Origin: Ulota crispa
Lineage: Eukaryota > Streptophyta > Bryopsida > Orthotrichales > Orthotrichaceae
Direction of reading: 5' to 3'
NCBI GenBank assembly: GCA_963920765.1
Contig: OY987242.1
Coordinates: 11,806,789-11,870,788, forward strand
DNA length: 64,000 nt
Positions within the stretch are counted from its first letter, which is position 1. Each line of letters starts with the position of its first letter. A program made the translations under genes and the position numbers. The notes beneath the pieces are model-generated. The model was not told where the DNA came from, did not search any database, and saw nothing but the letters and a program-made list of their open reading frames with translations. Positions 1 to 64,000 of the stretch are shown one piece after another.

Positions 1-3000
1 CTTGGTATTTGGTGATGTGAACAAGATTGTGCTTGAATTCTTCTGGGCAATCCTTCACAATTGTTTCAAATCTGCTTGAAGATGTTGTCAACATCTGCAA
101 TTTTTCACTCCTTTAATTGAAGTGCAAGGTTATGAAGGTGCTATACAAAAACAACACTTCTATGTATTCTCTTCAAGATTGCTCAACGCTAAGCTTTCCT
201 AGTATTTAGAAGCATTGCTTACCAAAACTCGCACTCCATGTGTAGCTAGATAGATAGATATTGCTCGGCCTAACTTGGAAGTAGCCCCAGTTAAAAAGAT
301 CTCATGTACATCTATAGGAAGTCCATTGAGAATGACGCCAGCCGTGAGCGTGTTGCCGTGACAAAGTCGCATTCTAAGGTTGGGTTGGCGCTTAAGGAAA
401 AGCAAGCCTCCTTCATTGAGCTCCTCCATCTTACAATCATGAATTTTGTCATGGCATTATTCATGTTTAGCACATTTTCTACCAAGTAGCCAATGTTGCA
501 TCTATAATTGGTCTATGAATTCATGGCAATACCCAAGCCATTTATAATTTAGAACATCAGCATTCTACAAAACTAGCAATCACAAAAACCTCCATGCCAG
601 TTCTGAATTCATGCATTGGAGCATATTAATTTTTGAGCGTGTGCTTACTTTGTTCAATGCACCAAGAGCAAGAACTTTGGTGCCCATCTTGTCGGCTTCA
701 ACAATAGCATTCTCAATCATCTTGTTGATGTTCTCCCGTCCATAGCCAATAAAATACTGCAAGTCCCCTCAATACATGATGTTGAATATATTAGTGCATG
801 AAAGAGTGTGGTGATGAATGTAGCAAAGACTGCTCTCATAGGGTGACCAAAGAGTTCAAGTAATACATCAAATGTCATGCTTGGCTAGTTATGGATAGTG
901 CAAAGTCTTCGAAAAAAAAGTACTGTTTCAAATAAAAGAGAAATTTGAAGTTTTGATCAGAACCCCTAAAATTTGTACAAAGATCCTAAATTAGGGTGAG
1001 TACATGTTTGGAAAAAGTAGGTCAATTCATGCTTGGAGAAATAGATCAAGAGAATGTACACAGTTTTGGATTATGTTTTGATCACCATACCCTTATATAG
1101 TCCACGTTTGTTTAAATATAAAATATTGTAAGAATGGAGGAAACATACGGCACAAAATTTGCTTCCAGAACCTCACTTGGAGTCGTTGGAGAGTCATGTA
1201 TGGAGAACCCAACGTCACATTGCTCATACAGATAGGAGAGGTGTGAGGACCACTAGTCGAATGACCACTCACTTAATTTCAGTGACCAAATTTCTCAAAA
1301 AACACGGGATAATTGGGTGGGAGAAAGACTTAGTGATTCGCAAATAGCATAATACAGTAAAAAGTGGGTTCATTGAGATGCTTGAAGGTCGAGATTGAGA
1401 ACAGGAGAAGCACACATCAGTTAAATATAGTTCTCACCTGGAATCCGAAGCGGGGCATGAGCCAGGTTTGAGCCGCGATGTCATCAACGCTGTATTCCGA
1501 GGCCATGAATGGAGTTCCGAACGCCCACAATGCAAGCACGATGGGGATGGTCATCGGTAAAAAGAGAGGAAAATACCACCGGTGCTGAAAAGCATTAGCA
1601 TGAAGCCCGATTAAGCCCGTACTTAAGTGCAACAGGGAATCATGCCCTAATGCATGCACAAGAAACACATGCTCTGGTGGTGGGGCAGCAGAAATTTCAG
1701 TGTGACCTGCAATCAACCCAACCACGAGCACATACAATCAGGTGATAAAGAGCTCTGTAACTCTAGCCTATCTGTGATCCAAGAGATCGACAGCAATTCG
1801 AACAGTTCCTGAGTGCATGGCTGCACCAGCGTCTATTACATACCTTGACGCACTCGTGCATGCTCTGAAGTTGTGGCCTTGTTGACGGTGCCCCCGAGGT
1901 AGTCGTAGAGTGGCATCGAGAAACAGTAATTAGTATTATGCTCCACTCCTTTGTGGTGTAGCGAATGATACCTGCGTTGGTTGAACCCATTCGATCCAGT
2001 GAGTTCCCACGTCATAGATATCGTAATCTACCAGCTATGGTATCAAAGTTCGGTGCAGCATCACTTGTCTCACTGGTCAATAGTTTCCCAAATGCATCGA
2101 AACTCATTTATTTATTAGTTTTGTGTACAGAAGTTCAGTTTTCAGTGCAAACATGATGTCATAGAGCGGTTTGAGGAGAGTGGTTCTCACGTTGGAGTGA
2201 TTACGAAATACTTGAGTGCAGGGAACAGCGTAAAAGCCCAGCTTGGTACAAACTCCCAGTTGCTATGTCCCACGGCTGAAACTAGATCTAAGAAGAGCCA
2301 GTAGCAATAGAACATCCCCACTGAAGCCATGCCCAAGAGGCCTGCCCCTACCACTGGAATGGAGACCAGCGAAGTGAATGCCAGCTGCTCCGCCATGGTC
2401 AGAGTAAATCCTGCGCACATGAAGAAGCAATCCATTATTACACCAATCAACACTACGTCACAATGCCAAGTCCTAGGGATCGTTCAAACCTCAATACAAT
2501 ATCATTATATTGATTTGGCAAAAAATTCTGGACACTGGCCATTTACAAAATCGCGCACCCTGAAGGCTGAAACGTAAATCTATGCCAATCCTGGTTTTTG
2601 AGAGCTTAGGGCAATGGAACATTACAACTTCCATGGTAGCACCAACATAACAAAATTGTTTATTTCAGCACCTGAAGTGGGTTCGGGAACTGATGTCGAA
2701 TGGTGGAGAGCGTGATGAGATTTGTACAAAGAGCCAGATTCATGAAGCATTCGGTGACCCCAGTAATAAACGTACTCAGTTGGTCCTGCGTGAAGCAGGA
2801 AGACACAGAGAGATCCTCGTCCATCCCACAGTGGCAGCTGCTCTTTGAACCCAGGAACCCATGTTACCAGACAAGCAGCCACTAGAAGCTGCAGAAGTAT
2901 CAAATCATCCCTGCAAAATTCCAATGAACACCATATTAGTTAAATTGGAAAAAACAGTACACTTTGGGACTTCTCAGGATTAAGTTGATCAACTTAATTT

Positions 3001-4137
3001 GAGCTCCACCGTTTTTTTTGTACACGTGCCCTCACCTGAGAGGAGGAATTCAGGAGGGAAAAAATCTTAGTGGCTCACACTGAATCTGATATTTCCAAAT
3101 CTTTTTGAGTTTACTGTGGAATACAAAATGGGACCCCTGTTTTTCCCAATTTATCTAATATGGTGTTAATGGACCTGATCATTTCCTCACTTCATTCTCT
3201 AACATACTCCTAGAAACAAAATCCTCGTTAAAACCACAGTGAGGCTTCCAAATTTTGCCAAAATCAAGATGCCCAAAGCCGACTGAATTTTCGTTCAAAT
3301 GTTCAAGGTGATGCCCAAAATGACCAAATTCGCCAATTCAATGAAAAACACCACTGTAATGAAAATTTCGCCTTACACCCTGGCACTGTCAACTGGCAAT
3401 ATCTACTACTAGAGTGAAAGAATGAACAATAATGAAAATTTCGCCTTAAACCCTGGCAAACTGGCAATATCTACTACTAGTGTGAAAGAATGAACAAAAT
3501 AAGCACCATGGTAGAGCTTCTGGATTTCGAAAGTACCAGTGGGCTTCTCTGTCCTTCTGTTCAAAGCTGCGGCATTCCTTCTGAATCTTGTGCTTCTTGA
3601 CGAGGCCGTGGAAACGCGTGGCGGTCGTCCACAGCTGAATGTGTACGTAACGGAGAGCCGACGCCAGCAGCAAATGGAACAACGGGCTCTCTAGCACGTT
3701 GCTACCCAGTATCACATTGTTGTATGCCACTTTCAGCATCATTGGAAAGAACAGGATTACATGCTGCACAGGTTTCAAATCAACACTTCAATTACACACT
3801 CAATATGACAAAGATCGAACAAAAAGTTTAGTACTACCTGCGCTAAAACTTTACACAGCCCTCTCTAATGACACTCCCGCAGGGGACACATGGGCTTCTA
3901 CTAGCACTAACACGTATGCTCCAGAAGAAATCGAGAATTCGACTGAAAGATTTTGAGTACATGCAGAGAATGTGTAATCACAGAGTGCGCCATTATAGAT
4001 TGTTGCATGTTTGATTTTCTTTCATAGCTGATCAAATATTGACATACTTCAAATAAGAGGGATTGTGCCAGGTTTACCTTAGATACTCCAAAAACCATCC
4101 CGAACTGCACCATCCGGGCATCAGAGCTCGTCCCCAT
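1..4137 (-). CDS. CER3: CER3/WAX2-like very-long-chain alkane (cuticular wax) biosynthesis protein, 3' partial
   Basis: Nine exons on the minus strand join in frame: 4137-4078, 3763-3537, 2910-2672, 2410-2191, 1971-1844, 1706-1438, 756-649, 429-223 and 94-1. All introns are GT-AG. They encode 517 residues before the window ends; the family is about 620-640 aa, so roughly the last 110 are missing. The first part is a membrane fatty-acid-hydroxylase-like domain with three histidine clusters: HRMLH (148-152), HHALHH (161-166) and HSLHH (251-255), plus GHSNWE between them. The WAX2 C-terminal domain follows, with [18 protein letters not shown] and [13 protein letters not shown]. These C-terminal motifs match CER3 better than CER1. 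In Arabidopsis, CER3 works with CER1 in the ER to turn very-long-chain acyl-CoA into alkanes for the cuticle. The start is chosen because exon 1 is exactly 20 codons, as in Arabidopsis CER1, and an in-frame stop lies upstream. The MEELNEGG exon uses a plain TGTAAG acceptor. Confidence 0.92.
2927..3167. mobile_element. 4-bp-TSD MITE (AACACCATATT family) in intron 2 of the CER3-like gene
   Basis: This is a 241-bp element with terminal inverted repeats starting AACACCATATTAG and a subterminal TAAATTGGGAAAA. It is flanked by the 4-bp direct repeat AATG (2923-2926 and 3168-3171). Its interior holds the family core CTCACCTGAGAGGAGGAATT. It lies 16 nt from the first base of exon 3 (2910), so it occupies the usual branch-point zone of the intron. 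Confidence 0.85.
3358..3497. repeat. Tandem duplication, about 73-bp period, in intron 2 of the CER3-like gene
   Basis: Two adjacent direct copies begin AATGAAAATTTCGCCTTA and end GTGAAAGAATGAACAA. The second copy lacks about 6 bases in the middle. The block ends about 40 nt from the 5' splice site of the intron. Confidence 0.8.
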
Positions 4138-4244
4138 TGCCGAGGATGGTGCGAAGTAGACCAGCTAGCTAGTCTTTCTCCTCCAGATCGGGGTACTTCT
4201 TCGATCAAAGGAGAATACTATTTTCCAGCTCAACAAATTCTGGT

Positions 4245-4253
4245 CTTATAAGT
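4245..4253 (-). promoter_or_regulatory. Possible TATA box of the CER3-like gene
   Basis: The minus strand reads CTTATAAGA about 108 nt upstream of the predicted start codon. Position and sequence suit a plant TATA box followed by a short leader. No transcription start evidence is available. Confidence 0.4.
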
Positions 4254-4482
4254 TTCACGGTTCATGCATCAAGATGGATCAGTTATTCAGGTAGCAGCAA
4301 GTAACACAATTTTCCGGCCAGGTTAGCCCGATCCATTGCTATCAACGCTGTAAGGAATCAGACCCTCACCCAACAATGTCTTTAGAACGTCGTTTTCGTT
4401 AAATTGGCCGATTTTCACGATACTGGCACTTTTCAATGCGCCCTCTGAATCTTAGATCTACAGTAGTACCAGATTGCAGTCT

Positions 4483-4740
4483 GCAATCTTATGAGGTAAA
4501 TTGGGAAAACGAAAGGACCATTTTGTACTCCACCTTAATTTCACATCAGTAAATGACATGTAGGCATAGCTATTGCTAAAAGTTGTTATTATTGAAGTTC
4601 TTGGATGCAATCACTGAAATTTCATTGTTGTACAAGAAAATACAGGCTTGTTTTTATGTGATATGTTAGTATATACATAATGACAGAAATAGTGAAAGTT
4701 TTAGAATGTACTTTTTTCCCAATTTACCTAATATGGTGTT
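4483..4740. mobile_element. Degenerate AACACCATATT-family MITE upstream of the CER3-like gene
   Basis: The right end is intact (CCTAATATGGTGTT at 4727-4740). The left end keeps only GGTAAATTGGGAAAA and the following CATTTTGTACTCCACC core. The middle differs from other copies, and no matching target duplication is visible. Confidence 0.55.
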
Positions 4741-4745
4741 TAGGG

Positions 4746-5070
4746 CTCAGACAAGTGGTACATAACATTCAGTAGCAGTCAGTCTGACTGTCCTCCCTCC
4801 AACTGAAGAGTGTGGAATATTCCACACCCATCAGTAGCTAAGAGGACACTTGGTTGAATTTGTCAGAGAGTCTATGAAAGAGAGGCTTAGTTTAGTGCAC
4901 ATACATCGATGTAAGGTCCAGCCATGTCAAAAAATATTTTAAAAAAAAAACTTTTTTTTTTTTTTTTTTTTCATGATGAAGTTTGTGGATAATACCTGAA
5001 GAGAGGGAAAGGCAACCTCTCTTCAGGCTACTGAATGTTATGTATGTCCCAATTCTGGCTGTCTGAATCG
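4746..5070. mobile_element. Foldback inverted-repeat element
   Basis: ACATAACATTCAGTAGC near 4755 is repeated inverted as GCTACTGAATGTTATGT near 5027, with CAGACA/TGTCTG outside the arms. An inner perfect 12-bp hairpin (CCTGAAGAGAGG and its complement, 4995-5027) sits at the right end. A 22-nt T run lies inside. No coding capacity is seen. Confidence 0.5.
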
Positions 5071-7950
5071 TGCCAATTTAAGGGATTTGACAAAATAGAA
5101 AGTCTGTGAAAATTCACGCAGAGCGCCAGAACCGTCATGAAAGATGCAATCGAAGTGGCAAGCAGTAATACACCAGGGTACCATTCAAGTTGTGTGGCTG
5201 GTGGCAATCAAGTGAAAGTGCGCTTTGGGGTGGGTCTTGCAAAGGACCTACCCATCAGCGTCGCCGCTACAGATGTATACGATTAGTCTGAAAAACGGTT
5301 GACGGATCATGACAGTAAAGGTTGAAAACCCTTCTCTACCTGTCCAATTCCCCTTTCATTAACTCCTGAGAGTACGTGCTTTCCCACGCCAACGTTGAAT
5401 GTGCAGAACCAAGTTTACCCCAGGAAGCAGTGAACCTAAATGCGGTTTTCACAATTAGCTCAAGTGGCCCAAAATATGAACTCTGCAAGGAAATACCTCA
5501 AATTTTAACACAAGTGTCCACATTTTTTTTGGTTGGAGTAAAATTTGGGTTCAATGTGTTTAATTCAGACGGAAATGGCCGAAATGCTGTATTCCATTCC
5601 CGGTCCCAGAATCTTGACCTCTGTGAAGATACATGCCACTATTTTGGCTCATGAATTTCTCCGATTTATCGAAATGGGCATTGCAAGTTTTGGCAAGTAG
5701 AGTCGCATTTGAGAACAGTGCACGGAAGAAGCCACTGCAGTAGCACTCGCTATCTGTGTCGACGTTGAGCAAACTACCCCCAACAGACCCGTCATTAAAG
5801 TGGGGCAATGGCCACAGGTATTCTTCTACTGCGTTGAAATTCTGTAGCCCTGTTCACATGGCGGCTACGGCCCTGCAGGCATTTTGATCGGGGTCGGTGG
5901 TCCCACTTCTCTAGATGGTGTTTCGTTTCTCTACCACATACCATTCTCGTCGTTTTCTGCCTCATTTCCACTTTGCCAATTTACCATTCGTGATCTCCAT
6001 AGATCCCATTTCTGTGCAAAAGGAAGTCGCTCTTCAGAGAAGGAGAGGCATGTTTATTTTCATATCATGGGAAGTTTAACCCTGAAGCCTTGAAGTTCAA
6101 GATCCTACAAATCCAATTGAATTTCAATATGTACTAATGATCTGACAATGACAGCTGAAAATCTTCAAAAATGCCTTATAAAAGCAAAAAAAGTACACTA
6201 TTTAGGGGCTGATGGTTTGTGCCAAAGCAGCACAATGCATTCCCCAAGTGGCTTACAACAAAAGTTCTTTATTTCTCATTCAGCTTAAATAAATACCTCT
6301 TGCTCAAGATAACCAAGACTCTGTTTATTGTACCCCCAAAAATCTTTTGTTTTCATTCTATCTCCTTAGATCTACCAAAAAGTGCAGACATGGTTGTTCT
6401 TGTCTTCTTGAAAGTGTAGATTTGGACGCTCTTGATTGAGCAAAATAACTTGGAGTTAAATGCACTCTGCCAAGTATTTTCTAGAGCTTGTTGATCTATT
6501 ACCAAGCACATTTCACCAATGGTTGTGATTCTTTGTCAACAAGGTTTATAAAATTTGGAGTCGTAAGCAGATATTTTGTGAGGTTGAAAAATGTCATTTA
6601 AATGTTTAATGCAAGAGTACAGAACTAGAGATAGAGACCAAAACCAACTGACAGATTTGCACTGTCCAAGTGCGGAACATTCTCCAATGGGTGTCTACTT
6701 ATGCCAGTATACAAGTGCACGCTTATGGAAACATGGTGGCTTTTGGATTAGTAGGGTGTTCATGTCTGCTTTAGGGTTTCTTATGCTTCTCCGGTTCTCC
6801 CTACTAATCTAGCTTATAATTTTGGGGGTCCAGAAGGTTCAATTGCTTTGAACCATTGTCCCCCTCTCTTTTTATTGTTCCAGTTTCTCAGAACTGTGGT
6901 TCTTTTTGAAGCTTTTGCATACTTGTTTGCCACGTGTAATGGTTTTTGCAAAACAGCGGTAGATCATTAATTTAAACTCGGTCATATTTAAGGCTGAAAT
7001 TTGGTTTTCTAAATTCACACATGCAGTCAAAATAAGTAGACATCTGGCTACAGCCTATGTGAAAACCTTCATGGTGTTAACTTTGAAATTTTCAGCAAAT
7101 TTTGCAATGCATTTAGCCACTTGAGATACTTACAAAAGGTAGCATTTGGGACCATTGCTGCAAGCTTGCAATAGTGCAGTCCTTGCTCTAGTCTCGTTTG
7201 AAAAGATTTCTCTAAGGTAGGTACAGTATACCATACCCGAGCGTTTAAGGATTTTGGGCAGCGTTATTTTAGTGTCGAAATTTTGCCAGCTGTGACAAAA
7301 TTTGGCCAATAGAGGATCTTCCCTTCAAATTGAATCTAATCTCACTAGGACAGCAAAGCAGTCATTGTCGCTTTAAAAAAACATTGGTTTGGGGGTACCG
7401 CATGGTCTTGGAAAATTCAGGAAAAAGATCCATAGCGTTAGCATTTCAACAAGTTATCATGGAACGTCATTTTTGTGAAAAAAGTATTGTGAAATATTTT
7501 ACATTTAAGGGTAAATATATAGTACATAGGACCCTAAAAGCAACTATAGATTAATAGTGAAAGTGCTTGGATGTATTCCTATAACGGAAGTTGTTCTTTC
7601 CATAACATGCACTTGATGGTCCCAATCCCAACTCTCCCAAACCAACTTAGCAAGTGACTTGTGGCAGGATGCACTTGTGTAAGTTGCATTCATAGTTCCA
7701 CTTTTGGTTCACGGTGTAGAGTGAACACCTCAAAAGTAAGGTGCAAAATTGGGAGCTGCTTGGGCTGAATAGGTAGGATTACCTTAATCATGTTTCAGTG
7801 GCTAGCACAGGAAGGACACCCAATTAGTTTTTAAAGCATCCTAGTCAACAATGCAAAATTTTATGTAAATTGTCAGCTTCATTGGACAATGTATAAATTG
7901 CTTAACCACTACTAAACCAACTTTCATCATCATTGGAGTTTCAAAGTGTC
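5071..7950. other. Intergenic stretch with no recognised gene
   Basis: Only short ORFs with no family resemblance, AT-rich, no clear repeats detected by eye. Confidence 0.5.
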
Positions 7951-8862
7951 TTAACCCTTTAAGGACCACGCGACCATATTTTGGTCGCTGGGAGTGGTTT
8001 TTGGCATGTAGGTTGAAATTGCTCAATAATTTGGAATTTGGTCTTGAAGTATGCATGTGATCACAAGAATTTTACTTCCATCTGAACAAATAACAATGCA
8101 ATTGGGTATGTGAGTTGATAAATAATGGTGTTTATATGGCATGGCTTCAAAATACGTATCCAATTTTTGTCAAAGATGGGTCAAAGCAACAACACAATAC
8201 ATCAAGTATGCAAGATGAATGTCAAATTTCAATTGCACAATTCTAAAAAAATTCAAATTGCTTAAGAAATATGCTTGTATTTTTCATATACGGTAGTAGT
8301 ATAATTGTAGTATTTGAAGATCTACTGAAATGCTATTGTTATTTTGGCTTTAAAATTTGTCATCCTACATTTAAGGCCAATTCTTGATTGTTTTTACCAA
8401 TTGGATTTTTGAGAATAATTATCAAATTTCTTGTAGAACCATTTTAGGGTAGCAAAGATAGTGGGTTTTTGATCCTTTTTGTCCACTTAGCTACACCTTG
8501 TGATTGCTATTTTTGTTTATTTTGTGTGAAACTAGTCTTGTTGGAAAGGTGGGAAACCCTGCTTTCTAGAAATGTAAGGCTCTTCTCAATCAAAGCTTGC
8601 ATGAAAGGTTAACATTAAAAACTGAACAAGAATGAAACACAATAGATTTTCCCCATATGGCTCATTCAATCATTATAATATTTCACCTCCAACAGTAGAT
8701 CTAGCTGAAATTTTGGTGCTTTTCAATAAACAAGGTGTACTTCCCATTTATACGACTGGATTATTGAAAATGGGTCCATATTTGAATAAATTCCAAATCT
8801 AAGCTTACAGGCCCTGTTTTCAGTGGATTCTATGAAAATGGGTGTGGTCGTTAAAGGGTTAA
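7951..8862. mobile_element. TTAA-flanked TIR element, 912 bp (long subfamily, copy 1)
   Basis: The left end is TTAACCCTTTAAGGACCAC and the right end GTGGTCGTTAAAGGGTTAA. Just inside the left end is the palindrome GCGACCATATTTTGGTCGC. There is no long ORF. A second copy lies in opposite orientation at 27355-28279 and matches over nearly the whole length. Confidence 0.85.
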
Positions 8863-9266
8863 CTATCTCCCATCCATTGCTAACCTTGATTTTTTCATTT
8901 CATATATCATTTTATTCACGTGTAGGAAGTTTCCTACATAATTCAGATTTTTCACAAAAAACATATAACACTGCCATTTCACAAAACAACATTAATCATC
9001 ATTGTTGCATGATCTTGTGCTAAACTTCTTGCATCCAGCATAACAAAACTATCCGCACAGGCAAAATTCAAGTCTTCTCATGAGAAACTTAAATGATTTG
9101 TGCACTCAGCAAGGTACATCAGAGTGTAAACATGAGTTCTCTTGCTTGAGAATACAAAGAAAGATAATTTGTGTTAATCTTGAAATTGCTTTAAGATATC
9201 AAAAACATTCTGTTGTTAGAACACTCAAAGGATAAAAGAAATGTAGCTCTAAAATGTACAAAGTTT

Positions 9267-9500
9267 TTAACCCTTAAAGGACTAAGTGTGCCGCTACAAC
9301 CAATACAATACGGGATATTTTTCTTGTATTTGGAATGGATCCACACCTTTACTACATTTGAGATCAACAAAAAAGTTGGAGAATAGATCAAAGCAATTCT
9401 AGTGAGCTACTTGAGATCCCAAATTAAAAAATTTTACAGGTAGCAAATACTGATTATACGGCAGCGTATATACCATGCCCTATGGTCCTTTAAGGGTTAA
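9267..9500. mobile_element. TTAA-flanked MITE, 234-bp subfamily, copy 1
   Basis: Ends are TTAACCCTTAAAGGACTAAG and GGTCCTTTAAGGGTTAA. It shares TTGGAATGGATCCACA and GAGATCCCAAATTAAAA with the copies at 43283 and 46533. Non-coding. Confidence 0.85.
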
Positions 9501-10505
9501 ACAAGCTATTGTTCAAATCTTCATAGTTTTTCTAGTGCTTGATGCCTAAGGTTTGAACATCCATTATTTGGATCTATCAAGATTTTATTTTGTTGTTTTC
9601 TGAATTTTAATTTGGAAGGCATTATGCTTAATTTGGGTTCTTTTCATACTACTTTAATTTAAAATCTGATTAAATTTATTTATGGGAAAGATTAGACATT
9701 CAAGCCTATTTAATATACCCTCTTTTTATATTGCATCATTTGTTCTTTCACCAAAATCATAAGCAAATGGGTATATATTTCAATCATAATTATTTTGTAT
9801 AATCTCATTATTTCTCTATTATTTCATAAGAAATATACAGATTAGTGATGATAAGGTAATTATATAACAAAGTTCTAAGTCACCTTTTTTGCTCTTGCAA
9901 TCTCATTTTTTAAGAACTAATGTTACATTTACGTGAAACACAATATTATCTTAAATTCACAATTCACAATGCTAGAAAATATACAAAATTACAAAAAATT
10001 GAACTCTTATGCTAATGCATTAAAGAAGTAATTATTTGTATGACCTAAAAGAAAAATTTAAAGAAAAGAGGTTGCCAAAACCATTTAATCATAATATTTA
10101 ATGGAAAAATCTCATGGCATGTTGGCATGTAAAAGCCGCATATGTGACATTTTTGCAAATCCAAGATAAATCAATCAAAGTGACAAGGTAAATTACATTA
10201 TAATTTATGGAGAACAATGCTCATATTAGTATTACACACAAATATAAACAATATCTTTTTGTGCATGTGAATAACCATATCCATAAGTTACAAAATTGAA
10301 TTTGAACAACTCAATAGATCACATTCAAATGTGACACATCTCACAAAAACAATGTTTTAAAGTACATTGATAATTAAATTATACGTCTAAGATACTACAA
10401 TAAAAATCCATTGCACTCTACTTAGGCTAAACGCTAAAGCACAAACCAGACATGTAGGCCTACTATTGAATACCTACAAACTAATGACCTTACTTTTGTC
10501 CTTTA
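9501..10505. other. Intergenic, very AT-rich, nothing recognised
   Basis: No ORF of note and no clear repeat structure. Confidence 0.5.
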
Positions 10506-11432
10506 TTAACCCCTAAACGACCATGGCCTTTATTTTGTCAAAAGATACTCAAAACTATCATCTCTATGGTAAAGAGTAAATAAGTTTGAAAATCAAGCAT
10601 TTTGCATATCTGACTATAGGATCTTGTGCTAAACTACTATAAGAATGTGTCATACAAGACTCAAGAACTTTGACCACACATATTGGAAAATATATGCATT
10701 TAAAGTGCAAAAGAAAACTTTTTTTGCACCTTGCTTGATTAGATCTTTTAACTTTGAACATTTTTAACTTAAAATTTTTGTACCACAGAGTTTGGAATTC
10801 TATTTTTGCATGGTGGGAAGTTGAGTTGGGAATCTTGGGAAAATATTTAAAAAAAGAATACCTATTTTTCATTCTTAAAAAAACATTAGGTTGATAGAAG
10901 GTATGAGATTGAACAAAAACTTAAATTGCTAATAACCTTGCAATGGAATTGAAACGCAATAATCCCAATGGTGAGATTGTTCTAGAAAGAAAATTTCACC
11001 CATTCCAATAATTTTTTTTGAAAAAATGTTAAACTTGCATTCAAAAATGAAGTTTATAAGTTATTTTTGTAAGAAGATGCTTGAGTTGCCCAAAAAACAA
11101 GATTGTCCATAACTTTCTCATAACTAGTCTAAATGGAATGAATCAAAGCTTCAGATGTGGATAAAGATATAATCAATAAGAAAAAAGAATTAAAAAAAAT
11201 TCAAGTTTTTATAAGAATTTTTTTTGCTGCCCCTAGTCCCCAAATTTGTACTTATTTGGGCATAACTTTTGCTCCTTGGCATCAATTGGAATTAAAATTA
11301 TACTCCCCAAAAGCTATTGTGTTTTTATATATTCAAAAAAAATTCAAAAAATTAGGACAAAAATTGAGGCCGTAGGTACCTACCCAAAATCCCATTTGTC
11401 CCCCGTAGGGACAATGGTCCTTTAGGGGTTAA
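10506..11432. mobile_element. TTAA-flanked TIR element, 927 bp
   Basis: Begins TTAACCCCTAAACGACCA and ends GGTCCTTTAGGGGTTAA. The right-end subterminal palindrome is TTGTCCCCCGTAGGGACAA. The right half resembles the left end of the 1.0-1.25-kb subfamily in inverted orientation. The left interior is different. Confidence 0.75.
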
Positions 11433-11531
11433 AACCAATGGAGTTTAGTCCATATATTTTGGACCTAAGCATAAGCACAATTCATTTCATAGTGGAATCC
11501 ATTATATATAGTAAGCAAAATGTCAATTTTG

Positions 11532-12789
11532 TTAACCCCTACAGGACCACTGTCCTTTTGGGGGATAAATGGGATTTTGGGCGTCTACCTTTAATTAAGC
11601 TGTTTTGTGTGATTTTTTGAAACTTTTATTGGAGGTGGGGAATTTAGAGATTTACGCAGGCATCTAAATTTTTCTTCATTTTGACATTTGACAAAGAAGT
11701 TATGCAAGGATTTAATAAAATTTGGGGAGGATTGCTTGTACGGGTAGCCCAAAAAACTTCTTTAGAATTCACAATTTTTTTAAAGAAAATTTTGAAATTG
11801 GTCTTTAGATTTTTTTTTTTACGTGCAAAGCTTTGAATCATTCAATTTCAATCAATGACATGAAAATTATGAGGATTTTTTGTTTGCAGGTAGTTATGGA
11901 TTCTTTACTCAAAAACAAACTTTGAAGTCTTTTATTTTACTCAATTTTCATTATTTCGGAAAAATAACAAAATGAAAGGAAGTAGATTGTATATTAAACA
12001 TTATAGCCATTGGGATTTGCATCTTTCCATTTCAATAATTAAATTCTTAACAATTCAGTGTTTTGACTCATTCTCTACTTCTTCTTACTACTTTCTTCCC
12101 ATGTGTTGTATAAGGTAGGAACATCCATCCTCGTGAGGGTCCCCATAACCATCACCTCTCAAATCTTGGAAAATATGTGGAAGCAAATAGATGTATTGAC
12201 AAGGATGTACAACATGTGAACATGAAATGGCTTAGTGTTGGATATGGGTGCAATGGCAATTTGTTGTTTAAATAATACATAGTTTATTCTCATGGTATCC
12301 AAATTATACATTCAAAAGTGCAAACTCATCATTTTTTTGTTGCTAATAGGATCCTATAATTTGCTAGATGTTTATTAATTATCATCATGTTCAAAACCCT
12401 TAAACTCACGCTTATAGGTGTTCCTACCTTAGTTCCAATTGATTTGAAAATTCTCTGGCATATACCTAACTTGATCTCCTATATGGTAAATTAAAAGCAC
12501 AACTTTGGATAGAGCAATTTTTTTCATGTAAGAGTGGTCAAAGGCTTTTGAAATTAACTGACAGTAGGGAAAACAAACTTTTCCCTTTACTTCAAATGTA
12601 AATATCTCCCTTCTCTCCATCTAGATTCTAGTATGACCTAATTACTTTTCCACAAGTACCTCTTCTAGTCTAAGGCAAGATCTCACAATCAGATTTCCAA
12701 AAAAAAATGGACCTTCTTATTCATCCTCTAAAAGTAGCAATTTTCAAGGCTTTTGGCAAAAAAAAAGGGCTTGGTCCTTTAGGGGTTAA
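11532..12789. mobile_element. TTAA-flanked TIR element, 1.26 kb (X subfamily, copy 1)
   Basis: Starts TTAACCCCTACAGGACCA and ends GGTCCTTTAGGGGTTAA. It shares GAAACTTTTATTG near the left end and the AATATCTCNCTTCTCTNCAT region near the right end with copies at 38621, 44970, 59030 and 60489. It has no intact ORF. Confidence 0.8.
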
Positions 12790-13843
12790 ATTGGCAACAT
12801 GCCTTTACTTTGGTTCAATTTGAACTGCACTATCTAAACCAAAAATCTATACTAGTCCTATTTTGTAAAATAACATTAAACCTTTGTGAACAGCATTGTC
12901 TTGTCAAATAGATTTTGGGGTCTAGTCATTGTGTTGTCTGTTTAATGTTTAATGTTGCACATGACAAATGTCAAGTATGAGTGACATTTTGTCTAATAAG
13001 ACCATATTTAACAAGTTGAGATAATTTGAAAACCTACTTTAAATATGACCTAAAATGTAGGATCTAATCAATGTATATCAAATTGAGATACTTTAAGAAA
13101 ATGAAACACTAATATGTCAAAATTGGAAATAGAGAGTACTTTATTTAAAAATCAACCTTAAAATTGACTTTACTAGATGGACAGAGGAGCTTTTGTCTGT
13201 TTGTGACGTTGTGTTTGTCAAGTTGTAACCATGTCAAGGAAAACAACACTGTTTGTGAATTGTGAATATACAAGTCGCAACTTTTGGTACCTGGTTGCTT
13301 GAATGAAGTCAAGTTAACAAAACTGACATTGTAACATTGACATACATTATATAGGCCTACTTACTAGCAGTTAATCTTGATGTGGCTCTTGTTCACAATA
13401 CCATCGTTTGTATTAGGAAACATTTTATTCCAAAAACTATCAGATTTGAATGTTTGAAAGGGATGTTTCTAAGGCTGGTCAATCTTGACTATATAAATGT
13501 TGAATTTGGTCATCATTAGAAAAAATATGAGCCCTTCTCAAGGCCCCTGAGAACCCCTTTCAAGTGGTCTCCTTAATTGTTTTAATTTATACTTTGGGAT
13601 AACAAAAATTCCTTACACCCTACTATGCTTTCTACTACAATCATGACTCACATTGGCATGTCCAATTTTCATTGGGTGTCACCATTACATGTACATAGTA
13701 CCATGGTCCTTTTTCTTTATATTAAAAGCTCCAACCTAGTACTTGGGAGGGCAACATCTAGTTATGATTGTGTACAATAGCAGAAGGATATTTAAGAAAT
13801 TGTGACATAATACTAGATTGCCGTTTTCTATTCATAATTTTTG
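12790..13843. other. Intergenic, nothing recognised
   Basis: AT-rich with no coding or repeat signal that I can support. Confidence 0.5.
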
Positions 13844-13847
13844 TAAT

Positions 13848-14113
13848 AACACCATATTTGTTAATTTGGGAAAAACGGTACATTTAGGAATTTCAAAGTT
13901 TGAGGTGAAGATTTTAGGTGATCACCTAAACCGAGCTCAGTGTTTTTTTTTTGTACATGTGTCCTCACCTGAGAGGAGGAATTTGCGAGGGAAAAAAACT
14001 TAGTGGCTCAGACTGAATTTGATACCTTCAAATCTGGTTTAAGGTAACTTTTTGGGTTTAAGAGGGAGTACAAAGTGGGACACTTGTTTTCCCAAATTAA
14101 CAAATATGGTGTT
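13848..14113. mobile_element. AACACCATATT-family MITE, 266 bp
   Basis: TIRs AACACCATATTTGTTAATTT and its complement are flanked by the 4-bp repeat TAAT (13844-13847, 14114-14117). The core CTCACCTGAGAGGAGGAATT is present. Confidence 0.85.
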
Positions 14114-14228
14114 TAATATACAATAGGAAAGTCATACAAGGTAGAGACACTTCTAATGTACCAAGTCTACAAGTCTAGGCCCAATAAATGTTAAGAGAGA
14201 CCATTTTTAAGGGCATTGTGGAGGGTTC

Positions 14229-14485
14229 AACGTCATATTCATTAATTTTGAAAAAGCAAAGGTACCATTTTGTACTCCACCTCAATCCAAAATAGTCACC
14301 TCAAACCATATTCAAAAGTATCAAATTCAATCTGAGCCACTCAGATTTTTCCCCTCACAAATTCCTCCTCTCAGGTGAGGGCATGTGTACCAAAGGGGCT
14401 TGATTTGGGGTGATCACCCCAATTTTCCCAAATTTTCAAAAGTCCCAAAATGACCGTTTTGACCCAAATTAATGAATATGACGTT
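14229..14485. mobile_element. AACGTCATATT-subtype MITE, 257 bp (inverted)
   Basis: TIRs AACGTCATATTCATTAAT and complement are flanked by GTTC on both sides (14225-14228, 14486-14489). The family core is on the minus strand. A GGGGTGATCACCCC palindrome lies inside. Confidence 0.85.
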
Positions 14486-14620
14486 GTTCATATTTTTTCT
14501 AATGTTACATGAAAAAAAGCCTAAAATTTATGTCAATTAGTGATTTTGTTATCATATAATTAGTCACAATCATAATGCAACTCACACCTGTCATAAATTA
14601 TGACCAATACTTCTTTTAGA

Positions 14621-15035
14621 ACACTAGAAGAAAAACTTGTTCTAACGTCATATTTGTTAATTTGGGTCAAAACGATCATTTTGGGACTTTTGAAAATTTG
14701 GGAAAATTGGGGTGATCACCCCAAACCAAGCCCCTTTGGTACACGTATCCTCACTTGAGAGGAGGAATTTGTGAGGGAAAAAATCTTAGTGGCTCAGACT
14801 GAATTTGATACTTTCAAATCTGGTTTGAGATGACTATTTTGGATTGAGGTGGAGTACAAAATGGTACCTTTGTTTTTCCCAAATTTACAAAAAAGACATT
14901 TTCTAAATAACTGGTTCACAAGAATCACAATGATTGCAAATGTCCTAGACAACTATAAATAAGTCATTGTACAGTTGTTTAGGATTTGCACTTGTTGTGA
15001 ACTAGTCATTTAGGACATGTTTTTCTTCTAGTAGA
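14621..15035. mobile_element. CACTAGAAG-end foldback MITE interrupted by another MITE
   Basis: The left arm CACTAGAAGAAAAAC (from 14622) and the right arm GTTTTTCTTCTAGTAG (ending about 15034) are inverted. Once the nested element 14644-14900 is removed, the left arm runs on into CTAAATAACTGGTTCACAA, which mirrors the right arm TTGTGAACTAGTCATTTAG. Confidence 0.65.
14644..14900. mobile_element. AACGTCATATT-subtype MITE, 257 bp, nested
   Basis: It is flanked by TTCT (14640-14643 and 14901-14904). TIRs are AACGTCATATTTGTTAATTT and a diverged complement. It is closely similar to 14229-14485 but in the opposite orientation. Confidence 0.8.
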
Positions 15036-15037
15036 AG

Positions 15038-17850
15038 GTGCAAAAACATCACTTATTACATTTTCATATTTCATGATTCTTATGTTTTCATATGATATGT
15101 GATATTTTGTTGAATATTATATAATGTGATGTGACATTTTATATTTCTACAACTAGATAGTACTTTGCAATGTTTGGAGAGAAATTTTAACTTCAAACCT
15201 TCAATTGCTAAAATCCTCCTATTTTTGACATTTAGCCAATTTTTCATAAACATGCACTTGTTATTTCCTGTAAATTTATCTATATAAAAGAACACATCCT
15301 TTTGAGTAGCTCATTCTAATTGGCTAAGGGAGTGTTGTGGTGCAACTTCCAATGTTTCATTTATCCTTTTAGCAAAAGACCAACAAGGAAAAGAAGGATA
15401 CATGCGTAAAGTGGTTTAGGTTGAGTCCTTTTAATAGAGAACCAACAAGGAAGAGAAGGACACATGTATAAAATGGTTAACATTGAGACTTATTTTTGCA
15501 ATTAAGTTCACATTTGTGAGTTAAACAATCACTCATGATTTAAATGATTTAAATGTTTAAATTGACCTTATTTTGTGATAAGATTGCTACTGTAGAATTT
15601 GCATATTGCAAGAATATTTCAGTTGCCTCAATTTGTACAACAAGTACCTATACAGTTTGTTTCCTATATTAATATTGTGATATACTAAAAAGAAATTGGA
15701 CAATTTGTTATCTGGGAGTTTCAAACTTCAACCAGTTTTTTTGCAATTTCAACCGGCTGATAATACCGACTAACTGCCCGGTTCTCCACAAAAAGGTAAG
15801 TACCTTGTATGGCTTAACAAGTACAACGTACGGTGAATACACGTCTAGTCAACATGTCCTGACTCCGAAGTACGCATGCTGTATACAAAGATATAAAGGC
15901 CGAATAATTGCTTCTTTTCTAAAATTTCTACACAATTTCTTGTCTACTATGAAATATACGGATGAAACTGGTGAAATAGAGACTTCCTTCCTCAAACTTC
16001 TACGCAATTTTATCGCTTTCTATGATACTTACTTGATTGTTCAGCAAACTATCGTACTTCCTGCAAGTAAAATAACATTTTGTAAGCGGGAGTGTCGGAC
16101 AGTGTAATTGTGCCCTTATCTTGTTCTATGATGAAGAACATTCGTCAACTATATAACCAGTCATTAATGTTCATGAAAGACTAGTTGAATAGTACAATTC
16201 AAACACTGTTTGTGGCGTAAAGATTCTCTTCATTGCATTTTGTTGCGCAAGTCTGGCCATTTGGTACAAGGACCCCCTGGTCATGTTTTGTCTATACATA
16301 AAATCCTGACGTTTCCAATTGAAATTACTTGCACAATTATTATTCCAGAAACTGAAGCTACACGCACAAATTGACTTTAATTTCTAACTTTCGTCTCCAG
16401 GAGAATAGTCAGGCAGCCTCTGAGGTTGTCAAAATGTTATGATTCTTCTGAAAACTAGGCCCACAACAAAGCAACTAGAACTTACAGTGGTGAAGTGAGG
16501 CAGCCATGAAGTCACTGCAAACATGATTCCGACCTTTCGCTTCAAAAGTAATAATTCGATATACTCTAGAATTATGCTGTAAATTTGGTTTGATTATGAT
16601 CATTAATTTGAGACTTGTACAATGATTTTGCTCAAACAATCACTCCAAGACTTCAGTTAATAAAATTGATAGTGAAACGGTTAAATTCGACTTGATTTTT
16701 GTATGCCTTAGGCACAAATAATCAGCCATGGCCCATGATCAGGTCTTGAAGTGCACGATGTAGAAAAATCTGAACGACCATTATGTATCTGCTTCTATTA
16801 CATTGGAGGAAATGGGATTGTGAAATTATTAGGAATCCAAAAGTAGAAAATTTTCAGACCTAGGTAATGTACAAGTACAAGTACAACCAAGCTGTGATCT
16901 CTCCTGGTACACTTCGTAGACGATTTCTGTAATGAACACATCAAGATGAAAGAGATCATTCGTTTTCTGACTCACAATAATTAGGTCATTTCTGATAAGC
17001 AAATTGTGTTTGACACTATTCAAAGTGTTTCAAAATTGTGACAATCAGATACCCATAGCTCTAAATAGTAGAACTGGCATGGATTCAACCCTTGAATCCA
17101 ACAAGGGAATCTGCAAGCATATCATTGAAAGTTGCCATTTTAATGAACTTGAGGTTGAAGATAAATTAATGAGTCTTTAATAGAAAATTGGGAGTAGAAC
17201 GAGTGAATGCCACCACTAGCATGAGCTGAATGACCCTCTATTGATTGTCAGTTTTCTATTTAGCGCCATTCTTGGAGTGTCATTCTACCCAATTTTTCTG
17301 TTAATTTTTAGTAGTAGTGATGAATAATTAGCCATATATTAGGTATAAGGAACTAAGTGGTCTAGATGACAGGAGATTGCACATTAATCAAGAATTTATA
17401 CTGAGTACCAAGGCTTGGCGTTTTATTGTTGTTTGTTTGTAAATCCCAAGAAGAATAATCAAGGGGATTGATGTAGTGGTTACAGGACTCACTACTTTAA
17501 GACAGTTGTTGAGCTTGGCTCAAGCTAGAATATCAAACTTTGCTAGGTCCTTTGAAGAGCTGATTAGAGAATTATAGTCATGTGCTTTACAATTATAAAT
17601 CATGGACAAGATACTAAGGGACCTGATGGCTGAAATTTGAACTTTGTGATGTAATGGCGTTTTGTTTCCGAAGCTCGATTACAAATTGGAACTCATTAGT
17701 CAGAAAATGTGTGGATTAGGTTGTGATCACATGCTTTGACCGACGCATACCAGTCGAATAATTTAAAAATATCAGTTTAAGAATTAAAGGGGTTACATTT
17801 CGATTTCGACCTGAATGTTGGTTAAATGTTGGCACCGTCAGAAGTCTCTC
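15038..17850. other. Intergenic, one short direct repeat
   Basis: Two direct copies of ACCAACAAGGAA(A/G)AGAAGGA at about 15379 and 15443 lie about 64 bp apart. A weak inverted pair lies around 17176-17312 (AGAAAATTGGG and CCCAATTTTTCT). The 100-codon ORF at 15805-16107 has no supporting features. Confidence 0.4.
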
Positions 17851-19105
17851 ATTCTCAATAATTTCGAATTGTAAAAAAATTCAGCTCAAATATATAAGAA
17901 CTGAAGTTTAAGCTTAGATATGAGCGATATGAAGTGCTTAGAAGTATGGCGGCCAGATTTGCACGCATGCGGATGTGCCGGAGCAGTATTTTGCAAGTCA
18001 CGGTTTGTTGATCCAATCTCACGAAATGGCCCTGCTGACAAAATGTTGCCATCAAATACGGGAGCAGAGGAATACGTGAGTTTTCAGGAGCACGAGCCGC
18101 ACGACGAGTGATAATTCGATCACGGCAAGGTTTGACCCTCTTTACAGTACTACTACTCAAGTCTATCCAATTTATGGAAGGAAGAAAAGCCATTGAATTC
18201 GTCCAATGGCTTGTTACTAGTAGACGTACTGGAGCACATGCGGTCCAAGTTGTCTGCAACTGGCGTTATGAGATTCATGAGAATGGTGACTTCTGGTGAT
18301 CTTCGAAAGATATTAGATTCCATGACCTGGTCATCACCAGGACGCCCTGTGTTGGATTCCAGGCCCCTTTTTCCATGGGCTTTCAGTACTCTGTTGTACA
18401 AATATGTCATAAACCATGCATTTCAGGCGGTGGCTAATACGATCGCTCACATCTGCAATGTTGAACGCAACCATGCTGAGCGGAAGAGGCAAGATATGAA
18501 TTAGTCACTATTTGATATAACATGCGAATAGAAGCCAGTTATGAAGCCGGATCCTAGTGTTGGTATGTAGATTAGGTTGGGCAAATGCTGCAATTAGCAA
18601 CACCCCTGTTGCACATATGAGCACATAAGCACCGGTGAGACAGAATCAAGCTATTCTAAGCATATTAGTTTAGTGCATTCAAGGGGAGGTTTGATAAGCC
18701 CTGTTCCGACATACCTTAGCGGGCTCAGCACTATTCGAAAATTGCAAGACCCACTAATCAACACTCGCACTCACTAAGCACGCGTTCTGTAACTAACATC
18801 GATAGCCGAGCTCCGTGCATGATGGAGGTAGAGCCCCGGCCAGCTCGCACGCACACATGACAAGCGATCTTTCATTCACTTTGTAGCGCAAGTCACGCCA
18901 CTAACGCAGCCCTTCGACGTGCCATCTTTGTTCTGATGCCCATGCACTCGATCAGAGTCAGTCCTCCTGACGCAGCAGCGTTCAATCAAATCCTGCACAA
19001 ATCTCAGCGTCCTCGACGACAGCATGACACGCTTCCTCTCAATCATTACTCCTGTTACGCCAGGCCCAGCTCTGGCCATGCCCCCCTCCAGCTTGTACGG
19101 CGCCC

Positions 19106-19131
19106 CAGCAGCAGCAGTAGCAGCAGCAGCA
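19106..19131. repeat. AGC microsatellite
   Basis: A run of AGC units with one AGT interruption. Confidence 0.8.
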
Positions 19132-19339
19132 GCTCCTTCACGGCAAGCCAGGCATTAGTTGTTCATCTGCTGCAGGGTGGCGGTGTCCACAGACTAAACG
19201 ACGTAACCTTCGTCTTCCCCAATTCGCCATAGCCATCTCTTGCAGCAATCACCGATTGACTTTCTCCCCTGCCCTGCAGACTGTCAGACTCCACTCGCTA
19301 GTCGCCATAACTGCGCTTGCTAGCGGTAGCATTCAATTC

Positions 19340-19744
19340 ATGGTACTATTCCGATTACACCACCTTCGCAAGTACAAACCTGACTCTGACTGGCCTGATC
19401 AACTTACCTCAAGCCTTATTGAGCTCCAGGCAGGACTACTCTGTAGTCTGTACCCTGATGCTATCATGACATGCATCCTGTTGATATTGTACTACCTTCC
19501 TCCGCGAGCGAGTGAGCGAGCGAGCGGCCTCATCACTGAGGAACGGAATCATAAGAACAAGGAGTGCCTCATTGCCTTATTAGTGGCATTTATGGGCGAT
19601 ATTGTTAATGATCCTATCCTTTGGTCATTTATGGCGGTGCTAACGAGGAGGATAAAAAGAAGGTGGAAGAACTACGAGAAGCGGGACATTGAATGGAGGC
19701 TATTAATGCCGCAACGACGAAGATACTCTGAAGAATGGCATTGA
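19340..19744 (+). CDS. Hypothetical membrane-like ORF, unrecognised
   Basis: The frame is open from before 19280 to a stop at 19744; the first ATG is at 19340 and gives 134 residues. The reading frame has hydrophobic stretches (around LLCSLYPDAIMTCILLILYY and CLIALLVAFMGDIV) and a basic C-terminus (TRRIKRRWKNYEKRD). A CCTGCAG at 19274-19280 could be a splice acceptor, making this a last exon. It lies in the locally GC-richer island near the MYB gene. I recognise no family; it may be a chance ORF. Confidence 0.25.
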   Translation: MVLFRLHHLRKYKPDSDWPDQLTSSLIELQAGLLCSLYPDAIMTCILLILYYLPPRASERASGLITEERNHKNKECLIALLVAFMGDIVNDPILWSFMAVLTRRIKRRWKNYEKRDIEWRLLMPQRRRYSEEWH

Positions 19745-20912
19745 AGCACGTTTGTCTGGGCGGGGCTTTTGGTCCGCCTAACGTCGGCTGACTAGATCAG
19801 AAATTAACGGATCTTAACAGGGGGTGCAGTAGGTCTCAAATGTGATTTTCAGTGAAACCTCAAGTTTCAGAAGACAGTGCTAAATATTCTGAATTTTTCA
19901 AATTTGACGCTCTGGTATGTGTAAAATTTGTAGCAGAAAACAACTCTCTGGTAGGAGTTTTGCTAAACGAAGCCACATTTGTGAACACTAATGGGGATTG
20001 AGTTCCATAGCGGAGGTGCTGTGTACTCTTGCACGGAAAATCCTTAATTCAGTTAGGTTGCAGCTCATTATAGCTCAGGAACCGACCCTGATTTAAACTC
20101 GAGGTTCGAGGATCAGTCTGTTTGGAATAAGACAACCAACGGGCTTGGTGCATCAGACGTGTATAAAAACAAGTGCATGTCTGAGGCGAAGACCTTCGCT
20201 GAAAAATTACTCTGGCTTAGATGATGATCTTGTAAATTTCGGACACTGAATCCTAAAGCAAATCCCCAGCTACTTTCGATTTTCCAAAAAGAACCATTTA
20301 TCAGCCCACTCGCATAAAAAGCCGTCAGAGGTATAAAGTGAGTTTATTTCTCCCTCTGGTCTGTTACGCATATTTCGAGTATATCATGAAGGAGTTGCAG
20401 ATCAAGGAGACAAGCGTTATGTCAGAGAAATTATACTGAATGGCATGCTCCATAGCCGAAGCTTTACAAGGTATGCAGATCGAAAATGGACATGTGCAAG
20501 CGGGACTGTCTGTCCCTGAATTCATTTGAAGGAGAGATACGCGAAAGAAATACTTAGAAATATAACCTCAAGCAATTAAGTAATCTAAAGAAACGACCCT
20601 AATCAGCACGACTCGTGAAAAGAACGATGTATTAACAAGTCCGAATAAGGAGAAGGAAAAAGTTGAATGTTCACGAAGCTGTAATGTTCGCAGCGATGTA
20701 CTCGGGGGTGTCCACTGTCCACTGTCTAACTTCCGACAATTCGAACAAGTTCCAAATTGAAGCCCAGACAACTAACTGGAAATATGACATCCTCAACTAC
20801 GTTCAAAACTGTGAACATCTCCAAAAAAGTTCACGAAGGGAAAATCTGACACCCATGGTTGTATGGATTCCGGATGGTTCAGTTCTACCCCTCGATCGAG
20901 CTCTCAGTGGGC
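19745..20912. other. Downstream flank of the MYB gene, no gene seen
   Basis: Contains the expected 3' UTR of the minus-strand MYB gene. No other coding signal. Confidence 0.5.
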
Positions 20913-23454
20913 CTACTCTTGAAAGTCCCACAACACCATCCGGGGACTCGGAACCTCGTATTCATGAAGGCGCATCACAGTGGGCGCTCCAGCCAAAGCA
21001 GTATTGAAAGGCGAAAGGTTAACAGTATTGGGGCTAATCGAAGTCGAATATTGTCCGGCATACCCAGACAAAGCATGCTGGGTGGTAATGTCTAGAATGG
21101 ACCCTGTGGCACCAGTCGCTATTGGCGACGTCGTTAACGGCGCACTGAAGCTCCTGTATCCTCCGAAACTCTCTTGCAAGGAACTGGGCTGATTGAAGCC
21201 GAGATTAATTCTGATATCCAACTTGCTAGCCCCTGCAGATGTCTGGGGTCGTGACGACGCATCCGCTCCACCTTCCTGCATATACGTAGCCTCAGCCGCA
21301 TGGCCAGTATGACTCAACTGGTTCTGCACTTCGGAACTGAATCTGCTCAGGGGCAACGTCGACTGGGTGTTCAGAAACTCTTGATGCTCCTGTGGAAGTG
21401 CACTTCTCGATGCTTGCAGCCAACGAGTATAGTCGGTCCTTGGTGGGATTAGTGGTCTCACCGGGCTCAATTGTCGAGGTCTGCTCGGGATGGGAGAATT
21501 GTTGCGAAACTCTTTGCATGCTTTCTCGAAATCTGAGCAGTTGCGGAAATAGTACTCGGATCCCGACCCTGACGCAGCAGGTGGAAGTTGATGCAGTGAA
21601 GCGCCTGATGTCATAGAATTGCAGCCAGGTTGCTCTTCTTGAAAAGCTGAAATGGGACTAGCGCCTTCGGCGTACCTGGCCATGTGTGCTTCGTTCATCT
21701 GAGCGGAAGAGAGGTATGCGATCCGACCGCAAGCGCTCTCCACAACGGTTCCTGCTGACCTGGGGTGAATCATGGTGTCGACGTTCTCATGATGAGTGCT
21801 GGCAGGCTGGAACCTGTGGTGGTTCGAGTTTTCCACTGCAGTAGCCGGCGGGCTGTTGGACCGTCGCGAGAGCGCCTCCTCGGTGCTGCTGCTCTCGTCC
21901 ATGCTGTGGGAGCCAGAATTGTTGGAGCTCTTTTGGCCTCGATCCCTCGCCAAGTGAAGCTCGGGCAACCCGGATGCGTTGTCCGTGAGTTGGAGCTGGT
22001 CGTGGTGGTGGAGCATGCTGAGAGATTGGTTCATGAATTGCGAGACTAGTGCAGGGTTGTTTTTGCTGCACTCTCGAACCGCTTTGCTCACGAGGGTATC
22101 TCGAAAGCATCTCCGCGCTGCTTCCTCTGCCACCTGCAGAAACTCATAAGCGTATATATGCACTGTCAGGAATCACTCTAAGAATCGACAAGACTAGCAA
22201 CTAAGCACTGCATCGTTCTGCTAGTACGACAACGACGAGATCTAGAGAAGCAAGAAAAATGCTCGGTATCGATAAACGAAACTGCAGCGACTAAGGATCT
22301 TCGTTACTTGACTACCTGATTTCCTCCCGTTGACTGCGCCATTGTTCCTGCCAGATCCCTGAGTAAGTCCGCAATAGGCTTGTGCGTGACAGGATCAATG
22401 CCCATGTCACACAGCTTCTTCTTCAGCCGAGTGTTCCAGTGGTTCTTGATGTCGTTATCGGTTCGTCCCGACATTTGTGCAGCGATGAGTGACCATCTGC
22501 CAAGTGGGATCATCTGGGAGTAAGACTTCTTCCCTTCTCACATACACCAATTCTATGAACTCCAACAGAAGGCATCACATCAAGTTTAACCGGATATATG
22601 TTTTCCATCAAAATTTTAAACACTCGATGGCATCAAAGCGATTGTTCACTAAACCTCCAGGGTCCAGATGTTTAAACACAGTACTTATTAACCTAAATTT
22701 AGGAGCAGTGCAAAATTTGGCTAGACTACCTGCTTCCATGAGCTGCATGCAACTTCACAATGAGATCCTCTTCCTCCAAGGTGAAACTACCATGCCGAAT
22801 ATCTGGCCGCAAATAGTTGGTCCATCGCAACCGGCAGCTCTTCCCACATCTCTGCAGGCCTGCAGAAGCACGAACAGCTTAGTATTCGGAGCCGCATGCG
22901 GTTGGATCTTATGTTGTACTTCCACGCTCAGACGTTCGTAACCAAGAAATTACTGATAATGACCACACATGCAGACTTCGTTCTCTGAAAGTCATGAACG
23001 TATGATCAATGAAGCGTATCATTGAGATGATTAGCGACAAGGTAATGTAGGAAGACCGAGTTCCCAGATGCCTTTGCTGAAACCCGGATTGCGTAACCAT
23101 TGCGATGAGCTTTAACAATAGGTTTATACACAAACATATGGGTTTCATTTTGCTCTTTGTTCCAACAAGCTCGCCAGTTGCAGTGCTTCCGTTGTGACGC
23201 GATGACCTTGTGCGCCCTTACCCAGATTCAGCGCAACAAGTAGCTAGAATACTCCGCGGAAGAACTAGTGACGCAGTTCTCAGTGAGAATTACACAGAGA
23301 CAACCTGCATCTCATTAATAATACCTGCTTTCTTTCCAACACTGCGCCAGTGCCCAGTCCCATACGTTTCCACATACTTGCGCAGTTTCTCATCTTCCTC
23401 AGCCGCCCAGGCTCCTTTCCGCACGTCTTCATTGGACTTGGACAGTCGTGTCAT
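20913..23454 (-). CDS. R2R3-MYB transcription factor
   Basis: Four exons on the minus strand, 23454-23325 (130 nt), 22859-22730 (130 nt), 22496-22316 (181 nt) and 22133-20913 (1221 nt), join in phase to give 553 residues; all introns are GT-AG. The start ATG at 23454 has an in-frame TAA six codons upstream. The R2 repeat spans about residues 13-64 ([39 protein letters not shown]) and the R3 repeat about 66-116 ([39 protein letters not shown]). [10 protein letters not shown] follows R3, a motif found in many R2R3 subgroups. The 130-bp second exon and both domain introns sit where they do in typical plant R2R3-MYBs. R3 begins with a hydrophobic residue in place of the first Trp, as is normal. 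The long C-terminus is rich in Ser, His, Gln and Pro. The N-terminus ([14 protein letters not shown]) lacks the common GRxPCC start. It is a nuclear DNA-binding regulator; the subgroup is not assigned. Confidence 0.93.
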
Positions 23455-23607
23455 CTTCGAGAACGGAGCTTACTTTATCGGTAGTAACCCCTCGTCCGTA
23501 ACATACACTTTCTCAAGTTGTAATTAAGTTGGGGCAGTAACAGATCGATGATACTTGATTCCCGACCGCAAGCAGGACTAACCTAACACTGCACTGTCCT
23601 CGCACTA

Positions 23608-23622
23608 GAACCCTCTATATTG
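23608..23622 (-). promoter_or_regulatory. Possible CCAAT/TATA-like core promoter of the MYB gene
   Basis: The minus strand reads GGCCAATATAGAGGG about 155-170 nt upstream of the start codon, combining CCAAT with a weak TATA-like ATATAGA. Weak evidence by itself. Confidence 0.25.
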
Positions 23623-23659
23623 GCCGGCTGATATGAACATCAAACAAAAATGCTCTGTC

Positions 23660-26485
23660 TCAACAAGCACAGCTTTCTGTCACAGCTCTAGGGTCGTAGC
23701 AAGAACCAGTCCTGGAACAACTAAGATAAGGGATACCCAATTCATGAGAGCACTACCGCAAAGAAAAAAAACTAAGACAGAAGATCAACCTTGTGGCCTT
23801 AACCTACAGGCCACGTGAGGTTTCCAGGCCCGGCCCGACCAGCGAGAGCCGGGAACAAGTCTCCCGGAAAATGAAGAAGACCATCTAGTGAGAGGGCGAA
23901 GAAGGAACGGGAACAGCACGCACGCGTCTAGCACCACTAAGTTAGGCTTTCAGCAAGCCGACCAGCAGCGCCATGAGCACCCAAATTTGGAGCTCAAGAT
24001 GCTTCCACTAATACGACAGCACAGACTATACCCCCAGCCCCGCCTGCCAAGACCCCAGAAAGGGCCAGGACGCGGTTCTGCAGACCTACAGTAGAAGTTG
24101 GTTCTGCAGGCAGGCTGCGGATCGCACTTGGGTAGAAGCCTAGAGCCCCCCCGCCTGCAAGAAAGGGCACACCCGCAACAAAATAACTAACTTGGAAGGC
24201 CTAATTCACCAAATCTCGTTGACGTTAGACTGTTGTACTCCATTCACACCTGGTGACGAAATGACAAAAGACAAGTAAAAGGAACATGGCTGAAGGGGGT
24301 GTATTGACAAATATATAAGCTTGTGTATGTATGTATACTACAGAGAAGCGTTGAACCCTTGCAGGCCAGGTCTCGCGCTCTAAGTTACTATACTATACTA
24401 GATCCGCACAGAGCGGCCCTCACTCCGACAGCCCTCTCTCGGGGCTCAGCGTGGCGCAGGGCTATAGTCGCTCAGCGGATGCCAAGACGGATCCGTGGCG
24501 GTTTGACCTGCGATCAAGGGAACCTGGTGCAAGCAAGCAAGCCCGCCTTCCTCGCTCACGAATCCTCCCCTCCAAGTCTCCGACACCCCATCATGCGGTC
24601 TCCTTCTGGCTGCTGTGCGAGAGTCGCGCTCCCCCTAGACCAGCCCTCTCCTTCGCCACGTGGCCCTTGGCCTGCCTTGGTGCCTCCCCTCCTAAGTTAA
24701 GTTAAGCTTACAACCACCGGAATTTTGTTTTCCTCAAACTCAAAGAGTACTTTCGGAGCTCATACAGTAACTCAGCATTGAAAACCAAATTTAATGTGGA
24801 CGCATTTCATCCCAAGAGAGGCCCTAACTGGATCATCTCTTTGACTGCAAAATGCAAAATTTAAGAAATCCACGCTATTTTTGAAGAATTGGCAACTTCT
24901 TGTAGAGTAGTGGAACACACTATTTATTATTCCCACTGTTTAAAACTCTATGTTTCTTCTCCACATCTCTTGCAATGAATGATATCTTAATCCGTGAATT
25001 TCCCTTTTCCTCCACACAACAAAGAAGAATACACTCAAAGGGATCAAAACTCCAACATAGCCATCCAAGCATGGTTCCAAATTTCCGATTATCAAATTGC
25101 ATTTGTTCTGTTTAATCTTATTGATAGTTGAAAAGAGATTTGAATTTCTTTAATTTTGAACTTTGGAGGGGCACAAGACAATAAAAACAAATTAAAACCT
25201 CTTGCTCCATTTAATGAGGACATTGCATATGTTATGGACAAATAGTAAATACTGGGATCATGCGATGTTTATATTATGCTTAATTTATCTCCTATTACAT
25301 GAACTTAAATGGCACCTTGACTTTGTTATAATATAATGTTATGTTGAACACCTAGATAAATGTTCGTATATTTCATCTTACATGACATCTTACAAATTAT
25401 AGGATGTTGTTTCTAGTCTTCTTTTTGAGAGGTATTCACTTGCAAAATGCCTGCTACTTCATTCGCTATGATTTTAGCTTTCAGATTTTAGGGCAGAGAA
25501 CCTCATCTACTCCTGCTGAATGATGTTATGGTATGAATCGTTAGTAACTTAGTGTAAGCTTTCACGTCACAGTAGCCACTGAGTGTTCCAGGATGGGATT
25601 TTCTAAGTTACTAGGTTCTGCATTCTGAGATTGGGCAGAGACCTGTCAGGTTCTGACATGAAAGAACTGCTGCAACTTCCAGTAAAGGCCCAGACCGCGG
25701 AATTAGGGTCCCCTTCCTGCTTGGGATGGTGCCACATGAGGCCGGATGCATCCTGATACGGTATATGGAGAATGGGCCATTCAATGCTACATTCTACAAC
25801 ATATTTTTCATGAAGTTTTGATTGCAAATTGAAATACGTGCACTGCGACTATTTCCATATACTTTTATATCGGCTCTTTCCTCTTTCTTCTTCTTCTGAG
25901 AGGTGCAAACAACGTTGTATTTCAATGCAAAAGGAGAGTATACCTTGCCTGGAATACATACCCCATTTAAGGCTGCAACTTTGAGGCTACATGGAGTAAG
26001 ATTATGAGTCAGCTCAAAGAGAATGATGTTTTCCAGCTAATTGAAGCAACTCCAGCAAAGCACAGCACAGGTCATCCATCGTCATCCCCAAGGCGTGTCT
26101 GCTCCTGCCCATGTATTGACGTAACATTATTCACCAGAGCTAGCAAGATCCCCCTATGCCTCCATGCACCCAGGCCAAAAATTTAAAATACATCAGAGCT
26201 ATGTAGGAGCTCGAGGGTCATTACAACGAGTTGCAAATGGCTTGCCCATGTATCCCATGTAAGAAGATTCTTTTTACTTCTGTTCACTACAAGAAAATTT
26301 TGCAGCAGGTGCAACATTAAAAAAACGTGGCATTTTACTTCATAAACGCTCTGGCCTCTGTGACGAAGCTTTGCAAAATGTACAACCAACAAATCTAATA
26401 CTCGGATTTAAGCGTTACTTCTAAAATAGCAGCATATGGAAATAAAATAAGCTGCTCGTTTCTTTCATGGGAACATTGCATTCTT
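23660..26485. other. Intergenic; GC-rich to 24.7 kb, then AT-rich
   Basis: ORFs at 24323-24705 overlap in two frames of a GC-rich block and look like composition artefacts. Nothing else recognised. Confidence 0.4.
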
Positions 26486-26495
26486 GCATTTAGAA

Positions 26496-26925
26496 AAAAT
26501 TTAGCCCTCAAAAGAGTCCCCAACATTTGACAAAGCAAGCTATCATTTGGGGGCTAGGCATGCTAGCATGAGTACATAAACAAATTATTTATATCCTATT
26601 GCTATCTTGTATAGCCACATGCACAATTTGAGACAATACAAAAAACATTATATTGATAAAATAATTATGTAAATGAACTCACTAGTCACTATCCAAGTAT
26701 TTCACTCATCTATACAAAATGAGTAAAATAGAATTTATGGTTCTGTTGTACCCACATCTTTGTCCAATTGGGATGGTATAACAATATAATTTTCATGATT
26801 GCATTGAATTCAAAAGATGGGTGAAAATAGGGGATTAATGATTTTTTTGTTGTAAATTGTAATAAGTACATATCTTAGAATCCTTGTTGAGACTTTGGAA
26901 GGGACTCTTTGAGGGCTCAAAATTT
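26496..26925. mobile_element. TIR MITE with GAGCCCTCAAAGAGTCCC-type ends
   Basis: The left end AGCCCTCAAAAGAGTCCC and the right end GGGACTCTTTGAGGGCT are inverted repeats about 430 bp apart. Similar AAAATTT sequences flank both sides, so the target duplication is unclear. Confidence 0.6.
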
Positions 26926-27354
26926 TCCATGAGTCATGTGAAGCGTCCTCCACAATGCTTTCATTCTGTTACTGCCAGTCGAATTGTCATTGAACTTCCT
27001 ACTTTTTATTGGCTAAAAGCTTTATTTTAGTGTTTAAAAACACTACCAATGTATACTTGCATTTACCATAAATAAAAGTCTTGGATGTAGGACCTAAAGC
27101 AATACGAGCTTGAACTTCATGTAAATTTTATATATGTTCCATCCCTTTAACTTGACAGTGACCAAGTGACAACACCCTCGTGTAGGAAGTGGGAACAAAC
27201 GTGAGAACAGCAAAATTAAATGTTAATCCTCACATTTCCGAAGCATAAGCGTAATAGACTTTGTTAACAAATTCTTTATTTCTTTCCTTAAATGGTTATC
27301 AAACAAATGATATTCAAAATCAGTGCAAACCGTCAAAACTGGCTAAATAACTTA

Positions 27355-28279
27355 TTAACCCTTTAACGACCACACCCATTTTCACAGAATCCACTGAAAA
27401 CACTGAAAACATGGTCTGTAAGCTTAGATTTGGAATTTACTCAAATATGGATCCATTTTCAATAATCCAACCGTATAAATGGAAAGTACACCTTGTTTTT
27501 TTTAAAGCATCAAAATTTCAACTAGATTTATCATTGGAGGTGAAATACCATAATGATTGAGTGAGCCGTATGGGGAAAATCTATTGTGTTTCATTCTTGT
27601 TCAATTTTGAATGTTAACCTTTCATGCAAGTTTTGATTGAGAAGAGCCTTACATTTCTAAAAAGCAAGGTTTCCCACCTTTTCAACAAGACTAGTTTCAC
27701 ACAAAATAAACAAAAATAGCAATCACAAGGTGTAGCTAAGTGGACAAAAAGGGTCAAAAAACCCACTTTCTTTGCTACCCTAAAATGGTTCTACAAGAAA
27801 TTTGATAATTATTCTCAAAAATCCAATTGGTGAAAACAATCAAGAGTTGGCCTTAAATGTAGGATGACAAGTTTTAAAGCCAAAATGACAACAACATTTC
27901 AGTAGATTTTCAAATACTACAATTATACTATTACCATATATGAAAAAAATACAAGCGTATTTCTTAAGCAATGTGAGTTTTTTTAGAATTGTGCAATTGA
28001 AATTTGACATTCTTCTTGCATACTTGATGTATTGTGTTGTTGCTTTGACCCATCTTTGACAAAAATTGGATACATATTTTGAAGCCATGCCATATAAACA
28101 CCATTATTTATCAACTCACATACCCAATTGCATTGTTATTTGTTCAGATGGATGTAAAATTCTTGTGATCACATGCATACTTCAAGACCAAATTCCAAAT
28201 TATTGAGCAATTTCAACCTACAGGCCAAAAACCACTCCTAGCGACCAAAATATGGTCGCGGTGGTCCTTAAAGGGTTAA
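27355..28279. mobile_element. TTAA-flanked TIR element, 925 bp (long subfamily, copy 2)
   Basis: Inverted copy of 7951-8862. Ends are TTAACCCTTTAACGACCAC and GTGGTCCTTAAAGGGTTAA, with the ACCAAAATATGGTCGC palindrome just inside the right end. Similarity to copy 1 runs through the whole interior. Confidence 0.85.
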
Positions 28280-29271
28280 GCTTAGTAAGCTTAGTTGTGG
28301 TTTCTGTTTTTGGGTACATCTCTTACATTGTGTGGTGTTTTTACATACCAAAAATACAAAAGTTATTAAAGATAAAGATCTGCATGTATTTCCACACTCG
28401 TACCATCTTGGGATACTTTAAAACTACTCATTAAATGCTTGAGCACATTAAAATCTTACGGTAATTATAGTGTCGTTGTCTCGGTATATATGAAAGTCAT
28501 TTTGACGGCTTCAGTTCAGAATGAATTTGTGAGTTTGAGAGTTCAGGAAATAGATTTGTCTTTTTCACTGTACTGTACGTATTTGATCCTGGTCCAGCGT
28601 CAGAGATTCAGGCTGAATTTAGGTCACTTTTTTCTTTTTTCTTCTTTTTTTAATATTTTGTTTCGTTTTTCTTTCCTACTGGACACAAATCAACGTCGTA
28701 TTGGGTATTTGGGGTTCTGTAATTATCATGAGCATCAGCCTGGTCCTCTCTCCAGCTCCTCTCATAATAGCAGCACTAAACTTGATCTTGCACCAACTGA
28801 AAATTGATCAGTGTCTGAAGAATAAGATTGAGTACTGCGATATGCCGCTCATACAGAATTATCTCAATCTTCTACAAGATCATAATCCCAACTGATTGAA
28901 AATCTTTTCTTTGCAATTTTCTTTCTTTGAATTCAAACCCTCTGGGCTCAGCAGCTCAGATCTCAGTCTTTCACCCTTGTTTGTTTGGAGGTTTGATCTC
29001 TCCAATGTCTCCATTACCTAGGTTTTCCGAACTAAAAAATTTCCCATTTTTGCTAACTATGGAAATACCACACTATTTACTGTAAAAAGTATCCACCACA
29101 CTTATACATCCATGCACCCACATTCTAAAATTACTGTGGTTTACAATAAGGTGGAAGCACCTATAGCCAATAACACCCCATACCCAACCAATAGGGTGCC
29201 CTTTTTTCAATTTTGGCACATTTGGAATGTTTTCTTTTGTTTTTTTCAAGGCTAAGGCCACTTAACCCCTA
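28280..29271. other. Intergenic, nothing recognised
   Basis: Short overlapping ORFs (28439-28895) show no domain or splice pattern that I can support. Confidence 0.45.
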
Positions 29272-29773
29272 AAGGCACATTGTCCCTTTGGGGGACAAAT
29301 GGAATTTCAGGCATGTACTTATGGCTAAACTACTTTGCGTGATTTTTCTGGAACTTTTTTTGAAGGTGAGGAATTCAAAGATCTACGTGGGGATGTAATT
29401 TTTCTTCGGAGAGAAACCACACCTACCCGCAAACTAAAACTTCTCATAACTTTCATCTCATCTATTAGAATTGAATGATTCAAAGCTCCCCACGCCTATA
29501 TAAGTCTAAAGAACCTATTTCAGATTTTTCTTTGAAAACAATGCAATTTTTAAAAAAGTTTTTGGACTGCCTAGAGTCCCTTGTTTTTTAATTATTCATT
29601 TTTAACTTCTTCAATAAATGTCGGAATGAAGAAAAATTACATTCCCACATAGATCTTTGAATTCCTCACCTTCAATAAAAGTTTCAGAAAATCACGCAAA
29701 GTAGTCTAGCCATAGGTACGTGCCCAAAATTCTATTTGTCCCCCAAAAGGGCCCTTGGACCTTTAGGGGTTAA
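29272..29773. mobile_element. TTAA-flanked long foldback element, 502 bp
   Basis: Begins TTAACCCCTAAAGGCACA and ends GGACCTTTAGGGGTTAA. The two arms are complementary for about 150 bp or more: GAGGAATTCAAAGATCTACG on the left pairs with TAGATCTTTGAATTCCTCAC on the right. Both arms look like the left end of the X subfamily, including the TTGTCCC...GGGACAA palindrome. Confidence 0.85.
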
Positions 29774-30393
29774 GTTATGTCACATATCCCAAAGTGCAAT
29801 AGGAAATAATGAGCTAAAAGTAGTTTGGTTATTATTGGAATTACATAAATCTAAAAGTTGGCAATGGGTTCAAATCACTTTTTGACTTCCAAAGTTCACA
29901 AAAGGAATAATTTTGCAAATTAAAATTATGAAAATTTTACATTTCTAGAATTTCTTATCTTCCAACATTGGAAAAATATTTGTTGTCTCAAACTCTTTGT
30001 AGTTTGTTGCAAGATTGCTCAAGTTATTGGGTATGAGTGCTTCCACCAAGTGAATCAAGACAATATTTACATTTTGGGATTATTAGCAATCAAATTCAAG
30101 GTGAACGCAGATCTTCATAAAAATTCTAGGGGTTGTGTTGTGTACGATTTTTCGTGAAAATGTGAACTCGTAATCTACGTTTTTCATATTTTAGGTTGTA
30201 TAACACAAACAATGAAGACATCATGTATCTATAACGTTAGATTCCATACGCGGGACTTACATTTTTCCAATTTATTGAACATGGTAATTATATAATGTTT
30301 ATCACAAATCCCGCATTTGAATCTGACGAAATGATATTCTAAAAATAGGGGTATCGTTGGGGTTGGGACTTGGGAGGTTGAGAGATGCTTTCA

Positions 30394-30653
30394 AATACCA
30401 TATTAGTTTAATTGGGAAAAACAGTACATTTTGGGATTTTTGAAGGATTATGGTGATCACTTTAATCTGAGCTCTAGAGTTTTTTTTTGTACACGTACCC
30501 GCACCTCAAAGGAAAAGTTTGAGAGAGGGGAAAAATTTTTAATGGCTCAAACTAAATGTGATACCTACAAATCTGGTTTAAGGTAACTTTTTGGATTTAA
30601 GGTGGAGTACAAAATGAGACCCCTGATTTTCCCAAATTAAGTAATATGGTGTT
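30394..30653. mobile_element. AACACCATATT-family MITE, 260 bp
   Basis: TIRs AATACCATATTAGTTTAATT and CCAAATTAAGTAATATGGTGTT-like complement are flanked by TTCA (30390-30393, 30654-30657). The core is more diverged than in the other copies. Confidence 0.8.
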
Positions 30654-30684
30654 TTCAGTGAATTATAACAATCAGTGTCAATCA

Positions 30685-30732
30685 ATACACGTTAAATTCA
30701 ACATTGATACACGTTAAATTCAACATTGATTG
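30685..30732. repeat. Tandem duplication, 22-bp unit
   Basis: ACACGTTAAATTCAACATTG occurs twice in direct succession. Confidence 0.75.
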
Positions 30733-30734
30733 TG

Positions 30735-32285
30735 GGCAGTTCTGAAAACTATTGTGGTAAATTAAATTTCAGATTCATACTAATTAAAATGTATGGCTTT
30801 GATATAACGAATTAATGATGTGCCTTTGTTTGAAACAAAACAACTTTACAATAGTGCATGATAAGGAACTAAAATCACTAGAGAAAGCTAAATGTTTCGT
30901 TCTTGTAAAATTTTAGAGGGAGAATATATTTTTTGGTTTCCAAGCATTTACTCCTATAGTTTTTCCGTTAGTGTAGGAAACATGAAAGTTATTGATTACA
31001 TTTACATTCAACAATGAGACAAAATACTTCACCGTACTATAATTTTGGTGATATCAATGGTAGATTCTATTGGTCAATTATTCAATTTGTTACTTTGTAT
31101 TCATTGGGATTTGGGACTTCTATTTTGAAAAGCATTTCCAACTGCAACTAAATGATCACATTGCTCAAATTTCAAAAATAATACTTTTCAATTCTTCTTT
31201 CAAGTGAAGTTTCACGATTCAATTCATTTATTAGAACGCAGATATGTCCTAAAACTTTAAGAAGAAGAAGCCATTGGTTAGTACACACTGGAAATGAAAG
31301 AATAAATACACATCATAATCATTTATGAACAAAGTATTGTGAATATATAATTACATGTTGATGATAAATATTCTTCCCACAATAACTTAATTCAACAGCC
31401 AACAAAATTCACCTCTACAGAGATGTGGACAAAAAGATCCATTCTTCATTCAAACTCTTTTTATGCAATCAATTCTTCACCAAATCTAAAACCAATTACA
31501 CATTTTAAAAGTTTATAAAAGGGAGAATATGCATTAAATTTTGAAGAGTAGAGTATTCCAACTCCATGCCTTTAACCCATGTCAAAAGCAATTTTGTACT
31601 ATCAAATATGCTATATTCATCAACTTTTAGTCTCCCATCAACACTTTTTTAGCTTTTGATCACCTTTTAGAGCTTAAAATTGCCTCAACTCAAGCAAGCC
31701 TCTTTTAGATAGAAAGAAGGACACAATGCACTAAAATTTGACATAAATCAAATTAGAAGAAGTGTTAATAAAAAATCATTTAGAAAAAGCATCAGATTGT
31801 GATTAAAATGCTTTTAAAATCAATACAATTCCATCATCACTCTAAAATCAATACATTCTCACCCCATTATTAGAACTTTCAACATACATACTTTTAAATT
31901 TTAGATTTAGTGGAGTATTGATGGTGTGACAGGGATGTGATTGAGAAATGTATCCTTGTGTCCCCATCTATATATAGTCAAAATAATCAAAATTTATCAC
32001 ATAGTTGTTGATTTTTAAATCTAAATCCAATCTTTTGGATGGAATTTTAAAAATTAAATCAAAAATAAAGGTCCAAATGCTCACGCCCAAGTTTGATCTG
32101 TTTATATTAAAAAAACTATAATTCTTGCAATAGCAACTGAAAACATAGAACACACATTGTTGTGACTGTGTGACGTAGGCCCTTTATACTGTACACAAAA
32201 TGATAAACATTAAATTGTCTCATAGCTCGTTTTCTTGTTCAGTGGTATGAATGGGAAAATATAAATTTAACTTATCCTAAATTCA
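30735..32285. other. Intergenic, nothing recognised
   Basis: AT-rich, no gene or repeat supported. Confidence 0.45.
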
Positions 32286-32288
32286 TGT

Positions 32289-32340
32289 CTTGATTCTGTA
32301 TTTGATTCTGTATTTGATTCTGTATTTGATTCTGTATTTA
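32289..32340. repeat. 12-bp tandem repeat, four units
   Basis: TTGATTCTGTAT repeats four times, the last unit diverged. Confidence 0.85.
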
Positions 32341-32403
32341 ATATAGGGCTATTCTTTAAGGCAGATACTAGAGAAGTTTGATGGTAAAGATTAGAATCAC
32401 TTG

Positions 32404-32725
32404 AGTAGGAGGCTCGAACTCCTTTAGGGCACTAATATCGCTCACCTCTCCAAATGAACTCTATTGGTACATGTCCTATTTGTAACCTTTCAGAAATGTA
32501 CAAGAGACGTACATTTGAGGAAGTGCATTTTAGAGCCTTATGACCTTTCCACTTCAAAATTTCATAACTCATTCCACATTGCTCTAAAAAATACAAAACA
32601 ACTTAAATTAGATGCCAATTCCTCTTGTCTTATTGAAAAAATATTTCAAAAAGTTTCACCTCCCCCAAAATTCAGTTTCAGCTCTTATATGGTCGGTTTA
32701 AGAGCCTCTTACCTTAGGACAAGGA
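32404..32725. mobile_element. AGGTAGGAGGC-end TIR element, copy 1
   Basis: Left TAGGAGGCTCG and right GAGCCTCTTACCTTA are inverted. The interior matches 34262-34608 (TTAGATGCCAATTC, TCTTGTCTT, GGTCGGTTTA). Confidence 0.65.
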
Positions 32726-33285
32726 GGAAACATGTGCCAAGTTTGTAGCAATCAAACGCATTGTGTATCCATATTCTTTTTTGAAGGTCAAAGACACAAA
32801 TATCTAAGTGGAAGTTAAATGATTGCCATGTTACATTAATATTGAAATAATATGCTTGTAGACTTTGAATGTGATTAATGGGTGTGCTTCTTCAAATAAA
32901 TTAACCTTCTTGGTTGATTGTGCTAGATTTAAAAGTTCGATAGATTTAAGGCATTGAATCTATCATGCTGCTAAGCTATACAATTAGTTTGATCAAAAAT
33001 ATAGTTAGGTTTTAGACATGAGCAATAAAATTTCAAAAGTAGAGTAATCTTTGAAACCAAGGCAATTAATGAGTGTTATTTTTAGACTTAGTTCTTGATA
33101 AATACCATTGCTATTAACATTAAAACTTTGAATGTGTCTTTTTAGCCTTCATTGTGTGTACTTCATCAAGTTTTTGAGTAGAAAAAACTTAAGGGATCGT
33201 GACTATTAGAAATGATTGAAAATTGATTTTTGAAACCAAAAGATTAAAATTTTATTTATAGTGAATGTTGATTGCATTTGTTAAA

Positions 33286-33683
33286 GGGAATTGATATATG
33301 CACATCCATGGTGTGATATATGTATAATTGTACATACAAGGGGAGGGGGGTAAATTTTAGATATTTACCATCAACAAGTTGGATTTGGAAAGTTTGAACT
33401 CATATTTGGAGAGACCTTGATTTAGTCTAGAACCACAAAAGAGGTTACAATTGAACAATGCTTAGTGAAAGTACTTAACCTTTTTTACAAACAAGGGTAA
33501 AAGGTAATAATTTTCCCCCTAGCTAAGCTTTTTCATTAGGCATTGTTCAATTGTAATCTCCTTTATGGTTTTGGACTAAATCAAGATCCCTTAATCCAAA
33601 TCTAAATTCAAACTTTCCAAATTCAACTTGTTGATGGTAAACATCTAAAATTTACTCACCCCGGTGTGCATATATCAATTCCC
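33286..33683. mobile_element. Long foldback element, copy 1
   Basis: Almost the entire element is an inverted repeat with arms of about 190 bp. GGGAATTGATATATGCAC pairs with GTGCATATATCAATTCCC, and ATTGAACAATGC with GCATTGTTCAAT. It belongs to the same family as 36635-37045. Non-coding. Confidence 0.8.
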
Positions 33684-34261
33684 TTCTTTTAGGGTACCAA
33701 TGATTTATTTGAATTGAAGAATCATTTGACTTTTTTTTTTATATGTTGAGAAATATATAAGTTTAATAAGGATGTTTAGTCATTTGAGTCCAATCACACA
33801 AGTTCAAAGGTAACCATGTCATTCTTGAGAAAACTATTGGCATTAAAAGAGTATGATTTAATTTAGACTAAGCTTTTGAACAACAGTGAAATTCAAGCCA
33901 CAATTTGTGACAAATGCAAATTATATGAAAAAACATGTCAATATTAAAAGTATTCATTCATATAAACAACAGAAAACCTTTCAATTGAACAATTAAAGCC
34001 ATTGTCTATATGGGTATACTTGGATGACTTGCAAATTGCCACATTTATATGTGCCTTTTTCACAAATACTATGTGCTTAAATCATGAATGCGTTTGTGAT
34101 TCAACATTAGCTAATAGCATGTCCATTAATGACATTTGAATTGGCAAAAAACTTGGGACTTATAGCTTCACAATAAATCCCAAGTTCAAAGTCTTCATTC
34201 ACTAGCCAAATCCCACCCTTTTAGAATAAAATGATTAAGCCCTCTGTGGTTTATTATTTTT

Positions 34262-34608
34262 AAGGTAGGAGGCTTGAAAACCGTCCAGCTCTAAAACCGC
34301 TCAGCCTCTCAAATCTACCCCTTCTGTACATACCTCTTCTGTACATTTTTTTTCCGTAGATTTCTAAAATGTACAATCAAGGTACATTTGAGGAGGAGAG
34401 CGGTTTTAGAACCCTATACCATTTCAGCATCAAATTTTCATAACTAATTCCACAAAACTTCAAAAAATATGAAACAACTTGGGTTAGATGCCAATTCTTC
34501 TTGTCTTTCAAGGAAAAGTTATTGAAAAATATTTCAAGAAGATCCACCTCCCCAAAAGTTAGTTTCAACCCTTAGATGGTCGGTTTACAAGCCTCCTACC
34601 TCACCCCT
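34262..34608. mobile_element. AGGTAGGAGGC-end TIR element, copy 2
   Basis: Left AAGGTAGGAGGCTTGAAAAC and right GTTTACAAGCCTCCTACCT form terminal inverted repeats. The body is similar to 32404-32725. Confidence 0.75.
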
Positions 34609-34695
34609 TTACAAAGTAACAAAGTTGGGATATGAAGTTAAACTGACACCTGTCGAGTTGGGACATGGGACATAAATGGTATGAACTACCCCTTA

Positions 34696-35113
34696 GAGCA
34701 TTGCCAATGTAGCCGGAACACTAGCATGGGAAACCTTGTCAAACCATCTCTGACTGCAATCCACTTACCAAGGAGGGCCATTTCCCAACCTCCCAGGCCC
34801 CAATGTAAACAAGTTATGACATTCACTAAACACAGTTTTTTTATTGTTTATGCCTCTTTTAAGTGCTTATGTGAGGAGATTCATGTCAAAAATATCTGAA
34901 ATTGCCTTAGAGTTAGAGAATCAAACACTCTAAAGTGGTATGCAGGACTCTCCAAATAGTGCAAATATGCAAGGGAGGAGCTCTTACATGAGGAACCCTG
35001 AAAAATACAATTACAAGTACCTGCTGCATTGGAACCCTGATTTTCACTCAAGCTGAACATAACAATCTGTAAAAAAAATTCAGTGCCTTGTTACGGCTAC
35101 ATTGGGGATGCTC
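34696..35113. mobile_element. PIF/Harbinger-type MITE, 418 bp
   Basis: TIRs GAGCATTGCCAATGTAGCCG and GAGCATCCCCAATGTAGCCG (reverse complement of the right end) are flanked by the 3-bp target duplication TTA (34693-34695, 35114-35116). A TTA/TAA duplication with GAGCATC-type ends is typical of plant PIF/Harbinger MITEs. Confidence 0.85.
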
Positions 35114-35116
35114 TTA

Positions 35117-35940
35117 CGGCCTTATATCAACCCCCTGGCTGCCACAAACTGAGTCCAGCTCACTGGAATTCAAGTTTTGGATGAAAACCCTGGCTTGGTT
35201 TGTATTTACATCCTTCAAAACTAAAGAAAAAAATCAGCAATTTTACCTTACATTTTGACCCAAAGCGTCCCTCGTAAGGATTACCTACCGTAAATACTTT
35301 GAAAACTCCACTTTTGGAGCAAGGGCACATTTAGGACACCCCCACTTTAGAATAGCAAATATGGATTTATATAGCTTGAGTAACGTTAGGTAGACTCATA
35401 GAGGCAGCAACGCCCAATCATTTTGATCGCTTAGGTGAAAAAATACACAAAACTTGTTCAAAGCTTGTAGAAGATAGAAGAAATAAAAAATGGTATTGGT
35501 TGGAACAAGATTTGAGGAATTTTAGTGAAATCAATGACACATGATCTGCAAAAATGTATAGGTTACAATTTGGGTCGTAGTTTAATTTTAGTCTTAGTAT
35601 TTTAAAGATTTTATGTCACATAAAATTAATTGTTATAAATAATATAACTATAAACAAAAATTATATGATTTTGCATTCCTACTTGAAAAGTGAAGATGTT
35701 GGTCTAGAAAGTCACCTTTTTAGTATGTCAGTTCTTTGAAGTTACATGTATTTAAAATTTATGCTATACACACTTTCATTATCCATAAATTAAGGAAACA
35801 ATCAAACAAACAAAGATTAATACGTACTAAACTAGTAACAACCTTGCTTAGTTTCTTAAAAAATCTAGACATGTTTCATCTAAATTCAAGTAATCAAGAA
35901 GCAACATAATCCTAAGCCAAATTTCTAATGTCCAAAAAAT
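35117..35940. other. Intergenic, nothing recognised
   Basis: AT-rich, no supported gene. Confidence 0.45.
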
Positions 35941-35949
35941 TATTGAGAG

Positions 35950-36053
35950 GAAGAATAGGAAATTATCTAAAGTATATTGTAAAAGCTAGGAAATTATCTA
36001 ATATATAACGTAAAAGCTAGGAAATTATCTAATATATAACGTAAAAGCTAGGT
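35950..36053. repeat. 33-bp tandem repeat, about three units
   Basis: GCTAGGAAATTATCTAATAT repeats with a following ATAACGTAAAA. The first unit is diverged. Confidence 0.8.
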
Positions 36054-36634
36054 AGTCTACTATTACAAGAAAACACAAATGTATTTACAATAAAAAGAAT
36101 CCTCCTCTCACCAATTAGTAAAAGATATGATCTAAACCAATCATGTTAAAAAAAAGCAATATGCTAAAACTAAACATTAAATTGCTTGATAAATGCATGC
36201 ATGTATGCGCAAAGATCAATATTTGAAAAATGATTAAAAAAAAATCAATATATACTTTTGAGATTTCACTACACGCGTGTTATTTAATAATGATACTTTA
36301 AAAAAATTATCTTTTAGATGTCAAGTTACTTGTTTTATAGCATATATTATTTCCATTATCAAGACCTTGTAGTTCTCTAAAGGCAAAGAAAAGAAAAAGA
36401 ACTTCCAAGGCTTTTTTTCTAATCTTTATGAATATGGACTTAAGGACTATATTTTTGCCTACAAATACCTTGCAAATTGATATGAGTGGTTTAGAATGTA
36501 TTGTTTCTAAAAGAGTTCATTTTTTAAAAGAAAACCAAAATTATGTTGTTAGTACTTCTATTGTGGACCTACGTGTGGGAGTGTTTTGGGTGCATCAATG
36601 AGGCATCATATCACTAATATTGATTATTTGAATA

Positions 36635-37045
36635 GGGCATTGATATGTGTACCACACCTTCTCAGCTATTCTATCACACCCTTAGGGTAAGTTTTAGATT
36701 TCTACCATCAAATAGTTGAATATGAGAATTTGAAATTTAGATTTGGACTTAGAGAACTTGATTTTGTTTAGAACCATAAAAAAAGTTGTAATTGAACAAC
36801 ACCCAATGAAAAAGCTTAGCTTGGGGGAAAAGTATTATTTTTACTTTTTTTTGTAAAAAAAGATAAGCTTTTTCATTGGGCGTTGTTCACTTAGAACCTT
36901 TTTATGATTCTAAACAAAATCAAGGTCTCTCAATCCAAATTTGAATTCCAAATTCTCAAATTCAACTTTTTGATGGTAAAAATCTAAAAATTACTCCGGG
37001 GTGTGGTAGAATAGCTGAAAGGGTGTGATACACATATCAATCCCC
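36635..37045. mobile_element. Long foldback element, copy 2
   Basis: The arms pair over about 190 bp: GATATGTGTACCACACC with GGTGTGATACACATATC, and AAAAAGCTTA with TAAGCTTTTT near the centre. It is flanked by TA on both sides (36633-36634, 37046-37047). Homologous to 33286-33683. Confidence 0.8.
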
Positions 37046-37350
37046 TATAATTTATAGTATTATGGTCTCGATTATGGTTCTAAGTGGCATCACCTCAATT
37101 GCCCACCCACCAATTATTATTTTTCATTTTTTTCTATACAAAAAAGAGACAACCCTTATGAATATACATAGTATTACCTTAGTTTGACTTGTGACATTCT
37201 TCCATCTCAAACAGTTATAATTTGTCAACTATGTGGCTGTAAAAAACCCAATTTTGGGTGTGTAGTGAACCTTGGTGTGGAGTTTGACCACACGGGCTCT
37301 TCCTTGATGCACTCTAGTTCTAAAAGGAGGGGCCAAGCCAACGTCCTTAT

Positions 37351-37440
37351 TTCTAGGTGGTTGAGTGGTTGGGACAGGTAGAAAATTCATATGGAAAAGC
37401 AAAAAAGAAGGCTTAGCTAGCTAGATTCAAATCCCATACA
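37351..37440 (+). repeat. Possible tRNA-derived (SINE-like) sequence
   Basis: GTGGTTGAGTGGTTGGG resembles a Leu/Ser-type pol III A box. AGATTCAAATCCC, about 60 nt later, resembles a B box. No cloverleaf can be drawn, so it is not a functional tRNA. Confidence 0.25.
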
Positions 37441-38620
37441 GATGAGGCTGACGAATATGGTTGAGATGCAACTGTGAACCCCATACTCATCAGTCTCCCT
37501 TTCAATCATACACATGCTTTACAAGAACTGAGGTCCCATCGTCATAGCACAACTTTTTTAAAAGTAGAGGGGTCCCTGCAATTGATTTCTCTTTCATCTG
37601 CACAAGAAAAAAGAAAGAAAGAATGAGACAGAGAAAACATGTCCCATGTTGCACTGGGTGTCCAAAATATGAGCATCTCATATCATTAGCTAGCCAATCT
37701 GGCAACACCCTCTAGAAAGCATAACGTTATGTAGGAATTATTTCTTCCACGTAAAGTTACATACTTTTGGAGACTTTTGTGGAGGTCTCAAGTCCATTGT
37801 TTGAGTCCTATAGACTTTGTTGCTTGGCCTAAAGAAACTCAGGCCTAAAGAAGCTGAGTGTCATCTCTATCAAATTGAGTGGCCAAATTTTGTTGAGAGT
37901 TTAAAAAAATGGGTTGAAAGTAGGCAATAAAATATTGTTTTTGAAACCTTTGGTCGGCCTTTGTGTGAAGCCTCCAAAGGTTAAGTTCAAAAATCTAAAC
38001 TCTTGGCAGTGAACTTTCACAGCCTCTTGACTTGAATGGATGTAGTGTGAAGCCTTAGAAGGCCAAGCCCAAATTCAAATCTTCTAATCTTGCTACCAAA
38101 ACTTGTCACTTTTTTATTATTTTATGAAAAAAATTAACATCCTCTCAATCATAGTTTGGGTCTTCATTTTTGCTTAATCCAAACTTCAAAAGGTTGTAAA
38201 TTTGAATGAAAAAATGATGCCATGTAAGCATTTTGGAAGATGATTGGTTTTGAACTTTGACCTCTAATATAAGGTCAATTGAGGCCAAAGTTTTGGTTTC
38301 TTCCAATATGATTGGTAGAAATTGACGGTCTCTCAATCTTTTAGATAGGAGCAATGATTTTCTAATTCCAAACAAAAACCTATTTCTTATTGCTGGTGCT
38401 GAGTTTAATAAAATGTGATCTTTACTGATCACAACTGTCAAAGTTATACTTTGAATTGACGAATTTGAACAATTATATGATCATCATTCATGCTACGATC
38501 ATTCTAAGAGGTGTTTTGTGCACATCTATTTTTAATTCTCCTATGTCACTAATGTACCCCCAACAAATCCAAAGAGTTGCTTTCATAAATTACCTTAAGG
38601 GTTGTTCACAAGGATGAGAT
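37441..38620. other. Intergenic, nothing recognised
   Basis: No coding or structured repeat signal. Confidence 0.45.
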
Positions 38621-39579
38621 TTAACCCCTAAAGGCCCAAGTGGTCCCTCGGGGGCCAAGGGGGTTTTGGGCATGTACCTAAGCTAAACCATTTTGTGTGA
38701 TTCTCTAAAACTTTTATTGAAGATGGGGAACTCAAAGATCTACATGGAAACCTAATTTTTTCTTCATTCCAACATTTATAAAGGAAGTTATGCATGAATA
38801 ACCAAAAAATAGGGGAGAAATGGGCATCCCAAAAACAAAAACTTGCGTTTTTTTCAAATAAAAATTTGAAATTGGTTCTTAAGATTTTTATATACTTGGG
38901 AAGTTTTGAATCATTCAATTCCAATTGATGAGATGAAAGATATGAGAAATTTAGTTTGTGGGTAGATATGGGACTCCCAAACTTCCATTTCTTTTGCCCC
39001 TTGTAAAATTTGGTGCTTTACTTTTATGAGCTCTTTAGGTATTTGTTTTTTGACTTTTTTTTTTTCCAAGTTGTAATAGAATCAAATTCCTTGGTTTTTA
39101 CTATTTGGATCAAAGTAACTCATATTTTTGAATTTTACATAAATTCTCCAATTTTGCCTAGTGTATATGCAAATTCCATGGCCTAACGGCATTGCAAGAT
39201 TTTACAAAGTATGATTCACACCTCCAATTCATTTGAAAATTCTCCCACATTTACCTAATTTGGTCTTCTACTTGGAAAAAATAAACCTCAACTTTGCGTA
39301 GAGCAATTTTTTTGATATAGAAGCGGTCAAAGGCGTTTGAATTTTTTGGGCAGCACGGAAATGAACTTTTTTTTGCGCTTCAAATGTCAATATCTCACTC
39401 CTCTACATTTAGAATGAGCTGATTTTGTTTTCCACAAGTACCTCCCATAGTTTAGGGCAGGATCCTATGATTGGATTTTAAATATAAAAAAATCATTTTT
39501 CAACTTTCCTATTCATTGCCCTAGAAGTGGCAGTTTTCAATGACTTTCACAAAAAAGGGCTTGGGCCCTTAGGGGTTAA
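38621..39579. mobile_element. TTAA-flanked TIR element, 959 bp (X subfamily, copy 2)
   Basis: Ends TTAACCCCTAAAGGCCCAAG and GGGCCCTTAGGGGTTAA. The subterminal palindrome TGGTCCCTCGGGGGCCA lies inside the left end. Homologous to 11532-12789 and 44970-46211. Confidence 0.85.
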
Positions 39580-39923
39580 TGATGTATAATAACATACCGT
39601 GATACTTCACGTTCGTTATATCTAACTGTATATATTTATACAATCCTTGCAACCATTCTATTTCACGTTTACCATGTTCATTTGATACTGCTAGGTAGTA
39701 TTTTGTAATCATCTAAAGACAATATTCACAGTTGATCAAAACTCTTACACACAAAATTTGATGGTACCGCAAATTTGGACAGAATGGAATTTGGAAAAAA
39801 TGAAGAAAAAAGAAGAATGAAAGGCCTGGACTGTTGACACCACACAGCAGAATTGGGGGTTTTTTTTGGAGCTTCACCAAAAAGAATTCTCCATTTCTCA
39901 TGTTTGACACATTTTTTCACATA

Positions 39924-40070
39924 CACTAGTAAAAAATAGGTCCTAAATGACTAAATGACAATGACCGTAATGATTATACAACAACTACAAAATGATTGTA
40001 AAATGACTATATAGTCATGGTTTAATCATTGTCACTTAGTCATTTAAGACCTTTTTTTTTACCTGTGATA
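39924..40070. mobile_element. CACTAGTAAAA-end foldback MITE
   Basis: TIRs of about 40 bp: GGTCCTAAATGACTAAATGA on the left pairs with TCACTTAGTCATTTAAGACC on the right. It is related to the CACTAGAAG element at 14621-15035. Confidence 0.75.
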
Positions 40071-40081
40071 CATACTCTACA

Positions 40082-40138
40082 TTAACCCCCAAAATCTCAT
40101 TTGTCCCCCCAAGGGGACATCCGTCCTTTAGGAATTAA
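40082..40138. mobile_element. 57-bp TTAA micro-element
   Basis: TTAACCCCC at the left and GTCCTTTAGGAATTAA at the right enclose little more than the TGTCCCCCCAAGGGGACA palindrome. It looks like one X-type terminus closed by TTAA. Confidence 0.6.
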
Positions 40139-40180
40139 ATATAGCATTTAAGTTGCCCATACTAATTTCTTTACAATCTA

Positions 40181-40183
<3 letters not shown>

Positions 40184-40230
<47 letters not shown>
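40184..40230. repeat. AT dinucleotide microsatellite
   Basis: A run of about 23 AT units. Confidence 0.95.
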
Positions 40231-40236
<6 letters not shown>

Positions 40237-40323
40237 GTATACTTAAATGGCACTACAATACATATTATCAATAACGAGCGGTTGGCGCCTGCTTGAGGTA
40301 ACTTCAGAGGGTAAAGGAACCTA

Positions 40324-40463
40324 AGGTAGGAGGTCCATAAATCAACCATCTAAGCCTACCTAATTCATCTATGGCAATCATAGATATTCAAAGAAACATG
40401 CTAAGCGTTCCTAGACCACAAACGCAATTAAAACCTAGTCAGAATTTGAGCCTCCTACCTTAA
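40324..40463. mobile_element. Short TAAGGTAGGAGG-end MITE
   Basis: TAAGGTAGGAGG on the left and CCTCCTACCTTA on the right, 140 bp apart, share their ends with 34262-34608. Confidence 0.65.
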
Positions 40464-41032
40464 ATGAGATATTTACTGCCGGCATCATCTATAAGTTATT
40501 TATATTTTGGACAAGAGTGTCTGTGAAAATTGTTGGCCAAAATGTTGTAAGTTATCCTTTTCATTTCCAAATTCAGTTCATTGTCGCCTTCATTGGCCTT
40601 GGGGTGTGAACTATGAAGAAATAGCCATCCTTGTGGGCAACTTACGTGGGCTTGCGGCCTTGCGTGCCACTAGCATTGACCTCGTCGTTGGGGTCAATGG
40701 GAACATCCACTTTCGTGTTGTTGTATGAAACTGCGAGTTTCAATTTAGAAGGATTGTCTCCATGTCCTTGTTCAATCACTAGCCTGTACAAGTGCCACTT
40801 GTCTCGCTAACACCCACTTTGGTTGCTCTCTTCACAAGTCACCTCCATTGAACCATGCTGCTAAGGGATTTTGAACAAAACCAAAAGTCCTGCCAGCGCT
40901 TGATGACACAGCCCCAAAAACCACAGAAAAAGAGCAACACCACAGAGTGCAATCATTTTGGCTGGGGGCAGTGCTCAAAGTTTAGAGTCCGTTCTAGCAT
41001 GTGGGGGAGATTTTTGAAAGTCACCAGGTAAG

Positions 41033-41680
41033 AGCATCTGCACTGTTACACACAAAACACGCCCAAAACATCACTTTGCGTGTCAACTTTGCTTGGCGCA
41101 CCTCATCACACCTCACCACTTATGCGCTAACGTCCTAAGTAAACTAGGGCTTATACAATTGGAGCTTGAAAACACAAATGTCAAGGGTATGGGTAATCTA
41201 GTAGCGTGCCCAAAACCAAGATGGTCAATGCTGGCTAGTTGGTTGGTGACAAAGGCTTGTGGTTGAAGCTTGACACTTGTCCTTCGCAATATGCTCTCCA
41301 TTCCAATATGCTCTCCATTCCTGCTCAAGGGCAATGCTAGAGCATCTAAGACATGAGCAGACCTCTGGTTGTGGATGCGCCCTTGACATTTACTTTTAGC
41401 AGCTCCAAGTTGCATGCAAGGCAGCAATCACTTTAAGAGCAAGTGCATTGCCCTTGCAAGTTCTGATACATTGCAAGCTTGATAAGTGCTCCTAGCCCCT
41501 CAAAATACTCTCATGGCACTCCATTCTAATATGTCAAGCAATGATGTTTCAAAACACTTACCAATGGTCAAATGACCACGTTTGAATTGCAAGTTTGGAG
41601 AACAAGAGTTTTGAGGGCTCTTCAAATATAGAAGTAATCTCTTGAAGTGTCAAGTTTGATGTGCAACTTTGGAGATGCTC
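41033..41680. mobile_element. Possible degenerate GAGCATCT-end element
   Basis: GAGCATCTGCACTG on the left and a GAGATGCTC on the right are inverted. TAA precedes the left end but TAG follows the right end, so no clean target duplication remains. Confidence 0.3.
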
Positions 41681-42800
41681 TAGAATCTGGTATTTCACAA
41701 TTTCAACAAGTTTTAGATATTTCTTATGCCTAGGGAGGTCACTCAATGTATTCTTTGGAAACCACATGCAATCTAGTAAAATTTTCACTCCCTATTTACC
41801 TTTTAATAAATTTTAGTATAGCTCTAAATTTTTGGGTGTTCTCACAAAATCATTATATCTTTAATGTGATTTTTTGGATTCAATTGAATTAAACAAGATA
41901 TCCAAGCATACAATTGAAGATTGCAATAAAATGGTTGAATTTTCACCTCAAATATTTATCAAGGTTGCGTTTGAATGACAATTGCATTCAACTTTGGTAT
42001 ACAAAACTATAATCAAGCCTTCATTTATTGAAAATTTGAAAATAAATTTGAAAATACTTTCTACTATATAAAATAGGGGGTCAAAAAATTTCTAACTATA
42101 GAGTGTGTTTATTTTCTTTCAAAATTTGTAAGTAATTATTTAGAATAAAGAAATTTCTTAAGAATTCACAATGAAAACTTTCAATATAAAAACATACACT
42201 ATAATTTTTCCAAACTATTTAGTTGACCTTTTATAATATAAGATAGAGGTCAAAGATTTTGATTGCATGTGTATCAAAAAAAATAGGAAGTGCACCTTGT
42301 GTTCTTACAATTATAGTATATCAAAATTTGTATTTTTGAAAAATTTTGCCAGTTCTGTTTCCCATAGTTTCAAATTTTACTTGGGATTCTTGCCATTTTA
42401 ACCAGACTTTGTATTAATAGTTGTTCTTTCCTAGTCATTGGTCCATTTTATTATTTACACTTTCATATTGTCTTATCCAAAGCCACTTCATCTTTAGAGT
42501 GTGAATGGTCAAATCTAAAAAAAAATTGCAAATGTTGTAAAAGACAAGGTAGCTCATGACATTGTACACTGAGAGAAGTTTTCATTTACAACATGGTGAG
42601 ATGCTTACTTTTATTATTGGCTACATAATATGAAAATTTCAAATTTTGCTATTTGTTGAGTGCATTTTAGGTTGAAACTATTTTGCACAAAAATATGGGA
42701 TTTTTGAAAAAAACTGAAATATTTGGCAATTTTTGTTGTTTTCATGCTTTATGTTCTTTTTGCTCTAAATTTGTGACCCATCTAAGAGTTTGTTTAGAGC
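41681..42800. other. Intergenic, nothing recognised
   Basis: AT-rich, no supported gene or repeat. Confidence 0.45.
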
Positions 42801-42802
42801 AT

Positions 42803-43124
42803 GTTATATTTTCATGGATATCCCTGGAGTTTGCAATATTTACACAAATATCCATGCTTTTTCAGAAATTCCACAAATACTCTAGGACCAAAAAATTTAG
42901 GCGCTTTTTTTGATACGCATGTCACTTCCCTTCCTTCCTTTATGGGCATGTTTCTTTTTTTATGTTTCATTACATTCCCTTCTTCAACATTGGTTGTGAA
43001 GAAAGTACGAGCACAACAAACAAATACCTTTTTTTTTGGTCCAATGTTCTTTATGTAATTTCTGAAAAAGCAAGGGTATCTATGAAAATATTGCAAACTT
43101 GAGGGGTATCCATGAAGTTTTCCC
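42803..43124. mobile_element. Foldback MITE with arms of about 95 bp
   Basis: GAGTTTGCAATATTT pairs with AAATATTGCAAACTT-type sequence on the right arm, TGCTTTTTCAGAAATT with AATTTCTGAAAAAGCA, and GGACCAAAAAA with TTTTTTGGTCC. The loop is about 130 bp. Two overlapping ORFs here are artefacts of the palindrome. Confidence 0.8.
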
Positions 43125-43282
43125 TATTTTCATTGTGTATAGGTGCTTCATTGTAAGCCTGAGACCAAAAACACCAAGGTTGGCATTGAATTCTAATTTT
43201 TTGTACTATATAAGTAAAAACAATGAAAAATAAAGCACTATTTGCTTATGCTTATGCAAGTTAATGTATTTTGAAATTAACA

Positions 43283-43516
43283 TTAACCCTTAAACGACTA
43301 AGAGGCCCTTTGCAACCAATACAATATGAGGTATTTTTCTTGTATTTGGAATGGATCCACACCTCTATTACATTTGGGACCAACAAAGAAGTTGGAGAAT
43401 ATATCAATGTTGTTCTAGTGGGCTACTTGAGATCCCAAATTAAAATTTCTTACCGGTAGCAAATGACAATTATAAGTCAGAGTATATACTATGCCCTATG
43501 GTTATTCAAGGGTTAA
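43283..43516. mobile_element. TTAA-flanked MITE, 234-bp subfamily, copy 2
   Basis: Ends TTAACCCTTAAACGACTAAG and GGTTATTCAAGGGTTAA. It has the same length as the copy at 9267 and shares TTGGAATGGATCCACA. Confidence 0.85.
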
Positions 43517-44969
43517 TATGTTAATAACACGTAAATCTTGATAAAATATAAATTCAACTTTAGTTTGAGATACATTTGGAGAGTATTTTATCAGCAACTT
43601 AAGATCTTGTTAATTATAGTAGAAAATTTAGTAATTGCGATTTGTATCATTGTCGAATTCTCTTTTAAATGGTTTTGGAGAAACCAAAATTAAAATCTCC
43701 ACCTTGGAACTGTATTTATTTATTCTATTTTTCCAGTACAGCTTCCTAGAATAAATATTTTGGCATATGGAATTAATTTGTTTTTGGTCATTATTTGATA
43801 TGAAACTACCTAAAAAGAATTCAACAATTACTCAAATTTCAACCCATGAACTTTTTGGAATTGCTACCTATGTTTATTCCATAAATATTCTTCAAAAACC
43901 TCTCAATCCATCAAACGTTTAAAAATGATTATTACTCTTACATACGTAAACAAATTTATGTCAGATTTTACAAAGTTTGATTAGAATGAATCATAAACCC
44001 TAAAACTCTATGTATCCAAAGTTGGATGTGCCATGGTCAAGTTATTATGTGGTTTTAGAAAATCTATTAATGTGTTTTCTATAGATAAAGAAAATGAAGC
44101 ACGGAAAGTTTGGTATTTACTCCAATTTGAAAAAATTAAGAAATTCCAAACGTTAAAAAAATGATTGTGATTACAAGCTTAGTGTGTTAGAATCCAGGTT
44201 ATACTATACCATGTGCCTTTTGCTTGTAGTTTACAGTCTAAATATTCTATGATAAAAAAAATTCTACAATTGTTGCAATAGTCAAAACATAAAAAGAGAA
44301 GCAAAAGTAAAATAAAAGTATTTCTCCACCATTTTTTTCTTAAACCAGCAATCTTTGTAAAAGCATTCATCCACGAGTCAATTTTTTTAAAATAAAACAT
44401 ACTTAGATAAATCACAAGATTAACATAATAGAGGCCCTTTGACAAAATATGCTAAAACTGCTCTCTAATTGTAGAACATAAGGTAGTTCCTCGAATTTTT
44501 GTCATTCATTATAAAGCTTATGGCGAACCATTTTATTATGAAACTAATTGAAGCATTTCGCATTGATAAACAAAATTTAACCTGATATAAAAACAACACA
44601 AAACCCAACCTTGTATATGAAAACCCAGAAGGTTAAATAGAGCACAGAATCAAGGCTTGACTGTATTGCCATGGGATCCATCCATTATAGGCTTATTTAT
44701 GAACATAAACACACCAAGGGATGATAATTTACTTCTTCCTTGCAAAAAAAACATTGATATGAACTTAACTATAGCACATTCTAGTAAAAACACAAATAAT
44801 TAAATCTAAGCAAATATATAGCAAATCGTACAAACAAATATCTCATTTTTTTTGTGTATAAAAGTTTCCCCAACTTTTACTATGTTATGAAAGAGCTTAT
44901 CTTTCACAAATTTACATTTCAGAAATTTGAATTACATTATTCATATTCAAAACAATGTATTTTGATGTT
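43517..44969. other. Intergenic, nothing recognised
   Basis: Very AT-rich, no supported feature. Confidence 0.45.
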
Positions 44970-46211
44970 TTAACCCCTAAAGGCCCAATTGTCTCCTTAG
45001 GGACAAATGAAATTTGGGCATGTATCTATAGTTGAACTGTTTTGTGTAATTTTTTGAAACTTTTATTGAAGGTGGAGAATTCCAAGACCTACATTGGCAT
45101 CTAGTTTTTTCATCATTCCAACATTTGATGAAGAATTTATCAAGAATTTTTTGAAACTAGGTGAGAAGAGGCAATTTGAGCAAGGGCTCTCCTCTATAAG
45201 TGGGTGTTGACTCCAAAGAGGATCAGCCCTTGTGGGTACAAGGTGTGGACACTTGGGTAAAGGGGAGTGGAGTGAAAGGTGCCCATCTTGGGGGACTCCC
45301 TAACCTCCATTCCCTTTGCCCCTTGTAAAATTTGGTACTTTAATTTTTTGAACAGTTTGAGTTTTTGCTTTTTTATTAAATTTTTCCCAAAATGTAGTAG
45401 GATAAGAATCCTTGGTTTTTATTGTTTTAGTCAATGTGATTTGAATTTTTGAATTTTACATAAATCTTCCAATTGTGCCTCATGTATTTGCAAATTTCAT
45501 GATCTTCAAGCAATCAAAGATTTTTTGAAGTATGTTATATACCTTCAACTGATTTGAAAATTTTGTAACATATGCCTAATGTGGTCTTCTAAGTGGAGAA
45601 ACTAAACCTAAACTTTGTGTGGAGCATTTGCTTGGAGAGTGGTAAAAGGCTTTTGAAATTTTTGGGCAACATGGAAGAAAACTTTTTTTGTCGTTTCAGA
45701 TGTCAATATCTTGCTCCTCTACATCTAGAATGAATTGATACTTTTGCCACAAGACCTCCCATAATCTAGGGGAATATCCTAAGGTTGGATTTTCCCAAAA
45801 AAACTATTTTTCCTACATTTTTTACTCATTCACCAAAAATGGTAGTCTTCACAAACTTTCACAAAAAAAAGCATTAGGAGGGATTTGGACCTCCAAAGAG
45901 GCCCCTTCCCCCAAATCCATGGGAGCTTTGGAAACACCTTCCACATGGGTAGTGTGTTGTAGGCCAGGCTGGCACTACGTCTACCACGTTAGCTTGTATA
46001 ATTTTTTATATTTTATTTTTTGAAAAAAAAAATTCAAAAATTTTCTTATTTTTTTCTAAGATTTTTTTTAAAATTTTATTTTATTTTATTTTTTTGAATT
46101 AATTTTTTTGACGACCAGCAAGGGTTGGTTCCCAACATTGGAAATAGAAAAACTCACAGCCCCTTTGGGGGTCCAAATCCCTTGTAATGGGCTTGGGCCT
46201 GTAGGGGTTAA
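44970..46211. mobile_element. TTAA-flanked TIR element, 1.24 kb (X subfamily, copy 3)
   Basis: Ends TTAACCCCTAAAGGCCCAAT and GGGCCTGTAGGGGTTAA. The left palindrome TTGTCTCCTTAGGGACAA is present. It carries extra internal sequence compared with 38621-39579. Confidence 0.8.
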
Positions 46212-46532
46212 CAATGGTCTTACATTTTTGCATGGATTGTACTTAAACCATTTGACATGTTGGCCATAAAATGATATAATTATAGTTTGTTTATTTTATG
46301 GGTAAAATCCCTTCTCAAGCATGAGTATAGACACCAAGCTAGTGTTGAGAACAAACCAAATTTGTATGTGTTGAGTGGAGGCATTTGACACTAAGACTAA
46401 ATAACAAAATCAAATCAAGACCAGAGGGAGTTAATTAGGATATATATGCATTCTTAATAAAAAAAGGACTCAGCTGATATATTTTGAGCACTACTAGAGA
46501 GTAACATTAATTTGTAATCATTGGGCAAGGAG

Positions 46533-46757
46533 TTAACCCCTAAAGGATTGAGCGTGCCAGTGCAACTAGTACAATATAAGGTATTTTTCCTGTATATGGA
46601 ATGGATCCACATCTCTAATACATTTGAGATCAACAAAGAAGTTGAAGAATAGATCAAAGCAAATCTAGTGAGCTATTCAAGATCCCAAATTAAAATTTCT
46701 TACTGGTAACAAATACCAAGTATACAGCAGCAAATACATTATGCCCTATGGTCCTTG
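46533..46757. mobile_element. TTAA-flanked MITE, 234-bp subfamily, copy 3 (right end lost)
   Basis: The left end TTAACCCCTAAAGGATTGAG and the body with TATGGAATGGATCCACA match the other two copies. The right end stops at TATGGTCCTTGG without GGGTTAA. Confidence 0.75.
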
Positions 46758-46759
46758 GT

Positions 46760-48590
46760 TACTCAAAATAAGATAATTTTATCGAGATAGAGATTTTCAT
46801 CCAAAAAGTATGTTTTGATTTTTTAATTCACAAGATTGAATATTCATTTTTTTGTGAAACAAAGCTTGCGGTAGTCCAATTTTCAAGTAGTTTGAAAATT
46901 TAAAGGGATATTTTAAAGTGAAATAAATTTCATAGCCCTCAGTTCAGGCCCTCCATTGAGACCCTCCTTTTAGGCAATCAATGGTAAACAACTTGTTACA
47001 ATAAAGCTTGATTCTCACCTAAACTTAGCGGTTACAGAGAAGCGGTTTTGGGAGGGTTGAGAGAGTGGGTGTTCCCACTGGCGGAGAGTTTTAGTGCTGA
47101 GCCTAGTTTTCTGGCAGTTTGGCAGCAATTTAAAAGCTGTAATTGAGAAAAGAGGAAGATAAGTATCCTAAAACAAAGGGATTGCATGCATACTTTTCCC
47201 AACAATAAATCTAGAGGAAATTGTACATTTGAGGGGATTTCGGAGTTTCATGAGGGGTTTTTAGTAGTGGCAGCTGGGGGGTCCTTTACAGAAGATTGTA
47301 GTAAAAAATAGCCTCTGCCTTTACTTCTTGTAACTTCTTGTGACTAGGGCAGACGCGGCTCCTGCGTGAGGCGGCTGCTTCATCAGACATAAGTACAGAT
47401 CACTCAAGCATTCTTCTACAGCAAACTTTGGCATTGCGGTACTAATCAAGTCAACATTGTTTTGGTTTATCAGAGCAAAGGGGCTGAGCTAATCAGGTAC
47501 GTTGCTTCACTCTAGTGTTTGGTTTCATTTCAAAACTTACTACATGCTTTGGTTAGGCTGTGTAGTATTTTAATTGCAGTTTTGGTCCACATGAAAACAT
47601 GCATTGCTGAAGTGACATAGATCTGAGCAAGACATACTGCAATGTTCTCCACATTTTGCATTGGCAGTATTATCATGAATCCAGAGAGAAGGGTACATCA
47701 CTGTCATGCATGCTCTGATCTTGTTCTAGATGTCATTGTGACTAGGCCCCTAGAGGACAAAGACAATGGAGAACCACAGTCCCTCAAACTTTTACAATTC
47801 CCCAATGCGGCCCACTGCATCGCCGACACATCCTCTAGGGATGCCCCTCAATGGTGAGCTTCCCCTTCTAGCCATGTCATACATTTGAAGCACAATAGCT
47901 TGATAAAAGATGTTCATTTGGGAAAGGGTCATGATTGGTAAACTTTATTTCCATGTGCATTCTAGTACAATTCAAGTGTATTCACATAGAAAAATTGCAA
48001 TCGATCCTCTCTTCCATGGACATTCAAAGGGAAATGGTCATCCTAGTTGAGGGCTATTTCTCTTGTCACTTTGAAGCTCTCAAAGTGATGCAGTACTCAC
48101 AAATGACTGCATTCCTTTCTTGCATGAGCAACTTCTCTCCTTCCATTCATGTTGTACTTTCCTTGCCTTTGCAACTCTTCTACTTCTATTCATGTTGTTC
48201 CTTCTTGAGAGGCGGCCCTGCAAAAATAAAAACACCCCTCCGATGGCAAAATGAGATGCATTTTTCATTAAGTACCTTCATCAGTTGTAGTTTAGAGCGT
48301 TACCTTTCCTAACTACCGATTGTGATGTAAGCTCTCGTCTGGTCTAGTTCCTTTCATCAAAGGTCATGCGTGTTGTTGTAGTGGTAGCATACATCCCACT
48401 TTAGTTGCCATGGCATGTATTTATAGTCACTATTGCGTGTGTGTATTTTTTCAGCATGCATTCCCCTTACGGCTGTAGGATTTGGCCGACCTCCTCCAAT
48501 GGCAAGGAGCCAGCCTATGTACATGCGCGTAGCTCTGATGGCACCTTGACTTGCTCACTTTGAGGCAACCAGCCCCATCGCGCATGTACG
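46760..48590. other. Flank of the Harbinger-derived block, no gene recognised
   Basis: Short ORFs at 47642-48312 have no supporting features. The left end of the Harbinger element was not found here. Confidence 0.35.
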
Positions 48591-48591
48591 C

Positions 48592-49545
48592 ATGGTGATC
48601 CCCAACAGCACTGTACTTGCTACAACCTCCCTTGCTAGCACACCAACATCCACAAGACCCACCCTTGCATCCACGGCCACACCACTGTGTATCAATGACA
48701 CCAACAAACGACCCCGGAAAGATAGATGCCTGAACTGGACGCACATGGAGGTGCTCGCGCTTGTAGCAGCAAAGCGGGAGCAATTCATTCTCGAATTGGA
48801 GGCTGTGGATGGTTGTGACCTGATGACGCTAGAGCCAACAAAGTGGCTGCGCATTTCCAATGACGCCATGCGAGCAAACTTCTCCACTGTCACACAAGAC
48901 GGCCCTTCTTGCAAGGCCAAGTGGAACACTATTCTACCCAAATACAAGAGGATATCAGATTATTTACATCAGATCGAGATAAATGCTCTAGATTTTTGGG
49001 ACTTGACAATAGCACAAAGGAAGGACAAAGGGTTGCCTAAGCATTTTGCTCAAGATGTTTTTGCAGCCATCGATGATTGGTATGGCACTAGGCCCCAAAT
49101 TTGACCACCACATGTCAGTGACCTGCTCTTGCCAGTTGATTCTAACCTACGCGCAAAATAATAGGCTAGGGATGAGAATGCTGGGTATGAGGACACTGAC
49201 ATTCCATTAGATATGTCCAGCAATGACACTGATGGAGGTAGTCATCAAAGCACCTCCCCGTTGACACCTCCAGGACTTATCTCACCTCCACCTCTAGACA
49301 ATGCTACGTCCACCCATACTATTGTGCAACGCTCGTCCATGTCAGCGAGGACACTGTTTGTTCGGGTTGATGTTGCTCTTCCACCTGGAGTCACTCCACA
49401 CTACATTAGCTCATCTGGTACATCTTCTTACTCTGTTGGAGGACGCACAAGAAATACTAGTGTGAAGCGCAAGAATGTTTTAGGTCACAGTTTGATAGCA
49501 AACGCTTCAAGGGCAAACGCAGAGACTTTGTTTAACAACACATGA
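48592..49545 (+). pseudogene. Myb/SANT-like DNA-binding ORF of a PIF/Harbinger transposon (decayed)
   Basis: A 170-codon ORF starts at ATG 48592 and holds a trihelix/Myb-SANT-like domain (NWTHMEVLALVAAKREQF, PTKWLRISNDAMRANFS, CKAKWNTILPKYKRISDYL, then DDWYGTRPQI). It stops at a TGA at 49102-49104. The frame then continues recognisably (PPHVSDLLLPVDSN), hits a double stop near 49160, and reopens at 49213-49545 with a Ser/Thr/Pro-rich tail. In Harbinger elements this protein binds the transposon and helps bring in the nuclease. It faces the broken nuclease ORF at 50393-51762. The stops fit decay, not a second gene. Confidence 0.75.
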
Positions 49546-50392
49546 CTTTCTTAAGAGAAAAAGACCAACAACTTTATGAGAACGCAATGAGAGTTAACAA
49601 ACTCATTGAAATGGCTATTCAAAAATAGGGGAACATAGTGGGCTGCCTCTCTGAGCTATCACACGTGCTGGGAGAGTGCTTGGGGTATAGGAAGAGCCCC
49701 GCTACAAGGAGTGCCCTACCTTGCGCAGAAGATGAGGATACCTACTGGATTCCTGATGGACCCCGTTGACCACACTACACTAACCCGTACCAACTACCGC
49801 AACTGTCAGGAGAATCGGGTCAAGGGACTTGCAGGATACGTGGACCGCCTTGATGGTGCATCGACGCAAGTGAATCAAGCACCAAGGTGCGACTCGGTGT
49901 GTACAAAACAGCTGCCTTCATCAGAAGACAACGTGCCAATAGCAATTGAAGTCTACGGTACTTCTGTGCCTCCCACTACTACTTCAAAGCTATAGAGTCT
50001 TGGCTCCATGCAACTCACAGATATGTAAAAAGACAGTGACGTGAGGTACTGATGTTGTCACCCCCGGTCCCCCCCCTTTTTGAGAGTGTCACTGCATTGA
50101 AAGCCAAAGCACCATTTGGGTGCCTTTATGTACTAGATTTTTCATATTGGGTACATATTTGGCATGAAGTTTTGTATTTGTCTATTGAAATCCTTTTTAT
50201 TGAACTCAGACTTTTGGTACAATTGATACAGAAGAGTACAATGGTATATGACTTGTTTTTTCAATCGGGAATGAAATTGCTGCAGTGAAGGGAGTTGCCA
50301 ATGATATAGTATCATGGATGCATGCCCAGCAATAGTTAATTGAAACTACTAAATGGAAAAAACAAAGTCAAGAATCATTACCTTAAAAGCTA

Positions 50393-51762
50393 CTAATGAT
50401 GATACGGCCTTTGAGAGTTGAGCTGTAGGCTAAGGAGTTGCCGTTTCTCGATTGCAACTGCGGTTCCGGCGGTTCCAGGGGCAGCATCCATACCTTCTAG
50501 AGCTGTTGCCGCATTGTCATTGCCTACTCCATTGTCCACCTCCTCTCCCCATAGGACTTCAGTGCGTAAGATGCCATACAAATTTTGGACATCATCCTCA
50601 GGTTGCTCTAAGAGCATACTGTGCAAGATCGCGCAACAGAGGACTACGTCTGGTAAAAATGCCACATCTAAATCCGATTTCAGTAGTAACTCTCGAAATG
50701 TTTGCTTCAAGATTCCAAACGCATTTTTGACCACGCAGCGCCCCTTGCAAAGTCTCTTGTTAAAAAGAGACTCAATCAAAGACAACTGCACATTCTCGCA
50801 ATGAAGAACCATTAGCTACGGGAGAAGAGGGTAATCCAAGTCACCGAGGAGGTAGGGAGTGAAACCATCCAATGGAAGTTGGTTGCTAAATAAGTTACTC
50901 CACGTTGCCAAGTCATACAGAGATGAATGTCTCAACACTCTGGAGTTGTTGATAGAGCCGGGCATCTCCAAGTACAAGTTGAGGAACCGCTTATCATAGT
51001 CTACCACTGCCTGACAATTGAGCATGTAACCACTTGACTTGAAGTAATAGTAGTCAGCTGGGACGTGTTGTGGCTTTGCAATGGCCACATGTGTCCTATC
51101 AATGGCACCTACTACGCCAGGTAAACCACACAAGTTAGCAAACTTGTGTTCTATCAATTGTAACCGCTCACCTGTAGGCCAAGTAATATGATGTTGGAGG
51201 GAAATATTAATCGCATGCACAACATCTTGGATGATTGCGCAAACAATGCTTTTGCTAATTGCAAACATTTCTAGAAACATATGCAAAACGACACTCTGTT
51301 TGTCAATTTGAACGAAGTACATGCAACCCGAATGACATCTAAGATTGCTAATCGGTACTTCATGTTCATCTTGTGAATCTCAGGAGACAGCAACCTTGAA
51401 AGGGAGAAGACTATTTGCTTTGGCATTTTGAATAGTTCTATCCACCTGGTGTTGTCGTATACCGTCATGAGAAAATGCGAGAACTAGGTGGTGGATCTTG
51501 GTTTTACCCAATACCCTAGGTCATTGTTCAGTACAAACGGGAAATTGCAACAGCGGAAGGAGTGCAACCCTGCGTGCATAGATGCCAAAGAATCGTCAAC
51601 TGGCTCAACGAGTCTCTCCATGATTTTGTCAAAAGCACCCATGCCCTCTTCCTCCTCAACGTTGGCCAAAAACAGACCAATTTCTTGCTGCACATTCATA
51701 AGTTGAACTAGCATCCAAATTCCCAAGGTCATTGCAAAATACATATTGTAATTCCTGTCCAT
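50393..51762 (-). pseudogene. HARBI1-like DDE nuclease (PIF/Harbinger transposase), inactivated
   Basis: The coding trail runs from a likely start at 51762 (MDRNYNMYFAMTLGIWMLVQ) through YWVKPRSTT, RWIELFKMPK, GVVGAIDRTHVAI, LLGDLDYPLLP and NAFGILKQTFREL. Two in-frame TAG codons sit where Trp is expected, after PRSTT (51485-51487) and after YPLLP (50816-50818). A frameshift lies near 51290-51310, between RVACT and SVVLHMF. The first two catalytic aspartates are present (about 51100 and 50842). The third acidic residue, normally VVENAFG, is Lys (AAA, about 50728). Such nucleases cut and paste the element at TWA sites. This copy cannot make an active enzyme. Terminal repeats of the element were not located. 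Confidence 0.85.
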
Positions 51763-51849
51763 TGCCGAGGCAGTGCCACCCCATTTGTAATTGTCAACAG
51801 AGCTGTGATTCCAAAAAACGCAACACCTGTTAATGTCCACATGAAAATA

Positions 51850-53186
51850 ATCTCACGACAAAAACTCTCAGTGTACTTTTAACCCTAAACCCTATCGCAG
51901 AGGACAGTGTCCAGAATTCTAAACCTTCTCCGCAATGTTGAACATGGAAACAGTCCCTACACCACTCAATGTTTGACCTTCTTTCATGAAATCCCACATT
52001 CATACAATTCTGTGCCCACATTGCACTCATGAAAAGCAGAATGGGAAATCACAATAGGAGCAACGCTAACCTTTTTTCAAAGGCAAAGTAGGTGGGGGTG
52101 CCTAGTCTAGCAAAGCATGGATTGCGAGCCAATAAAAATCGCTACTCACAAAAAATGAAGCGGAGTCTCCAATTCTTTTCCAACAAAGAATCAACGAGTC
52201 CAATTCTGAACCCTAAGACCGCCGTAAGGTTCCCCCCCCAACAAATGCAAAACCTGCTACTTACAACTCCTCTGCGCACTTCAATTGAGAGAGAAAAAAG
52301 TTTTCACAAATGGTCACTTAGAATGCAAGCATGATGCAGCTTCCCAACCCAACAAATTGTACTTTGCCTTTGTGGTGGCACAGGCTGAATGAATCATCAA
52401 GCATCAGAAAACAAGAGCGCAATTGCAGAAGGAGGGGATTGCAGCGGACAAGAAGAGAAGAAGAAGATGACCACGTTTGCAAAGGAGGCGCATCTCAACT
52501 CAAGAACAGACAAGAAAAAGAAGAAATCACATATGTGAGAGACATTCAGTTCTACTAAAAACCGATGTTAAGTAGGAGCCCTTGAAATTTCAATGATTAC
52601 TTTTGCCTACTTGGCACTTACTAGGGGACTATAACCTACTCCTACTACTGTAGGTGAGAACATGGCAAACTTTATAACCCACCAATATTGATAACCGCTG
52701 CCTTTTGCTTTACCAGACTTGGCACCCTGGTTCTCAGGGAACAGTGTTTGTTCCTAGCGCCAAAGTACGCTTCTCCATATGGCCAAGTCAAAATCAAGCT
52801 TAAGCCACACTTTGAAAAACAATTTGTAATGAAAAGAATGTGGCGCATAGTCATGTGATTCTTGCTTTGCTAGGCAATTTCCACTTGTCTCTTGGAAATT
52901 CTAGATGCGAGGTCCAACAAAGTGCAAAAATTATAAACTTTGGTACAAATACTTTGTTTCAACATATAACACTTCATGTTTATTGGTTATTACCTTTGCC
53001 CTTACATCTAATTTGTTTTGTTGATTTTGAGAGTGAAAAACTAAGGTGGTCCAAAACCAAGGGCCAAGCTTTAACTTTTCACTTACTATACTCATCAAAC
53101 CAATTCTTTTCAAATTTAGATTGAAATTCACCTTGCTATAAGGTAAGTGTTTCCAAAATTGCAAAGGAGATTGAGTGTTGGTTATT
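51850..53186. other. Right flank of the Harbinger-derived block
   Basis: No gene seen. It may contain the untraced end of the element. One telomere-like AACCCTAAACCCTA lies near 51881. Confidence 0.35.
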
Positions 53187-54127
53187 TTAACCCCTAAAGG
53201 ACCAAGTGGCTATTCAACAACTACTTGAGAACTTGGGTAGGTTTATATGGAGTCAATTTTTATTGGGTGTTCTCACTATAGTTACACAAGGTGCAAATAT
53301 GTATCCCTCAAGTGGAAATGTAATTTTTTCCCCAATCATATGCCCAATTCAAAATTTATATTGCCCAAAAAAAATTAGGCAGCCTCTGTAAAATCATATG
53401 TAAAACTCTCACCAACTTTTGAAATTTGGCAAGTATGTAACTAAAAAAATATGGTGTACAATTGACAAAAAAAGAAAAGAAAAAAAGAAAAAAACTCTGA
53501 CATCACATTCTAAAGGGAGTCAGACTTTGTTAACTATGTTCAGGCAGTTTCAAGAAAAAAATCCTCTAAATTCAAGCCTTATTTATCTTGCAATTTATCA
53601 ATCCAAAACTCTTGAAGCTTTTTTTCACACATTCCAAATGTTTGTTCCTAACTTTTTACTATTTGGATTTCAAATAAAAGACTTTATTGCACAAGAAATC
53701 ATGACAGAATGACTAATGTATTGCCAAATCACTAAACCTCCTTGCATTGCAGGGTGATTTAGAATAAGCTAGATTCTATATTTGCATTTAAAAATTTTCA
53801 TGAGTGAACCTAAAAATATATACTTGTGAATGGTCAAAAAGCTCATTTTTATCTAGAGCAAATATTTTACTCTAGGAAGGCTCAAAATTTGCTAACTTTG
53901 TTTTGCAAGTATAAGAAAAAGTTGTTTTTCTCACTTCAAATGTTATAATCTCAATTTGTGTAGTCAATTGGGCTGAATTTTTTTGCTTGCATTAATTTTT
54001 CTGTTTTGCACACTTTTGTACGGAATTGAGAAAAAAAAAATATATTTTCAATTTTGGGCAATCCACTAAAAGTTGGCAGTTTCTGAGATTTTTTCTCAAG
54101 AAACATCCTTGGTCCTTTAGGGGTTAA
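53187..54127. mobile_element. TTAA-flanked TIR element, 941 bp
   Basis: Ends TTAACCCCTAAAGGACCAAG and TTGGTCCTTTAGGGGTTAA are near-perfect inverted repeats of about 19 bp. The interior differs from the X subfamily. Non-coding. Confidence 0.8.
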
Positions 54128-54712
54128 AAGAGTGCTTCTATAACAAGAACCGCTTATTTCAAGCAATAAACACCTCCATTAGATTTGTGACGAATTAAAT
54201 GACACAGCAATGGCGAGTAGTGAGGCAAATAAAATGAAGTTTTAATGCACAACTCATGTTCCAATAAAATCAAGTTTGAAATTTCGATTAGAAACAATTT
54301 TCATTTTTTCATTTTTTTTCACTTTCATGAGTGCATAGAGGAAAAAGGAGGAGGGAGTGTATAAGAAGCCACTTCACTGTAGCTGACGTAAATGCATGGG
54401 TTGCACAATGCAGCTACTTCAAGCAAGTCTGTGGACACGTGGCAATCTTGTAGCCGTGTAATGCCCTAGCTGCAGTTTTGTCATGACTTACCTGATGTCT
54501 TCCTCCCTGAATGACTATGTCAACCCTCCTGCCACTCTTTCTCTTGACTCAAGCTCATTTCACACAAAACTGGGGATGATAATCTTCAAGGGTGAAGGCC
54601 CATTCCCACTCGACAATTGTACGTGTTTGGGTGAGAAGAAATTTGTCTTCATTGTTGACGGGTCCACTAACATGGTTTTAAAATGATTCTCTCAAATGCA
54701 TGGGATGCGTCA
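54128..54712. other. Intergenic, nothing recognised
   Basis: No supported gene. Confidence 0.4.
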
Positions 54713-55613
54713 ACAACCCCTAAATGCTCAATGTTGTTTTTCTTTTTTTGGAAAGTAAATTTGAAGTTTTTGAATTGTCCTCAATTATTAAACATCAAAA
54801 TAAAATTGTAAGTGTAGAGTTTTGAACTTAATGGCTTCTAAATGGTGCTACCCAAAAAAAATCAAATTGTCCCAGAAATTCTAAGAGATTTGTGATCAAA
54901 TGATGACGAGTATAATCTTTTTTTTTTTGGAGCCGCGTAAAACTTCTAATGCAAATTGGCAACTTTTGGATACAAAACTGGGAAACAATCACTTAGGATG
55001 CTTTAGTGTTTATTGTTGTTATATGAAAACTAATGACCTCCTTTCCAATTCCATGACCACAATTTCACTATTGAGCTTGCAACACAATTGTCAAAGCTCC
55101 ACAACCTAATACAAAGAAATTTTCTCGCTTCAATTGTTGACCAAAAATCATTATGAATGAAAGAAAATTCAAAGGTGAATGAATTCTAATTTCTACAACA
55201 AAGATATTTCAAGTGAAATTGGTCCAAAAGCACTTTCAACTTTTGTTAGATGACAAACTTTTAGTAAAAGGGGCCTTAATGCCCAATGAGTGTCCAAGGA
55301 AAATTTCACTTTTTTCTCTACGTGATGCCCATCTCTTCAATGTGGCAACTTGTCATAGGCTTTGTGACACTATTCACAACACTATTCATGGCACAAAGTG
55401 TATACTTGCAATTTAGCTTCCACCAAAATACATTCAAAATAAGATAAGGAGGGAATTAAAATTAAGAGTTGAAACTAACTTCAACTGACAATTTCTCCAA
55501 AAAAAAAAAAAAAAAAACTTTAAAACAATCAAATCCGTGCCTTCAACCGGGTTTCAATGTTTCCTGTAAATATTTGAACACCAAAATGTGGTGCCATCGG
55601 CATTTGGGGGGAA
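54713..55613. mobile_element. TTAA-type element, Y subfamily, copy 1 (ends decayed)
   Basis: The interior matches 57408-58310 throughout in the same orientation (AAATTGGCAACTTTTGGATA, GACACTATTCACAACACTAT). Its ends have drifted to ACAACCCCTAAATG and CATTTGGGGGGAA. Confidence 0.75.
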
Positions 55614-56690
55614 GTTATTTCATCCAATCATTTAAAGATTTCTATGCATCACAACAAAGAGCCAAGCAACACGCATTTCAGAACAATAATCCAAGGGTCC
55701 AAGGAGGGATGAAAGTGCACATATGCATACGAGTGTGGACTGTGGAGTTGACGGAGTCGCATACGTTGGAATCCGAATGAGCCTATGGGAATTATCTCAT
55801 GTTTCCAAAGAAATCTGACGTTGTTATTGAAGTTCATGCATGAGCTGGCTGGCTAACGTCGCACCCTGGGTCCCAGTTTCCATGTCTGGAAGAGGACAGC
55901 GGGACCTGCCAGCGCTGATCATTTGGGAGTTCCCGCAATCCCAAGAATTCCATTGGGTCCGGGACGCATGCTCCCATTGGTCGTGGTGTCACAAGAAGCA
56001 CACATACTCTGTAGCAGCTGCTCTGGAAGGGGACTCTCAGGACTCAGGCTAAAGGGTTGCTTGGCTTGGCTTTGGCTTTGCTTTTGCTTTGCTTAGCTTA
56101 GCATAGCTGTGCTGGTGGAGGGATGCAGCTTTTTGTGATGTTTAAGCGACCCCTTTGGGGTTTTGGCAAAGGACATGCCTGACCACCCTCATTCTTGTGA
56201 CATAACCCTGCCTGTCAGCTGCAGAGGCTGTGACTCCTGTGCAATTTTGAGTGGGCTACCCATACGTGATTTTTTTTATGGGCTAAAAATATTGCTGTAT
56301 ACTCCGTAACTTATATTTAAAACTTCAGAGTCGCAGAAGCAGGCTCCTGACGCTCCTCATCACAAAAGGTAGAACAATCTAAGGGCCGCTTTCCACTTGT
56401 GCGCCAGGCCAATTCACTGTATTAGAGGTCACTAATTTTCATTTGTGATTGGATAGAAAGCTGAAATTAGCCTCAACCCCTTTACACTTAAAATATGGGT
56501 CAATTTGGTGGAATGCATATTTTATTCAACAAAGACAAGATTTGACATAGCCCAAGCTCACTAAATTGGGTGCACCAAGAATGGGAGGCCAATTCTTGGC
56601 CTTGGGGCCAATGTCACTTTTCATTTAAAAATATATATTTTTTCACAATTTTTTTTCTCAAATCAAATATGTTATACTATACCAGAAGCC
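55614..56690. other. Intergenic, low-complexity TTTGC-rich patch
   Basis: Contains GGCTTTGGCTTTGC-type repeats at about 56060-56105. No gene supported. Confidence 0.4.
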
Positions 56691-56733
56691 GGGGGGTGTG
56701 GGGGGCGTGGGAGGCATGGGAGGTGTGGGGGGG
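56691..56733 (+). repeat. G-rich tract with quadruplex potential
   Basis: Five runs of three to seven G lie within 43 nt, with short spacers (TGT, CGT, AGGCAT, AGGTGT), in otherwise AT-rich DNA. Confidence 0.75.
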
Positions 56734-57407
56734 CATGAGGTATTTAGCTTGCTAAACTAGTTCTTATGTGTATGAAAAACAGAGGCTTGTATATTTGTAT
56801 CTACTTGTAAATCATTTTTTTCCTTCTATGCTTCTCATTCAATCTTTATGTAAACCTTGCATATGTTTATATGTTGATTTTTTTTTCTATCAACTCTTAT
56901 GCAAGATACTCTCAATGATCTATAACTCATAGGATTTATTTTGCTAGATAATATCAGCATAAAACTTGATTTTTGGACGAACTAGTTAATAGGCAAAAAT
57001 ATTATAAACGCTTTGTGGTTGATAAAAAGAAAATAAATGAAGGCAATTGGTATATTATACCTTGATGATGTAAACAAAAAACTTAAGAGTTTGTTTCAAA
57101 CTTCATATTTAGGGTTCATGCACATTTTGGCAACGACCCCCTCCGTTAAACTCTATTTTTTTGGTTTCTATCATCATGTCATTATTTCAATTCAAAAAAT
57201 AAAAAGCAAAAAGTAAAAAATAAAGAAATCAATTCATGTAAAAAAATATTGTGGCCTATTCTCACTTTACATTGCAACAAGAAGCCACTATCTCCAAATG
57301 CTAGCTTTTTGAAAACAAGGCACGGCCCATAAGAGATTTTTGTCACAACTTCTTACCTCTACTGTAAAGGTAGCTTAACTTTATTGAATTGGCCCAACCC
57401 CTTGGCC
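56734..57407. other. Intergenic, nothing recognised
   Basis: AT-rich, no supported feature. Confidence 0.4.
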
Positions 57408-58310
57408 TTAACCCCTAAATGCCCAAGGGTGTTTTTCTCGTTCTCGGAAGGTAGTCTTGAAGTTTTTAAATTGTCCTTGTAAGGTCATTATGAAACATCA
57501 AAATAAAATTGGAAGCATTGAATCTTGAACTTCAAGGTTTCTAGATGGCACTACCCAAAAAGAATCCAAAATGGCCGCGCGGATTTTAAGATATTTGTGA
57601 TTGAATGATGATGAGTATGGAATTTTTGCTTTTTTTTAGCTGCCCAGAGCTTCTAATGTAAATTGGCAACTTTTGGATACAAAATTGGGAGACAACCACT
57701 TAGAATGCTTTAGTTTATTGTTGTTACTTCAAAACCAATGGCCCCTCTTCCAAATCCACAACCACAATTTCACAAATGAGCCTGCAACTCAAATGTCAAA
57801 ATACAATCGTCTAATACAAAGAAATTTTCAACTTCAATTATTGATAAAAAACCATTATGAATGAAAGAAAATTCAATGCCAAAAGGATTCTAATCTCTAT
57901 AACAAAGACATTCCAAGTGAAATTAGTTCAAAAGCACTTTTAGATTTTGTTAGATGTCAAAATTTCAGGTAAAAAGGCCCTTATTGCCCAAGGGAGTGCC
58001 CAAGAGAAATCTTTACCTTTTGCTCGTCTTTTCAATGTGGCAACTTCTCATAGACTCTGTGACACTATTCACAACACTATTCATGACACTATTCACAATG
58101 GAAAATGTATGCTTGTAGTTAACCTTCTACCAAAAACAAATGGAATAAGATATGGAAGAAGTTGAATTTGAACGGCAAAGCTAACTTCAACACGCAACTT
58201 TTCCACAATAAAAACCTCAAAACAAGAAAATTTGTAATTTCAACAAGGTTTCAAAGTTTCCTCAATTTTTTTGGACACCAAATTTGGTGCCTTGGGCATT
58301 TAGGGGTTAA
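57408..58310. mobile_element. TTAA-flanked TIR element, Y subfamily, copy 2 (903 bp)
   Basis: Ends TTAACCCCTAAATGCCCAAG and TTGGGCATTTAGGGGTTAA are almost exact inverted repeats. Homologous to 54713-55613. No ORF of note. Confidence 0.85.
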
Positions 58311-59029
58311 GGCCTTTACATATGAGACAATTGGCCTCCACAATAATCTTATTTTAATTAGTAGTAGATGCCGGTCTTAAGCAAAATGTGGGCTGAAATT
58401 TGAGGAAATTGGCCCCAAGCCGAATTGGCACGGCCCCCATATGTAAAGCGGCCCTATGAACAAACACCCTCCCCTACCGGGCACCCCCCCCCCCATAAAT
58501 CAAGAGGATAGGGTAGGAGAATCCAAAACAAGCCCTAGTAAAGAGATACTCATGTGCTGAATCCTTGAGCGCCCACAAGACATTATAATGTCTCTCAAAA
58601 AGCTAGGTCAACTCAATTTTGACCGATACAATCTCATTGCACATGCGGTGAAACCACTTCCAATCAAATCCAGCATGATGGAGACGCTTTCCACTAACAA
58701 TTCATATGGTCAGATCTTGTGAATCATATTTTTCATCAGTCCACATGGGCACTTTGATTGCACACAAGTGAAGCTTTTTTTGTTTTGACTCTGGGCTCTC
58801 AAGGGTTAATATTAAGGGCCCCTTTATATTATGGCCAAAGATCAAGAGGCTGTCAACTTCCATCCATATGATTGCAAGAAATTAAGAGCTTGGCTTTTTG
58901 ACCTTTTAGTCTTTCATACTAGAGGTCAAAGTTTAAAGTCACTATCATTCTCTAAATTGTCTACATGACAACTCTTTTTCATCCAAAATAATGGTCTCTC
59001 AAAAGAAGTTTGGATCAAGTAAATATGGA
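58311..59029. other. Intergenic with a lone TTAA-type end
   Basis: CTCTCAAGGGTTAA at about 58796-58809 looks like a right terminus without a visible left partner. A C run lies at about 58484. Confidence 0.35.
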
Positions 59030-59589
59030 GACCCATATTGCAGTTGAGAGGAACACATTTTTTTATTTTTTATTTTTTTTCCATGTTGTAAAAGGCTAGG
59101 ATTCCTAGGTTCTCATCTTTCAGATCAATGTAATTTGAAATTTTGAAATGTACACAATGCTTCCAATTTTGCCTAGTGTATATGCAAATTTCATGACCGT
59201 TTGGCATTCAGAGATTTTTTGAAGTATGTTGTACATCTCCAATTCATTTGAAAATTCTCCCACACATACTTAATTTGGTCTTCTACATGGAGAAAATAAA
59301 CCTAAACTTTGTGTAGAGCAATTTTTTTACTATAAAAATAGTCAAATGCTTCTAAGAGTTTTGGGCAAGAAAAAAGCTTTTCTTTTCTTCAAGTGTCAAT
59401 ATCTCACTCCTCTCCATATGAAATGAGCTGATTTTTTCCCCACAAGTACCTCCTAAAGTTTGAGACAAGATCCTATAGTTGTAATTTTAAAAAATAAATC
59501 ATATTTTTCTACTCATTCTCCCAAAAATGGCATATTTAGTGACAATTACAAGAAAAGACTCAAAAAGAGCTTGGTCCTTTAGGGGTTCA
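59030..59589. mobile_element. X-subfamily right half (truncated)
   Basis: Matches the right half of 38621-39579 and ends GGTCCTTTAGGGGTTCA. The final TTAA is mutated and the left terminus is missing. Confidence 0.65.
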
Positions 59590-59641
59590 GGCTATAAAAT
59601 AACGTGAATAGCAAGATTTGAAATCAAAATTACCAGCACAT

Positions 59642-60009
59642 TTAACCCTTAAACGCCAAGGAGGACGTTTTTTGTCCTCCGGCTCCAAAAAACAATTTTG
59701 TACTACAAAGAAAAGTTGTTTCTTGTTTTTTGTTTTTTAGAAGTGATCATAAACACATGATCCATCATGGGGGGCAAAAAAACATCTCATTAGATGCAAT
59801 CATCTCTTTAGGTAATCCAAAATGTGAGAAGATTCAAGGATACAGTGTTAGGTCCCAAGTTGCCTTTCTTGCAATTTTCATGACGGCACCATGCACTGTT
59901 GACTTTTGCAGCATTAGGAAATAATTTTATATATTTGGGCACTTTCTAAAATGTAGATAGTAATGTAGCCAAGCTGGTCACAATGACCAGCCCGATGTTT
60001 AAGGATTAA
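59642..60009. mobile_element. TTAA-flanked element, Z subfamily, 368 bp
   Basis: Left end TTAACCCTTAAACGCCAAGG followed by the hairpin GAGGACGTTTTTTGTCCTC. Right end GATGTTTAAGGATTAA preceded by the hairpin GCTGGTCACAATGACCAGC. A second, inverted copy starts at 60132. Confidence 0.8.
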
Positions 60010-60131
60010 CATTGTTTTTTAGCCACTTGAACCAACCAGGAAATCCAAAATTGGGATTGCTGAAGGGGTGAGCCTATATCTCACTCAAATAAAATCTTGC
60101 AAAAAAGGTAGGAGGTGCCAAAAATATCCTA

Positions 60132-61435
60132 TTAACCCTTAAACGTTGGGCTGGTCACCATGACCAATTTGGCCACAGTTTCACCACAGTATCGTGACAC
60201 TGCACACTTTGTAAGATTTCTCCTTAAAGTTGCAAAAGTCAATAGTGCATGATCCCCTCATGAAAATTACAAGAAGGGTAGTAAGGGACTTAACACTCTA
60301 CCTCTGAATCTTCTCATAATTTGGTTACCTAAAAAGTTGAGTGTATTTGGCAAGGTGATTTTTTACCGTCCATGATGGACTATGTGTTTATGGTCACTTT
60401 TGAAAAAGAATCAGATTTAAATGACTTACATCATGTGCTATAGAGGGTTTTTTTTAAGCCAACGGATGAAAAATGTTTGCCTTGGTGTTTAACTCCAAAA
60501 GGACCAAGCTCTTTTTTTAGTGAAAGTTATTGAAAACTGCCACTTTTGGGGGAATGAGTAGAAAGGTAGGAGAAACAATTATTTTTGCAAATTTAACCAT
60601 AAGATCTTGCCCTAGACTATGGGAGCTACTTGTGGAAACAAAATTAGCTCATTCTAAATGTAGAGGAGTGAAATATTAACATCTGAAGTGAAAAAAATAG
60701 CTTATTTCCCTATTGTCCAAAGTTTTTAGAGGCCTTTGATTGCCCCTAAATCAAAAAAATTGCTCTACACAAAGTCAAGGTTTATTTTTTCCATGTAGAA
60801 GACCAAGTTATGTAAGTGAGGGAGAATTTTCAAATGAATTAGAGGTGTGAATCATACTTTGTAAAATATTGCAATGTCATAAGGTCATGGAATTTGCATA
60901 TATACTAGACAAAATTGGAGGATTTATGTAAAATTCAAAAAATTGAATTACTTTGATCCAAATAGTGAAAACCAAGGAATCTTAGTCTACTACAACTTGG
61001 ATAAAAAAGAAGTCAATAAACAAATTCCCAAAGAGCACAAAAAAGTAAAGCGCCAAAGGCAAAAGGAATGGAGGTATGGGAGTCCCGTACTTGCCCGCAA
61101 ACTAAAAAAATTCACTCATAAATCAAAATTGAATGGTTCAAAGCTCCCCACATATGTATAAACCTAAAGAACCAATTTCAGATTTCTGTTTTGAAAAAAA
61201 GTTATTTTAAAAAAACTTTTTGGTTGCCCAATCTCCCATGTTTTTCAAAAATTCATGCAACTTCTTCAATAATTGTCTGAATGTAGGAAATATTAGATGC
61301 CCATGCAAATATTTGAATTCCCCATCTTCAATAGAAGTTTCAAGAAATCACGCAAAGTAGTTTAGCCATAGGTACATGCTTGACATCCCATTTGTCTCTC
61401 GAAGGGCCAATGGTCCTTTAGGGGTTAAGTGTTAA
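60132..61435. mobile_element. Z-subfamily element, inverted, split by a nested TTAA element
   Basis: Starts TTAACCCTTAAACGTTGGGC with the hairpin GCTGGTCACCATGACCA. Its right end is broken into CCTTGGTGTTTAA (ending 60492) and GTGTTAA (61429-61435). Together these rebuild the expected terminus CCTTGGCGTTTAAGGGTTAA with two changes. Confidence 0.8.
60489..61428. mobile_element. X-subfamily element, inverted, nested (940 bp)
   Basis: Flanked by TTAA on both sides (60489-60492, 61425-61428). The left end is TTAACTCCAAAAGGACCAAG and the right end GGTCCTTTAGGGGTTAA. It is homologous to 38621-39579 in reverse orientation. Confidence 0.85.
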
Positions 61436-62046
61436 GGTACAATCTAGCTCTTTGGAAGACTTGCATATCTCTAATTTTTTTTGGGTAGATTATTATTGAT
61501 TTAAAAAAAAAAACATCTAATTTAAAGAATTCATAATTATTGAACTCTTGTGATATCAGACTTTATGCATTGCTCAAGTTGGAATGATATGGGCTCTAAA
61601 AGCTCTTTCACCCTCAACATATTAAGTATTACTACATATAAGAATGTGATAGGTGCTTTTGTGTGAGGGGCGTATAGTGCAAGACACCATAAACCAACAA
61701 GTTTTTTGGCAAAAGAAATGTCAAATAATCATTGATTTAAAATGCAGATTACTTTTTTATGATAAATTGTAATTCCATTTCGTTTTCATGAATTTCATTC
61801 CAAGACCTTCTATGTTATTGTTACGAAGAGGTTCAACTTCTTGAGGGGTGCTACTAACATCTCATATGGTTGTTAGGATTTTATTGCTAGGATTTTGTTG
61901 CTTTATGCTGCCTTGCACCGCAGAACCCAGATTGTTTTTGCTACCTCCTACTTCAGCAAGACACATATACAAACAGTCCCACACAAATGACGAGGCAGGA
62001 AATCAGTAGTAACCTAGATTCTGCTTCTCAACCATCTTCTGGAAAG
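61436..62046. other. Intergenic or 3' flank of the next gene
   Basis: No gene or repeat supported. Confidence 0.4.
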
Positions 62047-62549
62047 TTACGGTGAAGTAAAGTGTGAAGCAGCAGATCCTGCCCGTAGATGCCGAACGAA
62101 ATAAAACCTTGGAGACAAGCACCAGAAGACAAAACGAACTGTTGGTATGTAAGATTATGGGACAGTTGGACTCACCAGCTGGGAACTTGGGGTTCCCTGT
62201 AACTTTCAGGAAATGATTGAAGTTTTCCGCGACTCAGTGTAAGTTACACAGCGTACACCTTCTCAAAAACTAGATGTTCTTGCAAACTTAATTACTAGCT
62301 TGGAGCTTCAGTGGTGAAGTACACGCCACGGTTCAATGAGCACGATTCTGTCTCGGAATCAGAGTTACTAAATAAATGCCCGGACTTTACTAATTTCTTC
62401 CAATATTAACTCCAGGAATACACCTGAACGTGGTCCTGTTGCAGTGTGATGGACGTCATAACTCACAGAAGGGTCATGGCTTGCGCCTTGCGGTCTGGCT
62501 ATGACGATAATTTGAGGTGGAAGCACCATACCCGATACCCTAAGCGATT
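62047..62549 (-). CDS. 3' part of an unrecognised spliced gene
   Basis: Three minus-strand exons join with matching phases: 62549-62424, 62232-62176 and 62078-62047, ending in TAA. The peptide runs SLRVSGMVLPPQIIVIARPQ, continues through SYDVHHTATGPRS, is joined to VAENFNHFLKVTGNPKFPAG and ends SAASHFTSP. Donors are GT (TTCAG|GTGTAT, AGCTG|GTGAGT). The first acceptor, TTTGTTGCAG, is good. The second, TTACACTGAG, has a poor pyrimidine tract. I do not recognise the family. Upstream exons should lie at higher coordinates; an open frame around 62681-62930 (TQYNEVETFIAINAPYPPNR) could be one, but I cannot join it. Confidence 0.4.
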
Positions 62550-63010
62550 CTGCAACAAATAACAAAGAGCATGAGGCAACAAATGTTTTTCCCATGTAGA
62601 TAGATGATTGGGATTGCAAAATTCTCATAATTTCATTTGCAAAATTGAAGTTAGTGTGACTTTTGGAGTAAAAAAGTGCTTTAAACTCCTTGCCAACCTC
62701 TAAATTCATGTAATTCTGATAATAGCCAAATGACTTTGTGCTTGTGCTCAATACTTCCTACTTCACTTTGGGAGACCTGACACTCTTTAAGTAATCCAAA
62801 CTTGAAAAGCACAAAAGAACCCATTTCAAAGTCCCTATCCTTGCAAGATTGATAATAATGCACCCTATTGGGTGGATATGGGGCGTTAATGGCTATGAAT
62901 GTTTCCACTTCATTGTACTGAGTACCGTACCTGAAATCAATATTGGATTTATTGTGGGCCTTCTAGAATGTAGCTCGAGTGTTGTGAGCAATTTTGAGTT
63001 GCTTCTTGTT

Positions 63011-63052
63011 GGACCCTAAACCCTAAATCCTGAATCCTAAGCCCTAAAATCC
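63011..63052. repeat. Degenerate telomere-like repeats
   Basis: CCCTAAACCCTAAATCC followed by CCTGAATCCTAAGCCCTAAA. The plant telomere unit is CCCTAAA. Confidence 0.7.
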
Positions 63053-63612
63053 TTTGATGACAGATGCTGCCTCGGAGGACCATCTTTAATTGAAGTATTG
63101 AATGCATTTGTACATGCTTTCACAACTTCCAAAGTTGCAATGCATTGGTTGTTCATTTGGATGTTAACACACTAAAGATTTTATGATTATCCTAAATGCA
63201 CAAACGCTTAAAAATCGGGAATTTGCAATTACGAAGTGTGTTGTCAAAGAGGAATTGACATGTTAGGTCTTAGAAGAGCCTTCGTTTCAAGTAAAAAGCA
63301 TGAATTAATCGTATGGAAGATGTGTCATACATTTGTACTGTGAACAACGGTATTGCCATAATAATGAGTGTCATACTACTGTATGAAATTTGAAGTGTAT
63401 AGTCTCTGCTGCTCACTGTGCTCAGGGTAATTAGTATAAACAGAACAATCCTGACAAAAAGTTGTAAACTGCCATTCCAGTGTTGCAGCGGTTGGCTGAA
63501 TTTTCTGATGAGTAAGTTAACTCTAGAGCAGTTCTGCATTGTTGGATTCTTTGGAATTGACATGAAACTGCCAGGATTGTTCTCAAATATGTTGGGAGCA
63601 GGATCATGATGC

Positions 63613-63748
63613 AACGCACCTTGACGCATCATGATTCTTCAACATTACAACTTCACAGGAATCGAAATTCTCGCTCAAGTAACGCACCTTGACGCATCAT
63701 GATTCTTCAACATTACAACTTTACAGGAATCAAAATTCTCGCTCAAAT
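63613..63748. repeat. Tandem duplication, 68-bp unit
   Basis: Two direct copies starting AACGCACCTTGACGCATCAT differ at only a few positions. Confidence 0.9.
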
Positions 63749-63877
63749 TTGCTGGGCACCCGGCTGGGCAGCAGATTGTCTGACGTAAGCTTACATACTG
63801 TAACTTCAGCTAAGGTAATGTGCTCTAATTTGGTGCGGTGTTCTAATTTGGTGCACTTCTAAAAATAATTGACATGT

Positions 63878-63979
63878 TTCTTCAAATATCTATTATTATC
63901 ATTGATGAGTTAGGTGGGCCTAACATATATTGCTAAATTCACCTAGCTCATCACTGATAGTAATAGATATTTGAAAGAA
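63878..63979. repeat. Long near-perfect hairpin
   Basis: Arms of about 39 nt (TTCTTCAAATATCTATTA and its inverted partner TAATAGATATTTGAAAGAA) enclose a loop of about 23 nt. It could be a miRNA-like precursor or a foldback transposon remnant. Confidence 0.75.
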
Positions 63980-64000
63980 CTTGTATTAGTTTTTTCTAGA

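Follow-up and report, generated by a model that had tools for sequence, protein, structure and literature searches.

The window analysed here, a 64,000-base stretch of the genome of the moss Ulota crispa, carries 18 related elements bounded by short inverted ends and raises the question of which transposons produced them. The closest named match of one protein also places the host among the mosses. The initial annotation had viewed such elements against seed-plant genomes, a framing that does not suit a moss, and had named piggyBac, Kolobok and Sola3 as candidate sources. We consider the elements very probably to be non-autonomous derivatives of piggyBac-superfamily cut-and-paste transposons of this moss.

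Elements of the Window

Fourteen paired elements, ranging from 57 to 1,258 bp, occupy 10,412 of the 64,000 bases and a BLAST search with these yielded four further copies or fragments, at 46533, 54715, 59058 and 60132, confirming the initial estimate of about 18. The paired elements have TTAA on both flanks and share inverted ends of about 17–20 bp which start with CCC (CCCCTAAAGGACC and its relatives). End-like 17-mers preceded by TTAA numbered 25 in the window at up to three mismatches and 21 at up to two, far above the controls, 20 first-order Markov sequences, which gave a mean of 0.0 at three mismatches and 0.0 at two. Several sequence subfamilies with common ends had been proposed, and pairwise identities within subfamilies support this (7951/27355, 93.6%; 9267/43283, 84.6%; 38621/60489, 78.7%). 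The elements do not constitute a single family, as had been supposed, since two or more piggyBac lineages are represented: nine were assigned to lineage A and two to lineage B, and no parent was found for seven. They are listed below, with strand given as. for all; E5 is a full lineage A element.

7951..8862, 0.91-kb element; ends of TTAACCCTTTAAGGACC type, the only part resembling lineage C; parent not found; 93.6% to the 27355 copy
9267..9500, 234-bp MITE for which no parent was found
10506..11432, 0.93-kb element combining a lineage A left terminus (82% to the E5 left end, 98 bp) with a right one (78% to the E8 right end, 51 bp)
11532..12789, 1.26 kb, derived from lineage A with both termini retained (against E5: left 200 bp at 77%, right 367 bp at 73%)
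27355..28279, 0.93-kb sister of the 7951 copy in inverted orientation
29262..29773, 512-bp fold-back, each end a left terminus of lineage A (147 + 180 bp of E5 left, 87%)
38621..39579, 0.96-kb lineage A deletion derivative, about 200 bp of left and 540 bp of right terminus (against E5: 80.9% over 199 bp, 75.1% over 543 bp)
40082..40138, minimal element of 57 bp with imperfect ends, matching the left end of lineage A (E5, 51 bp at 84%)
43283..43516, 234-bp MITE, copy 2 (84.6% to the 9267 copy)
44970..46211, 1.24-kb lineage A derivative (ends and terminal homology)
46533..46766, 234-bp MITE, copy 3 (83% to the 9267 copy over 224 bp), right end degraded, so that its end coordinate is deduced from the length usual in the family
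53187..54127, 0.94-kb element, two exact ends; lineage A right-end match of 66 bp only, at one terminus
54715..55610, decayed second lineage B copy, same subfamily as 57408 (75.6% over 922 bp)
57408..58310, 0.90-kb lineage B derivative; left 549 bp match sequence that lies behind the L013 transposase locus and ends at TTAA
59058..59587, fragment retaining the right terminus of lineage A alone (74.8% to the 38621 copy over 547 bp)
59642..60009, element of 368 bp whose right end is degraded; no parent found
60132..60410, copy of the 59642 element, inverted and decayed (74% over 282 bp)
60489..61428, lineage A deletion derivative of 0.94 kb, related to the 38621 copy in inverted orientation (against E5: 75.8% over 528 bp, 83.8% over 179 bp)

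Among the nine lineage A assignments, that of 53187..54127 is the least secure.

Such ends extend throughout the genome. The TTAACCCYTAAAGGACC end occurs 9,236 times (reversed control, 0), a computed density of one exact end per about 30 kb, and TTAA precedes 9,236 of the 10,851 CCCYTAAAGGACC sites (85%), with the reversed control of the shorter pattern giving 5.

Transposase Loci of Lineages A and B

A search of the genome scored 116 candidate piggyBac transposases, most of them decayed, which gave 120 rows matching PF13843 (DDE_Tnp_1_7; best E 1.3e-73), ten of which lack a stop inside the match; PF13843 was found in 0 of 14 control genomes. Thirty of the 116 candidates were fetched, followed by four more places with rows free of stops (L065, L066, L067 and L068). 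An autonomous partner had been predicted to lie elsewhere in the genome, and its type was found in these PF13843 elements, but the loci examined included no intact autonomous copy and no element combining both ends with an open transposase.

Four of the 30 fetched loci, selected for sharing element interiors, were extended and represent lineage A. All four carry the right end GGTCCTTTAGGGGTTAA (0–2 mismatches) at 1,632–1,766 bp behind the transposase domain and in the same orientation, and three also carry the exact left end, defining full elements of 8,255, 8,829 and 8,530 bp; these sizes include any nested insertions, which are perhaps a partial reason for the length. In the fourth locus, C6, a lineage A left end was not found and the only left end upstream has five mismatches and is of lineage D type. 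Both the termini and the transposase domains can be aligned among the three full elements, and lineage A elements share an additional 5' ORF segment besides the transposase. The termini are held in common with the window, where four elements with both ends (11532, 38621, 44970 and 60489) and one with the left end (29262) match those of the three full elements over 141–203 bp at 72–87% on the left and 169–543 bp at 70–76% on the right. In the three full elements the transposase domain is enclosed by ends of this type.

For lineage B, the right end alone was seen at a transposase locus. The 57408 element, besides its match behind L013, matches L052 (83% over 554 bp) and L060 (77% over 588 bp). 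At L012 a right end lies 1,940 bp from the transposase, and GGGTTAA follows 9 of 13 joined right flanks, three further flanks having been dropped as they lacked overlap. Among the added places, the fetched stretch at L066 shows a TTAACCCTTTAGCGACC-type right end and no left end, L068 has a right end of a different type, the sole end at L067 belongs to a whole 53187-type copy, and L065 shows no end in the fetched stretch. A 3.4-kb candidate pair at L040 (on C1) was rejected; several ends lie inside it, one pair bounding a 0.93-kb element. Because transposase domains are located inside or beside elements carrying these ends, lineages A and B are assigned to piggyBac, and a check for larger relatives with a mariner or Harbinger transposase yielded relatives carrying piggyBac instead.

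Transposase Proteins and Their Groups

Profile matches to structure chains were strongest for piggyBat (9c0f, 2.1e-67), with an alignment extending through the C-terminal cysteine-rich region, followed by piggyBac (6x67, 7.9e-54). The motifs VTVDE, TCDN and GVDxxDQ, whose aspartates we take to be the catalytic residues, occur in translated copies and their columns are conserved in A1; the first two align with 6x67 and the third with 9c0f. The L013 copy, 519 residues with one stop, retains DE, DN and GVDVADQ motifs and a cysteine-rich tail, which is also present in L014 and L023, while L066 has N at the third triad site. Pfam zf-Tnp_2 matched P0027 and P0032 below the cut-off only, and an AlphaFold prediction for the ORF of L066 (A1), with a mean pLDDT of 47, was too poor for use.

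A lineage tree and a wider tree both support separate transposase groups. The wider of the two requires six changes for its 16 moss rows, five of them forced by starred branches, and separate invasions are not claimed because nearly all other rows lack a host name and may include mosses. The chances seem to us about even that this land-plant genome was shaped by an old and diverse piggyBac fauna, in which three or more well-supported transposase groups do not form a single clade but are interleaved with environmental sequences. This fauna would include oversized 8-kb elements that share a second coding segment at the 5' side, and would as a whole have given rise to thousands of TTAA MITEs.

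The TTAA Target

The fold-back at 29262..29773 was chosen for an empty-site test. All 20 uninterrupted paralogous sites are gap-free within 25 bases of the insertion site; 14 read TTAA and six are one substitution away, so that a single TTAA was present before insertion of this one element. The TTAA target proposed earlier is thereby upheld, and the check for a different target, made on paralogous sites of this element, gave the same answer. An earlier trial with 24 joined sites gave junction-spanning matches for three query names, of which two represent a single element present in overlapping loci; the paralogue of that element (the L002 element) reads CCAA rather than TTAA at the site.

Alternative Origins

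For the seven elements lacking a parent, end comparison revealed only the approximately 18-bp ends in common with transposase-linked ends, and we infer that they belong to the same superfamily. It is conceivable, if rather unlikely, that piggyBac explains lineages A and B while the 234-bp, 7951 and 59642 subfamilies came by their similar ends through convergence or captured them from other elements, given that these subfamilies have only about 18 bp in common with any tested transposase-linked end. However, their ends are about as near the common end as those of the proven derivatives, the interiors of old MITEs decay, and parents were sought in only 30 of the 116 scored candidates and four additional places.

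Much less probable is an origin of the elements from Kolobok or Sola3, with the piggyBac copies as bystanders inserted in or near them. TTAA use alone cannot separate these superfamilies, 7 of the 18 elements lack a parent, and whole copies do neighbour some transposases (53187-type in L067; 234-bp in L063). Against this, the constant orientation and near-constant right-end distance in the four lineage A loci, the 1,940 bp at L012, and the joint alignment of termini and transposase domains across three full elements all favour piggyBac, an argument that does not reach the seven parentless elements.

PIF/Harbinger elements are a source of MITEs in plants and have a 3-bp target. The window had been described as lacking a transposase, and it does hold a decayed one of this type:

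50396-51379, strand not given, decayed PIF/Harbinger transposase with DDE_Tnp_4 matches in two ORFs

Mobilisation of the window elements by the genome's PIF/Harbinger elements, suggested by this decayed gene and a Myb-like ORF (together 48553-51379), is already contradicted and hardly credible, as the empty sites show a 4-bp TTAA and no TTAACCC-type end bounds the relic between 46600 and 53180 at up to four mismatches. The best candidate pair of Harbinger ends, 5.8 kb apart and alike at 12 of 15 bases, was unconvincing.

Proposed Origin of the Short Elements

On the piggyBac reading, large parents (8.26–8.83 kb in lineage A) carry the transposase, and loss of the interior would leave either some hundreds of bases from both termini or a single terminus in inverted copies. 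The shrunken pieces would retain ends predicted to bind transposase and could have been moved in trans into TTAA sites, with duplication of the TTAA. Mobilisation in trans, cut-and-paste chemistry and seamless excision would be expected because they are established piggyBac biology.

Comparison with Known Systems

The piggyBac group is best known from animals. Animal piggyBac (6x67/6x68) and piggyBat (9c0f) resemble the moss elements in their PF13843 core, D-D-D motifs, cysteine-rich C-terminus, short inverted ends starting with CCC and TTAA duplication. The differences are the moss host and, for lineage A, the length of 8.26–8.83 kb with a further 5' ORF segment, which lies outside the usual, though not strictly defining, piggyBac form of about 2–3.5 kb and one ORF. 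Kolobok also targets TTAA, and Kolobok/T2-type transposons likewise form MITE families; the elements described here differ in carrying PF13843 (lineages A and B). PIF/Harbinger, the source of Tourist-type plant MITEs, occurs in the same window and differs in target, ends and transposase.

Passages of a 2025 study report intact beetle piggyBac elements of 2,074–3,465 bp and describe the superfamily as widespread in animals, fungi and protists and occasional in plant genomes, e.g., red algae (PMC12732532), and a passage of another describes Kolobok/T2-type MITE families (PMC6004289). Repeat tables list piggyBac for the fern Ceratopteris richardii (1,230 copies, 122,417 bases; PMC6890710) and, as a DNA/PiggyBac row, for the brown alga Ectocarpus (PMC12477816); the superfamily name is alike, and the passages concerned hold repeat-annotation rows only, with no element, ends or transposase. 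Among the literature matches listed, none described a moss piggyBac.

The moss elements point to piggyBac as a major source of small transposons in this genome and could aid the annotation of unclassified moss repeats. They also provide a land-plant case for studying the spread of piggyBac, and native TTAA transposons offer leads for moss genetics. The kind of element is already known; what is unusual is its abundance, the presence of several lineages in a land plant and the 8-kb size.

Elements and their target site

The family of TTAA-flanked inverted-repeat elements described in the initial annotation is real: with TTAA fixed and 3 mismatches allowed, the common 17-base end was found 25 times in the window, against a mean of 0.0 in 20 Markov sequences, and 18 elements were counted, 14 cleanly paired, covering 10,412 bases, and four further copies or fragments recovered by BLAST. 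Across the 274.8 Mb of the whole genome, exact copies of the end number 4,623 + 4,613, and those of its reversed control pattern 0 + 0. TTAA directly precedes CCCYTAAAGGACC at 9,236 of 10,851 genomic sites (85%), and reversing this shorter pattern as a control yielded 5 occurrences genome-wide. Since copies are 74–94% identical within the window subfamilies, we take most of them to be old. A long inverted repeat at 14229–14900, with 272-base arms that are 89% complementary and a 128-base spacer, overlaps a second inverted pair at 13949–14394.

The flanks of one element, 29262–29773 (512 bp), consist of repeat sequence and were joined with one TTAA for a genome search. The best 40 of 396 candidates gave 40 rows, two being the element's own flanks and 38 crossing the site, and the first 20 of these 38 were fetched and aligned. 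All 20 paralogous empty sites align gap-free for 25 bases around the insertion point, which reads TTAA in 14, TTCA and TTGA in two each, and CTAA and TCAA in one each. Because all 20 are gap-free, with 14 TTAA and six near-TTAA sequences, this insertion used a single TTAA and left one copy on either side. Two more uninterrupted copies of the site, at 62691–62887 in the window and at genomic locus L055, also carry TTAA. The only other testable element, at locus L002, has CCAA at its paralogous site, which may be a mutation.

Lineage A as putative parent

Of the three kinds originally proposed as candidates, piggyBac, the first, proved right in kind, with the piggyBac core domain PF13843 lying inside elements that carry these ends. 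A genome search with this domain produced at least 120 rows from the best 116 of 528 candidates (best E 1.3e-73), ten of the 120 with a stop-free match, and no match occurred in 14 control genomes. Thirty transposase loci fetched with 1.5-kb flanks contained no end at up to 4 mismatches, and in lineage A the right ends were missed because they sit just beyond such flanks. In four of the 30 loci, the edge lying downstream of the transposase strongly matched interiors of window elements. All four extended loci carry a right end 1,632–1,766 bp behind the domain (0, 1, 2 and 0 mismatches) and three have an exact left end upstream; in the fourth, the only upstream left end is of another type, with 5 mismatches. 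The full lineage A elements are:

C8:11097229–11105483, 8,255 bp, TTAA-bounded
C5:24506226–24515054, 8,829 bp, TTAA-bounded
C9:12440860–12449389, minus strand, 8,530 bp, TTAA-bounded

Window elements 11532, 38621, 44970 and 60489 match both lineage A termini and element 29262 matches the left one, over 141–203 bp on the left (72–87%) and 169–543 bp on the right (70–76%), with shorter matches in 10506, 40082 and 53187. By these alignments, element 38621 is composed of about 200 bp of the left and about 540 bp of the right terminus, and element 29262 has a left terminus at each end. All three full elements encode an ORF with a DFLDSQ motif, 1.2–2.4 kb from the left end, either a transposase exon or a second gene. 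Two full piggyBac elements (L041 461–2339, L042 74–1943) each contain two copies, about 1.45 kb apart, of repeats of about 400 bases, which match each other in both orientations; between the repeat copies the two loci do not match.

Ends, transposase and TTAA occur in combination. By analogy with known piggyBac behaviour, the transposase of the large element would bind the short ends and subterminal sequence, excise the element and insert it into TTAA, and internally deleted copies retaining the ends would be moved in trans. No intact autonomous element was found among the loci examined.

Other piggyBac lineages

A lineage tree of 33 loci of this genome and 13 relatives contains strongly supported groups A (L012, L026, L027, L035, L039), B (L013, L023), C (L014, L066, L067, L028, L037, with the environmental protein P0035 inside) and a large group D (n = 18); L017, L024 and L025 are placed with A and B. 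A wider tree spreads the moss rows over more than one clade (6 changes, 5 forced); since host names are missing from most other rows, the pattern shows old diversity but need not mean repeated arrival.

The 476-residue ORF of L066 matches piggyBac structure 6x67 (E 4.1e-20), and a profile built from it and nine relatives matches piggyBat 9c0f (2.1e-67), in an alignment that takes in the cysteine-rich tail, and 6x67 (7.9e-54). The L013 reading comprises 519 residues with one stop; its protein search gave 143 matches, and among the 120 listed the name piggyBac transposable element-derived protein 4-like is borne by two, one from Mya arenaria and one from Lytechinus pictus. Upstream of the L066 transposase, at 1429–2490, lies a 354-residue ORF that contains repeated KRKYTRK-like motifs and matches nothing in Pfam.

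The left 549–584 bp of window element 57408 are matched at 83% over 554 bp behind L013, where the matching stretch stops at TTAA, and at 77% over 588 bp behind L023. Sixteen right flanks of other loci were fetched and 13 could be joined; nine of the 13 contain GGGTTAA, first encountered 1.37–2.47 kb behind the domain, where we calculate about 0.2 per flank by chance, and four lack it. Ends of further lineages vary in the bases after CCC, with, for instance, TTAACCCTTTAGCGACC behind L066 and TTAACCCCTGAGCGCCC behind L068, and the window holds one end of the latter type:

58793–58809, lone right end of type TTAACCCTTGAGAGCCC (the L068 type), resembling ends that follow transposases of lineage D

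Pieces behind transposase loci L029 and L030 (L063 441–745, L064 191–876) resemble the interior of element 44970 and element 59642, and are either neighbours or parts of parents. A diverged piggyBac-like transposase, L065 (C1:1178500–1184000), lies in GC-richer surroundings, and neither a TTAACCC nor a GGGTTAA end occurs in its 5.5-kb stretch; it may be a relic or else a domesticated gene.

Other coding sequences and the host

The window was initially thought to lack any transposase, and its elements were set against seed-plant genomes; a transposase is in fact present, and the host appears to be a moss instead. The transposase is decayed, and its ends were sought and not found:

48553–51852, decayed PIF/Harbinger; its plus strand has a Myb/SANT-like ORF that scores below the Pfam cut-off, and its minus strand has pieces of DDE_Tnp_4

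The host is taken as a moss from one protein, a 419-residue ORF at 20916–22172 (minus strand) that is part of a moss gene; its nearest named relatives are from Ceratodon purpureus (60%) and Physcomitrium patens (55%), and unnamed matches reach 81%. Several longer relatives bear the Myb DNA-binding domains PF00249 and PF13921.

Comparison with known piggyBac elements

Titles and abstract openings among the listed open-licence matches on piggyBac in mosses, bryophytes and Selaginella contain no description of a moss piggyBac. The sole piggybac match in a Niphotrichum paper, among 12 of 19 places listed, is the word "piggybacking", words beginning piggy- are absent from the main text of a paper on Physcomitrium DNA transposons, and passages of a Fontinalis paper give no transposon breakdown. 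In the excerpts consulted, a plant review includes PiggyBac among plant transposon superfamilies (PMC10794571), plants are named as hosts, undetailed (PMC10140906, PMC8086355), or as occasional hosts (PMC12732532), and table rows record 1,230 PiggyBac copies in the fern Ceratopteris and DNA/PiggyBac in the brown alga Ectocarpus. Beetle piggyBac elements span 2,074–3,465 bp, and CCCT is the most common end, according to passages of PMC12732532. In Ulota crispa, a moss, abundant MITEs have their source in a known kind of transposon, piggyBac.
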